Assembly (NCBI GenBank): GCA_022749755.1
Contig: CM040445.1
Location: 9,693,182 to 9,757,181, forward strand
Source of the DNA: Azadirachta indica
Taxonomy: Eukaryota; Streptophyta; Magnoliopsida; Sapindales; Meliaceae
Length of the DNA stretch: 64,000 nt
Direction: 5' to 3'
Part shown: in pieces, positions 1-64,000 of the stretch
How the letters are laid out: each line of letters opens with the position of its first letter
Numbering within the stretch: position 1 is the first letter of the stretch
Translations under genes and position numbers: made by a program
Notes under the pieces: generated by a model
What the model was told of the DNA's origin: nothing
What the model saw: only the letters and a program-made list of their open reading frames with translations
The model's database searches: none

Positions 1-295
1 GTTTCAAGGATTCATGATCCATATAAATCACAAATTCTTTGAGCCAAAAGTAATGTTGCCAAGTTTTTAGAGTTCGAACTAATGCATACAATTCTTTGTC
101 GTAAGTGGGATAGTTTAAGGTTGCGCCATTTAGTTTCTCACTAAAGTACACAATCGATCTTCCTTCTTGCATTAGTACGCCTCCGATCCCTATACCTAAA
201 GCATCACACTCTATCTCAAATGTTTTAATAAAGTTAGGTAAAACAAGTAAATGTGCATTAGTCAATTTTTCTTTGATAAGTTTGAATGCCTTTTC
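1..295 (-). pseudogene. B1 RNase H fragment
   Basis: Minus-strand translation continues the frame of the neighbouring RT past one in-frame stop at about 297, where a Gln codon of the other copies is TAA. The visible RNase H landmarks are [27 protein letters not shown] and the DHESLK block. In LTR elements this domain degrades the RNA strand of the RNA:DNA hybrid. The C-terminal end and integrase lie outside the window. Confidence 0.8.
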
Positions 296-1360
296 TTACT
301 CTTTTCCCCACTTGAACGGAATATTCTTCTTGATGACTTCGATTAAGGGTGCAGTTATACTACTAAAATCTCGAACAAAGCGCCGATAAAAACTGGCCAA
401 TCCATGAAAGCTTCTTACTTGATTCGTTGAAGTAGGCGTTGGCCATTCTTGAATTGCCTTCACCTTCTTCTCATCAACCTCAATCCCTTTAGCATTTACA
501 ACAAAACCAAGAAACACAAGCTTATCTGTGCAAAATGTACATTTCTTAAAATTAGCAAATAACCTTTCTTTCCTTAAAACCTCTAAAACAAGTTTTATAT
601 ATTCAACATGATCATTCAAGTTTTTGCTATAAATCAAGATATTGTTAAAATAGACTACTACGAATTTTCCAATGAAAGCACGCAAAACATGGTTCATAAG
701 TCTCATGAAGGTACTAGGTGCATTAGTTAACCCAAAAGGCATAACTAACCATTCATACAAATCATATTTTGTTTTAAATGCAGTTTTCCACTCATCCCTT
801 TCTTTCATCCTAATTTGATGGTATCTACTCTTAAAATCAATTTTAGAAAACACACAAGATCCATGCAATTCATCTAACATATTATCTAATCGAAGAATGG
901 GATGTCGATACTCTACTGTGATATTGTTGACAGTTCGGCAATCAACACACATCCTCCATGTCCCATCTTTCTTAGGCACTAGTAGCACCAGAACCGCACA
1001 AGGACTCATACTTTCTCTAACATACCCTTTCTCCATCAGCTCATTAACTTGTCGTTGAAGTTCCTTTATCTCCTTGGGATTACTTCTATAAGTTGGTCGG
1101 TTCGGAATTGTTGCACCGGGTATAAAATCAATTTGATGTTCAATTTCTCGAATTAGAGGTAAACCAGGGGGCACCTTTTCAGGAAAGACATTTTCGAATT
1201 CCTGCAAAAGAAACATAACATTGCTCGGCAAGGATCCGGCAAAATCGTTAGTACACAAAAGGCTTCCTTGTACATAAGTACTATAAGGGCTGTTGTGAAA
1301 GTAAAACTCTCTTGATCTCACTTTTTTTTGCAATAAAATTGTATTTTTTCTCTCTCTCAC
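296..1360 (-). pseudogene. B1 reverse transcriptase
   Basis: A 354-codon open stretch covers the protease-RT linker and the whole RT core: [31 protein letters not shown], the [12 protein letters not shown] block, the catalytic box region and the FLGFVVNAKGIEV and [12 protein letters not shown] thumb/connection motifs. The catalytic box normally reads YxDD; here it is YFNNIL, with both metal-binding aspartates replaced by asparagine, so polymerase activity is not expected. Family copy B8 keeps YFDD. The frame ends at a stop in KWGKE*EKAF and RNase H follows in the same frame. Confidence 0.9.
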
Positions 1361-1783
1361 GCATCAACATTGCAACTCTCTCATTTTTCCTCTCACTCTC
1401 TTTCACATTTTTACCTTTCTCATTTTTTTTTTCTTTTCACTCGCTTTTTGTATCTTTAATTGGTCTTCGAGAATTTATTTTGGAGTCAATGGTACAAGTG
1501 ATATGGGTTGTCTTTTGATGGTAAAAGAGTATTTATTGGTAAAACCATTGTGTGTGACTCGTCGATCGTACTGCCATGGTCTGCCCAATAGGATGTGACA
1601 TGCATGCATAAAAATCACGTCATAATTTCTCCACTAATTCGATGCTGGCCACATTGGTGCAACTTCCTCCATTAATTATAATGCTACAAACTTTATTGTT
1701 GACGAAACACCGAGTATGAAACAAGTTCTCCCGCTGATCATTTTCTTCTTTCTTAATTTGTGCGCTAAGAGCTCGTCTTGCCA
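1361..1783 (-). pseudogene. B1 protease and protease-RT linker remnant
   Basis: Opposite a Ser/Phe-rich shadow frame, the minus strand encodes the charged, Lys/Glu-rich linker found before RT in family B, then the retropepsin end (the HACHILLGRPWQYDRR region at about 1560-1620). Compared with B6, about 150 bp between that motif and the VEKL segment is missing near 1623. The protease core is therefore broken, although the Asn/Val-rich N-terminal part (NNKVCSIIINGGSCTNVAS-like, Asp replaced) is still readable at 1640-1710. Confidence 0.7.
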
Positions 1784-2222
1784 CTAATAATTCTCTTTCC
1801 GCAGCATATTGCTAAGAGATGGCTTGTCTTCTATTTGGTCTTCTTCTTCTCCTTTCGACTCAATCTCTCCTTGAGCATTGATCACCATTACCCTTTTATT
1901 TGGGCATTGACTAGCTATATGACCCCTGCCTTGACATTTAAAACACTTAATGTCACGATTTTTAGAAGTGGTAGATTCAATGTTATCTTGTTTTTGCGGC
2001 ACAACTTGTTTAGCATCCTTAGAAGCTTCGGAATTAGACTTTATTAATGGAAATTCCTACTGTTTAGGAGTTGATCTCCATAAGTTTGTGGCAGTCGTGC
2101 TTGCTCCTCTCCTAGCCATGTTTCTTCGCTTAAATTGTTGCTCAACTTTGATGGCTTGATGTACTATATCTGTCAACTCTACATAATGTTGCATTTCCAC
2201 CACATCTGCGATCTCACGATTT
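1784..2222 (-). pseudogene. B1 gag remnant with CCHC zinc knuckle
   Basis: Minus-strand frames encode the C-terminal part of capsid (REIADVVEMQHYVEL, IKVEQQFKRR) and the nucleocapsid with one CCHC knuckle, CFKCQGRGHIASQC, followed by an acidic tail (EGEEED-like). The knuckle fits C-X2-C-X4-H-X4-C and would bind the RNA genome. The capsid N-terminus is absent: at about 2222 the coding sequence joins leader sequence directly, an internal deletion of roughly 0.95 kb relative to B6. Confidence 0.85.
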
Positions 2223-2482
2223 ATGAATATAATATATAACAACAATTCTTTTTTTTTTTTTTTTGGCTTTGTTTCCTTTTTTTTTTTGGAAGTAGAAATG
2301 AAAATATGAACTCAAAATAAATTGAAGGAAGCAAAACACAAAATTCGAATTTGGACCAATTAAGGAGTAATTTGGCCACATTTTTTTTTTTGTATTTTTC
2401 TTTTTTTTTTCAGAATTATAATTGAAGAAGTAAAGGAATAACAAAGATGTAAAGGATAATTTAAACTTGCCTTGAAACCAAA
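2223..2482 (-). other. B1 untranslated leader between PBS and gag
   Basis: Low-complexity leader rich in T runs (2248-2264, 2278-2288, 2381-2410 on the plus strand). The same leader lies at 21431-21962 and 43730-44237. No gene is seen in it. Confidence 0.7.
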
Positions 2483-2494
2483 GCTCTGATACCA
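2483..2494 (-). other. B1 primer-binding site, initiator-Met tRNA type
   Basis: On the minus strand the bases read TGGTATCAGAGC, complementary to the 3' end of plant initiator-Met tRNA, two bases inside the LTR edge. This is where minus-strand DNA synthesis would be primed. Confidence 0.9.
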
Positions 2495-2496
2495 AA

Positions 2497-3256
2497 TAAT
2501 ACGAACCCCATCAATAGTGTAACGAAACCCAACACCGAATGTAGTAAAGAACCCCAAGATTTCCCCAAAACGCAAGTTTATAGAGTCTTGACCCTATACC
2601 TATCTAGATAAGAATTAAAACTATAATTTACTCAAAAGCCACACCAAGAATTCTTAAGAAAACACTTAAGAATTTAGATGATAAGTTTGATTGTTTTGAA
2701 CGTCACAAGAAATTAAACTTGAAGAGCTCAAGAATAAGAACTTATAACAAATAATTTAACAATCAAAATTGCTTCTCATTTCAAAAGTTAAGCTATCAAT
2801 CCTACCTAACAATTTGACAAAATAAATTCAAACTTTATGACTTTTAAAACTTATAAATTTCAAACATGAAAACGTAAGCAATGACGTCATATGTATGACG
2901 TAAGCAATTACGTCGAATGTGTATGATGTAAGTGATTACATCATTTTAAGATTCTTAAAATTACATAAATGGACTATAATTTTTGAACATTTTCATATTA
3001 GTCTTCTTAGACTCCGATCGCTTGAATGATGTTCACTGAGCCTAATTCTTCAAGACGTGTATCTTAAATTATATTTGAATCACACATCTTCGTAATTATT
3101 CCATTTAAGACACTTTCCAATGTTTTGGCTCTAGCTCTTGTAATTGGTCCACTCGGCACCTTTAACGAATCATATAGATGCTGTAATTGAGTGTCTCCAA
3201 CCTTATGTCTGAGATTCTTCTCTTATTTACGTGGTTGCACAATTTCGTTTGCATCA
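2497..3256 (-). repeat. B1 5' LTR (family B, 760 bp)
   Basis: On the minus strand the LTR starts TGATGCAAACGAA and ends GGGTTCGTATTA; the final TATCA of the family has one substitution. It carries the family-B TGACG repeat cluster at about 2876-2945. It lacks the part of U3/R around the TATA box seen in other copies, which explains its shorter length. The first 250 bases encode the integrase tail common to this clade. Confidence 0.9.
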
Positions 3257-3289
3257 CTATTCATCAATTTAAAATTATTTGTGTTTTTT

Positions 3290-3850
3290 ATGGATCAAGC
3301 TCTGGGAAACCTGGGTCGAGTTTTAGCTGAGTGAAAACTTAACCTAATATATGGAGGAGGTAGCCTTGGGTAATGGGGTGTGTGTCAACTGCCGCACATG
3401 TAGGAGAAAGTGAAGTCATAAGTATCATACCAAAAGCTTTATCTGCAGGTAATATAACTGACAAAACAGTTGGAGAAGAACTAATGATCTCAACAATACA
3501 TGAAAGAATTGTTAAAATACTTGATTTTGCAGATACTTTTATTGCCTTACCAAGTGTATTGGGACCTTAGAGGAAAATTTTCAAGTTACATCTTGGGCAC
3601 AACTCACCATTCACCAAAAATTCATAAAATTGTTAAATTTTAATTGTTTCTTTAACAAGTTGTTGTCTTTTCTTGATCATGCTGTAGAACAGAATTTTAT
3701 TTCACAGATGGCTCGTAAACTCCTCATTTCTGCTCCAACTGCTAATGACTTGATCAATCAGTTGCAGAACTTTGTCCATGAACCAGATCCAACAATGGCA
3801 CGATTAGAATGGTCAAGTGAAAGTAGTGAAAAGCGAAGTTGGATTTGTCG
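3290..3850 (+). pseudogene. LOG: LOG-like cytokinin-activating phosphoribohydrolase pseudogene
   Basis: LOG enzymes release active cytokinin free bases from riboside 5'-monophosphates. Three frames together give a collinear LOG-like protein: ALGNLGRVLAE, then LIYGGGSLG (family YGGGSxGLMG), IIPKAL, NITDKTVGEE, DTFIALPS (family DAFIALPGGYGT), TLEENFQVTSWAQL, and FISQMARKLLISAPTA. Defects seen: a TGA at 3332, a frameshift and stop near 3368, and a one-base loss near 3566 that destroys the PGGxGTxxE nucleotide/catalytic motif. No intron interrupts about 560 bp, although plant LOG genes are multi-exon, so a processed copy or a capture by a retroelement is likely. The N-terminal about 30-50 residues are missing; the element B1 edge lies 34 bases upstream. 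The identification is from recalled family motifs. Confidence 0.82.
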
Positions 3851-3859
3851 CTTCATTTG

Positions 3860-4972
3860 TAACTTTTCTTATCTCTTTTTTTTTACTCATTACATTTTGT
3901 TATTTTTTAGTTATTTTTACTTAAGTTTGTTTCAGTTTTTACTTGTGTTTCAATAATTACTATCTCAAATAATATTCTCTATACTGTACCTCTTTGTATT
4001 TAAATATCGGGGACAATGTTGCAATCTGATTAAGGGGAGTGTAATTGACATAAGTAACTATTTTTACATGTCAAAAAAATAAAATTGAATTCATAATTTG
4101 TAAGGATAGTAGAGTAAGAAGTAATCTTACTCTTGTGACACATCTTAGTAGATATGCACTAACATTTATTTTGATTTTTAAATTTCATAACAAAAGATTT
4201 ATCATTCATTTTCTTTTAAATTGATCAAATCTACGGACTCTCACATTATCATCACATAACAAATTCTGCTCAGATGTTCAATCAGTAAAGTATTTATCAA
4301 CCATCTTTCACACACACACTTTAATACATAATTGTGGAAGACATATTGGAATTTTACAATATTTGAGCTCTTTTGTTTTGTCAAAGGTAGCAACTAAGAG
4401 TTAAAAAAAAAGAAAATAAATAAATATAATAAATAAATAAGTAAAAATTCAAATCAAAACTTTTACTTAGTAACCGAACTTCTTGCCTAATCAGCAGTGA
4501 ATGTTCGCATAAAACGGTAAAGTTTTGATATGAATAAGTTCATAACCTTAATTCGAGTAATTAAGCTCGTAAGGGTGTTTTAACACCTAATACCCTAAGG
4601 CAAACTGGTCTGGGAGTTATTGGCCCAAAGCTCGCTACATATGTTAGATTATGCAAAAAAAAAAAAAAAAGGAGATAGAAATAATCTTTGCCCAAAGAAG
4701 TTTACCTTGACAAAATTTAAAACCAATGTTGTTTGATTCCAATTAAGTCTCATAACATATATTAATTACAAAAAGCACAAAAAGAAGGTTTATTAATAAT
4801 TTGACTGATGAATATTTGGCACATATATAGTAAATTTTTAAGTGAAAGTTTGTTTATTTTGACAAGATGAAAAGGAAAAGAATGATTTTTACTTTGAATG
4901 TAAATTCTATAAATCAACTCTAAATAGTACTGCTTAAATTACTAGAGACTAGTAATAAGCTGGTTGGGGGTG
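3860..4972 (+). mobile_element. U1: 3' non-coding tail of an Athila/Tat-like element
   Basis: No reading frame is seen. The phrase CGGGGACAATGTTGCAA at about 4009 matches the GAGGACAATGTTTAA segment that follows integrase in T2 (59195-59215, minus strand), the usual 3' non-coding start in this group. A polypurine tract, GGTTGGGGG at 4962-4970, precedes the LTR. Poly-A and AAATAAAT-rich stretches occur at 4405-4445 and 4654-4671. The boundary with the LOG-like sequence near 3860 is approximate. The coding part would lie left of B1. Confidence 0.6.
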
Positions 4973-6315
4973 TGATGAATGTTTAAAAGTGTAGGTTTAT
5001 CAAGAGAAATATTATGATTTACACTTAATAATGTCCTTCTATTCCCCAATAATGAAGTATATTCCTTTATATTAAATTGTAAAACATGAATTGGATTAAA
5101 TAGTCGATTTTACACAGGTTTCGTATAATGAGCGTATCTTTCAATTCAAAATATCAATTGATACGATTCTTGGGCTGAACAAACATAAACTCATCATTTC
5201 ACAACTTTGTAAGCCAAAGGTTGGACCAGTTCAAGCAATTAATGGGACAAAATTGGGTTTCAACAGAACTCAAGCTCATCTTTGAACCTGTCTAACATGC
5301 TTTTATATTTGGACCGTATCTTTCTAAATACGTAACGAAAAATTATATGGTTAGGTGATCTAAAAAGCTGAGAGACGAATATAAATCATTATGTTTTGCA
5401 CTTTCTCAAATTTCAACTGGTCAGCTACCAAAAAGAGCTATTATTCTAGAAGGGCGGTGGAGAAATGCGACTTGAACATCTCTACTTATTTTTCAACACA
5501 ACTCATATCTTCAAACATCAATAAGGGTGAGATTTGAACCATTAGAAAGTTGAGTCATCCATCTACAACTTTGAAGAAGGTTGTTTTATGAAATTCGATG
5601 GTTTTAATGGTCAAAAATATGTTAGAAGTTGGTAGAGCGTGATTAATTAGAAATTGGCAAATTATATTCGCACATGTGAAATGTCTTATATTTTACCTAT
5701 ATAAAGGAAGATGTAGAAGTGAGGAGGGAGATCTTATTTTACCATTTCTATTTTCTTTTTGTAATTTGAACTTCAATTAAATAATGTCTTTCTAAATTAG
5801 AAATTAGGGTTAAGGGTATAGTTTTGTTGATTTTATAGCATTATTATTTTATCATTCTAAGTTGTGCTCAATGCAAAATCCTTAAAAGTGTTTTGATTTG
5901 TTATGAGACTTGATTCATTGTTAACAAAAGGTACACTGAATGTTTGCACATTTTCTACAAATCAAGAACAAGGTATGTTATATTTTTTACAAATAAATTT
6001 AATGATTAATCTTTTATTTTATTACCTTTTCTTAAAAGAGATATTGTGATGCATTTCAATATATTTATCTTCCGATTAAGATTATCTATCAAGTAATTCT
6101 TAATTGAGTTAAAAAAAAATGAGTAAAGAATGATTTCTATAATTATCAACAAAATGAATCCTTAATGCCCTAATAATTAATAATATTACATTTAACAAGT
6201 ACCAAATTTATTTTATTTTCATCCTATTTGGACATTGGATTTGTGAACCTTATATAACATATTCCCTGTGGACCGACATTCAGACTTCCGAACTTTATTA
6301 TTTGAGATATTTGGG
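4973..6315 (+). repeat. U1 3' LTR (Athila/Tat-like, truncated end)
   Basis: The LTR begins TGATGAATG right after the polypurine tract. It has a TATA-like TATATAAAGG at about 5698. Near its end it has ATTCCCTGTGGACCGACA (6251-6280), a U5 landmark typical of Athila/Tat LTRs, where a CCCTGTGG block precedes the LTR terminus. The expected CA terminus and tRNA-Asp PBS are not found; instead the sequence meets T1 gag in opposite orientation near 6315. It is about 1.34 kb, close to the 1351 bp of T1. Confidence 0.6.
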
Positions 6316-6322
6316 AGTTACG

Positions 6323-8155
6323 ATCTTTAAGTTGGAGGCAAATTTTGTTGAAGCACTGCACTAGAAACTTCTGAGACCATGACTTTCTCATTCTTCTCAT
6401 ATCTTCTCTTTTTGGTATTGAGTTTCTTGAAAAATTTTGCATATGATGGTATATTCCTAATAACATCCAAAAGAGGTAAGTTAATATCAACCTTAGAAAG
6501 CACCTCAAAAATCTCAGAAAATTGTTTATCCTTCTTATTTTCTCTTAAACGGTGTGGATAAGGAATTGGAGGCTTATAAGGCTCGGTTGCCTTATGGAGG
6601 GAAGGAGTAGAAGCTGAATCATTCTCTTCGCTCTTCTCGGAATGCTTAGAAGGCTGGGAATCTTTAGCTTGTTCTTCTTTGGAAACTTCTTGCTCCCCAT
6701 TTTCTGCATCAAGTGGTAAATCATTAGAATTTTCATTATCAAAATATTTGTTAATAATTTTACCACTTCGTAAGACAGTAACAGCTTTTGCTTGCTCAGG
6801 TTGGCTAAGTAGTTTTCCTTTTTGATGTCCTTGCATGTGTTTTGCAAGTTGCCCAACTTGCATTTCTACCATATTCATAGATGCTTCTAAGGAATCCAAC
6901 CTTTGACTATGTCTCTCATGGTTTTCTTTACTGACTTGAATGAAGGTGTTCAAACTCTCCTCCAATATTGGTCTTTTACATTGTTCAGGTGGCATGGCTT
7001 GGATTTGATGTTGAATTGGCCTTGAGTTTTGAGCATATGTTGGATTGTTATTAGTCTTCCAAGAGAAATTCGGATGATTTCTCCAACCTGGATTATATGT
7101 GTTTGCAAAAGGATCATGTCTTGGCCTAGGTTGGTAAGACTCCATCAAATTAGCTTGTTCTTGTTCACCACCTATGTAAGAATCACAAGACAAAAAATAA
7201 GTGTTAGCATTATGTCCATAAATACCACAAATTCCACATACCTTATGAGTTGGCTGGTTATTGGTCGTAGGAGTTTGACTTGCTTAGTCAATTCAGCAAG
7301 TTGCATTGCCATTTCATTGTTGGAGCTTAAATCATGCACCCCAACTCTCCTTCCTCTTGCACTCTTTTGCTGCGAATTAGCACCCAACATTTCATATAGC
7401 TCATATGTCTTTTTTGCGGTCTTTTGTCCATGGCTCTATCAGCGGCATTATCACTTGTATTGACATTGTTGCGTCAATCTATCATAGAAAAATTGATTTT
7501 GTAGCTGTAGCGGAAAATGATGGTGAGGACATTGGATAAGAAGCATCTTGAATCTATCCCATGCTTCATGGAAAGGTTCTCCCTCCATTTAAGAAAAGGT
7601 AACAATTTTAGTCCTTAACTTAGTGGTCTTTTGGTGAGAGTAGAATTTTCCCATGAATTTGTTGTAAATCACTTCCCATGTAGTTAAAGATGTTGATGGA
7701 AGAGTTATTAACCAAGCTTTAACTCTATCTTTCAGTGTATAGGGAAAACACCTCATCCTAAGTTGATCCTCTATTAACCCTTGCAAAGGAAAAGTTTGCA
7801 CTGTCGCATAAAAGTCTCTAATGAAAATCAAAGGATCTTCGTTAGGAATTTCATAAAAAGAAGGCAACATGGAATAATGTATGTTTTTTATCTCATAATT
7901 TCGTACAGCATCCTTCAATTGTATGCAATACGTAGAAGTGCTAACGATCGGCCTTGCATACTCCTTCATCACCCTTTGTCTTTTGGCTACTTAAGTTGTT
8001 TGGGGCTCTATGCTTGCTGTTTCCTCAACAATTTTTTCTTCTTGTTCAGTACGTAATTGATGTCCTTCAACTAGTTATCTTAAGTTTTCCCTTATTCTTA
8101 AGATATTATCCCTTTTCTTCTCAAGATCTCCTCTTAGGGAATTGTCACCATGCAT
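6323..8155 (-). pseudogene. T1 gag (Athila/Tat type)
   Basis: The start is placed at 8155 (MHGDNSLRGDLEKK). Collinear segments follow: capsid ALKDRVKAWLITLP-like and TTWEVIYNKFMGKFY (7620-7760), EGEPFHEAWDRFK-like near 7580, HHHFPLQLQNQFFYD near 7500, a knuckle region CGICGIYGHNANTY whose final Cys is Tyr, and the hallmark NPGWRNHPNFSW (7070-7100), then VGQLAKHMQGHQ and AVTVLRSGKI. These are gag landmarks of the Athila/Tat group. Defects: stops at about 8000 and 8065, a stop near 7590, and frameshifts near 7250 and 7390. The last readable codons match the protease-entry segment of T2 (QQNLPP, LKD). Confidence 0.85.
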
Positions 8156-8285
8156 GTACCTAATGACAGAAAAAAAAATAAAATTAAGCTACAAAGAAAC
8201 AAAATAAAATAGCAATAAATGAAACACTCACAACAAATAAAAAAATTAGCAACAAAGAAAACAAATATAGAATTTAAACACCAAT
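8156..8285 (-). other. T1 leader
   Basis: A short A/T-rich untranslated stretch between the PBS and gag; no other feature seen. Confidence 0.6.
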
Positions 8286-8303
8286 TCCCCGGCAACGGCG
8301 CCA
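8286..8303 (-). other. T1 primer-binding site, tRNA-Asp type
   Basis: The minus strand reads TGGCGCCGTTGCCGGGGA, an 18-base complement of the 3' end of plant tRNA-Asp(GUC), six bases from the LTR edge. Athila and Tat elements use this primer. Confidence 0.92.
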
Positions 8304-8309
8304 AAAACT

Positions 8310-9660
8310 TGATGTGCAAATTTTAAATACTAGCAAGTATACGAATAGTTAATAGCTAACGATAAGTTTAGTCTAAGGTCAATCTTTCGCGGAATTATAA
8401 TCGTTAATTACTAACTTAAGCAAATATAAAATCGTAAATACTTTAATGCAATCAAATGACAAATTTAGATTATTTCAATTGAAGTGATTAAAAAGCTAAA
8501 TTACAAGAACTTGAAATCGATAAAATTCTGTTGAATTCAATGAAATTAGATGGGGTTTGCCTAGTTATCTAATCTGGTATTGAAATATAAGGTGAATTAA
8601 ACAACCATTATGTATTTTAGATTATTGGTTTTTCCACTAAAGCTAGAGGATTCCAATGATTATGGTAATTCTCACTTACAATTAAATATATTCTTGATAT
8701 GAAGCTTCTACTTAATTACCTGTATTGCTACAAGGAAATCATTTAACCATTTAAATCAAACAAACTCAGAGGATTCAATTTAAATACTTGTTCAAAAGAG
8801 CTTAATTAAAGTAAGATGATGTTTCTAACACCTTAATTCTCAAATTAATTTTAATCACAAATAATAGAGAGTAAATCCTCAACAAATAATCAAAATTATA
8901 CAGATCAATAAACAAGAAATAATCTCAACCTTCAAATTAATTATATTTAACAAAATATTCAGTACCATTTCAATAACAAAACTAAACTCCCAAAATATGT
9001 TAACACTTCCATTCTTAAATTCAAATCTATAAATCTAATTACAAAAGTTCTAAACATATTTGAAAAATAAATAAACTTAAATAAGGTTTTCCTTTTTGAA
9101 GGTTCACCACCAAGTTTTGAAGAAGATGATAATTCTGTCTAGCAAGAATGTCCTCTTCAATCCAGCAATCCTTCCCCTTCAATAGAAAACTCACTCTTTA
9201 GAAAACCCTATTATTCCTCAAATTCTTCCCCAATTCGTTCTTAGCCCCCAGCAGCCCTCCAAAAGTCATCTCCCTTACTCATGTCGTCAACAATTTATTA
9301 AAATTCACTCTCATATGTCAAGGAAAGTCTGTCTCCCAGTTGTCTTCTTTCCAACAGCAGTTTTGACCCTCAAAACTTCAACAGTTTTTTCTTTTTGAAA
9401 TATAAGTTGTAATCATTATGTCTAGTTTTCAAATTATTTTCTATCACCCAAATACGAGTATTGAGGACAAAGTTATGCTAGAAAATACGGACTATGTTCA
9501 GCAAATAGAAGCCTTCCAGCATCTTGGGTTTGTTTTTTGACTTTCTATAATAATTCCTATAAGTAATAAAAAAAAACTCAAAACAATAAAATTTTAAGAT
9601 AAAATACATGAATAAAGGATATAAATATAACAAAATATTAGAACAAATAATGATTTATCA
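8310..9660 (-). repeat. T1 5' LTR (1351 bp)
   Basis: Ends are TGATGTGCAAA at 8310 and TGATTTATCA at 9660 (plus strand), a TGAT/ATCA inverted terminal pair. The same LTR is at 51118-52339 plus 57428-57583 in T2, aligned over its length by eye (for example the ATACGGACTATGTTCAGCAA block at 9485 and 52319). Satellite sequence begins on the next base. Confidence 0.92.
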
Positions 9661-12394
9661 GAACTCGAAAAATGACTTTAGTTCGAGAAGGGCCGCACCT
9701 CTTGTTACGTACTATCACATGAAGATCCTTACGACATATTTTATTTCAAAATCAGAGAAGATGAAAATTTACGATTTTTTGGGCCGGAATCGTCAAAAAA
9801 TTTACGAAAATTTACGACTTCGGTTCGAGATTCACAGCATTTCTTGTTACTAACCACTGCGTTAGGATCCTTACAACGCATTTAATTTCCAAAATGGAGA
9901 AGATGAAAAAGTACAATTTTCGAGGCTGGAAACGGCAAATGTGATACGTACTCGAAAAATGACTGGTTCAAGAAGGCCGCATCTCTTATTACTCACTATC
10001 ACATGAGGATCCTTACGGCGCATTACTCACCATCACGTGAGGATCCTTACGGCGCATTTTATTCCGAAATCGGAGAAGATGAAAAGCACGAATTTTGGTG
10101 TCGAAATTGTAAAACGTGATACGGACTCGAAAAATGACTTTGATTCAAGAAGGGCCGCACCTCTTGAAGATCCTTACCGCACGCATTTTATTTCGAAATC
10201 GGAGAAGATAAAAAAGCACAATTTTTTTGGGCCAGAATCATCAAACTTGAAGTGGACTCGAAAAATGACTTCGGTTCGAGATTTGCAGTACTTCTTGTTA
10301 TTAACCATCACGTGAGAATCCTTATGATGCATTTTATTTCAAAAGTAAAAAAGATGAAAAGGTACGATTTTTGGGACCGGAATTGTCAAACGTGATAGGG
10401 ACTTTAAAAACGATTTTGTTTTGAGAAGGGCTGCACCTATTGTTATGCAGCATCACGTGAGGATCCTTACGGCATATTTTATTTCGAAATTGTAGAAGAT
10501 AAAAAAGTACGATTTTTTGTGCCGGAATTGTTAAACGTGAAACTGACTCGAAAAACGACTTCAGTTCGAGATTTACAGCACTTATGGTTACAAACCACGC
10601 GTAAGGATCCTTATTGTGCATTTTATTTCAAAAACAGGGAAGATAAAAAAGTACAATTTTCTGGATCAGAATTGTCAAACGTGATACGGATTCGAAAAAC
10701 GACTTCGTTTTGAGATTCGCCGCACTTCTTGTTACTCACCATCAGATGAGGATTCTTACAGCGCATTTTATTCCAAAATCGGAGAAGATGAAAAAGCACG
10801 ATTTTTGGAGCTGGAATTGTCAAACGTGATACGGACTCGAAAAATGACTTCGGCTCGAGAAGCGCCACACCTTTTGTTACTCGCCATTTCGTGAGAATCC
10901 TTACGGTGTATTATATTATAAAATCAGAGAAGATAAAAAAGTACAATTTTTTGTGCCGGAATTGTTAAATATGAAGTGGACTCGAAAAACGACTTTGGTT
11001 CGAGATTCACCGCACTTCTTGTTACTCACCATCACGTGAACATTCTTACGACACATTTTATTTTGAAATTGGAGAAGATGAAAAAGTACGATTTTTTGGG
11101 CCTGAATCATCAATCATGAAGTGGACTCGAAAAACGACTTTGGTTCGAGATTTGCAGCACTTATTGTTAGAAACCATGGCGTGAGGATCCTCATGGCGCA
11201 TTTTATTTCAAAAATGGAAAAGTACGATTTTTGAGGCCGGAATTGTCAATCGTGATACGTACTTGAAAAACGACTTCGGTTTGAGATTCACTGCACTTCT
11301 TGTTACTCACCATCACGTGAGGATCCTTAGGCCGCATTTTATTCCGAAATCGAAGATGATGAAAAAGCACGATTTTTTTGCCGGAATTGTCAAACGTGAT
11401 ATGGACACGAAAAATGACTTCAGTTTGAGAAGGATCGCATCTCTTATTACCCACCATCTCGTGAGGATCCCTACCGTGTATTTTATTTTGAAATCAAAGA
11501 AGATGAAAAAGGACGATTTTTTGGGCCGGAATTGTCAAACGTGAAGCGAACTCAAAAAACGAATTCGGTTCGAGATTTGTAGCATTTCTTGTTACTAACC
11601 ATTGCGTTAGGATCCTTACGACGTACTTTATTTCAAAAATGGAGAAGATGAAAAAGCACGATTTTTAGGGCCGGAATTTTCAAATGTGGTACGTACTAGA
11701 AAAACAACTTCGGTTTGAGAATGGCCACAACTCTTGTTACTCACCATCACGTGAGAATTCTTACAGTGCATTTATTCCGAAATCGAGAAGATGAAAAAGC
11801 ACGATTTTTGGGGCCGGAATTCTCAAACGTAAAGCAGAATCAAAAAATGACTTCGGTTCGAGAAGGGCTACACCTCTTGTTACTCACCATCATGTGAGGA
11901 TCCTTATGGCGCATTTTATTCCAAAATCAGAGTAGATAAAAAAGTATAATTTTTGGGGCCGGAATTGCAAACGTGATACGTACTCGAAGAAGGACTTCGG
12001 TTAGAGAAGGGTCGTTCCTCTTGTTACTCACCATCATTTGAGGAGCCATACGATGTATTTTATTTCGAAATTGTAGAAGATCAAAAAGCATGATTTTTGG
12101 GGCCGGAATTGTCAAACGTATACAAACTGAAAAAATGACTTCGGTTCGAGAAGTGCCATATCTCTTGTTACTCACCATCACTTGAGGATTCTTATGGTGC
12201 ATTTTATTTCGAAAACGGAAAAGATGAAAATGTACGATTTTTGGGGCCGGATTAGTCAAACGTGATACGCACTCGAAAAATGACTTTGGTTCGAGGTTTG
12301 CCATACTTCTTGTTACTCACCATCATGTGAGGATCCTTACGGTGCATTGGATTTTGAAAACGGAGAAGATGAAATAGTCAAATGTGATACGGAC
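9661..12394. repeat. Satellite block 1, ~145-146 bp monomer (about 19 copies)
   Basis: Landmark GAGGATCC-type sites recur at about 10313, 10459, 10603, 10748 and 10893, spacings of 144-146 bp. Each monomer carries, in order, CTCGAAAAACGACTTCGG, TCGAGAAGGGCCGC, CTTGTTACTCACCATCACG, GTGAGGATCCTTACGG, CATTTTATT, GAGAAGATGAAAAAG, and GCCGGAATTGTCAAACGTG. A deleted monomer (about 128 bp) lies near 10040-10167, and duplicated CTCACCATCACGTGAGG pieces are at 10010-10045. The first monomers at 9660-9850 are divergent. Most units keep the GGATCC (BamHI) core. Confidence 0.95.
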
Positions 12395-13242
12395 TGATAC
12401 GAACCCCGAGTATATTAAACTTGAGACCCAATATCTTTACACATGGAAGCAACTTCTTGGAAAGCTAAATCAGATTCACCCAAGTCTTTAACCCAATTTC
12501 AACTTGTGAAATAGAACCTTAGAATAAATACCCTCAAAATAATTAGCTTTGATTGTAAGAACCTTGATTCAAGCAAGAATCAAAATAAGAGAAAACACTC
12601 TCACTTTAATTTCATTCAAGAAAAGTAATTGCTGCCTCCATGGGAGCATGTGGCTGAATATATAAGGGTACAGGAGATAAATAACCCTAATTGGAGTGTT
12701 TGGCCACAAAATTAAACTTATTCTAACTTTAAATAAAATAAACTGAATTTGGGCTTAATAATTAACATTAACAGCCCAAACACAACAAATTATAAATATA
12801 TGTTTATAAATAAGACTAAAATAGATGATGGGCTTGAACAGCAACTTAGCCCAAACTGGCACATGTAATCCGAAACTTGCATCATGATGACGATCTGATT
12901 CGAACTGCAATTAAAAGAACTTGAACATGCTTGCTTAGCCTTGAGACATCGTTCGAATATGGTCTTATACAAATTTGAGAAGTTGAATTCCGTAGAAGCT
13001 TTAATCTTCAGGTTTTGCCTTCTTGTACTTGTGTCAATGTTACCAAGCTCTGATTATTGTCTTGAAGTCCAAGCTTGATATTTGACTCTTTCTTACACTC
13101 TTGAATTGTTGTAAGATCATCCCACAAACCTTGAATCATCCCATTCAATGCATCTTTGAATTTCTTCATTCTTGCTCTTGTAACGGGACCATTAGGTAGC
13201 TGAATTGGATCATTGCTCTTCTGTGCATCCGTATTTGCATCA
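12395..13242 (-). mobile_element. Solo LTR of family A (848 bp) with TSD CGGAC
   Basis: It begins TGATACGAACCCC and ends TTTGCATCA, flanked by CGGAC at 12390-12394 and 13243-13247. It matches the A1 5' LTR (28134-28982) in reverse orientation along its whole length. No internal sequence remains, so the LTRs of a full copy recombined and removed the body. The direct repeat is a satellite base string, so the insertion was made inside a monomer. Confidence 0.97.
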
Positions 13243-16200
13243 CGGACTCACAAAACAACTTCGGTTTGAGAAGGGTCGCCCCTCTTATTACTCACCATCA
13301 CATGAGGATCCTTACAGCACATTTTCTTTTGAAATCAGAGAAGATGAAAAAGTACAATTTTTTGGGCCGAAATTGTCAAACATGAAGCAGAATAAAAAAA
13401 TGACTTCGGTTTGAGAAGGGCCACACCTCTTGTTACTCACCATCACGTGAGAATCCTTACAACGCATTTTATTTTAAAAACGGAAAAGATGAAAAAGTAC
13501 GATTTTTGGGGCCGAAATTGTCAAATGTGATATGAACTCGAAAAACGACTTCGGTTTGAGATTCACTACACTTCTTGTTACTTACCATCACGTTAGGATC
13601 CTCACGGCACATTTTATTCCAAAATCGGAGAAGATGAAAAAGCACGATTTTTCGTCCCGAAATTGGCAAATGTAATACGGACTCAAAAAATGACTTTAGT
13701 TTGAGAAGGGCTGCATCTCTTATTACCCACCATCTCATGAGGATCCCTACCGCATATTTTATTTTGAAATCGGAGAAGATGAAAAAGTACGATTTTTTGG
13801 GCCGGAATCATCAAACGTGAAGTGGACTCGAAAAAAGACTTCGGTTCGAGATTCGCAGCATTTCTTATTACTAACCATTGCGTCAGGATCCTTATGGCAC
13901 ATTTTATTTCAAAAATGGAGAAGATGAAAAAGTACGATTTTCGGGGTCGAAATTTTCAAACGTGATACGTACTCGAAAAACGACTTCAGTTTGAGAATGG
14001 CTACAACTCTTGTTACTCACCATCAAGTGAGAATCCTTACAACGCATTTTATTCTGAAATCAGAGAAAATGAAAAAAAACACGATTTTTGGGGCCAGAAT
14101 TGTCAAACGTGATACGAACTTGAAAAATGACTTCGGTTCGAGAAGGGTCACACCTCTTGTTACTCCCCATCTTGTGAGGATCCTTATGGCCTATTTTATT
14201 CCAAAATTGGAGAAGATGAAAAGATACGATTTTTTGGGTCGGAATAGTCAAACATGCAGCGGACTCGAAAAACAACTTTGGTTCGAGGTTCACTGTTTCG
14301 AAAACGAAGAAGATGAAAACGTATGATTTTCGCGGCCGAAATAGTCAAACGTGATACGGACTCAAAAAACTATTTCGGTTTGAGAAGGGTCACTGCTCTT
14401 GCTACTCACCATCACGTAAGGATCCTTACGGCACATTTTCTTTTGAAATTGGAGAAGATGAAAAAGTACAACTTTTTGGGCTGGAATTGTCAAACGTGAA
14501 GCAGAATCAAAAAATGACTTCAGTTCGAGAAGGGCCATACCTCTTGTTCCTCACCATCACGTGAGGATCCTTATGGCGCATTTTATTCCAAAATCGGAGA
14601 AGATGAAAAAGCACGATTTTCAAGGCCGAAATTCCAAACGTGATACATACTCGAAAAATGACTTCGGCTCGAGAAGGATCGTATCTCTTGTTACTCACCA
14701 TCATGTGATGATCCATACGGTGTATTTTATTTCAAAATCATAGAAGATGAAAAAGCACGATTTTTTGGGCCGAAATTGTCAAACGTGATATACATTCAAA
14801 AAATGACTTCAGTTTGAGAAGCGCCACACCACTTGTTACTCACCATCATGTGAGGATTCTTATGATATATTTTATTCCGAAAACGGAGAAGATGAAAAAG
14901 TACAATTTTTGGGGCTGAAATAGACAAACGTGATGCGGACTCGAAAAACTACTTCGGTTTGAGAAGGGTCACCCCTCTTGTTACTCACAATCACGTAAGG
15001 ATCCTTATGGCGCATTTTCTTTTGAAATTGGAGAAGATGAAAAAGTACAATTTTTTGGGCCGAAATTGTCAAACGTGAAACAGAATCAAAAAATGACTTC
15101 GGTTTGAGAAGGGTCACACCTCTTATTACTCATCATCACATGAGGATCCTTACAACACATTTTATTTCAAAAACGGAGAAAATAAAAAAATATGAGTTTT
15201 GGGGCAGGCATTGTCAAACATAATACGGATTCAAAAAACGACTTTGGTTCAAGAAGTGCTGTGTCTCTTTTTACTCACCGTCACATGAGAAAACTGACGG
15301 CACATTTTGTTTAAAAAACGGAGAAAATGAAAAGGTACGATTTTAACGGCTGGAATTGTCAAACTTGATACGGACTCAAAAAACGACTTCGGTTTGAGAG
15401 GGGCTGCATGTTTTGTTACTCACCATAATGTGAGGATCCTTACGGTGCATTTTATTTTGAAAACGGAATAGATAAAAAAGTACGATTTTCGGGGTCGGAA
15501 TTGTCAAACGTGATACGTACTTGAAAACCGATTTCAGTTCGAGAAGGTCGCACATTTTGTTACTCACCATTACGTGAGGATCCTTAGGACGCATTTTATT
15601 CCGAAATTGGAGAAAATGAAAAAGTAAAATTTTTGGGTCGGAATAGTCAAATGTGAAGCGGACTCGAAAAACGACTTCGGTTCGAGATTTCCCACACCTC
15701 TTGTTACTCACCATCACGTAAGGATCCTTACGGCACATTTTATTTTGAAATCGGAGAAGATAAAAATGTACGATTTTTTGGGACGGAATTGTCAAACATG
15801 AAGCGAAATCAAAAAATGATTTTGGTTTGAGAAGGGCCGTACCTCTTGTTCCTCACCATCACGTGAGGATTCTTACGGTGCAGTTTATTTCAAAATTGGA
15901 GAAGATGAAAAAGTACGATTTTCGGGGCTGGAATTGCAAACGTGATACGTACTCAAAAAACGACTTCGGTTCGAGAAGGGTCATACCTCTTGTTACTCAT
16001 CATCATGTGAGGATCCATACGTTGTATTTATTTCGAAATCGTAGAAGATCAAAAAGCACGATTTTTGGGGCCGGAATTGTCAAACGTGATACAGACTCAA
16101 AAAATGACTTCGGTTCGAGAATCGCCACACCTCTTGTTACTCATCATCACATGAGGATTCTTATGGTGCATTTTACTTCAAAAATGGAGAAGATAAAAAA

Positions 16201-19200
16201 GTACGATTTTCAGGGTCGGAATAGTCAAACGTGATACAGACTCGAAAAACAACTTTGGATTGAGGTTCGCCGCACTTCTTGTTACTCACCGTCATGTGAG
16301 GATCCTTAGGGTGCATTTTATTCCGAAATCGGAGAAGATGAAAAAGCACGATTTTTCAGGCCGGAATTGGCAAACGTGATACGGACTTAAAAAATGATTT
16401 CGGTTCGAGAATCGTTACACCTCTTGTTACTCGTCATCACATGAGGTTTCTTATGGCATTTTACTTCAAAAATGGAGAAGATGAAAAAGTACGATTTTCA
16501 GGGTTGGAATAGTCAAACGTGATATGGACTCGAAAAACAACTTTGATTTGAGGTTCGCCGCACTTCTTGTTACTCACCATCACGTTAGGATCCTCACGGC
16601 ACATTTTATTCCAAAATCGGAGAAGATGAAAAAGCACGATTTTTCGAGCCGGAATTGGCAAACGTGATACGGACTCAAAAAATGACTTCAGTTTGAGAAG
16701 AGCCACATCTCTTATTATCCACCATCTCGTGAGGATCCCCACCGCATATTTTATTTTGAAATCGAAGAAAATGAAAAAGTACAATTTTTTGAGCCGGAAT
16801 TGTCAAACGTGAAGCAGAATCAAAAAATGACTTCGGTTCGAGAAGGGCCACATCTCTTGTTACTCACGATTATGTGAGGATCCTTACGATGCATTTTATT
16901 TCAAAAACGCAGAAGATAAAAAAGTACGATTTTTGGGGCAGGCATTGTCAAACGTGATACAGACTCGAAAAACGACTTAGGTTTGAGACAGGTCTTATAT
17001 CTTGTTACTCACCATCATTTGAGGATCCTTACGGCACTTTTTATTTATAAAATGGAGAAGATGAAAAAGTACGATTTTCGAGGCTGTAATCGTCAAACGT
17101 AATACGGACTCCAAAAACAACTTTGGCTCAAAAAGCGCTGCTCCTCTTTTTACTCACCGTCACGTGATAAAACTGACGGCGCATTTTGTTTCAAAAACGA
17201 AGAAGATGAAAAGGTACGATTTTAGCCGTTGGAATTGTCAAACTTGATACGGACTCGAAAAATGACTTCGGTCGGTTTGAGAGGGGCTGCACGTTTGTTA
17301 CTCACCATCACATGAGGATCATTATGGCACATTTTATTTCAAAAATGCAGTAGATGAAAAAGTATGATTTTCGGGGCCGAAATTGTCAAACGTGATACGT
17401 ACTCAAAAAATGACTTCGGTTCGAGAAGGGTCGCACCTCTTGTTACTCACCATCAAGTGAAGATCCTTAGGTTCCATTTTATTCTGAAATCGGAGAAGAT
17501 GAAAAAGTACAATTTTTTGGGTCGGAATAGTCAAATGTGAAGTGGACTCAAAAAACGACTTCGGTTCAAGATTAGCCACACCTCTTGTTACTCACCATCA
17601 TGTGAGGATCCTTACGGCGTATTTTATTTTGAAAACAGAGAAGATGAAAATGTACGATTTTTTGGGCCGGAATTGTCAAACATGAAGCGGAATGAAAAAA
17701 TGATTTGGTTCGAGAAGGGCCGCACTTCTTGTTCCTCACCATCACGTGAGGATCCTTACAGTGCAGTTTATTCCAAAATCGGAAAAGATGAAGAAATACG
17801 ATTTTTCCGGTCAGAGTAGTCAAACATGAAGCGGACTCGAAAAACGACTTCGGTTAGAGAGTCACCACACTTCTGGTTACTCACCATCACATCAATTCCC
17901 TACCGCATATTTTATTTCAAAAACAGAGAAGATGAAAAAGTACGATTTTTGGGCCACAATTGTCAAATGTGATACATACTCAAGAAACAACTATGGTTCG
18001 AGAAGGGCCGCACCTCTTGTTACTCATCATCATGTAAGGATCCTTACGATGCATTTTATTCAGAAATCGGAGAAGATAAAAAAGTACGATTTTTGGGGCC
18101 GCAATCGTCAAATGGAATATGGACTTGAAAAACGATTTCGGTTCAACAAAGAACCGCACCTCTTTTTCCTCACCATCATGTGAGGATAGTGACGGTGCAT
18201 TTAATTTTGAAAATGTAGAAGATGAAATGGTACAATTTTACCGGCCAGAATTGTCAAACATGATACAAACTCGAAAAATGACTTAGGTTTAATAGGGCTG
18301 TGTATCTTGTTACTCACCATCACATGAGGATTCTTATGGCGCTTTTTATTTTGAAAACGGAGAAGATGAAAAAGTACGATTTTCGGGGCCGAAATTGTCA
18401 AACATGATACGGACTCAAAAAACGACTTCGGCTTGAGACACGATGCACATCTTGTTATCGACCATTATGTGAGGATCCTTACAGTGCATTTTATTCAAAA
18501 ATCGGACAAGATGAAAAAGTACAATTTTTTGGGTCGGAATAGTCAAGCATGAAGCGGACTCGAAAAATGTGTTTGGTTCGAGATTCGCCTTACTTCTTGT
18601 TAATCACCATTGCGTGAGGTGCCTATTGCGCATTTTATTTCGAAAATGGAGAAGATGAAAATGTACGATTTTTGGGGTCGGAATTATCAAACGTGATACG
18701 AACTCGAGAAATGACTTCGGTGCAAGAATAGCCGCACTTCTTGTTACTCACCATGACATGAGGATCCTTATAATGCATTTTATTCTGAAATCAGAGAAGA
18801 TAAAAAAGTACAATTTTTTAGGTCGGAATAGTCAAACGTGAAGCGGACTAAAAAAACGACTTCGCTTCGAGATTCGCCGCACTTTTTTTTACTTACCATC
18901 ATGTGAGAATATCTATGGTGCATTTTATTTTGAAATCGGAGAAGATGAAAAAGTATGATTTTGTGAGCCGAAATCATCAAACGTGATATGGACTCGAAAA
19001 ACGGCTTCAGTTTGAGATTCGCCACACTTCTTGTTACTCACCATCACATGATGATCCTTACGGTGTATTTTATTTTATAATTGGAGAAGATAAAAAAGTA
19101 CGATTTTTTGGGCCGGAATTGTCAAACGTGAAGCAGAATCAAAAAATGATTTCGATTCGAGAAGGGCCGCACCTCTTGTTCCTCACCATCACGTCAGGAT

Positions 19201-21430
19201 CCTTATGACGCATTTTATTCTGAAATTGGAGAAGATGAAAAAGTACGATTTTTTGGGTCGGAATAGTCAAACGTGAAGCGGACTAGGAAAACGACTTCGG
19301 TTCGAGATTCGCCACACTTCTTGTTACTCACAATCGTGTGAGAATCCCTATGGCATGTTTTATTTCGAAATCATAGAAAATGAAAGACTACGATTTTCCG
19401 GGTCGGAATTGTCAAACATGATACGAACTCGAAAAACGACTTAAGTTCGAAACGGTCGCACATCTTATTACACATCATAACATGAGGATGCTTACGGCAC
19501 TTTTAATTTCGCAAACGGAGAAGATGAAAAAGTACGATTTTCGGAGCCGGAATCGTCAAATGTAATACGGACTTGAAAAATGACTTCGGTTGAACAAAGG
19601 GCCGCACCTCTTTTTACTCACCATCACGTGAGTATACTGACGGTTCATTTTATTTAAAAAATGGAGAAGACGAAATGGTAGAATTTTAGCGGCAAGAATT
19701 GTCAAATGTGATACGGACTCGGAAAACGAGTTAGGTTTGAGACAGGCTGCGCATCTTGTTACTCACCATCACGTGAGGATCCTTACGGCGTATTTTATTT
19801 TGAAAACGAAGAAGATGAAAAAGTACAATTTTTGTCGCTGGAATTGTCGAACATGATACGAACTTGAAAAACAATTTCAGTTCAAGACACGGCGCACGTA
19901 TTGTTACCGACCATCACATGAGGATCCTTACGGCGTATTATATTTGGAAACCTGAGAAGATGAAAAGAACGATTTTCGTGGCTGAAATAGTCAAATGTAA
20001 TATGGACTCGAAACACTACTTCGGTTCGAGAAGGGTCGCCCCTCTTGTTACTCACCATCACGTGAGGATCCTTACAGCTCAGTTTATTTTGAAATCGGAG
20101 AAAATGAGAAAACACAATTTTCTGGACCGGAATTGTCAAACGTGATACGAACTCAAAAAATGACTTCGGTTTGAGATTCGCTGCACTTCTTGTTACTGAC
20201 CATCACTTGAGGATCCTTACGGTGTATTTTATTTTAAAATTGGAGAAGATGAAAAAGTACGATTTTTTGGGCCGGAATTGTCAAATGTGAAGCGGAATCA
20301 AAAAATGATTTCGGTTCGAGAAGGGCGCATCTCTTGTTCCTCACCATCACGTGAGGATCCTTACGGCGTTTTTTATTCCAAAATCATAGAAGATGAAAAA
20401 ATACCATTTTTTGGGTTGGAATAGTCAAACGTGAAGTGGATTTGAAAAACGTGTTCAGTTCGAGATTCCCTGCACTTCTTTTTACTCATCATCGCGTAAA
20501 GATCCTTACGGCACAATTTTATTTAAAAAACGGAGAAGATGATAAAGTACGATTTTCGGGATCAAAATCGTCAAATGTAATACGGTCTTGAAAAACGACT
20601 TCGGTTCATCAAAGGGCTGCACCTCTTTTTCCTAACAATCACCTGAGTATGTATACTCACGGTGCATTTTATTTCGAAAATAGAGAAGATGAAATGGTAC
20701 AATTTTAGCGGCTAGAATTGTGAAACGTGATACGGACTCGAAAAACGACTTAGATTTGAGATGGGCCACGCATTTTGTTACTCACCATCCCGTGAGGATC
20801 CTTACGGCACATTTTATTTAAAAAAAAAGAAGATGAAAAAGTACAATTTTCAGGGCTGGAATTGTCAAACATGATACGGACTCCAAAAATGATTTCGGTT
20901 CGAGACACGGCACACGTATTGTTACCGACCATGATGTGAGGATCCTTACGACATATTATATTTGGTAACCGGAGAAGATGAGAAGAACAATTTTCAGGGC
21001 CAAAATAGTCAAACGTAATATGGACTCAAAACACTATTTCGGTTCGAGAAAGGTCGCCCCTCTTGTTATTCACCATCATGTGAGAATCCTTACGGCGCAT
21101 TTTATTTTGAAATCGGAGAAGATGAAAAAGTACGATTTTGTGGGCCGAAATCATCAAACGTGATGCAGACTTGAAAAATGACTTCGTTTTGAAATTCGCC
21201 GCACTTCTTGTTACTGACCATCATTTTAGGATCCTTACGGTGTATTTTTTTTGGAAATTGTTAAGATGAAAAAGTACGATTTTTTGGGCCGGAATTGTCA
21301 AACGTGAAGTGGAATTAAAAAATGATTTCGGTTCGAGAAGGGCCGCACCTCTTGTTCCTCACCATCACGTGAGGATCCTTACGGCTCATTTTATTCCAAA
21401 ATCTTAGAAGATGAAAAAATACAATTTTTT
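13243..21430. repeat. Satellite block 2, ~145-146 bp monomer (about 56 copies)
   Basis: The longest block. Monomers resemble block 1 (GAAGATGAAAAAGTACG and GGGCCGCACCTCTTG types). Variant units replace the GGATCC landmark by GAAAACTGACGG or TATACTGACGG forms at about 15287, 17167, 18183, 19631 and 20646. Long-range similarity is visible: units around 11575-11790 match 13860-14060, and units around 13590-13770 match 16580-16770. The array ends inside a monomer at the B2 fragment. Confidence 0.95.
17150..21200. repeat. Higher-order repeat zone, period ~1,017 bp (7 monomers)
   Basis: The diagnostic unit with CACGTATTGTTACCGACC and a following GTATTATATTTGG occurs at 19895 and 20913, 1018 bp apart. 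The TATACTGACGG-type unit that precedes it by two monomers occurs at 19631 and 20646, 1015 bp apart. Another pair of variant units is 17167 and 18183, 1016 bp apart. Seven 145-bp monomers make 1015 bp. Adjacent monomers differ more than units one period apart, which defines a higher-order repeat. Confidence 0.7.
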
Positions 21431-22625
21431 GAGACATATTTAAAATCTGCAAAACAAAGTTAGAAACCTCACAAGCACTCCCTCACGTGTTTTCACTCAC
21501 TCTCATGTTTGAGCACTCAAATGTTCTCACACTCGCACTCTCTTAATCAAAATTTCAGTGACAATTTTAAGATGAGAAGCAACCAAAACAAATCACAAGA
21601 TTCAATAAGCAATTCTTAAGAAATTGATGCAAGCAATGACAATATTGGATCAAAAATAAGGAATATTATACCAATAGTACAAGAAATTATTAATATAATA
21701 GATAACAACAATCCTCTCTTTTTTTTTCTCTTTTTTTTTACTTTATTTCTTTTTTTTTTTTTGAAGTAGAAATGAAAATGTGAACTCAAAATAAATTGAA
21801 GGAAATAAAATACAAAATTAGAATTTGGTCCAATCAAGGAGGAATTTGGCCACAATATATATATATTTTTTGTATTTCTTTTTTTTTTTTCAGAATTCTA
21901 ATTAAAGAAGTAAAGGAATAATAAAGATATAAAGGATAATTTAAACTTGCCTTGGAACCAAAACTCTGATACCAAATGATACGAACCTCGCCAATATCGT
22001 GATGAAACCCAACACCGAATGTAGTAAAGAACTCCAAGATTTTTTTAAGACGCAAGTTTATTGAGTCTTGACCCAATACCTATCTGGATAAAAATCAAGA
22101 CTATGATTTACTCAAACGCCACACCAAGACCTTTAAGAAAATACTTAAAAATTTAGATGATAAGTTTGAAGAATTCAAAAGTTAGGATATCAATCCTATC
22201 TAACATTTTAACAAAAATAAATTCAAACCTTATGACTTTTAAAACCTACAAATTTCAAACATGAAAACGTAAGCAATGACGTCGAATGTGTATAATGTAA
22301 GTGATTACATCATTTTAAGATTCTTAAAATTACATAAATCGACTATAATTGTTGAACATTTTCATATTAGTCTTCTTGGACTCCGATCGCTTGAATGATG
22401 TTCACTGAGCCTAATTCTTCAAGCCGTGTATCTTGAATTGTAATTGAATCACACATATTTTTAAATTAGTCCATTTAAGTCACTTTTCAATGTCTTGGCT
22501 CTAACTCTTGTAATCGGTCCACTCGGTACGCTTAGCGAATCATATAAATGCTGTAATTGTGTGTCTCCAACCTTATGTCTGATGTTCTTCTCTTGTTTAC
22601 GTGATTGCACAACTTCGTTTGCATA
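21431..22625 (-). mobile_element. B2: family-B fragment (gag start, leader, PBS, 5' LTR)
   Basis: On the minus strand: LTR 21977-22625, a PBS with one mismatch at 21963-21974, and a leader to the gag initiation region (the ACATATTTAAAATCTGC block at 21433, as in B6 at 43722). It stops there and joins satellite at 21430. The LTR is 649 bp, lacking about 0.15 kb around the TATA region near 22170, and its outer end has lost the last bases (GCAT for GCATCA). Both flanks are satellite; no TSD is visible. T-rich runs lie at 21716-21762 and 21877-21889. Confidence 0.85.
21977..22625 (-). repeat. B2 5' LTR (truncated family-B LTR)
   Basis: Begins TGATACGAACCTCG and is recognisable to TTCGTTTGCAT. 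The TGACG cluster is reduced to one TGACGTCG near 22277. Sequence at 22381-22600 encodes the integrase tail seen in B6. Confidence 0.85.
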
Positions 22626-23811
22626 AACTTCGGTTCGAGACTCGGCTCACGTCTTATTACTAACCATCGTATGAGGATTCTTACAGCGTATTTTATTTCG
22701 AAAATGGAGAAAATGAAAAAGTACGATCTTTGAGCCCAAATTGTCAAATGTGATATGGACTCAAAAAAACGACTTCAGTTCGAAACTCTGCGCACGTCCT
22801 GTCACTCACCATCATGTGAGGATCTTAACAGTGCATTTTATTTTGAAAACGCAGAAGATGAAAAGTACGATTTTTAGGATTGGAATTGTCAAACATCATA
22901 CAGACTCAAAAAATGACTTCAGTTCAAGACGTGGTGCACGTCTTATTACTCACCATCACGTGGGGATCCTTACGGCACATGTTATTTTGAAAACAAAGAA
23001 GATTAAAAAGTACGATTTTCGGGGCCGTAATTATCAAACATGATACGGAGTCAAAAAACGACTTCGGTTCGAGGCTGGCCACACTTTTGTTACTCACTAA
23101 CACGTGAGGATCCTTACAGCGTATTTTATTACGAAAACGGAGAAGTTGAAAAAGTAACATTTTCGGAGACTCGGCGCACGTCTTGTTACTTACTATCACG
23201 CGAGGTTCCTAACAGTGTGTTTTATTTTAAAAACGCAGAAGATAAAAAGTACAATTTTCGAGGCTGGAATTGTCCAACTTGACACAGACTCGAAAAAAGA
23301 CTTTGGTTCGAGACACGGCGCACGTCTTCAGACTCACCATCACATGAGGATCCTTTTGGCGTATTTTATTTTAAAAATGGAGAAGATGAAAAAGTACGAT
23401 ATTCGGGACCGGAATTGTCAAACGTGATACTGACTCGAAATACAACTTCGGTTCTAGATTTTCCACACATCTTGTTACTCACCATCATGTGAGGATCCTT
23501 ACGGTGTATTTTATTTCGAAAACGGGAAAGATAAAAAAGGACGATTTTCGGGGATAGAAATGTCAAACTTGATACGGACTCGAAAAAAGATTTCGATTTG
23601 AGACTTGGTTCGCATCTTGTTAATCACCATCACATGGGCATCCTTACGGCACATTTTATTTCAAAATTAAGTGGATGAAAAAGTACGATTTTCGGGGTCG
23701 GAATTGTCAAATGTGATACGGACTAGAAAAAAGACTTCAGTTCGAGACTCGGCGCATGTCTTGTTATATACACCATCGCGTGAGGATCCTAGTGGTGTAT
23801 TTTATTTCATA
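22626..23811. repeat. Satellite block 3 (about 8 monomers, intermediate type)
   Basis: Monomers share the block 1-2 GAAGATGAAAAAGTACG segment but carry GACTCGGCGCACGTCTTG in place of GGGCCGCACCTCTTG, as in block 4. One unit is shortened at about 23160-23180 (TTTTCGGAGACTCGG junction). Confidence 0.9.
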
Positions 23812-24212
23812 AGGTTTTAAAAGTCATAAGGTTTGAATTTATTTTTGTCAAATTGTTAGGTAGGATTGATAGCCTAACTTTTGACATTTTCCTTTTGTAT
23901 TTGCCTATAAAAAGGCTTTCATTTCTTGAAATGAAACAAGCAAGTCGAGTGTTAAGTTATTTCGTACAAGTTCTTGTTCTTGAACTCTACAAGTTTAATT
24001 TCTTATAGCGTTCTAAACAACCAAACTTATCATCTAGATTTTTAAGTATTTTCTTAAGGGTCTTGGGTGGCGTTTGAGTAAATCATAGTCTTAATTCTTA
24101 TCTAGATAGGTATCGGGTTAAGGCTCTATAAACTTGCGTCTTAAAGAAATCTTGGGGTTCTTTACTATATTCAGTGTTGGGTTTTATCACGATATTGGCA
24201 AGGTTCGTATCA
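23812..24212 (+). mobile_element. B3: 3' part of a family-B LTR (5'-truncated)
   Basis: It runs from ATAAGGTTTTAAAAGTCATAA to AAGGTTCGTATCA, i.e. the downstream half of a family-B LTR on the plus strand, including the TATA box, R and U5. Satellite flanks both sides. The start is an internal LTR position, so this is either a truncated solo LTR or a deletion remnant. No TSD was found. Confidence 0.9.
23904..23916 (+). promoter_or_regulatory. Family-B LTR TATA box
   Basis: CCTATAAAAAGGC is a good plant TATA box about 300 bp before the LTR end, at the same LTR position in several copies (weaker, CCAATAAAAAGGC, at 52814 in B8). It would start retroelement transcription. Confidence 0.6.
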
Positions 24213-27200
24213 CGAGCCGCACATTTTGTTACTCACCATTGCTTGAGAATCCTTAATTTGTATTTTATTTCGAAAATGGAAAAGTTGAAAATGTACAATT
24301 TTTGAGGTTGGAATTGTCAAAAGTGATACGGATTCAAAAACCAATTTTGGTTCGAAACTGGTCACATGTCTTATTACTCACCATTGCATGATGATCCTAA
24401 AGGTGCATTTTATTTGAAAAACGGAGAAATTAAAAATGTACATTTTTTGGGGTCGGAATTGTCAGACGTGATATGGACTCAAAAAACGACGTTGGCTCAA
24501 GACGGGTCACACCTCTTGTTATTGACCATCCCATGAGGATCTTTACTGTGTATTTTATTTCGAAAACAGAGAAGATGAAAATGCACATTTTTGGTGATTA
24601 GAGTTGTCAAATGTTATACGAACTGAAAAAATGACTTTTGTTCAAGACAAGCCGCATGTCTTATTACCCACCATCATGTGAGGATCGTTATGGTGCATTT
24701 TATTTAGAAAACGGAGAAAATGAAAAAGTACGATTTTTGGGGCCAGAATTGTCAAACGTGATACGGATTTGAAAAATGACTTTTGTTCGAGAGAGGCTGC
24801 ACCTCTTGTTACTGAGCATCACATTAGGATCCTTATGACACATTTTATTTCAAAAATGGAGAAGATGAAAACGTATGATTTTTGGGGTCGATATTGTCAA
24901 ACGTGATATGGACTCGAAAAATGACTTCGGTTCGAGATGGGCCGCAAGTCTTATTACTTACCATCGTGTGAGGATGAAAAAGTACGATTTTTGGGGCTGA
25001 AATTATCAAATGTGATACGACTCGAAAAACGACTTCATTTCGACATGTGCTGCACGTCTTATTACTTCGGTTCGAGACAGGCCGCACATCTTGTCACTTA
25101 CCATCGTGTGAGGATCTTTACGGTGCATTTTATTTTGAAAACGAAGAAGTTGAAAATTTGTACGATTTTCGGGGCCTGAATTGTTAAACTTGATACAAAC
25201 TCGAAAAACCACTTCGTTTTTGAGACGTTGTATTACTCATGATAGTGTGGTAATCCTTATAGTTTATTTTATTTCGAAAAGAGAGAAGTTAAAAACGTAC
25301 GACTTTTTATGCCGGAATCGTCAAACGTGATACGGACTCCAAAAACAACTTCGGTTTGAGACGTGCCTCACGTCCTGTTACTCACAATCGCGTGAGGATC
25401 TTTGCGGTGCATTTTATTTTGAAAACAGAGAAGTTGAAAACGTAAGTTTTTTAGGTCTAGAATTGTGAAATGTGATGCGGACTCGAAAAACAACATTGTG
25501 TTGAGACGAGCCGCACGTCTTGTTACTTATCATTGCGTGAGGATCCTTACAGTACATTTAATTTAAAAAACGGAAAAGTTGAAAACCTATGATTTTCGGG
25601 GCCGGAATTGTCAAAAGCGATACAAACTCAAAAAATGAATTAAGTTCGAGGCGAGCTGCACGTCTTCTTACTTATTATTATCGCATGAGGATTCTTGCAG
25701 TGCATTTTATTTCGAAAACAGAGAAGTTAAAAACGTATAATTTTCGATGCCGAAGCTATCAAACGTGATACAGACTCGAAAAATGACTTCATTTCGAGAT
25801 GGGCTGCACATTTTGTCACTCACCATTGCATTAGGATCCTTATGGTTCATTTTATTTCAAAAACAGAGAATTTGAAAATGTACGATTTTTGGGGCTGGAA
25901 TTGTCAAACATGATACAGACTTAAAAAACGACTTCGTTTTGAGACAGGCTGCACGTCTGGTTAGTCACCATAGCGTGAGGATCTTTACGGCACATTTTAC
26001 TTCAAAAACAGAGAAGTTGAAAACATTCTTTTTTGAGGGTGTAATTGTCAAGCGTGATATGGACTCGAAAAATACATTGTTTCAAGACAGGTCTCATGTC
26101 TTCTTACTCATCATCACGCGAGGATCCTTACGGTGCATTTTATTCTGAAAACGAAGAACTTGAAATTGAAAATGTACGATTTTCGGGGTCGGAATTGTCA
26201 AACGCGATACGGACGCGAAAACGACATTGTTTTGAGACGGGCTTCACCTCTTGTTACTCACCATCACATGAAAATCTTTTAGATGTATTTTATTTCAAAA
26301 ACGAAGAAGTTGAAAACGTACGATTTTTAGGGCCAGATTTGTCACACATGATACAGACACGAAAAACGATTTCAATTCGAGATGGGCCGCACGTCTTGTT
26401 ACTCACCATCGTGTGAAGATCTACATACTGCATTTTATTTTGAAAACGAAGAAGATGTAAAAGTATGATTTTTGGGGGTAGAATTATCAAACGTGATAGG
26501 GCTCAAAAAACGACTTCGGTTTGACACGTGTCGCATGTCTTGTCACTCACGATCGTGTGATGATCTTTACGGTGAAATTTATTGTAAAAATGGAAAAGTT
26601 GAAAAGGTACAATATTTTAGGTCGGCATTGTCAAATGTGATACGGCTCAAAAAATGACTTTGGTTCGAGACATGCCTCATGTCTTATTATTCAAAATCAC
26701 ATAAGGATCCTTGCGGTGTATTTTATTTCAAAAACGGAAAAGATGAAAAAGTACGATTTCGATGCTTGATATTTCGAACATGATGCGAACTCGAAAAACG
26801 ACTTCATTTAGAAACGGATTGCACATTTTCTTACTCTTCATCATGTGAGGATCTTTAAGGTGTATTTTATTTCAAAAACAGAAAGGATGAAAAAGTACAA
26901 TTTTCGGGGCTGGAATTGTCAAATGTGATACGGACTGGAAAATGATTTCGTTTCGAGTTGGCGCATATTTTGTTACTCACCATCGTGCGAGGATTCCTAT
27001 GGTGTATTTTATTTCGAAAATGACAATTTCATTTTGAAAACGTACGATATTCGGGACCGAAATTGTGGAACGTGATTCGGACTCAAAAAATGATATTATT
27101 TCTAGATGGGCCGCACCTTTTGTTACTCACCAATGTGTGAACATCCTTACGGTTTATGTTATTTCGGAAACGGAGAAGATGAAAAAGTACAATTTTCGGG

Positions 27201-28133
27201 GTCGAACTTGTCAAATGTGAAACGGACTCGAATAATGAGTAAGGTTTAAGACGGGCTGCAACTCTTGCTACTCGCCATCACGTGAGAATCCTTACGGTGT
27301 ATTTTATTTTGAAAATGGAAAAGATTAAAAAGTACAATTTTCGAGACCAGAATTGTCAGACACAAACCAATTTTAAAAAAAACTTTGTTTCGACACGAGC
27401 TTCAGGTCTGGTTACTCATCACTGCATGAGGATCCTTACAGTGCATTTTATTTCAAAAATGAAGAAGTTGAGGACGTTCGATTTTCGGGGCCGAAATTGT
27501 CAAACGTGATGCAGACTCGAAAAACAACTTTGTTTCAAGACGGACTACACCTCTTGTTACTCACCATCATGTGAGGATATTTATGGTATATTTTATTTGG
27601 AAAAGGAAGAAGTTGAAAATGTACGATTTTCGGAGTCGGAATTGTCAAACGTGATATGGACTCGAAAAACGACTTTATTTTGAGATGGGCCGCACGTCTT
27701 ATTATCACCATCCCGTGTGGATCCGTCACAGTGCATTTTATTTTGAAAACGGAGAAGTTGAAAATGTAAAATTTTCAGGGCCGGAATTGTCAAACGTGAT
27801 GCAAACTCGAAAAACGACTTCGTTTCAAGATGGCTGCACGTCTGGTTACTCACCATTGCATGAGGATTCTTACAATGCATTTTCTTTCGAAAATGGAAAA
27901 GATTAAAAATTACGATTTTCAGGGCCGGAATTATCAAACTTGATAGAGACTTGAAAAATGACATTGTTTTGAGACAGGTCGCATGTCTTGTTACTCATCA
28001 TCATGTGAGGATGCTTATGAGGCATTTTATTTTGATAACGAAGAAATTGAGAACGTACGATTTTCGAGGCCGGAATCGTCGAACGTGATACGTACTCATA
28101 AAACGGTATTGTTTCGAGACAGGCCGCACCACT
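24213..28133. repeat. Satellite block 4 (about 27 monomers, second subfamily)
   Basis: Same period, but typical units read GAGACGGGCCGCACGTCTTG and GAGAAGTTGAAAACGTACG, differing from blocks 1-2 at several linked positions. Divergence between neighbours looks higher than in block 2. One unit is shortened near 24970-25080. A1 interrupts the array at 28133. Confidence 0.93.
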
Positions 28134-28982
28134 TGATGCAAATACGGATGCACACAAGAGCAATGATCCAATTCAGCTACCTAATGGTCCCGTTACAAGA
28201 GCAAGAATGAAGAAATTCAAAGATGCATTGAATGGGATTATTCAAGGTTTGTGGGATGATCTTACAACAATTCAAGAGTGTAAGAAAGAGTCAAATTTCA
28301 AGCTTGGACTTCAAGACAATAATCAGAGCTTGGTAACATTGACACAAGTACAAGAAAGCAAAACCTGAAGATTAAAGCTTCTACGGAATTCAACTTCTCA
28401 AATTTGTATAAGACCATATTCGAACGATGTCTCAAGGCTAAGCAAGCATGTTCAAGTTCTTTTAATTGCAGTTCGAATCAGATCGTCATCATGATGCAAG
28501 TTTCGGATTCCATGTGCCAGTTTGGGCTAAGTTGCTGTTCAAGCCCATCATCTATTTTAGTCTTATTTATAAACATATATTTATAATTTGTTATGTGTTT
28601 GGGCTGTTAATGGTAATTATTAAGTCCAAATTCAGTTTATTTTATTTAAAGTTAGAATAAGTTTAATTTTGTGGCCAAACACTCCAATTAGGGTTACTTA
28701 TCTCCTGTACCCTTATATATTCAGCCACATGCTCCCATGGAGGCAGCAATTACTTTTTCGAATGAAATTAAATTGAGAGTGTTTTCTCTTATTTTGATTC
28801 TTGCTTGAATTAAGGTTCTTACAATCAAAGCTAATTATTTTGAGGGTATTTATTGTAAGGTTCTATTTCACAAGTTGAAATTGGGTTACAGACTTGGGTG
28901 AATCTGATTTAGCTTTCCAAGAAGTTGCTTCCATGCGTAAAGATATTGGGTCTCAAGTTTAATATACTCGGGGTTCGTATCA
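28134..28982 (+). repeat. A1 5' LTR (849 bp)
   Basis: TGATGCAAATACGG to GGGTTCGTATCA. Same family as the solo LTR at 12395-13242. Its first 193 bases correspond to the integrase C-terminal codons in the 3' copy. Confidence 0.96.
28711..28722 (+). promoter_or_regulatory. Family-A LTR TATA box
   Basis: CCTTATATATTC lies about 265 bp before the LTR end and is the best TATA candidate in the LTR. It is present in reverse at about 12655-12666 in the solo LTR. Confidence 0.55.
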
Positions 28983-28985
28983 GTT

Positions 28986-28997
28986 TGGTATCAGAGC
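28986..28997 (+). other. A1 primer-binding site, initiator-Met tRNA type
   Basis: TGGTATCAGAGC, three bases after the LTR end, complements the 3' end of initiator-Met tRNA. Confidence 0.93.
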
Positions 28998-29776
28998 TAC
29001 GGCTCTAAATCAGGTTATATCGTCTTTCAAATTTGTTTATTTGTTTCTTTAGTTTCTGAGTCTGTTTTGCTTCAATTCCATTTATTTTCGTTTTTATGTC
29101 TATCATATCAAAAAAAAAAAAAAAAAGAAGAGGGTTTTCTTTCAATCTCCAATTCGGTTGATTTAGTCTTTGTCATTCGTTTCTTTTCTGTCTGTGTCTA
29201 TTTATTTTTGTTTGGTCACTCCTACGTGTTTGGAGGTAAAAATAAAAATAAAAAAATAAAAAAAAAAGGAGAGAAAAAGCAAAGCCTTTGGCTAAGAGAA
29301 GAAAAAAAAAAAAAAGGGGCAGGTGTTGAACGAAAATAAGGAAAATAAAAAGAAAAATCATATTGCTTCAAGGAGTTTGACCAAATCAAGCCTACATTCC
29401 AAAACAAGCTTCCTAATCTTTCCATAATTTTTGGTTGACTTTCCTATTCCTGTACTGATTTTTTTTTCTTTTCTTTGTTCTTAATCTTTCCTTTATCATT
29501 TCTAAAAATCTATTTCCTAGTCCTTATGCTTTCCCAGTTTGTTGCCTATCTAAATTAGTTTTATTTTACTTTTCATTGTATTTAGTAAGTTTGTATAAAT
29601 TTAGATTTTTTGCAACTATTCTTAATAAGAGAATTAGAGTGGAAAAAGACTTAGTGTGAGCTCATCTAGAGAAAAGCCATAAAATTAAGTGTGAAACACG
29701 AGCGAACTTGAGTGAAACACGTGAGGGAGTGAAGTGAGAAAGTTATTCTTTTGCTTTACTAATTTTGTCTTGAAGG
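28998..29776 (+). other. A1 leader
   Basis: Low-complexity leader with A-rich runs (29108-29129, 29239-29273, 29299-29316). No coding sequence is recognised; a Lys-rich open frame at 29067-29339 is an effect of A-richness. Confidence 0.7.
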
Positions 29777-31366
29777 ATGAGTGGACAAGCAAGAAATCCA
29801 CAAAGTAAGATAGATCGATTCCAAGCTTTAACCGAGTTGTTGTAAGCCATGGATAGAAAATATAGAGAGTTGTTTGATAGAATGGAGAGGCTGGAGGTTT
29901 CAACCACAAGGGGGCAGCCACCTAATGCTCCTAATCCAACCATGCAAACTAGGCGAGTTCCGAGAAGAGCTCAATTAGATGATGGCTTTAATGATAGTGA
30001 ATCGCTTGATGACAATGGAGAGGAAAAAGAGGTGAGACCGAGGGTAAGAAACAATAACAATAGCAACAGTGGGGTCAAACTGAAAATTCCACCATTTTAT
30101 GGAAGAATGGATCCTGAGGCATACTTAGATTGGGAAACGAAGATTGAATTAGTGTTTGATTGCAATAACTACACTGAATCCAAGAAGTTGAAGCTTGCCG
30201 TGGTTGTTTTTGAAGCTTATGCTATTACTTGGTGGGATGATACTAAGTAAAAGCGAAGGAGAAATAGGGAAAGGCCCATTGAAGAGTGGAGAGATCTGAA
30301 ATCCATCATGCGCAAGAGATTTGTACCAAGCTACTACTATAGAGAATTGTATAATCGACTTCAAAATCTCACTCAAAGGTCTAAGAGTGTTGAGGAATAC
30401 TACAAGGAGATGGAGGTAGCAATGATAAGAGCAAATGTAGAGGAAGATAATGAGGCTACAATGGCAAGATTTCTCAATGGTTTGAACAAAGAGATTTCTA
30501 ATGTGGTTGAATTGCAGCCATATATGGAGCTAGAAGACTTGCTTCACCTTGCATTGAAGGTTGAGAAGCAACTGAAAAAGAGAGGTCGTACAAGTCAGTT
30601 TTCCTCCTATACTTCTGCATTCAAATCAAATTGGAGGAAAGATGATAAGGCTTCGTCATCCAAGCCTAAAATCGAATCCAAAGAGTTTCCCAAAACATCC
30701 AACTCAAGCAAAGACAAGGGTAAGTTTGATTCTACTACTAACACCAGAAATATTAAATGTTTTAAATGTCAAGGTGTAGGACATTACAAGCGGGATTGCC
30801 CAAATCAAAGAACCATATTCATGCTTGAGGGAGAGTACTATTCGGCCAGTGAAGAGGAGAATGAACAAGAGACGATGCCAACTCTTGAAGATGCAAGTGA
30901 TGAAGAAGGGGATGAGCAATTTACTATGGCAGAAAGTGGTAAGGCTCTTGTATCAAGAAGAGTTTTGAATATGCAAGTCCAACAGGAAGAATGTGATCAA
31001 AGAGAGAATCTCTTCCATACTAGGTGTCTTGTAAATGATAGGGTTTGTGATGTGATAATTGATGGTGGCAGTGTAACTAATGTTGCTAGTACTACTCTTG
31101 TAGAAAAGCTAGGGTTACCTACTTTAAAACATCCACATCCTTACAAGTTGAAGTGGCTTAATGATTGTGGGGAAATTAGGGTGACAAAGCAAGTTCTTGT
31201 TGCCTTCAAAATAGGCAAGTATAGAGATGAGTTGTTGTTTGATGTAGTGCCCATGCATGCTGGCCATCTCTTGTTGGGACGCCCTTGGCAATTTGACAGA
31301 AGGGTGTTACATAATAGTTTTACAAATCATTATACTTTTGAGAAGGATGGGAAGAAAATATGGTGA
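29777..31366 (+). pseudogene. A1 gag and protease
   Basis: One frame from ATG 29777 (MSGQARNPQSKIDRF) to 31366, broken by stops at 29843-29845 and 30248-30250. Capsid landmarks are [54 protein letters not shown] and the MARFLNGLN block. The nucleocapsid knuckle [14 protein letters not shown] is at about 30758. After an acidic stretch, the retropepsin has [13 protein letters not shown] (catalytic Asp codon at about 31061) and [13 protein letters not shown]. The protein is cut at KKIW by the deletion joining it to RT. Gag would build the particle; the protease would process the polyprotein. Confidence 0.92.
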
Positions 31367-31753
31367 TGAGTGGGTGATGAGTGGAAAACTGCATTCAAAA
31401 CAAAATATGGTCTGTATGAATGGTTAGTTATGCCTTTTGGTTTAACTAATGCACCTAGTACTTTCATGAGGCTTATGAATCATGTTTTGAAAGATTTAAT
31501 TGGAAAATTTGTTGTTGTATACTTTGATGATATCCTTGTATATTCCAAAAATTCGAATGAACATGTAGAACATTTTAGGGCTGTACTTGATATTTTGAGG
31601 AAAGAAAAGTTATATGCTAACTTTAAAAAGTGTTCTTTTTGTTTAGATCGAATTGTGTTTTTAGGTTTCGTGGTAAGTGTTCAAGGCGTTGAAGTTGATG
31701 AAGAGAAGGTAAGTGCTATTAAAAATTGGCCTACTCCTAAATCAGTGAGGTAA
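31367..31753 (+). pseudogene. A1 reverse transcriptase, N-terminally deleted
   Basis: Starts at [17 protein letters not shown], so the fingers and first catalytic-Asp region are missing. The repeated GTGATGAGTGG at the junction (31363-31384) suggests a short-homology deletion. The palm is good: [12 protein letters not shown] and intact [11 protein letters not shown], followed by [19 protein letters not shown] frameshift at about 31747 separates it from RNase H. Confidence 0.9.
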
Positions 31754-32211
31754 GAAGTTTTCATGGATTGGCTAGTTTTTATAGACGGTTTATAAAAGAT
31801 TTTAGCACCATTGCGGCACCCCTTACAGAGGTAATTAAAAAGAATTGTACTTTTAAGTGGGACAAAGAACAAGAGCATGCATTTACTTTATTGAAAGATA
31901 AGCTTTGTAAGGCACCCATTCTTGCCTTGCCTAACTTTGCTAATACTTTTGAACTTGAATGTGATGCATCAGGATTGGGCATTGGGGTTGTTCTTATGCA
32001 AGAAAAGAGGCCAATTGCCTACTTTAGTGAAAAGCTCCATGGCGCCTCATTGAATTATCCTACTTACGACAAAGAGCTTTATGCTTTGGTTAGAGCTTTG
32101 GAAAATTGGCAGCATTACTTATGGCCTAAGGAATTTGTTATTCATACTGACCATCAATCTTTGAAGTTCATTAAAAGTCAAGGTAAGTTGAACAAACGAC
32201 ATGCCAAATAG
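31754..32211 (+). pseudogene. A1 RNase H
   Basis: Reads [55 protein letters not shown] and HTDHQSLKF, containing the D, E and D residues expected of this domain. It ends with TAG at 32209-32211 in a Trp position and integrase continues in the same frame. Confidence 0.9.
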
Positions 32212-33771
32212 GTCGAATTCATTGAGACTTTTCCTTATGTGATTAAATACAAGCAAGGTAAAGATAATGTTGTGGCTGATGCACTTTCAAGGAGGTATAC
32301 TTTACTTAATGCTTTAGATGCAAGAATGCTTGGATTTGAACATATTAAAACTCTTTATGATGATGATACTGACTTTTCTAGCATTTTCAAAGCATGTGAG
32401 AAAGCTGCATATGGTAAGTTCTATAGAATGGATGGGTTTTTGTTTAAAGAAAATAAATTGTGCATACCTATTTGTTCTCTGAGAGAATTGCTTGTAAAAG
32501 AGTCTCATGGGGGTGGTTTAATGGGACATTTTGGCATTACAAAAACTTTAGACACTTTAGATGAACACTTCTATTGGCCTAAAATGAAAAATGATGTGCA
32601 AAAAGTTTATGATAGATGTGTTGTGTGCAAACAAGCTAAATCTAAAGTTTTAAATCAAGGTTTGTATACTCCTTTACCTGTTTCTAGTGAACCTTGGACT
32701 AATATTTCCATAGATTTTGTTTTGGGTTTACCTAGATCGAAAAAGGGAAAAGATTCTATTTTTGTAGTGGTTGATAGGTTTTCCAAGATGTCACATTTTA
32801 TACCTTGTAATAAAACTGATGATGCCACTAATATTGCAAATCTGTTCTTTAGGGAAGTAGTGCATTTGCATGGCATTCCAAAAACTATAGTTAGTGATAG
32901 AGATGTGAAGTTTCTAAGTCATTTTTGGAAAGTTTTGTGGAGTAAATTGGGTACTAAATTGTTATATTCTACTACTTGTCACCCACAAACTGATGGTCAA
33001 ACAGAAGTTGTGAATAGGACTTTGGGAACTTTGTTGCGTGCTATTGTCCAAAAGAATTTGAAGAATTGGGAAGAGTGCATTCCATTTGTTGAATTCGCAT
33101 ATAATAGAGTTGTGCATTCTACTACTGGTTTTTCACCATTTGAAATTGTTTATGGTTTTAACCCACTAACCCCTTTGGATTTAGTTCCTTTCCTTTGTGA
33201 TGAAAGAACTAGCTTAGATGGGAAAACAACGGCAGAATTGGTGAGAAAATTACATGCAGATGTGCGCAAGAACATTGAAAAGAAGAATCAACAAATTACA
33301 AGCCAAGTAAACAAAGGACGAAGGTGCGTTGTATTCGAGCCTGGTGACTGGGTTTGGGTACATATGCGAAAAGAAAGGTTTCCAACTCAAAGGAAGTCAA
33401 AGCTACATCCAAGAGGAGATGGTCCCTTTCAAGTTGTTGAGAAGATCAATGATAATGCCTATAAATTGGATCTTCCTGGTGAGTATACTGTGAATGTAAC
33501 TTTTAATGTGGCTGATCTTTCTCCTTTTGATGTAGATGGTGAAGATTCGTGGACGAATCATCTTGAGGAGCGAGGGAATGATGCAAATACGGATGCACAC
33601 AAGAGCAATGATCCAATTCAGCTACCTAATGGTCCCGTTACAAGAGCAAGAATGAAGAAATTCAAAGATGCATTGAATGGGATGATTCAAGGTTTGTGGG
33701 ATGATCTTACAACAATTCAAGAGTGTAAGAAAGAGTCAAATTTCAAGCTTGGACTTCAAGACAATAATTAG
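32212..33771 (+). pseudogene. A1 integrase with C-terminal tail in the 3' LTR
   Basis: The open frame from 32212 holds [19 protein letters not shown] (RNase H end), the HHCC zinc module ([21 protein letters not shown]), the DDE core with Asp in SIDFVLGLP, Asp in [10 protein letters not shown] and Glu in [11 protein letters not shown], and the GPF/Y module [19 protein letters not shown]. The last 64 codons, from about [10 protein letters not shown], lie inside the 3' LTR and contain [15 protein letters not shown]. All catalytic residues are present. Integrase inserts the cDNA; in chromoviruses the C-terminal tail is thought to guide chromatin targeting. The upstream in-frame TAG leaves it as part of a broken polyprotein. 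Confidence 0.92.
33565..33578 (+). other. A1 polypurine tract
   Basis: GAGGAGCGAGGGAA directly precedes the 3' LTR and is where plus-strand DNA synthesis would be primed. It is read in frame as integrase codons. Confidence 0.8.
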
Positions 33772-33987
33772 AGCTTGGTAACATTGACACAAGTACAAGA
33801 AGGCAAAACCTGAAGATTAAAGCTTCTACGGAATTCAACTTCTCAAATTTGTATAAAACCATATTCGAACGATGTCTCAAGGCTAAGCAAGCATGTTCAA
33901 GTTCTTTTAATTGCAGTTCGAATCAGATCGTCATCATGATGCAAGTTTCGGATTCCATGTGCCAGTTTGGGCTAAGTTGCTGTTCAA
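33579..33987 (+). repeat. A1 3' LTR, truncated (409 of 849 bp)
   Basis: Identical layout to the 5' LTR up to TTGCTGTTCAA, then satellite. Four differences from the 5' LTR were counted by eye. The TATA, R and U5 parts are missing, so transcript termination would be lost. Confidence 0.93.
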
Positions 33988-34911
33988 TAGGCTCTGATTT
34001 TTGGGACCGGAATTGTCAAACGTGAACCAATTCGTAAAACAATTTTGTTTCGAGATGAGTCGCATGTCTTGTTAGTCATCTTTGCGTGAGGATTCTTATG
34101 TTGTATTTTATTTTAAAAATAAAGAAGTTAAAAACGTACGATTTTTGGGGTCGAAATTGTGAAACGTGATACGGAGTCAATAAACGACTTCGGTTCAAGA
34201 CGTGCTGCAAGTCTAGTTATTCACGATTGGATGAGGATCTTTACGGTGTATTTTATTTTGAGAGCGAAGAAGCTGAAAATGTACGATTTTTGGAATCAGA
34301 ATCGTCAAACGCGAACCAATTCAAAAAACAACTTTATTTCGAAATAGGCCGCATGTCTTCTTACTTATTATCGCGTAAGCATCCTTACAGTGTATTTTAT
34401 TTTTAAAATAAATAAGTTGAAAATGCATGATTTTTGGGGCTGGAAGCGTCAAACGTGATACGGACTGAATAAATGACTCCGGTTCGAGACATGGCACATG
34501 TCTTTTTACTCATGATTGCGTGAGGATCCTTACGGTACATTTTATTTTGAAAATGGAGAAGTTGATAACGTATGATTTTTTGGACCGGAATTGTCAAACA
34601 AGAACCAATTCGAAAAACAACATTGTTTCGAGACTGGCCGCACCTCTTGTTACTCACTATCGTGTAAGCATCCTTACAGTGTATTTTATTTTGAAAACAG
34701 AGAAGATGAAAAAGTATGATTTTCTGGATCAGAATTGTCAAACGTGATATGGACTCAAAAAAGGACTTCGTTTTGAGATGGGTTGCACATCTTATTACTG
34801 ATCATGGTATGAGGATCCTTACGGTGTATTTTATTTCGATAACGGAGAAGTTGAAAACTTACAATTTTCAAGGCCGGAGTTGTCAAACGTGATACAAACT
34901 CAAAAAGGCGT
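33988..34911. repeat. Satellite block 5 (about 6 monomers)
   Basis: Block 4-type units (GAAGTTGAAAATGTACG forms), some with the sequence CGTGAACCAATTCG, which is also seen in block 4 as ACACAAACCAATT near 27360. The array ends at 34911 against a family-B protease fragment. Confidence 0.9.
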
Positions 34912-36014
34912 TATAAGTAATGGATGAAGTTGCCCCAATGTGGCCTGCACCAAATTAGTGGAGAAATTGTTGTTACCTATTAAACATCCACGACCTCACC
35001 GACTTCAATGGCTAAACAATTATGGAGAAATAAAGGTAATAAAACAAATGTTGGTGGCATTTTCCATTAGGAAGTACGAGGATGAGGTACTTTGCGACAT
35101 GATACTTATGCACACATGTCACATCCTATTGGATAGATCATGGTAGTACGATCGACAAGTCACACATAACGGTTTCTCGAAGACCAATTAAAAATGCAAA
35201 AAACGAGTGAAAGGAGAAAGAAAAAGAGAAAGGCAAAAATGTGGAAAAGAGTAAGAGGAAAAATGAGAGAGTTTCAATATTGGTGTATGAAACAAAGGAA
35301 AAATGCAATTTCATTATAAAAAAAAAGTGAGATTACAAGAGCTTTACTTTCACAACAGCCCCTTATAATATTTATGTACAAGGAGGCCTTTTTGTGTTTC
35401 TTTGCCGAGCAATGTTATGCTTTTTTTGCAGGAATTTAAGAATGTCTTTCCTGAAAAGGTGGCTCCTGATTTACCTCCAATTCAAGGAATTGAAAATTAA
35501 ATTGATTTTATACTCGGTGCAATAATTTCGAACTGACTAGCCTATAAAAGTAACCTCGAGGAGACGAAGGAATTTCAACAACAAGTTAACAAGTTGATGG
35601 AAAAAGGGTATGTTAGAGGAAGCATGAGTCATTGTACGGTTCTGGTGCTTCTAGTGCTTAAGCAAGATGACATGGAGGATGTGTGTTGATTGTCGAGCTG
35701 TCAACAATATTACAGTAAAGTAATGACATCCCATTCCTCAATTAGATGACATGTTACATGAATTGCATAGATCTTGTATGTTTTCTAAAATTGATCTTAA
35801 GAGTGGATACTATCAAATTATGATGAAAGAAGGCGATGAGTATAAAACTATATTTAAAACGAAATATGGTTTGTGTGAATGGTTGGTTATGCTTTTTGGG
35901 CTAACTAATGCACTTAATACTTTCATAAGACTTATGAACAATGTTTTGCGCGCTTTCATTGGTAAATTTATAGTAGTCTATTTTGAGGATATGTTGATTT
36001 ATATCAAAAACTTA
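34912..36014 (+). pseudogene. B4: family-B protease-RT fragment
   Basis: The plus strand begins within protease (VISNG*SCPNVACTKLVEKL-like) and continues with HPRPHRLQWLNNYGEIKV, CHILLDRSW, the Lys/Glu-rich linker (35180-35340), FLQEFKNVFPE, an RT N-terminus with stops, and RT 35751-36014 ([28 protein letters not shown] with the first catalytic Asp changed to Glu). It has no LTR. At about 36015 it switches to family-A sequence. Confidence 0.85.
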
Positions 36015-36892
36015 GACGATCATTATACTTTTGAGAAGGATAGGAAGAAAATTACTCTTGTATCACTTTCACCTAAAGAAGTTTATAAGGGTGAGCTTAG
36101 AAGAATGCAAAGTCAGAGAGAAAACAAGAGTGAGTGAAGTTGTAACAAAAGAGAGTAAGTTTTCAATAGAAAAGAGTGGCAAAAATAATGAGAAAGAAAA
36201 AAAGTGAGTTCGAATGGAGAGGGGCAGAATTTGAATTAGGGAAAAAGAGTGGAGGGAAAAGAAACAAGTGAGTTTTTATGCAAAAGGAAGTGATATTAAG
36301 AAGGCATAGCTTTCAAACAAAAGTATACTTATACTTAGGTACAAGGAACTTTACTTAAACACTAATGACCTTAATGCTTCTTTGCCTACTGCATTTGTTT
36401 CTCTTTTACAGGCTTATGAAAATGTTTTTCTCGAGGAGATACCCAATGGATTGCCACCCATTAGAGGTATTGAGCATCAGATCATTTTCATTCATGGAGC
36501 TTCAATTCCAAACAAACCAGCCTATAGGAGTAATCCCGAGGAGACAAAGGATGTCTAAAGATAAGTTTAGGAGTTGTTAACCAGGGGATATGGTAGAGAA
36601 AGTATGAGTCTATGTGCTGTTCCTATTTTGTTTCGAGCCTAAGAAAGATGACTCTTGGCATATGTGTGTTAACTGTCGTGCAATTAATAACATTACAATA
36701 AAGTATTGCTATCCTATTCTTATGTTAGATGATATGCTTGATGAATTGCATGGTTCTACTATCCTTAGTAAAATTGATTTGAAAAATAAATATCATCAAA
36801 TTTGTATAACAGAGGGTGATGAGTGGAAAACTGCATTTAAAATAAAATATGGCTTGTATGAATGGTTAGTTTTGCCTTTTGGTTTAACATAC
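36015..36892 (+). pseudogene. A2: family-A protease-end to RT fragment
   Basis: Starts at [20 protein letters not shown], the protease-end segment of family A, then the linker, RT N-terminus (VFLEEIPNGLPPIRGIEHQ-like, 36430-36480), [15 protein letters not shown] and [20 protein letters not shown], and ends at LVLPFGLT. It spans the piece missing from A1 at 31363 plus short flanks. Several stops and frameshifts are present (near 36556 and 36640). Confidence 0.8.
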
Positions 36893-37187
36893 ATGTATGA
36901 TATAGGTGATTACATCATTTAAGATTCTTAAAATTACACAGACGGATTACAATTTTTTAACATTTCCACATTAATCTTCTTTAACATACATGTATCTTGA
37001 ATTGCATTTGAATCACACATCTTTTTAATTAGTCTATTTAAGATACTTTGTAATGTCTTGGCTCTAGCTCTTAATCAGTCTACTCGGCACCCTTAGCGGA
37101 TCATATGAATGTTGCAATTGAATGTCACTAGCCTCACATGTGAGTTTCTCCTCTTGTTTGTGTGGTTGTACAACTTCATTTGCATCA
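36893..37187 (-). repeat. B5 3' LTR, truncated
   Basis: On the minus strand it begins TGATGCAAATGAAG and includes the integrase-tail codons and one of the GTAAGTGATTACATCAT-type repeats, then stops near 36893. Confidence 0.85.
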
Positions 37188-38437
37188 TTCTCCCACTCTT
37201 AAAAAGGATTTGTCCTAACATAGCTACCTATATCAAAAGGAGATAAGTCAGAAACATTAAAGCTTGTACTAACCATACTCACATGGTAATTCAAGTTTGT
37301 AAGCATTGTTATTGATGCATTCCACTATTCGAAATGGGTCATCTTCCCTTGGTAGAAGTTTAGAATGTAATTGTTTGGGAAAACGCTCCTTCCTCATATG
37401 TAACCAAACCCAATCTCCTGGATCAAAGACAACCTTCTTATGTCCCTTATTGGCTTGCTTGGCATATTGTTTCATTTGTTGTTTTATGTGTTGCTTGAAT
37501 CTACTTAATGAAATCAACTTTCTTCTTGCCATCTAAATTAACGCGCTTATTCATAAGTAAAAAAGTTAAATCCAAAGGAGTTAGTGGATTAAAACCATAG
37601 ACAATTTCAAAAGGTGAAAACTTAGTAGTGGAATGAATACAACAATTATAAGCAAATTCAATATGCAGAAGTAATCTTCCCAAGTTTTCAAGTTTACTAC
37701 TTCTGTTTGACCATCTATTTATGGGTGACAAGTAGTAGAAAATAATAATTTAGTTCCCAACTTTCCCCAAATGTCTTCCAAAAATAACTCAAAAACTTTG
37801 CGTCTCAATCTGAGACAATAGTTTTGGGCATTCCATGCAATCTAACAACCTCCTTGAAAAACAAATTAGCTATATGTAATGCATCATCAGTTTTATGACA
37901 TGCAATAAAGTGTGCCATCTTAAAAAACCTATCGACAACCACAAAAACTGAGTCTTTCCCCCTCATTGTCCTAGGTAACCCCAAAACAAAATTCATAAAA
38001 ATATTGACCCAAGTATACTAGGAATAGAGAGTAGTGTATACAATCTATGTGGTTGTTGCCTAGACTTAACTTGCCTACAAGTAATGCATCTTGCACAAAC
38101 CCTTTCTATGTCACCTTTCATGTGCGGTCAAAATAAATGCTCATGCAATATGTCTAAAGTTTTAATTACACCAAAGTGACCTATCAAACCACCACCATAT
38201 GCTTTTTGAACAAGTAACTCACGCAAGGATGAATATGGAACACAAAATTTATTTTCTCGAAATAGGAAACTATCATGCAAATAGAACCTCCCACATGCTC
38301 CCTAGTGTAGTTCTTAAACAAGTAACAAAAATTAGAATTTGTTGCATACAAATCCTTAATGTACTCAAATCCAAACAATTTAGTTTCAAGAGTTGAAAAT
38401 AAAGCATACCTATGGGATAATGCATTAGCAACTATAT
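37188..38437 (-). pseudogene. B5 integrase
   Basis: Readable blocks on the minus strand: NIVANALSHRYALFSTLET, GACGK-type and GRLEGAC-like linker, the zinc-module region near 38060-38200 (CITCRQ-like), [18 protein letters not shown] with Asn at the first DDE position, [57 protein letters not shown] and REDDPFRIVECINNNAYKL. Several frameshifts and a stop disrupt it. The second catalytic Asp is present (TIVSD). Confidence 0.85.
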
Positions 38438-39255
38438 TGATATGAACCTTGCCAATAACGTGACGAAACCTAACACCGAATATAGTAAAGAACCCCAAAA
38501 TTTCCCAAGAAGCAAGTTTATAGAGTTTTGACCCGATACCTATCTAGATAAGAATCAAGACTATGATTTACTCAAAAGCTACACCAAGAATCTTTAAGAA
38601 AACACTTAAAAAAATAGATGATAAGTTTGATTGTTTTAAACGCCACAAGAAATTAAACTTGAAGAGCTCAAAAACAAGAACTTATAAGAAATAATTTAAT
38701 ACTCAAAATTGCTTATTTCATTTCAAGAAATGAAAACCTTTTTATAGGCAAATACAAAGGAGAAATGTCAAAAGTTATGTTCTCAATCTTACCTAACAAT
38801 TTGACCAAAAAAAAATTCAAATTTTATAACTTTTAAAACCTATAAATTTCAAACATGAAAACGTAATGCAGTGACATATATATATATATATATATAACAT
38901 AAGCAATGACGTCGAATGTGTATGATGTAAGTGATTACATCATTTTAAGATTCTTAAAATTACATAAATGGACTATAATTTTTGAACATTTTCATATTAG
39001 TCTTTTTGGACTCCGGTCGCTTGAATGATGTTCACTGAGCCTAATTTTTCAAGACGTATATCTTGAATTGTATTTGAATCACACATTTTTTTAATTAGTC
39101 TATTTAAGGCACTTTCCAATGTCTTGGCTCTAACTCTTGTAATTGGTCCACTCAGCACGCTTAGCGAATCATATAAATGCTGTAATTGAGTATCTCCAAC
39201 CTTATGTCTGAGATTCTCCCCTTGTTTACATGGTTGTACAACTTCGTTTGCAACA
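38438..39255 (-). repeat. B6 3' LTR (818 bp)
   Basis: Ends TGATATGAACC (38438) and TTTGCAACA (39255); the terminal TCA is CA after an A change. An (AT)n run at 38877-38898 lies in the TGACG repeat region. Codons for the integrase tail occupy 38997-39255. Confidence 0.93.
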
Positions 39256-40121
39256 TTCTCCCCCTCTTGAAAAGGATTTGTCCTCAAATTGCTACCTACA
39301 TCAAAAAGAGATAAGTCAGAAACATTAAATGTTGTACTAACCCCATACTCGCTTGATAGTTCAAGTTTGTAGGCATTGTCATTGATGTGTTCCACTACTC
39401 GAAATGGGCCATTTCCCCTTGGTAGAAGTTTAGAACGTCTTTGCTCAGGAAAACGCTCCTTCCTCATATGTAACCAAACCAAATCTTCTGGTTTAAAGAC
39501 AACCTTCTTGCGTCCCTTATTGGCTTGCTTGACATATTGTTTCGTTCGTTGTTTTATGTGTTGCCTTACTTTCTCATGAATCTGCTTTATGAAATCAGAT
39601 TTCTTCTTGCCATCTAAATTAACACGCTCATTCATAGGTAAAAGAGTTAAATTCAAAGAAGTTAGTGGATTAAAATCATAAACAATTTCAAAAGGTGAAA
39701 ACTTAGTGGCAGAATGAACACAACAATTATAAGCAAATTCAACATGCGGCAAGCAATCTTCCCAAGTTTTCAGATTCTTTTGTATGATAGTACGCAACAA
39801 AGTAGATAATCTCCTATTTACTACTTCGGTTTGAGCATCTGTTTGTCGGTGACAAGTAATAGAAAATAATAATTTAGTTCTCAACTTTCCCCACAATGTC
39901 TTCCAAAAGTAACTTAAAAACTTTGCGTCTCGATCTAAGACAATAGTTTTGGGCATTCCATGCAATTTAACAACTTTCTTGAAAAACAAATCAGCTATAT
40001 GTGATGCATCATCAATTTTATGACATTTAATAAAGTGTGCCATCTTAGAAAATCTATTGACAACGACAAAAACTGAGTCTCTCCCCCTCTTTATCTTAGG
40101 TAATTTCAAAACAAAATTCAT
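38997..40121 (-). pseudogene. B6 integrase core, GPF module and LTR-encoded tail
   Basis: A 374-codon open frame: [17 protein letters not shown] (Asn at the first DDE position), [10 protein letters not shown] (Asp), [12 protein letters not shown] (Glu), [63 protein letters not shown], then into the LTR with [15 protein letters not shown] and [15 protein letters not shown]. It is complete in length for core plus C-terminus. The frame upstream is closed by TGA in a Trp codon near 40136. The Asp-to-Asn change predicts no strand transfer. Confidence 0.9.
39256..39268 (-). other. B6 polypurine tract
   Basis: The minus strand reads AAGAGGGGGAGAA, ending one base before the 3' LTR; identical to the tracts at 47369 and 56627. 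Confidence 0.85.
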
Positions 40122-40695
40122 AGAAATATCGACTCAAGGTACACTAGGAATAGGAAATGGTGTATATAATTCATGTGGTTGTTGCCTAAACTTAGCTTGC
40201 TTATAAGTAATGCATTTTCGTACAAACCCTTTTTACGTCACGTTTCATGTGCGGCCAAAAGAAATATTCATGCAATATGTGTAAAGTCTTAGCTACGCCA
40301 AAGTGACCCATCAAACCACCACCGTGTGCTTCTTGAACAAGTAACTCACGTAAGAATGAATATGGAACACACAATTTATTTTCTCGAAATAGGAAACCAT
40401 CATGCAAATAGAACTTCCCACATGCTCCCTTAGTGCAATTCTTAAATAAGTCACAAAAATTAGAGTTCGTTACATACAACTCCTTAATGTACTCAAATCC
40501 AAGCAATTTAGCATCAAGAGTTGAAAGTAGAGCGTACCTGCGTGATAGTGCATCAACAACTATATTTTCTTTGCCTTGTTTGTATTTGATCACATAAGAA
40601 AATGTCTCAATAAACTCCACCCATTTAGCATGACATCTGCTTAATTTGTGCTGCGCCTTTAAATATTTCAAGGATTCATGATCTGTATAACTCAC
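40122..40695 (-). pseudogene. B6 RNase H C-terminus and integrase zinc module
   Basis: The open frame begins in [16 protein letters not shown] and continues with [59 protein letters not shown]. The zinc module has H (GHFG) and H (HEYF), but a frameshift near 40215 disturbs the two Cys (CTKMHYL instead of CxxC). Confidence 0.85.
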
Positions 40696-41515
40696 AAACT
40701 CTTTTGGTCAAAGGTAATGCTGCCAAGTTTTTAGAGTTCGAACCAATGCATACAATTTTTTGTCATAAGTGGGATAATTTAAAGTCGCGCTATTTATTTT
40801 TTCTCACTAAAGTATGCAATCGGTCTTCCTTCTTGCATTAGTACGCCTCTGATTCCTGTACTTGAAGCATCATACTCTATCTCAAATGTTTTAGTAAAGT
40901 TAGGTAAAACAAGTAAAGGTGCATTAGTCAATTTTTCTTTGATAAGTTTGAATGCCTTTTCTTACTTTTTTCCCCATTTGAATGAAACATTCTTCTTGAT
41001 GACTTCGGTTAAGGATACAGTTATGCTACTAAAATCTCGAACAAAGCACCTATAAAAATTGGCCAATCCATGACAGCTTCTTACTTGATTAGTTGAAGTA
41101 GGCGTTGGCATTCTTGAATTGTCTTCACCTTCTCCTCGTCGACCTCAATCCCTTTAGCACTTACAACAAAACCAAGAAATACAAGCTTATCCGCGCAAAA
41201 TGTACATTTCTTAAAATTAGCAAATAGCCTTTTTTTCCTTAAAACTTTTAAAACAAGTTTTCAATGTTCAACATGATCATTCAAGTTTTTACTATAAATC
41301 AAGATATTGTCAAAATAGACTACTACGAATTTGCCAATGAAAGCACGCAAAACATGGTTCATAAGTTTTATGAAAGTACTAGGTGCATTAGTTAACCCAA
41401 AAAGCATAACTAACCATTTATACAAACCATATTTTGTTTTAAATGCAGTTTTCCACTCATCCCCTTCTTTCATCCTAATTTGATGGTATCCACTCTCAAG
41501 ATCTATGCAATTCAT
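40696..41515 (-). pseudogene. B6 RT and RNase H N-terminal part
   Basis: In pieces: [49 protein letters not shown] (second catalytic Asp changed to Asn), then after a frameshift [42 protein letters not shown] and the RNase H start. About 20 bp around the SKIDLESG block are missing (MNCIDLESG at 41500). Confidence 0.85.
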
Positions 41516-41923
41516 CTAACATATCATCTAATCGAGGAATGGGATGTCGATACTTTACCGTAATATTGTTGACAGCTCGGCAATCAACACACATCCTCCA
41601 TGTCCCATCTTTCTTAGGCACTAGTAGCACCGGAACCGCACAAGGACTCATGCTTTTTCTAACATACCCTTTCTCTATCAGCTCATTAACTTGTCGTTGA
41701 AGTTCTTTTGTTTCCTCGGGATTACTTCTATAAGCTTGTCAGTTCGGAATTGTTGCACCGGGTATAAAATCAATTTGATGTTCGATTCCTCGAATTGGAG
41801 GTAAACCAGGGGGCACCTCTTCAGGAAAGACATCTTCAAATTCCTGCAAAAGAAACATAACATTGCTCGGCAAGGATCCGGTAAAATCGTCAGTACACAA
41901 AAAGGCCTCCTTGTACATAAGTA
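41516..41923 (-). pseudogene. B6 RT N-terminus and linker
   Basis: Codes for [56 protein letters not shown] and [15 protein letters not shown] with small frame breaks. Continuous with the protease frame upstream. Confidence 0.8.
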
Positions 41924-42751
41924 CTATAAGGGGCTGTTGTGAAAGTAAGCTCTCTTGATCTCACATTTTTTTGCAATAAAATTATATTTTTCCTCTCTTT
42001 CACATATTAACGTTGCAACTTTCTCATTTTCTTTTTTCTTTTCACTCGCTTTTTGCATCTTTAATTGGTTTTTGAGAATTTGTTTTGGAGTCAATGGTAT
42101 AAGTGATATGGGTTGCCTTTTGATGGTAAAAGAGTATTTATTGATAAAATCGTCGTGTGTGACTCGTCGATCGTACTGCCTTGGTCTGCCCAATAGGATG
42201 TGACATGCATGCATAGGAATTACGTCACAAAGGACCTCATCCTCATACTTGCCAATAGAGAATGCCACCAACACTTGTTTTGTTATCTTGATTTTTCCAC
42301 AATTATTTAGCCATTGAAGTCGGTACGGTCGTGAATGTTTCATGGTAGGTAACGACAATTTCTCCACTAATTCGGTGCTGGCCACGTTGGTGCAACTTCC
42401 TCCATCAATTACAACGCTGCAAACTTTGTTGTTGACGAAACATTGAGTATCAAATAAGTTCTCCCACTGATCATTTTCTTCTTCCTTAATCTGTGCGCTA
42501 AGAGCTCGTCTTGTCAATAATAATTCTCCTTTCGCAGCATATTGCCCTTCGTAGTTATCTTCACGAGATGGCATGTCTTCTATTTCGTCTTCTTCTTCTC
42601 TTTCCGACTCAATCTCCCCTTGAGCATTGATCACCATTACTCTTTTATTTGAGCATTGGCTAACTATATGACCCCTGCCTTGACATTTAAAATACTTAAT
42701 GTCATGATTTCTAGAAGCGGTGGATTCAATGTTACCTAGTTTTTGCGGCAC
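41924..42751 (-). pseudogene. B6 nucleocapsid and protease
   Basis: A 275-codon open stretch. The knuckle reads YFKCQGRGHIVSQC, the first Cys lost. The acidic linker is followed by retropepsin with VVIDGGSCTNVAS (catalytic Asp intact) and HACHILLGRPRQYDRR, then the Lys/Glu-rich linker SEKKKENEKVA. Confidence 0.9.
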
Positions 42752-43729
42752 AACTTGTTTAGCATCCTTAGAAGCTTTGGAATTAGACTTTATTAACGAA
42801 AATTCCTGCGTTTAGGAGTTGATCTCCATGAGTTTGTAGTAGTCGTACTTGCTCCTCTCCTAGCCATTTTCTTCGCTTCAATTGTTGCTCAACTTTGATG
42901 GCTTAGTGTACCATATCTGTCAACTCTACATAATGTTGCATCTCCACCACGTCTGCGATCTCACGATTTAAACTAGTAAGAATCTAGCCATGGTAGCTTC
43001 TCTATCCTCCTCTACATTTGCTCGGATCATAGCAACTTCCATCTCTTTGTAGTATTCATCTACGGTTTTACATCCTTGAGTGAGACGCTGCAATTTGTTG
43101 AACAGCTCTCGATGGTAGTAATTTGGAATGAAACGTCTTCTCATTATTGTCTTCATCTCGTCCCACGTTTCAACAGGACATTATTGATTTCTTCTCCTAT
43201 CCTTCAACAATTGATCCCACCAAATAATAGCATAATCAGAAATTCAATGGCCGCAAGTTTTATTTTTTTGATCTCGGAGTAGTTGTGACAATCGAAAACC
43301 ATCTATATTTTCTTCTCCCACTCTAAATAAGCTTCAGAATCGTTTTTACCTTGGAACGGTGGAATTTTCACCTTAATACTTCCTAAATCATCATCCAACT
43401 TAGGTTTACCTAACCTAACTTCTCTATTCCCATAACCATGCAAATTCCTGCCCCGGTTCATTAGTGATTCATCTAACTCCTCATCATCCTCAACATTACC
43501 CCATTGTAACATTGGTTGCACTTGCCTAGGTTGTTGTCTAATGGAAGGGCGTTGATGTTGCCCTCTTGATGTCTCTTCTTCCAACCTATCCATCCTCTCA
43601 TGGATTGGTTCTAACTCAGCCCTCATCATCTGTCTCATCTCCCCCAATAACACCTGCAATTGTAGGTTCGGGGTGGTTGGTTGTTGTACCCCCGCGGTTG
43701 AATTTTCTTCTTGATTGTGAGACATATTT
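42752..43729 (-). pseudogene. B6 gag capsid part
   Basis: Start MSHNQEENSTAGVQQ at 43725, then coiled-coil-like EMRQMMRAELEPIHERMD, KVKIPPFQGKNDSEAYLEW, IRNYEIIWWDQLLKD-like, [36 protein letters not shown], and IKVEQQLKRRKWLGEEQ. A stop at 43303, a stop near 43185 and frameshifts at about 42975 and 42810 break it. Confidence 0.85.
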
Positions 43730-44237
43730 AAAATCTACAAAACAAAGTTAGAAACCTCACAAGCACTCCCTCACGTGTTTTCACTCACTCTGTGTTTGAG
43801 CACTCAAATATTTTTACACTCGCACACTTTTAATCAAAATTTCAGTGGCAATTTTAAGATGAGAAGCAACCAAAACAAATCACAAGATTCAATAAGTAAT
43901 TCTTAAGAAATTATGAATACAATAGATAACAACAATTCTCTTATTTTTTTTCTTTTTTTTTTTTTTTTTTGCTTTGTTTCCCACCCCACCCCCCCCCCCC
44001 CCCCCCCCCCCTTTTTTTTTAAGGAAGTAGAAATGAAAATATGAATTCAAAACAAATTGAAGGAAGTGAAACACAAAATTTGAATTTGGACCAACCAAGG
44101 AGGAATTTGGCCACAATATATATATATATAGATGTTTTTGTATTTTTTTTTTCAGAATTGTAATTTAAGAAGTAAAGGAACAATAAAGAGGTAGAGGATA
44201 ACGGTAGAGGATAACTTAAACTTGTCTTGAAACCAAA
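43730..44237 (-). other. B6 leader with homopolymer tracts
   Basis: Leader containing a C run (plus strand, about 43990-44011; G run on the element strand) next to T runs at 43946-43970 and 44012-44020, and an AT run near 44117. No gene seen. Confidence 0.75.
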
Positions 44238-44249
44238 GCTCTGATACCA
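44238..44249 (-). other. B6 primer-binding site, initiator-Met tRNA type
   Basis: The minus strand reads TGGTATCAGAGC, two bases from the LTR end. Confidence 0.93.
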
Positions 44250-44251
44250 AA

Positions 44252-45061
44252 TGATACGAACCTCGCCAATAACGTGATGAAACTCAACATCGAATGTAGT
44301 AAAGAACCCCAAGATTTCCCAAGATGCAAGTTTATAGAGCTTTGACTCGATACCTATCTAAATAAGAATCAAGACTATGATTTACTCAAACGCCACACCA
44401 AGAATCCTTAAGAAAATACTTAAGAATCTAGATGATAAGTTTGATTGTTTTGAACGCCACAAAAAATTAAACTTGAAGAGCTCAAAAACAAGAATTTATA
44501 AGAAATAATTTAACACTCAAAATTCTTGTTTCATTTTAAGAAATGAAAGCGTTTTTATAGGCAAATACAAAGGGGGAAATGTCAAAAGTTAGGTTATCAA
44601 TCTTACCTAACAATTTGACAAAAAAAAAAAATCAAACTTTATGACTTTTAAAACTTATAAATTTCAAACATGAAAACGTAAGCAATGACGTCATATATAT
44701 ATGACGTAAGCAATGACGTCGAATGTATATGATATAAGTGATTACATCATTTTAAGATTTTTAAAATTATATAAATAGATTATAATTTTCAAACATTTTC
44801 ATATTAGTCTTCTTGGACTCCAGTCGCTTGAATGATGTTCACTGAGCCTAATTCTTAAAACGTGTATCTTAAATTGTATTTGAATCACACATCTTTTTAA
44901 TTAGTCTATTTAAGGCACTTTTCAATGTCTTGGCTCTAGCTCTTGTAATCGGTCTACTCAGCACGCTTAGCGAATCATATAGATGCTGTAATTAAGTGTC
45001 TTCAATCTAATGTCTAAAGTTCTTCTCTTGTTTACATGGTTGCACAACTTCGTTTGCGTCA
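44252..45061 (-). repeat. B6 5' LTR (810 bp)
   Basis: TGATACGAACC (44252) to TTTGCGTCA (45061). The TGACG cluster is at 44686-44755 and the TATA region at about 44545-44560 (minus strand CCTATAAAAACGC). Confidence 0.93.
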
Positions 45062-45066
45062 TATAT

Positions 45067-45644
45067 TTTCTTTGTCTTGTTTGTATTTGATCACATAAGG
45101 AAATGTCTCAATGAACTCCACCCATTTTAAATGAAGTCTGCTTAATTTGTGCTGCATCTTTAAATGTTTAAAGATTCATGATCCGTATGAATCACAAACT
45201 CTTTAGGCCAAAGGTAATGCTGCCAAGTTTTTAGAATTTGAACCAATGCATACAATTCTTTGTTGTAAGTGGGATAACTTAAAGCCGCGCCAATTAGTTT
45301 CTCACTAAAGTACGTAATCGGTCTTCCTTCTTGCATTAGTATGCCTTCGATTCCTATACCGGAACCTTCACACTCAATCTCAAATATTTTAGCAAAGTTA
45401 GGTAAATAAGTAAAGGTGCATTAGTTAATTTTTCTTTGGTGAGTTTGAATGCCTTTTCTTGCTCTTTTCTTGACTTGAACGGAACATTCTTCTTCATGAC
45501 TTTGGTTAAGGGTGTAGTTATGCTACTAAAATCTTGAAAAAAATGCTGATAAAAACTAGCCAATCCATGAAAGCTTCTTACTTGATTTGTCGAAGTAGGC
45601 GTTGGGCATTCTTGAACTGTCTTCACTTTCTCGTCATCGACCTC
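45067..45644 (-). mobile_element. B5, right part: RNase H and RT end
   Basis: Continues the B5 integrase leftward across B6. Minus-strand blocks: [18 protein letters not shown] (45067-45130), DHESLNI-type RNase [53 protein letters not shown], and EVDDEKVKTVQE. Then it stops at 45644 against B7 on the opposite strand. Codon changes (GKE to RKE, D to E in ECDASG) show decay. Confidence 0.88.
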
Positions 45645-46743
45645 AAGAAGAATGTTCTGTTCAAGTGGGGAAAAGAGCAAGAAAAGACATTCAAAATCAT
45701 CAAAGAAAAATTAACTAATGCACCTTTACTTATTTTACCTAACTTTACTTAAACATTTGAGATTAAGTGTGATGCTTCAGGTATAGGAATCGAAGGCGTA
45801 CTAATGCAAGAAGGAAGACCAAGTGTGTACTTTAGTGAGAAACTAAATGGGGTAGCTTTAAACTATTCCACTTACGACAAAGAATTGTATGCATTGGTTC
45901 GAACTCTAAAAACTTGGCAGCATTACCTTTGGCCCAAAGAGTTTGTGATTTATACGAATCATAAATGCTTGAAACATTTAAAAGCGCAGCACAAATTAAG
46001 CAAATGTCATGTCAAATGGGTGGAGTTCATTGACATATTTTCTTATGTGATCAAATACAAACAAGGCAAAGAAAATATAATTGCTAATGCATTGTCACGC
46101 AGGTATGCTTTACTTTCAACTCTTGATACTAAATTGCTTGAATTTAAGTATATTAAGGAGTTGTATGTAACGAATTCTAATTTTTGTGACTTGTTTAAGA
46201 ATTGCACTAAGGGAGCATGTGGGAAGTTCTATTTTCATGATGGTTTCCTATTTCGTGAAAATAAATTGCGTATTTCATATTCATCCTTGTGTGAGTTATT
46301 TATTCGAGAGGCACACAGTGGTGGTTTGATGGGTCACTTTGGCATAGTTAAGACTTTACACATATTGCATGAACATTTCTTTTGGCCGTACATGAAATGT
46401 GATGTAGAAAGGGTTTGTGTGAGATGCATTACTTGTAGATAAGCTAAGTTTAGGCAACAACCACATGGATTGTATACACTACTTCCTATTCCTAGTGCAT
46501 CTTGAGTCTATATTTTTATATATTTTATTTTGGGGTTACTTAGGACAAAGAGGGGGAGAGACTCAGTTTTTGTGGTTGTTGATAGGTTTTCTTAGATGAC
46601 ACACTTTATTATATGTCATAAAACTGATGATGCATCACATATAACTGATTTGTTTTTCAAGGAGGTTGTTAGGTTGCATGGAATGCCTAAGACTATTGTC
46701 TAAGATCGAGATACAAAATTCTTGAGTTGCTTTTGAAAAACAT
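45645..46743 (+). pseudogene. B7 RNase H and integrase N-terminal half
   Basis: RNase [51 protein letters not shown] (catalytic-site Asp changed to Asn). A stop at about 45751 splits it. Integrase zinc module: [23 protein letters not shown] intact. After a stop at 46440 the core reads [19 protein letters not shown], with Tyr at the first DDE Asp, then [13 protein letters not shown] and GMPKTIV*DRDTKF. Confidence 0.88.
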
Positions 46744-47640
46744 TGTTGGTAAAGTTGGGAAGTACATTATTATTTTCTACTACTTGTCACCCACAAACAA
46801 ATGGTCAAACCGAAGTAGTAAATAGGACATTGTCTATTTTGTTGCGTATTATCATACAAAAGAACCTGAAAACTTGGGAAGATTGCTTGCTTCATTTTGA
46901 ATTTGCTTATAATCATTGTGTTCATTCTGCCACTAAGTTTTCACCTTTTGAAATTTTATAGTTTAAATCTATTAATTTCTTTGAATTTAACTCTTTTACC
47001 TATAAATGAGCGCGTTAATTTAAATGGCAAGAAGAAAGCTAATTTCATTAAGCAGATTCATGAGAAAGCAAGGCAACACATAGAACAACGAACAAAACAA
47101 TATGCCAAGCAAGCTAATAAGGGACGCAAGAAGATTGTCTTTAAAATAGGAGATTTGGTTTGGTTACATATAAGGAAGGAGCATTTTCCCGAACAAAGAC
47201 GTTCTAAACTTTTACCAAGGGAAGACTGCCCATTTTGAGTAGTAGAAAACATTAATGACAATGTCTAAAAACTTGAACTACCAGGTGAGTATAGGGTTAG
47301 TATAAGCTTTAATGTTTCTGACTTATCTCCTTTTGATATAGGCAGCGATTTGAGAACAAATCTTTTTCAAGAGGGGGAGAATGATGCAAACGAAGTTACG
47401 CAACCGCGTAAACAAGAGAAGAAACTCATATATAAGGCTGGAGACACTCAATTACAACATCTATATGATTCGATAACCGTGTTGAGTGGACCAATTAAAA
47501 GAGCTAGAGCCAAGACATTAGAAAGTGCATTAAATGGACTAATTAAAAAGATGTATGATTCAAATACAATTCAAGATACAGGTCTTGAAGAATTAAGCTT
47601 AGTAAACATCATTCAAGCAATCGGAGTCCAAGAAGACTAA
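46744..47640 (+). pseudogene. B7 integrase C-terminal half and tail
   Basis: Blocks: [12 protein letters not shown] (catalytic Glu), [27 protein letters not shown] then a short deletion of the VYGFNPLT region (46960), RKKIVFKIGDLVWLHIRKE, REDCPF (GPF motif changed) and, inside the LTR from 47382, [19 protein letters not shown] with stop at 47638-47640. Frame breaks at 46961 and 47238 keep it non-functional. Confidence 0.87.
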
Positions 47641-48193
47641 TATGGAAATATCCAAAAATTATAGTCTATTTGTGTAATTTTTAAGAATCTTAAAATGATA
47701 TAATCACTTACATTATACACATACTACGTCATTACTCACATCATCATATATATATGATGTCATTGCTTACGTTTGCATGTTTGAAATTTGTAGTTTTTAA
47801 AAGTCATAAAGTTTGTATTTATTTTGTCAAATTATTAGGTTGGATTGTTGGCCTAACCTTTGACATTTTTCATTTGTATTTGCTTAAAAAAAGGTTTTTG
47901 TTTTTGAAATGAAACAAGCAATTTTGAATGTTAAATTATTTCTTATAAGTTTTTATTCTTGAATTCTTCAAGTTTAATTTCTTGTAGCGTTCAAAACAAC
48001 CAAACTTATTATCCAGATTCTTAAGTGTTTTCTTAAAGATTCTTGGTATGGTATTTGAGTAAATTATAGTTTTGATTCTTATTTAGATAGGTATTGGGTC
48101 AAGACTCAATAAACTTGCATTTCGGAGAAATCTTGGGTTTCGTTATTATATTCGGTGTTAGGTTTTGTCATATTGTTGGCAAGGTTCGTATCA
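47382..48193 (+). repeat. B7 3' LTR (812 bp)
   Basis: TGATGCAAACGAAG to GGTTCGTATCA. The TGACG-type cluster is diverged here (CTACGTCATTACTCACATC at about 47729). Downstream flank GCAAA. Confidence 0.92.
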
Positions 48194-48745
48194 GCAAATT
48201 TACGCTTGCTCAAAATATCTCAATATTATTAATAATGTGATTATTATTTGTTTATATAGTAGTAGCCTTTATATAAGCATATAAACATCATTCCAAAATT
48301 AAGTAAAAATAGAAATATTAACGTAAATAGGAATAGAAACCCCAAATAAAAGAGAAAACTAAAATTTTAATCTAACTAAGAAACATAACAATTCTAAACA
48401 AAATAGGAAACCAATTATATGAAAGTAAATAATCTAAACTAAATAAGGAATCTTTAAAGTCTTAATTTTTCTATGTGACATTAGGATTTAGAAGTTCAGG
48501 GCTATTCTTCTTCTTACACATAAAGGTAAGTGATTATCTTTAGTGAGACTTTGGACCTTCTAGTACAGCCTTAGAATTTTGTAGAATAGTTTCTTTGTTA
48601 TGCACTTCCATAATTAAGTCTTATAAAGTCTCTTTCATCTTCTTTGCTCTTACCCTAGTCATTGGACCACCGATTCCTTACAAAGAATCTTGAAAATATT
48701 TGGGAATGTTAACTTGAACCATTTGGCCAACGTCTTGAACTCCAT
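48194..48745 (-). repeat. E1 3' LTR, partial
   Basis: On the minus strand it starts TAATGGAGTTCAAG after the purine tract GAGGAGGGAGAAAA. It encodes a tail like the other families (GGPMTRVRAKKMKETL). A TATA-like GCTTATATAAAGG (minus) lies at 48267-48279. The distal end was cut or lies beyond the B7 junction. Confidence 0.75.
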
Positions 48746-49243
48746 TATTTTCTCCCTCCTCAAAAGGATTCGTCGTCGAATCACTTACATCAAATAAAGA
48801 TAAATCAGCAACATTAAAAGTCGCACTAACATTACCATAGTTGTCTAGTAAATTTAGTTTGTAGGCATTATCATTAATTCTCTCCAAGACTTGAAATGGT
48901 TCATCTCCTCTAGGCTGCAATTTCAATTTCCTTTATGAAGGAAATCTCTCCTTACATTGTGCACCCAAACCTAATCTACAAGTTCAAAAACAATCTTTAG
49001 ACGCCCCTTATTAGCTTGCTTAGCATATTGCCCATTCTTCCTTTCAACGTTAGGCCGAACTTTGGTATGTAAATCCTTCACAAAATCTGCCTTTTTCTTA
49101 CCATCAAGATTAACATGTTCATTAGTAGGCAAAGATAAAATATATATAGGAGTTAAAGGATTAAAAGTATAAATAATTTCAAAAGGTGAAAAAAAAGTAG
49201 TAGAATGAATAGACCTATTATATGCAAACTCAATATGTGGCAA
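48746..49243 (-). pseudogene. E1 integrase C-terminal part
   Basis: PHIEFAYNRSIHSTTFFSPFEI, FNPLTPIYI, ANKGRLKIVFELVD, then after a frame break CKERFPS-like, [19 protein letters not shown] (GPF changed to EPF), and FNVADLSLFDVSD. Orders and spacing follow A1 integrase. Confidence 0.85.
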
Positions 49244-49769
49244 ACACTTCTCCCATTACTTTAAGTTCTTTTGAATGATAGCACGCAACAAAGTAGTGAG
49301 CGTCCTATTAACTATTTCAATTTGACCATCTGTTTGCAAATATGCAACAGTAAAAAAAAAGAGTTTAGTTCCTAATTTATTCCATAAAGTGCATCAAACG
49401 AACACCTTTTTTAAATAATAAGTCAACAATATGTGTTGCATCATTGGTTTTAGAACATGCAATGAAATGAGCTATTTTACTAAACTTATCAACAACAACA
49501 AATATGTTGTCCTTACCACTTTGAGACCTTAGTAACTCTAAAACAAAATCCACAAAAATCCAAGGTTGGGTAGGCATTGGTAAAGGGGTATACAAGCCAT
49601 GCGATTTAATTTTAGATTTTGCTTGCCTTTGTATCTCCTTTGTTTCCTCGAGATTAACTCTATAAGCAAGTCGATTTGATATGATAGAACCGGGTATGAA
49701 GTCTATTTGATGCTCAATACCTCTTAAGGGAGGTAATCCATAAGGAATCTCCTTGGAGAATAGGTCCAC
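49244..49769 (-). pseudogene. E1 RT-integrase fusion remnant
   Basis: A single 130-codon frame runs from RT N-terminus ([28 protein letters not shown]) straight into integrase ([54 protein letters not shown]). The join at about 49615 removed the RT palm, RNase H and zinc module in frame. A frameshift near 49400 follows, and a stretch to 49244 encodes the [20 protein letters not shown] segment. Confidence 0.85.
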
Positions 49770-50252
49770 AAACTCCTGTCATAAAGATACAATAGCACGA
49801 GGCAAAGAGGGGTTAAGGTCATTAGTAGAAAAGGAAATATCCTTATATATAAGTACAAGTAGTTGCTGCCTTGTAATCATGACACTCTTAACCTCATTTT
49901 TTTAAACAAATACACTCATTTCCTTACTTTTCTCTTCTTTTTGCACACTTTTCTCTCTAATTTTCCTCTCGGCCTCACTCTTTCAACTTGCACTTTTCCT
50001 CTCAATTTCACTTGCTATCTTTGCTTTTGCTTGTTCACTTTCCTTTTTTTTCTTTTCCTCTTGCTCATATATTTGTTCTTTCATTTTGCACTCTCTTGCT
50101 ATCCTAATATGATCTTCATAAGCTTGTAAAGGTTTAAGAGGGGTTAGTACAATAATTCTGTTATTCATTACAAAAGAATAACAATTTTTATACCCATCAT
50201 GAGTAACCTTTCAATTAAACTACCATGGTCGACCAAACAATATATGACTAGC
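49770..50252 (-). pseudogene. E1 protease end and Lys/Glu linker
   Basis: Encodes LLGRPW-region remnants near 50225, NNRIIVLTPLKPLQAYEDH and a strongly charged linker QEEKKKKESEQAKAKIASE. The opposite strand shows a Phe/Leu-rich shadow frame. Confidence 0.7.
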
Positions 50253-50672
50253 TTACATTGGTGCCACATCATATAGAACCTCATCCTCATACTTGCCAAT
50301 TGAAAAGGAACTAGAGCTTGCTTGGTTACCCTCACATTCATTCAGCCATTGCAATTTGTATGGTTTAGAATGTTTTATGGTAGGCAAATGCAGCTTACCT
50401 ACCGATAAAGTACTAGCAACATTAGTGCAACTTCCATTATTAATAATCATAGTACATACCTTATCCTTCACCTGACATCTTGTGTGAAAAATATCCTCAC
50501 ATTGCTCTTCATAAACATCATCCTTAAGCTGTATACTTAGGGCTCTCCTTGTAACCAACAAATAACCATGCACGGGTTCTTCAACTTCAACATCAGAACA
50601 ATTCTCCAATGATGGCATCTCATCCTCACTTGAGCTAGCGCTTTCTATTTCTCCATTCTCCAACACAATCAT
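50253..50672 (-). pseudogene. E1 protease
   Basis: 139 codons: acidic linker, LVTRRALSIQLKDD, CEDIFHTRCQVKDKVC, then MIINNGSCTNVAS where the catalytic Asp of the family IIDGGS is Asn, HLPTIKHSKPYKLQWLNECEG and FSIGKYEDEVLYDVAPM. A frame slip lies near 50330. Confidence 0.85.
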
Positions 50673-51117
50673 AACTCTTTTGTTTGAGTATTGAGAAGCA
50701 ATATGCTCGAATCCTTGGCACCTAAAATACTTAACCTCACGTAACTTAAAAGAAGTTTTAGTTTCAGTTTTACTTTTAGAAACAACAACATAATCCTTTT
50801 GCTTTCCTTCTCCTTTTGTTTTTAAGGTACCTTGGTTGTGCTTCCAATTAGATTTCCATGAAGAACTAGAAATTGATCCAGATCTAAACCTTTTTTATTT
50901 GATTTGCTTTTCCACTTTAATGACTTTGTACAATAGCTCCTCCATCTCCACATAGTGTTATAAATCAACCACATCAGCAATCTCCTTATTTAAGTCACCA
51001 ACAAATCTTGCCATTGTTGCTTCTTGGTCTTCTTCTATGTTTACTCTAATCATGGTTATCTCTATCTCCTTCTAGTAGTCGTCTACACTTATGGAGCTTG
51101 AACGAGCCCTTGCAACT
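50673..51117 (-). pseudogene. E1 gag C-terminal part
   Basis: YFRCQGFEHIASQYSNKRVM is a degraded zinc knuckle (first and last Cys replaced by Tyr), preceded by WKSNWKHNQGTLKTKGEGK and capsid pieces ADVVDL, EMEITMIRVNIEEDQEATMARFVGDL-like. T2 interrupts it at 51117/51118. Confidence 0.8.
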
Positions 51118-52339
51118 TGATGTGCAAATTTTAAATGCTCGTAAGTGCATGAATTATTAATAGCTAACGATAAGTTCACCCAAGGTCGATCTCTCGCGAA
51201 TTGTAATAGTTTAAATTCTTATTATTTTTTGTTAATTACTAATTAAAGCAAACATAAAATCGTAAATATTCTAATATAATCAAATGACAATTTTAAATTA
51301 TTTTAATTGAAGTAATTAAATAGATAAATTACAAGAACTTAAAATCTATAAAATTCTGTTGAATTCAATGAAATTAGATGGGGTTTAGCTAGTTATCTAA
51401 TATGGTATTGAAATATAAAGTGAATTAAACAACCATTATGTAATTTAAATTATTGGTTTTTCCACTAAAGTTAGAGAATTCCAATGATCATGGTAATTCT
51501 CATTTACAATTAATTAAATATATTTTTGATATGAGGTTTCTACTTAATTAATTGTATTGTTACAAGAAAATCATTTAACCATTTAAATCAAACCAACTCA
51601 CTGGATTCAATTTAAATACTTGTTCAAAAGAGTTTAATTAAGGTAAGATGATGTTTTTAACACCTTAATTCTCAAATTAATTTCAATCACAAATAATAGA
51701 TAGCAAATCCACAACAAATAATTAAGATTATACAGATCAATGAACAAGAAATAATCTCCACCTTCTAATTAATCATATTTCACAAAATATTCAATACCAT
51801 TTCAATAGCAAAGCCAAACTCCCAAAATATATTTACACTTCCATTTTTAAATTCAAATCTATGAATCTAATTATAAAAGTTCTAAACATATAAAAAAAAT
51901 AAACAAACTTAAAAAAAGCTTCTCTTTTTGAAGCTTCACCACCAAGTTTTAAAGAAGATGATGATTCTGCCCAGCAGGAATGTCCTCCTCTTCAATCAAG
52001 CAATCCTCCCCCTTCAATGAAAAACTCACTGTTTAGAAAACCCTATTATTCATCAAATTATTCCCAATTCGTTCTCAGCACCAGCACTACCTCCAAAGTC
52101 ATGCCTTATTCATTTTGTCAACAACTTATTCAAAATTCGCTCCCACATGTCAAGGAAAGTCTGTCTCCCCAATTGTCTTCTTTCCACCTGGAGTTTTGAC
52201 CCTTAAAACTTCAATATTTGTTTTCTTTTTGAAATGTAGGTTGTAAATCATTATGTCTACTTTTCAAATTATTTTGTATCACCCAAATACGAGTATTGAG
52301 GACAAAGTTATGCTAGAAAATACGGACTATGTTCAGCAA
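51118..52339 (-). repeat. T2 3' LTR, distal part
   Basis: Begins TGATGTGCAAATTTT and aligns with T1 LTR from 8310 to about 9504. It includes the AGCAA (52335-52339) duplicated by B8. Confidence 0.92.
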
Positions 52340-53123
52340 TGATGCAAACAAAGTTGCACAATCACGTAAATAAGAGAAGAAACTCATACATAAGGATAGA
52401 GACACTCAATTGCAGCATTTATATGATTCGTTAAGCGTGCCGAGTGAACTGATTACAAGAGTTAGAGTCAAGACATTGTAAAATACCTTAATGGACTAAT
52501 TAAAAAGATACATGATTCAAATATAATTCAAGATACATGTCTTGAAGAATTAGGCCCAGTGAACATCATTCAAGCGATCAGAGTCTAAGAAGACTTATAT
52601 GAAAATGTTCAAAAATTATAATCCATTTGTGTAATTTTTAAGAATATTAAAATGACGCAATCACTTATGTCATACACGTACGACGTCATTGCTTATGTCA
52701 TCTACATATGACGTCATTGCTTACGTTTTCATGTTTGAAATTTGTAGTTTTAATTTGTCAAATTATTAGGTAGAATTGTTGGCCTAACCTTTGACATTTT
52801 TCCTTTGTATTTGCCAATAAAAAGGCTTTCATTTTTGAAATGAAGGAGGCAATTTTGAGTGTTAAGTTATTTCTTATAAATTCTTATTCTTGAACTTTTC
52901 AAGTCTAGTTTCTTGTCGCGTTCAAAACAACCAAACTTATCATCTTGATTTTTAAGTGTTTTCTTAAGGATTTTTGGTGTGGCGTTTGAGTATTCATAAT
53001 CTTGGTTCTTATCTAGTTAGGTATAGGGTCAAAACTCAATAAACTTGCGTCTTGGAAAAATCTTGGGGTTCTTTACTACATTCGGTGTTGGGTTTCGTCA
53101 CATTAGTGGCGAGGTTCGTATCA
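52340..53123 (+). repeat. B8 5' LTR (784 bp)
   Basis: TGATGCAAACAAAG to GGTTCGTATCA. TGACG repeats are at about 52680-52720 (ACGACGTCATTGCTTATGTC, ATGACGTCATTGC) and a TATA-like AATAAAAAGG at 52816. Confidence 0.93.
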
Positions 53124-53125
53124 TT

Positions 53126-53137
53126 TGGTATCAGAGC
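53126..53137 (+). other. B8 primer-binding site, initiator-Met tRNA type
   Basis: TGGTATCAGAGC, two bases past the LTR end, as in the other family-B copies. Confidence 0.93.
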
Positions 53138-53633
53138 TTTGGTTCCAAGGCAAGTTTAAATTATCCTTTACATCTTTATTATTCCTTTACTTTTTCAATT
53201 AGAATTTTTAAAAAAAATACAAAAAAATATTGAAGCCAAATTCTTCCTTGATTGGTCCAAATTCGAATTTTGTGTTTTACTTCCTTCATTATATTTTGAG
53301 TTCATATTTTTATTTCTAGTTCCTATAAAATAAAAAGTAAGAAAAAAAAAAGAAGAGAATTGTTATTATCCATTATATTCATAATTTCTTATGGTATTGA
53401 CCTAATATTCCTTACTTTTAATCCAATATTATCATTGTTTGCATCAATTTCTTAAAAATTACTTATTGAATCTTGTGATTTGTTTTGATTGCTTCTCATC
53501 TTAAAATTGCCACTGAAATTTTGATTAAGAGTGTGCAAGTATGAGAACATTTAAGTACTCAAATACGAGAGTGAGTGAAAATACGTGAGGGAGTGCTTGT
53601 GAGGTTTTTAACTTTGTTTTGCAGATTTTAAAT
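53138..53633 (+). other. B8 leader
   Basis: A/T-rich leader, no gene. It contains the CTTGTGAGG and GAGTGAGTGAAAA purine-rich segment also present before gag in A1, B2 and B6. Confidence 0.65.
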
Positions 53634-54824
53634 ATGTCTCACAATCAAGAAAAAAATTCAACCTCGCCTCGAACCTACAATTGCAAGCATTATTGGGGGA
53701 GATGAGACAGATGATGAGGGCTGAGTTAGAACCAATCTATGAGAGGATGGATAGGTTGGAAGAAAAGACACCAAGAGGGCAACATCAAAGCTCTTCCATT
53801 AGACAACCACCTAGGCAAGTGCAATCAAGGATACAATAGGGTAATGTTGATGATGATGAGTTAGATGAATCACCAATGAATCGAGGCAGGAATTTGTGTG
53901 GGTATGGGAATAGAGAAGCTAGGTTAGGTAGACTTAAGTTGTTGGATGATGATTTAGGAAGCATTAAGGTGAAAATTCCACCGTTTCAAGATAAAAACAA
54001 TCTGGAAGCTTATTTAGAGTGGGAGAAGAAAATAGATATGGTTTTCGATTGTCATAACTACTCCGAAATCAAAAAAGTAAAACTTACGGCAATTAATTTA
54101 CTGATTATGTTATTATTTGGTGGGATCAATTATTGAAGGATATGAGAAGAAATCAAGAACGTCTTGTTGAAACGTGGGACAAAATGAAGACAATAATGAG
54201 AAGACGTTTCATTTCAAGTTACTACCATCGGGAATTGTTCAACAAATTGCAGCGTCTAACTCAAGGATCTAAAAGCGTAGATGAATATTACAAAGAGATG
54301 GAGGTTGCTATGATCCGAGCAAATGTAGAAGAGGATAGAGAAGCTACCATGGCTAGATTCTTACATGGTTTAAATGTGAGATCGCAGAAGTGGTAGAGAT
54401 ACAACATTATGTAGAGTTAACAGATATGGTATACTAAGCCATCAAAGTTGAGCAACAATTGAAGCGAAGAAACATGGCTAGGAGAGGAGCAAGCACGACT
54501 GCTACAAACTCATGGAGATCAACTCCTAAACGGCAGGAATTTCCATTAATAAAGTCTAATTCCGAAGCTTCTAAGGATGCTAAACAAGTTGTGTCGCAAA
54601 AACAAGATAACATTGAATCCACCACTTCTAGAAATCGTGATATTAAGTGTTTTAAATGTCAAGGTAGGGGTCATATAACTAGCCAATGCCCAAATAAAAG
54701 GGTAGTGGTGATCAATGCTCAAGGGGAGATTGAGTCGGAAGGAGAAGAAGAAGACAAAATAGAAACATGCCATCTCTTGAAAATAACCAGGAAGGGCAAT
54801 ATGCTGCGAAAGGAGAATTATTAG
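53634..54824 (+). pseudogene. B8 gag
   Basis: MSHNQEKNST at 53634, frameshift, then [101 protein letters not shown], a TAG at about 54394, and the knuckle CFKCQGRGHITSQC intact with acidic tail. The frame is lost again near 54770. Confidence 0.88.
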
Positions 54825-55476
54825 TGGCAAGATGAGCTCTTAGCGCACAGATTAAGGAAGAAGAAAATGATCAGCGGGAGAACTTGTTTCATACTCAGTG
54901 TTTCGTCAACAACAAAGTTTGCAACGTTATAATTGATAGAGGAAGTTGCACCAACGCCACCAGCACCGAATTCGTAAAGAAATTGTCGTTACCTACCATG
55001 AAACATCCATGACCGTACCGGCTTCAATGGCTAAACAATTATGGAGAAATCAAGGTAACAAAATAAGTGTTGGTGGCATTCTCTATTGGCAAATATGAGG
55101 ATGAGGTCCTTTGTGACGTGATTTCTATGCACGCATGTCATATCTTATTGGGCAGACCATGGCAATACGATCGACGAGTCACACACAACGGTTTCACCAA
55201 TAGATACTCTTTTACCATCAAAAGGCAACCTATATCACTTGTACCATTGACTTCAAAATAAGTTCTCAAAGACCAATTAAAGATGCAAAAAGCGAGTGAA
55301 AAGAAAAAAGAAAACGAGAAATGCAAAAATGTGAAAGAGAGTGAGAGAAAAAATGAGAGAGTTACAATGTTGATGTGTGAGAGAGAGGAAAAATACAATT
55401 GTATTGCAAAAAAAAGTGAGATCAAAAGAGCTTTACACAACAGCTCCTTATAGTACTTATATACAAGGAGACCTTT
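54825..55476 (+). pseudogene. B8 protease and linker
   Basis: [38 protein letters not shown] (Asp kept, first Gly changed to Arg), YRLQWLNNYGEIKV, VAFSIGKYEDEVLCDV, HACHILLGRPWQYDRR and KRQPISLVPLTSK, then the KEKRE-rich linker. Stops at 54834, 55011 and 55064. Confidence 0.88.
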
Positions 55477-56430
55477 TTGTGTACTGACGATTTTACCGGA
55501 TCCTTACTGAACAATGTTATGTTTCTTTTGCAGGAATTCAAGGATGTCTTTCCTGAAGAGGTGCCCCTTGGTTTACCTCCAATTCAAGGAATTGAACATC
55601 AAATTGATTTTATACCCGGTGCAACAATTCCGAACCGACCAGCTTATAAAAGTAATCCCGAGGAGATAAAGGAACTTCAACGACAAGTTAATGAGCTGAT
55701 GGAGAAAGGGTATGTTAGAGAAAGCATGAGTCTTTGTGCGGTTCTGGTGCTACTAGTGCCTAAGAAAGATGGGACAGGGAGGATGTGTGTTGATTGTTGA
55801 GCTGTCAATAATATTACGGTAAAGTATCGATGTCCCATTCCTCGATTAGATTATATGTTAGATGAATTGCATGGATCTTGTGTGTTTTCTAAAATTGATC
55901 TTAATAGGAGATAGTATCAAATTAGGATGAAAGAAGGGGATGAGTGAAAAATTGTATTTAAAACAAAATATCATTTGTATGAATGGTTAGTTATACCTTT
56001 TGGGTTAACTAATGCATCTAGTACTTTTATGAGACTTATGAATCATGTTTTGCATACTTTCATTGGCAAATTCGTAATAGTTTATTTTGATGATATCTTG
56101 ATTTATAGCAAAAACTTGAATGATCACGTTGAATATTTAAAACTTGTTTTAGAGGTTTTAAGGAAAGAAAGGTTATTTGCTAATTTTAAAAAATGTACAT
56201 TTTGCACGGATAAGCTTGTGTTTCTTGATTTTTTTGTAAGTGCTAAAGGGATTGAGGTCGATGAGGAGAAGGTGAAGGCAATTCAAGAATGGCCAACGCC
56301 TACTTTGACGAATCAAGTAATAAGCTTTCATGGATTGGGTAGTTTTTATCGACACCTTGTTCAAGATTTTAGTACCATAGCTGCACTCTTCACAGAAGAC
56401 ATCAAGAAGAATAAGTGGGAAAAGGAGCAA
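55477..56430 (+). pseudogene. B8 reverse transcriptase
   Basis: [53 protein letters not shown] followed by a stop (55798), [18 protein letters not shown], a stop in the SKIDL block (55912), then a continuous 55975-56430 stretch with [12 protein letters not shown], intact [11 protein letters not shown] and [16 protein letters not shown]. The end is fused in frame to integrase. Confidence 0.9.
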
Positions 56431-56898
56431 GAAAAGGATCATTCTCCTGAGCAAAGACGATTTAAACTTTTATCAAGAGGAGATGACCCATTTCGAGTAG
56501 TGGATCGCATCAATAATAGTGACTACAAACTTGAACTATCAGGTGAGTATGGGATTAGTACAAGTTTTAATGTTTCTGATTTATCTTTTTTTTATGTAGG
56601 TAGCGATTTGAGGACAAATCCTTTTTAAGAGGGGGAGAATGATACAAATAAAGTTGCATAATCACGTAAACAAGAGAAGAAACTCATACATATGAATGAA
56701 GACACTCAATTGCAGCATCTATATAATTCGCTAAACATGCCGAGTGAATCGATTACAAGAGTTAGTGCCAAGACATTACAAAATGCCTTAAATGGACTAA
56801 TTAAAAAGATGTATGATTCAAATACAATTCAAGATACACGTCTTGAAAAATTAGGTTCAGTGAACATCATTCAAGCGATCAAAGTTCAAGAAGACTAA
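56431..56898 (+). pseudogene. B8 integrase C-terminus (after internal deletion)
   Basis: Directly after [12 protein letters not shown] it reads [55 protein letters not shown] with a stop at 56626, then the LTR-encoded tail SESITRVSAKTLQNALNGLI and [17 protein letters not shown]. The join deletes the integrase core. Confidence 0.88.
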
Positions 56899-57422
56899 TA
56901 TGAAAATGTTTAAAAATTATAATTCGTTTGTGTAATTTTTAAGAATTTTAAAATGATGTAATCACTTACGTCATATACGTACGACGTCATTGCTTATGCA
57001 TATACATATGACGTCATTGCTTATGTTTTCATGTTTGAAATTTGTAATTTTAATTTGTCAAATTGTTAGGTAATATTGTTAGCCTAACTTTTGACATTTT
57101 CCTTTGTATCTGCCTATAAAAAGACTTTCAATTTTGAAATGAAGAAAGCAATTTTGAGTGTTAAGTTATTTCTTACAAGTTCTTACTCTTGAACTCTTCA
57201 AATCTAGTTTCTTGTCGTGTTCAAAACAACCAAATTTATCATCTTGATTTTTAAGTGTTTTTTTCAGGATTCTTGGTGTGGCGTTTGAGTATTCATAGTC
57301 TTGATTCTTATCTAATTACGTATCGGGTCAAAACTCAATAAACTTGTGTTTTGAGAAAATCTTGGGGTTCTTTACTACATTCGGTGTTGGGTTTCGTCAC
57401 ATTATTGTTGAGGTTTGTATCA
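56640..57422 (+). repeat. B8 3' LTR (783 bp)
   Basis: TGATACAAATAAAG to GGTTTGTATCA. It has the same deletion structure as the 5' copy (the GTAGTTTTAATTTGTC join), so the element transposed with this LTR form. Confidence 0.93.
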
Positions 57423-57427
57423 AGCAA

Positions 57428-57583
57428 ATACGAGCCTTCTAGCATCTTGGGTTTGTTTTTGGGCTTTCTACAATAATTCCTACAAGTAATAAAAAGAAGT
57501 CCAAAGTAATAAAATTTTAAGATAAAATACATGAATAAAGGACATAAACATAACAAAATATTAGGACAAATATTGATTTATCA
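57428..57583 (-). repeat. T2 3' LTR, proximal part
   Basis: Continues the LTR interrupted at 52339 and ends TGATTTATCA, matching T1 9500-9660. The total LTR is about 1378 bp. Confidence 0.92.
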
Positions 57584-59330
57584 AATTCTCCCAAACCTAG
57601 ACTTTGCTAGACCTCAAGCAAAACTAAAATAAAAATAAAAATAAAAGACTCAACATACATGTGAAAGTTCCTTCCTAGAAATGATTACTCAAAATGTTAA
57701 TGGCTTCAAAAGAATGCAACAAGATGTAAGGTTAATCAATGACTTATCCAATTGCTTATAATTTTTCAGAAGTTATCCTCATGTGTAGTGTGTGATAGCC
57801 ATAGATGAATTATCATTTCTCCTGTTATCCTTCACATTTTTTTTTAGAATATAGCATGCATTGATGTTTCAACTCCAAACTTCACAAAGGTGGTCACTCT
57901 TAAAGAAATGCACTCGAAATTTGGGTTATCACTAAACCGTAGTGAGACAAGCATCAAGCTTAGATTTTTAATGGTAAACAAAGCTCACATACAAAATGAA
58001 AAATACGCTGTTTCTGATGTAATAATGCTAATCTCATGAACGGAATGCTAACAACTTGATTTTCCTGACAATGAATGCAAACTAATAAGATGATACACAA
58101 AATCAACATAGAGCTTTTCTTTTTGGGTTGTAATGAGGCTATTGGGTAAGATGAGAATAAGAATTGGTGGATAAAAGATAAAACAAAGCCATAAGAACTC
58201 AATAATATGTGCAACTATCATCAAATTCTCATTTTTCAGTTTTCTTTCATATTCTGCAACCACTCATTTACATTCACCTCTTTTTTTATTTTCCTTTTTT
58301 TTTTTAATCTCAAATTCATTTTGCAGCCCCATTCTTTTTACTGCACTTTCATAATCAACCTTAGCATTTCTTTTTTTTTTTTTTTTTTTAGTGCAAACAC
58401 ATTGATAAAAAACATTATAACACCAAGCACTACTTTAAGAAATAACAACCCCCAAACCTATTATAAAGCACATATCCAATCAACTCATTTATGGCTCAAA
58501 GAATAGAATAATGATAAGGATATTGGATACTTGGCTATTGGGTTTGATTGTGATTGGTTTTATGCAAGAAAAAGAACATATTGAGGCTCAAAATGGTTAC
58601 TAAGGAAGAATATACATTAGGTAGGCAAGAAAGGCGCAAAAGATTCAAATAAGGCTTAGAATCACTTCTTATGTATCATACAATCAGTATTACAATCAAA
58701 GCATGAATAATCAAGTTAATTAACCAAAACAACGTATAATGAGATCATTTGAAAGAAAATATGACAAAAAAATATAGAGTAATGATAAACACTCAGAATA
58801 GAAGCTCCAGGGCTCAAAAGCTCACAATTAGGGTTATATGAGTCTACACTACCTTGCAAATCATCCTCTAATCATGTGATTTCATCAAATCAAGATTCAA
58901 ATTGATCTTGCCATAAAGTGCATATGTAGTAAAAGAATAAACAATGAAATGTAGTTAAAAAAATAATAATAATAAAATCATGATTTCCCTTAATCTCATT
59001 AATTCTAATTAGCCACGTACAAATTGCATACTAGTCTCATATGAAGGAATCATCACAAAAATTCAAAACAAAGAAAAAAAAGAAAAAAAATTGAATTTTT
59101 TTTTAGTTTTAATGACTATATAGTTCAAAACAAATACAAATATTAAAGCACACTTAAAATCTTTTAAACACACAAAAACCCCACCCTCAAACCTATATTA
59201 AACATTGTCCTCAATGTTTCAAATATAGTTTAAGTTAGGAAAGCATTAATGAGACAAATAGAAAAAGAAGTTAAACAAAAAAGAAAAGGATAAGATACTA
59301 CCAAATATGAATGGGTTGCCTCCCACCAAG
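57584..59330 (-). other. T2 polypurine tract and 3' non-coding region
   Basis: The purine tract on the minus strand is CTAGGTTTGGGAGAATT just inside the LTR. Then about 1.7 kb of A/T-rich non-coding sequence: homopolymer T runs at 58282-58300 and 58369-58390, and the GAGGACAATGTTTAA landmark at 59195-59215. No envelope-like reading frame with membrane-segment order is evident; the 99-codon plus-strand frame at 58207 is low-complexity Phe-rich. Confidence 0.7.
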
Positions 59331-60667
59331 CGCTTTCTTTAACGTCTTAGCTAAACATTGCCTTTTTTTGTTGAGGGTTGAACAATTCAATGCATTCAAC
59401 TTCTCTCTTTTTCTGAACTCCTTCTAAATAAGGCTAGACTTCACATGATGTCCATTTACTATAAATGTTGTTTGAGTCTTTGGATTTAAGACTTGGACTA
59501 TTGGAAACGGTCCACACCATTTTAACTTCAACTTTCCTAAAAATAATTTAAGACGAGAGTTAAACAAAAGAACATTCATTTCAGAATAAAGAGATTTATG
59601 AATTAGGCCTTTGTCATGATAACGCTTAGTACGTTCCCTGTAAATTTTTGCATTCTCGTAGGCTTCATCCTGAATCTCTTGTAACTCATTAAGTTAAAGT
59701 AAATGCTTCTCTCCTACCATTTTCATGTCCATGTTCAGCTCCTTAATTGTCCAATATGCCTTGTGCTCAAGCTCTATGGGTAGGTGGCATGCCTTTCCAA
59801 AAATCAACCGATATGGGCTCATGCCAATAGTTGTCTTGTATACTATGCGATATGCTCACAATGCATCATTCAACTTAGCCGCCCAATCTTTTCTTGAAGT
59901 TCGTACTGTCCTTTCCAAAATTTCCTTGATTTGGCGATTGCTAACCTCAACTTGGTCTGAAGTTTGTGGATGGTATGGAGTTGCCACCTTATGTGTAATG
60001 TTGTACTTCTTCAATAACTCATCAAAGAATTTGTTACAAAAATGACTTCTACCATCACTGATTATGGCCCTTGGTATCCCAAACCTGCTAAATATCACAT
60101 TTTTCAAAAATTTCACAACACAATTAGCATCGTTAGTTTGGATTGGTATAGCTTCAACCCACTTGGACACATAATCAACTGCAACTAATATGTATTGAAA
60201 ACCAAATGAAGATAGAAAAAGTCCCATGAAAATCAATCCTCCATACATCAAAAAGCTCAACAACAAGATTGTTTGCTAAAGGCATCTCATTTCTCTTGCT
60301 AATGTTACCACTCCTTTGACATTTATCACAACGCAAACAAAAATTATGAGCATCTTTAAAGAAAGTTGGCCAACAAAAATCAGATTGCAATACTTTGAGG
60401 GCTGTTTTCTTACCACCAAAATATCCTTCACAATGAAGCTCATGGCAAAATGTTAAGATACTCTCGTGTTCATCTTCAGGCACACATCGACAAATGATAT
60501 GATCTTGACAAAGCTTAAACAAATATGGCTCATCCCAAAAATAATGCTTGCAAGAAAATAAAAATCTCTTCTTTTCCTAAAAAATGAGGTTAGGCCAAAA
60601 CACACCACAAACAAGATAATTGACAATATCAGCATACCATGGTTCATGACCTAAAGAAAACAAGTGT
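59331..60667 (-). pseudogene. T2 integrase
   Basis: Zinc module HELHCEGYFGGKKTALKVLQ and CLRCDKCQRSGNISKRN. DDE core: Asp in WRIDFHGTF, Asp in [13 protein letters not shown], Glu in [17 protein letters not shown]-terminus: LNDAL*-type stop, then ARKLKWCGPFPIVQV-like, FIVNGHHVKS, and the group hallmark KALGGRQPIHIW at 59310-59340. A frameshift at about 60200 separates the first Asp from the rest, and stops are present near 59855 and 60577. It would insert cDNA. Confidence 0.9.
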
Positions 60668-61479
60668 TGATACGACCTCGCCAATAACGTGACGAAACCC
60701 AACACCGAATGTAGTAAAGAACACCAAAATTTTTCTAAGACGCAAGTTTATTGAGTTTTGACCCGATTCCTATCTACATAAGAACCAAAACTATGATTTC
60801 TCAAATGCCACACTAAGAATCCTTAAGAAAAACACTTAAAAATTGAAATGATAAGTTTGGTTGTTTTGAACGCTACAAGAAATTAAAACTTGAAGAGTTT
60901 AAGAATAAAAACTTGTAAAAAATAACTTAACACTCAAAATTACTTGTTTTATTTCAAGAAATGAAAATGTTTTTATAGGCAAATACAAAGGGAAAATGTC
61001 AAAGGTTAGGCTAACAATCCTACCTAACAATTTGACAAAATAAATACGAACTTTATGACTTTTAAAAACTACAAATTTCAAACATGAAAACATAAACCAT
61101 GACGTTATATATATATGACATAAGCAATGACGTCGTATGTGTGTGATGTAAGTGATTACATTATTTTAAGATTCTTAAAAATTGCACAAATAGACTATAA
61201 TTTTTGAACATTTCCATATTAGTACTTTCTTGGACTCCGATCGCTTAAATGATGTTCACTGAGCCTAGTTCTTCAAGACGTGTATCTTAAATTGTATTTG
61301 AATTACACATCTTTTTAATTAGTCCATTTAAGGTACTCTCCAATATCTTGGCTCTATCTCTTGTAATCAGTCCACTTGGTACGCTTAGCGAATCATATAG
61401 ATGCTGCAATTGAGAGTCTCCAACCTTATGTCTGAGTTTCTCCTTTTGTTTACGTGGTTGCGTAACTTCATTTGCATCA
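60668..61479 (-). mobile_element. B9: solo family-B LTR (812 bp), TSD AGTGT
   Basis: TGATACGACCTCG (60668) to TTTGCATCA (61479), flanked by AGTGT at 60663-60667 and 61480-61484. Minus orientation, no internal part left. TGACG repeats are near 61100-61155. It lies inside T2 pol; joining its flanks restores continuity of the T2 reading frame (ETFPHEHL then FSLGHEPW). Confidence 0.96.
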
Positions 61480-61976
61480 AGTGTTCATGAGGAAAAGTTT
61501 CAACAATTGGTTGTTTTTCCTTTGTCAAAATCTGAAAATAATCTAGAAAGATGATCAGCAACAAAATTCTCACTACATTTCTTATCCCTTATTTCTAGAT
61601 CAAATTCTTGCAAAAGCAACACCCATCGAATCAATCTTGGCTTTGCATTTGGTTTTGTTAATAAATATTTCAACGTCGCATGATCCGAATATACAATAAC
61701 TTTAGATCCTACCAAGTATGACTTAAATTTGTCTAATGCAAACACAATAACTAAAAACTCTTTTTTAGTGGTGGCATAATTTAGTTGGGCATCATTGAGT
61801 GTTCTACTAGCATAATAAATAACATGCAAACGCTTCTCTACTATTTGCTCCAAAATAGCCCCTATAGCATAATCAGATACATCACACATAATCTCAAAAG
61901 GTAACAACCAATCAGAGCCATGATAATAGGTGCTGATGTTAATTTTTCTTTCAAAGAATTGAAGGCGGCAAGGCAA
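61480..61976 (-). pseudogene. T2 RNase H
   Basis: [53 protein letters not shown] and [16 protein letters not shown] give the D, E and D residues and the C-terminal block. One frame overlaps the RT end near 61930, requiring a small shift. Confidence 0.9.
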
Positions 61977-62632
61977 TCATCATTAAAATCAAAGGGAACA
62001 TCTTTAAGCAACAAATTACATAATAAACGACTTATTTTAAGGAAATCTTTAATAAATAGTCTATAAAATCCTGTATGTCCTAAAAAACTCCTAATTCCCT
62101 TAAGTGAAGTAGGTGGTGGTAATTTAGTAATCAAATCAATTTTTGCCTTATCAACTTCAATGCCTCTACTAGAAATGACATGCCCTAGCACAATGTCTTG
62201 TTGCACCACAAAATGACTTTTCTCCCAACTAAGTATTAAATTACACTCAATGCATCTTTCAAGAACCAAAGTTAAGTTATGGAGACAATCATCAAACGAG
62301 GTTCCAAAAATTGAAAAATCATATATAAAAACCTCAATGAATTTCTCCACCATATCCGAAAAAATTGACATCATGCATCTTTGGAATGTTGCAGAAATGT
62401 TGCATAAACCGAACGGCATCCTCCTAAAGGCAAATGTTCCAAATGGACAAGTAAATGTTGTCTTCTCTTAATCCTCCGGTGCAATCGGCACTTGATAATA
62501 ACCTGAAAGACGATCAAGAAAACAGTAAAAATCATACTCTGCCAATCTTTCCAACATTATATCAATAAATGGAAGTTAAAAATGATCTTTCTTTGTAGCT
62601 GAATTCAACTTTTTATAATCAATACACATTTT
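61977..62632 (-). pseudogene. T2 reverse transcriptase, C-terminal half
   Basis: MPFGLCNISATFQRCMMSIF, VFIYDFSIFG (the YxDD box has Tyr for the first Asp), GHVISSRGIEVDKAKIDLI, SFLGHTGFYRLFIKDF. The preceding FLDRLSGYYQVPIAPED and a stop at 62470 belong to the fingers/palm. Diagnostic of the Athila/Tat group by sequence style. Confidence 0.9.
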
Positions 62633-63250
62633 CTACCCGGTAGTCATTCTACTTGGCACCAACTCATTATTTTCATTCCTCACCACTGTAATGCATGATT
62701 TTTTTGGTACAACATGAACCAGACTAACCCATTTACTATCGAAAATTGGGTAAATGACTCCTGCATCTAAGAGTTTTAAAACCTCTTTCTTGACTACCTC
62801 CTGCAAATTAGGATTTAATCTTCTTTGCGCTTCTCTTGCAGGTTTGGCATTATCGTCTAAAATAATTTTATGCATGCACATTATAAGACTAATGCCTTTA
62901 ATGTCACTTATACTCCATCCTATAGCTTTCCTAAGTCGGCTAAGCTCTCTTACAACTCTCTCTTCTTGGGTTTGGTTCAAAGTAGATGAAATGATTACAG
63001 GGTATGTATCCTTGTCACCCAAAGATATGTATTTAAGATGTTTAGATAATTCTTTAAGCTCAATTTTAGGTGGAGTGATTAATGCCCTTGGTAAGGATTT
63101 TGGTAGCTCTAAGGGTTTGGTAGGCTCTTCTGAAATTGCTTTAGCTTTATCTAGCATGTCATGGTATCCCTTGGTCTCTTCTTCAAATATTTCTTTTACT
63201 CTCTCACCAACAAGTGCAACTTCAAGCTTATCGTCCATTTCTTCCTGCAA
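62633..63250 (-). pseudogene. T2 protease-RT linker and RT N-terminus
   Basis: 205 codons: LPKSLPRALITPPKIELKEL, HLKYISLGDKDTYPVIIS, LRKAIGWSISDIKGIS, ILDDNAKPAREAQRRLNP, VVKKEVLKLLDAGVIYPI, SLVHVVPKKSCITVVRNE, then stop at 62633 where the family reads on into CIDYKKLN. Confidence 0.9.
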
Positions 63251-63614
63251 ATAAGTGTTATAAACAAGTGAGAGTCTATATAATCAATAAAAGAGCACTC
63301 ATCTTAAGTAGAAATAGAAGGAATTGATAAAGAATCAAACAAATTCTCAATTATTCCCTTTGGATATTTAACTAACCTATCTGCAAGTTGAAGTGTCATA
63401 GTTGTAGGCTTAAGCTTCACTAAACCTAGTTGCAAGTATATGGAGTATGGCATTAGATTAATACTTGCTCCTAAGTCTAGCATGGCTTTAGCTATCTTCT
63501 TGTCTCCCATAGTTATGTTTATGTTGAAACTTTCGGGATCTTTTAATTTTGGAGATAAATTTTGTTGAAGCACTGCACTAGCAATTTCTAAGACTATGAC
63601 TTTCTCATTCTTCT
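63251..63614 (-). pseudogene. T2 protease
   Basis: EIASAVLQQNLSPKLKDPES, then MLDLGASINLMPYSIYLQLG. DLGAS with a Leu after the catalytic Asp is usual in Athila/Tat proteases. A TAA at about 63304 splits it from RT. The gag end is cut by B10 at 63614. Confidence 0.88.
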
Positions 63615-64000
63615 TGATATAAACGAAGTTGTGCAATCACATAAACAAAAGGGGAACCTCAAACATAAGGTTGGAAACACTCAATTACAGCATTTATATG
63701 ATTCGTTAAGCATGCCGAGTAGACCGATTACAAGAGCTAGAGCCAAGACATTGGACAGTGCCTTAAATGGACTAATTAAAAAGATGTGTGATTCAAATAC
63801 AATTCAAGATATACGTATTAAGAATTAGGCTCAGTGAACATCATTCAAGCGATTGGAGTCCAAGAAGACTAATATGAAAATGTTCGAAAATTATAGTCCA
63901 TTTATGTAATTTTAAGAATATTAAAATGATGTAATCACTTACATCATACACATTCGACGTCATTGCTTACGTCATATATATATGACATCATTGCTTACGT
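63615..64000 (+). mobile_element. B10: start of a family-B LTR, cut by window end
   Basis: TGATATAAACGAAG at 63615 matches the family-B LTR start (TGATGC changed to TGATAT) and runs to the TGACG cluster (TTCGACGTCATTGC, TGACATCATTGC). It encodes the tail RPITRARAKTLDSAL at 63720-63770. Whether it is a solo LTR or a full element cannot be seen. Confidence 0.9.

Follow-up and report, generated by a model that had tools for sequence, protein, structure and literature searches.

CentO of rice and the 178-bp repeat of Arabidopsis belong, like CentC of maize, to the classical centromeric satellites of plants into which CRM retrotransposons have inserted, and all three are homogenised and bound by CENH3. 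The satellite of neem (Azadirachta indica) described here is similar to these three in having a tandem unit of nucleosome scale at CRM clusters (for CentC, see PMC3648361); however, the neem units are 75% alike and no higher-order repeat was found among them. CRM1TR and CRM4TR of maize are also tandem in CRM-rich regions and have locus-specific variants, but they are described as consisting of CRM sequence (PMC3648361), whereas the neem unit has no match in the rest of the window, where the CRM-type elements lie. In the Salicaceae, the 145-bp family of Populus, Palv148 and Sar145 resemble the neem unit in length and in being tandem families of tree genomes; their hosts belong to a different order, and the comparison is one of descriptions and not of sequences (PMC8584087, PMC12046899). 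Among them, Palv148 is reported to be non-centromeric and Sar145 to be centromeric on one chromosome (PMC12046899). As for neem itself, a satellite fraction of 0.38% was reported for the 2012 draft (PMC3507787), which resembles the 0.4–0.5% estimated below, perhaps by chance; the comparison is one of fractions. A description of a centromere-region satellite in neem was not found in the literature search, and the main text of the chromosome-level genome paper (PMC9069239) uses "satellite", "tandem" and "centromer" zero times each; no satellite seems to have been placed in the centromere regions of neem before the family presented here.

The window, that is, the whole stretch of 64,000 nucleotides that was analysed (GCA_022749755.1, CM040445.1, positions 9,693,182 to 9,757,181), lies in the middle of contig C6 of the 281 Mb assembly. 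The unit length recalls the 145-bp repeat of Populus, but a Populus origin was rejected: an intronless PPR protein encoded on the same contig is 93% identical to one from Melia azedarach over 95% of its length, ahead of an unnamed match at 76% and of Pistacia, the next named one, at 66%, which points to Meliaceae. A search with the Ty3 integrase gave Fagus and other plants, and a nuclear copy of plastid matK gave no clear name in a search whose length limits left out full-length matK proteins. The unit-profile HMM gave 124 matches in the window, 108 of them full length and all on the plus strand, with none on the minus strand across the window. The five blocks (Table 1) sum to 16,925 bp, which agrees with the original prediction of about 115 units in five blocks over about 17 kb. 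The HMM found no match when run on five randomised copies of the window made with a first-order Markov model, and among the 17 stop-to-stop ORFs of at least 150 aa, two (156 and 158 aa) fall within the blocks; the array is neither a product of chance nor coding. A tandem-repeat finder had been proposed as a check, and TRF indeed recovered arrays of 144–145 bp over the predicted range. The 123 successive unit spacings are mostly 145 bp (66) or 144 bp (31) and rarely 146 bp (2), so that the predicted spacing of 144–146 bp holds for 99 of them, but the period is 144–145 bp and not 145–146 bp. Being arranged head to tail with near-constant length and many copies, the 145-bp unit is satellite DNA; as had been stated, it could not be assigned to a named satellite family, here from the descriptions in the literature searched. 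The GGATCC (BamHI) core, predicted to be conserved, is the commonest state but not a constant one, for it is exact in just 56 of the 109 units with an aligned start. According to the A-minus-B scores in nine-unit bins, the unit state shifts along the array from subfamily A through intermediate to B-like: the score is 2.6 for the bin from 22820 (block 3 plus the first units of block 4), and the bins that start at 24682 and beyond score −2.7, −0.4 and −2.4, block 5 being included in the final one.

Table 1. Positions of the satellite blocks and LTR retrotransposon pieces in the window (position 1 is its first nucleotide).
Feature	Position	Strand	Basis and remarks
Satellite block 1, subfamily A	9660..12394 (to about 12396)	+	20 HMM matches; ends at the CGGAC duplication of the solo LTR, 12390-12394
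Solo LTR, CRM-type family A (putative)	12395..13242	-	Inverted match of 98% to 28138-28980; LTR ends and CGGAC duplication visible in the sequence
Satellite block 2, subfamily A, longest run	13243..21435 (from about 13242)	+	58 HMM matches; mean identity within the block 0.776, without a peak at any lag
LTR fragments, CRM-type family B (putative), splitting the array	21436..22625	.	BLAST matches to 43724-43912, 2221-2690, 2780-3254, 44582-45057 and others
Satellite block 3, intermediate A/B states	22626..23782	+	10 HMM matches
Family B LTR fragment between blocks 3 and 4	23783..24211	-	Inverted matches, 86.9% to 38439-38841, 87.8% to 44253-44661, and others
Satellite block 4, B-like, more diverged	24212..28133 (to about 28137)	+	29 HMM matches; internal mean identity 0.737
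Putative Ty3 element, CRM group A architecture	28134..33987	+	Pfam domains, LTR match, ends, primer site
5′ LTR of the Ty3 element	28134-28982	+	TGATG..TATCA ends
gag/pol ORF pieces of the Ty3 element	between 30251 and 33771	+	Pfam domains for the element
Integrase ORF	32212..33771	+	Pfam: Integrase_H2C2 and SH3_Tf2-1 pass their cutoffs, rve does not
3′ LTR of the Ty3 element	from 33579, stops short at about 409 bp	+	Match to 5′ LTR
Satellite block 5, B-like	33996..34906	+	7 HMM matches
Flank with repeated Ty3 pieces	34907..64000	.	Self-BLAST; Pfam domains for some ORFs
Family B LTRs in the flank, examples	38438-39251, 44010-45061, 52340-53123, 60667-61479		Self-BLAST; LTR ends, primer site at 53126

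The original prediction also noted that the unit is close in length to one nucleosome core. The length does agree, but a nucleosome-phasing signal does not stand out, because the A/T dinucleotide signal at 9.5–11 bp was equalled or beaten in 75% of 300 column shuffles. A CENP-B box, whose motif is NTTCGNNNNANNCGGGN, was also considered. The strict form occurs in none of 467 units. A similar form with spacing off by one is present in 16 of them, and the subfamily B consensus has it too, at positions no better conserved than the unit overall (in B 0.80, with 0.83 for the entire unit, and in A 0.74, with 0.85); this reading was dropped. A loose match arises in 55 of 20,000 consensus shuffles.

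Self-BLAST showed that the gaps between all five blocks are LTR retrotransposon pieces, which, judged by their sequence features, are assigned to Ty3 elements with CRM group A architecture. The string TGGTATCAGAGC, which we take to be the tRNA-Met primer site, occurs at 28986 in the element between blocks 4 and 5, and again at 53126. The integrase ORF of this element reaches about 190 bp into the 3′ LTR, which starts at 33579, while the stop codon ends at 33771. In its LTR ends, primer site and integrase frame entering the 3′ LTR, the element is like CRM group A, for which LTR ends TGATG..T/CATCA, a primer site and a reading frame into the 3′ LTR are described (PMC3059260). Past the GPF region the element has a long C-terminal tail, which may hold a CR motif. 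Its two LTRs are 99.0% identical over 405 bp (BLAST), and the insertion is estimated to be about 0.4 My old; that is to say, a young insertion adjoins old satellite units. Nearer the other end of the array, the solo LTR is bracketed by the 5-bp duplication CGGAC at 12390-12394 and 13243-13247, and since it breaks a unit in this way, it came after the array. The original prediction had mentioned neither the LTR pieces in the gaps, nor the 75% mean identity of the units, nor the changing unit state along the array.

A 35-place core pattern gave 6,844 matches genome-wide, and the reversed-pattern control gave none. In calibration, this pattern gave 404 matches at loci for which the profile counts 528, of which 467 are full-length units, so that 6,844 matches correspond to roughly 7,900–8,900 units. 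The assembly therefore holds very roughly 8,000–9,000 units (0.4–0.5%), an estimate which mirrored duplicate segments inflate and which, in the opposite direction, is lowered by the undercounting of some variants, as seen at the C3 locus L036, where the pattern found none of the two full and two partial units of the profile (14 were found at L037). Among the matches listed, the satellite is present on 12 of the 14 large contigs, at two sites on several of them, and on neither C8 nor C13; the HMM had no match in 14 ten-kb loci from three chromosome-arm stretches. Variants are enriched by contig: A on C6 and, less clearly, on C5; B on C1, C2, C4 and C12; and a further variant on C3. Several contigs have two clusters, some of which are mirror copies, and the map positions may therefore be partly wrong.

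The 80 scored LTR copies form one to three clusters per contig on C1–C14. Within 0.5 Mb of a satellite place lie 34 of the best 40 of 659 family A candidates (random mean 4.6, maximum 12) and 22 of the best 40 of 1078 family B candidates (random mean 3.7, maximum 10), where the random values come from 2000 placements uniform along the contig, so that CRM is not told apart from other repeats that accumulate in heterochromatin, and where the LTR copies are partly non-independent owing to mirrored duplicate segments (seven short extra LTR matches were left out). On 11 of the 14 contigs, the distance between a satellite place and some CRM copy is no more than 0.5 Mb, and the CRM clusters on C8, C10 and C13 have no satellite within 0.5 Mb among the matches listed. 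Because the satellite places coincide with CRM clusters on most large contigs, a centromeric or pericentromeric location of the family is well supported.

The array in the window is old. Its 108 full-length units have a mean pairwise identity of 0.754 and an identity of 0.84 to the consensus, and no higher-order repeat was detected in blocks 1, 2 and 4, where similarity by lag is flat. Transitions in these units amount to 25.5% at CG, 18% at CHG and 11.6% at CHH sites, so C-to-T decay in the array is greatest at CG sites, and CG is also the top transition class at 11 of 12 other satellite loci. Homogenised units, which are expected of an active centromeric satellite and often come with higher-order repeats, were found neither in the window nor, by within-locus identity, in the arrays assembled at those 12 loci.

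On balance, the array is probably part of an old neem satellite family that is decaying and has been colonised by CRM elements, and that on most chromosomes lies in regions which are pericentromeric and may once have been centromeric. Unequal exchange, together with transfer between chromosomes, would have spread the satellite through the chromosome set, and its homogenisation would later have ceased at the window locus. Methylation kept on the array may have led its cytosines to decay to thymine, and CRM retrotransposons, with integrases that probably recognise centromeric chromatin, may then have come to use the array as an insertion site. Its present role would be that of heterochromatin beside the centromere, or of the remains of one, rather than of the main kinetochore platform. 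Of the possible centromeric role raised by the original prediction, the satellite family and a location at CRM clusters are upheld, but the diverged units, the absence of a higher-order repeat, the methylation-decay signature and the LTR breaks speak more for a relic or a flank than for a CENH3 array under active homogenisation.

It is rather unlikely that the family is a working centromeric satellite, with CENH3 nucleosomes on a younger homogeneous core absent from the assembly and the window as its worn edge. Such a core would suit the co-location with CRM clusters, the contig-enriched variants (A, B and C3-type) and some local repetition, one 35-base string being present at three C4 places within 24 kb among the matches listed. 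Moreover, the published assembly is reported to cover about 73% of the genome size by flow cytometry (PMC9069239), and homogenised arrays could be missing from the data with the remaining 27% or so. However, no homogenised run was seen: the 30-base core is exact in 3 of 591 matches, the closest unit pair in the window is 95.7% identical, and the within-locus means at the 12 other loci are 0.74–0.81. Against a heterochromatic satellite without a tie to the centromere, comparable to the arrays that poplar and willow have outside their centromeres, stand the 11 of 14 contigs with a satellite place near a CRM copy; this reading is improbable, although most Salicaceae tandem arrays are reported to sit away from CENH3 (PMC12046899) and the C10 satellite place at 16.5 Mb is at least 2.3 Mb from the CRM cluster of that contig.

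The presence of LTR pieces between all blocks of the window, and of CRM-derived tandem repeats in maize (PMC3648361), would also be compatible with a unit made from, or carried within, a retrotransposon in the manner of CRM1TR and CRM4TR. This is very improbable for neem, as the unit HMM had no convincing match in the non-satellite remainder of the window (best E 0.15) and the solo LTR, interrupting a unit with its 5-bp duplication, is later than the array. Mirror-image copies, whose spacing is equal on C12 and on C5 and nearly so on C2, and a 4.6-kb stretch of C5 given as 100% identical in its inverted copy, point to copies multiplied by unpurged haplotigs or mis-scaffolding, and the reported heterozygosity is 0.896% (PMC9069239). 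An assembly artefact of this kind accounts for duplicate places and inflated counts but not for the existence of the array, in which units share 75% identity and are interrupted by an LTR that has a target-site duplication; as an explanation of the array it is scarcely credible.

Beyond a decaying family colonised by CRM elements, it is possible, though doubtful, that neem is undergoing centromere turnover, in which an ancestral satellite that formerly bore the centromeres of nearly all chromosomes is no longer homogenised and decays while young CRM elements take over the same sites, the change from satellite to retrotransposon being part way. The satellite is useful for marking regions that are probably centromeric and is a candidate FISH probe, and, combined with both CRM LTR families, provides candidate centromere-region markers on all 14 large contigs. 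Its map further suggests that the assembly may contain scaffolding errors near the centromeres. Finally, the satellite and the CRM LTRs open a test of which of them carries CENH3 in Meliaceae.

Tandem Repeats Finder places 144–145 bp arrays at ~10.1–34.9 kb of the window, and a profile of the units scores 124 matches in the window, 108 of them full length and all on the + strand, against 0 in five copies of it generated by a first-order Markov model. The matches total 16,925 bp and are split over five blocks, so the predicted satellite of ~115 units, five blocks and ~17 kb is borne out. Among successive spacings, 145 bp is the commonest (66/123), followed by 144 bp (31/123), while 146 bp is rare (2/123); that is to say, the period, originally put at ~145–146 bp, is corrected to 144–145 bp. 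The conserved BamHI core holds insofar as GGATCC is the commonest state, being exact in 56 of the 109 units with an aligned start.

The gaps between the blocks are occupied by retrotransposon sequence. In the element between blocks 4 and 5 the LTR ends are TGATG and TATCA, the primer-site string is TGGTATCAGAGC, and the integrase reading frame extends ~190 bp into the 3′ LTR; in the available text of PMC3059260 these are traits of the genuinely centromeric retrotransposons, CRM group A. Its 3′ LTR is shortened and the satellite picks up again at a different place in the unit (model position 51), which makes a later deletion probable. Since its LTRs are 99.0% identical over 405 bp, the element is about 0.4 million years old at 1.3e-8 substitutions per site and year, the neem rate in the part of PMC3507787 available. 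The family B copy at 52340–53123 has ends and a primer site of this type too.

Features of the window and their positions
Feature	Position	Strand	Detail
snoR71 (RF00097)	7515–7621		plant snoRNA, 56.3 bits
Satellite block 1	9660–12394	+	
Satellite block 2	13243–21435	+	
Satellite block 3	22626–23782	+	
Satellite block 4	24212–28133	+	
Satellite block 5	33996–34906	+	
Solo LTR	block 1/2 gap	-	5-bp duplication CGGAC either side
Ty3 element	block 4/5 gap		gag, RNase H, integrase pieces; weak protease match
LTR pieces, second family (B)	remaining two gaps		
Second-family copy	52340–53123		
26–28 bp repeat (ACGTAAGCAATGACGTCA...)	2872–2944, 44676–44732, 52664–52723, 56972–57025, 63938–64000		2–4 copies

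All window places of the 26–28 bp repeat lie within family B LTR matches, and it likewise occurs at 849–948 of locus L037; the string TGACGTCA is CRE-like. On contig C10 (14205178–14208952), three family B LTR copies in the same orientation, spaced by ~1.48 kb, are perhaps an LTR-made tandem. The ORFs beside snoR71 look gag-like by eye, with 0 Pfam matches where tested.

The window is C6:9693182–9757181 in a genome of 280.8 Mb and 21 contigs, and C6 is 18.2 Mb long, which places the array near its middle. We infer that the genome is neem and that the large contigs C1–C14 are its chromosomes; the published assembly has 281 Mb and 14 chromosomes, but 70 scaffolds against the 21 contigs here (PMC9069239, in part). 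A piece of an intronless PPR protein encoded on C6 at 17.02 Mb shares 93% identity with a protein of Melia azedarach, and the next match with a name reaches 66%. A 30-base core with ≤3 mismatches finds 591 genome matches (reversed control 0) and a 35-place degenerate core 6,844 (control 0). Since the latter finds 404 in local sequence where the profile finds 467 full-length units or 528 matches, the assembly would hold roughly 7,900–8,900 units, 1.1–1.3 Mb or 0.4–0.5%. Among the matches listed, the satellite lies on C1–C7, C9–C12 and C14, and none is on C8 or C13; the unit profile gives 0 matches in fourteen 10-kb loci taken from three arm stretches (C6, C7, C8).

For the two CRM-type LTR families, the best 40 of 659 and the best 40 of 1078 candidates were used, after 2 and 5 short rows at the same places were dropped from 42 and 45. 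These 80 copies form one to three clusters per contig on C1–C14 (gaps <1.2 Mb). With all satellite places, 34/40 and 22/40 copies have satellite within 0.5 Mb, counts that take in mirrored-segment copies, which are non-independent; random places on the same contigs give means of 4.6 and 3.7 and maxima of 12 and 10 (2000 runs), a control that is conservative because the lengths of C10, C11, C13 and C14 are lower bounds, and uniform, so that it does not separate CRM from other heterochromatin-collecting repeats. The values are 33/39 and 20/38 without the window copies, and were 27/40 and 19/40 against random 3.5 and 3.05 before the C3 places were added. For 24 copies no satellite lies within 0.5 Mb; C8, C10 and C13 account for 19 of them, and C1, C2, C9 and C12 for the rest. 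A 5-kb stretch within the C3 CRM cluster, picked before satellite was known on C3, carries two full and two partial units.

Mirror-image satellite places were seen on C12 (0.31 and 5.84 Mb), C5 (2.4–2.7 and 9.5–9.8 Mb), C1 (1.1 and 11.7 Mb) and C2 (21.8–23.4 Mb), equally spaced on C12 and C5, the C12 pair being identical over the query; a 4.6-kb stretch of locus L033 is 100% identical to an inverted C5 copy ~0.18 Mb off. Unpurged haplotigs, mis-scaffolding or recent inverted duplications are possible causes. On C2 at 22.70–22.78 Mb, steps of ~57.3 kb (22722844/22780141; 22714879/22772179) suggest large tandem segment copies with satellite inside. C5:18951229–18954253 (L009) carries plastid matK copied into the nucleus and interrupted by stops and frame breaks; as the sole match to a matK primer pattern (≤3 mismatches), it indicates that the genome set is seemingly without a plastid contig.

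Full units of the window have a mean identity of 75.4% pairwise and 84% to the consensus, the most alike pair reaching 95.7%. In blocks 1, 2 and 4 similarity is independent of distance in units, so no higher-order repeat was found there. Transitions at C or G affect CG (25.5%), CHG (18%) and CHH (11.6%) in the order expected of long cytosine methylation. Across 467 full units from the window and 12 other loci, CG is the top class in 11 of the 12; in L028 CHG slightly exceeds CG, and in L024 (3 units) and L025 CHH exceeds CHG. Nine consensus sites tell apart subfamily A (C6, less clearly C5) from subfamily B (C1, C2, C4, C12). In nine-unit bins the window is in the A state from 9.7 to ~21.4 kb, intermediate in the bin from 22.8 kb and B-like from 24.7 kb onward, and block 4 is more diverged internally than block 2 (0.737 vs 0.776). 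Since a two-unit C3 query gives 529 matches, all on C3 but three on C2 among those listed, C3 seems to carry a variant of its own.

The location is that of a centromere region, and the state of the units is that of an array not recently homogenised. Satellites at CRM-rich centromere regions are of a well-known kind; the neem family itself seems undescribed, there being, among the entries listed from a mostly non-subscription literature, no neem satellite or centromere report except the satellite percentage in PMC3507787. As the chief alternative, the window may be the worn edge of some younger array absent from the assembly; in favour of this, the published assembly covers ~73.2% of the flow-cytometry size (PMC9069239, in part), and a 35-base string shows some local repetition on C4. 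The most likely history is that the satellite lost homogenisation, stayed methylated and was then colonised by CRM elements. Of this history, the tandem structure, the decay bias, the insertions and the co-location are shown directly. The satellite would have spread across pericentromeres, or served as old centromere sequence; we infer the mechanism of that spread, as well as any former or present CENH3 binding and the methylation. Homogenisation would then have been lost while the units were kept methylated, and CRM elements, as recent arrivals, would have colonised them.
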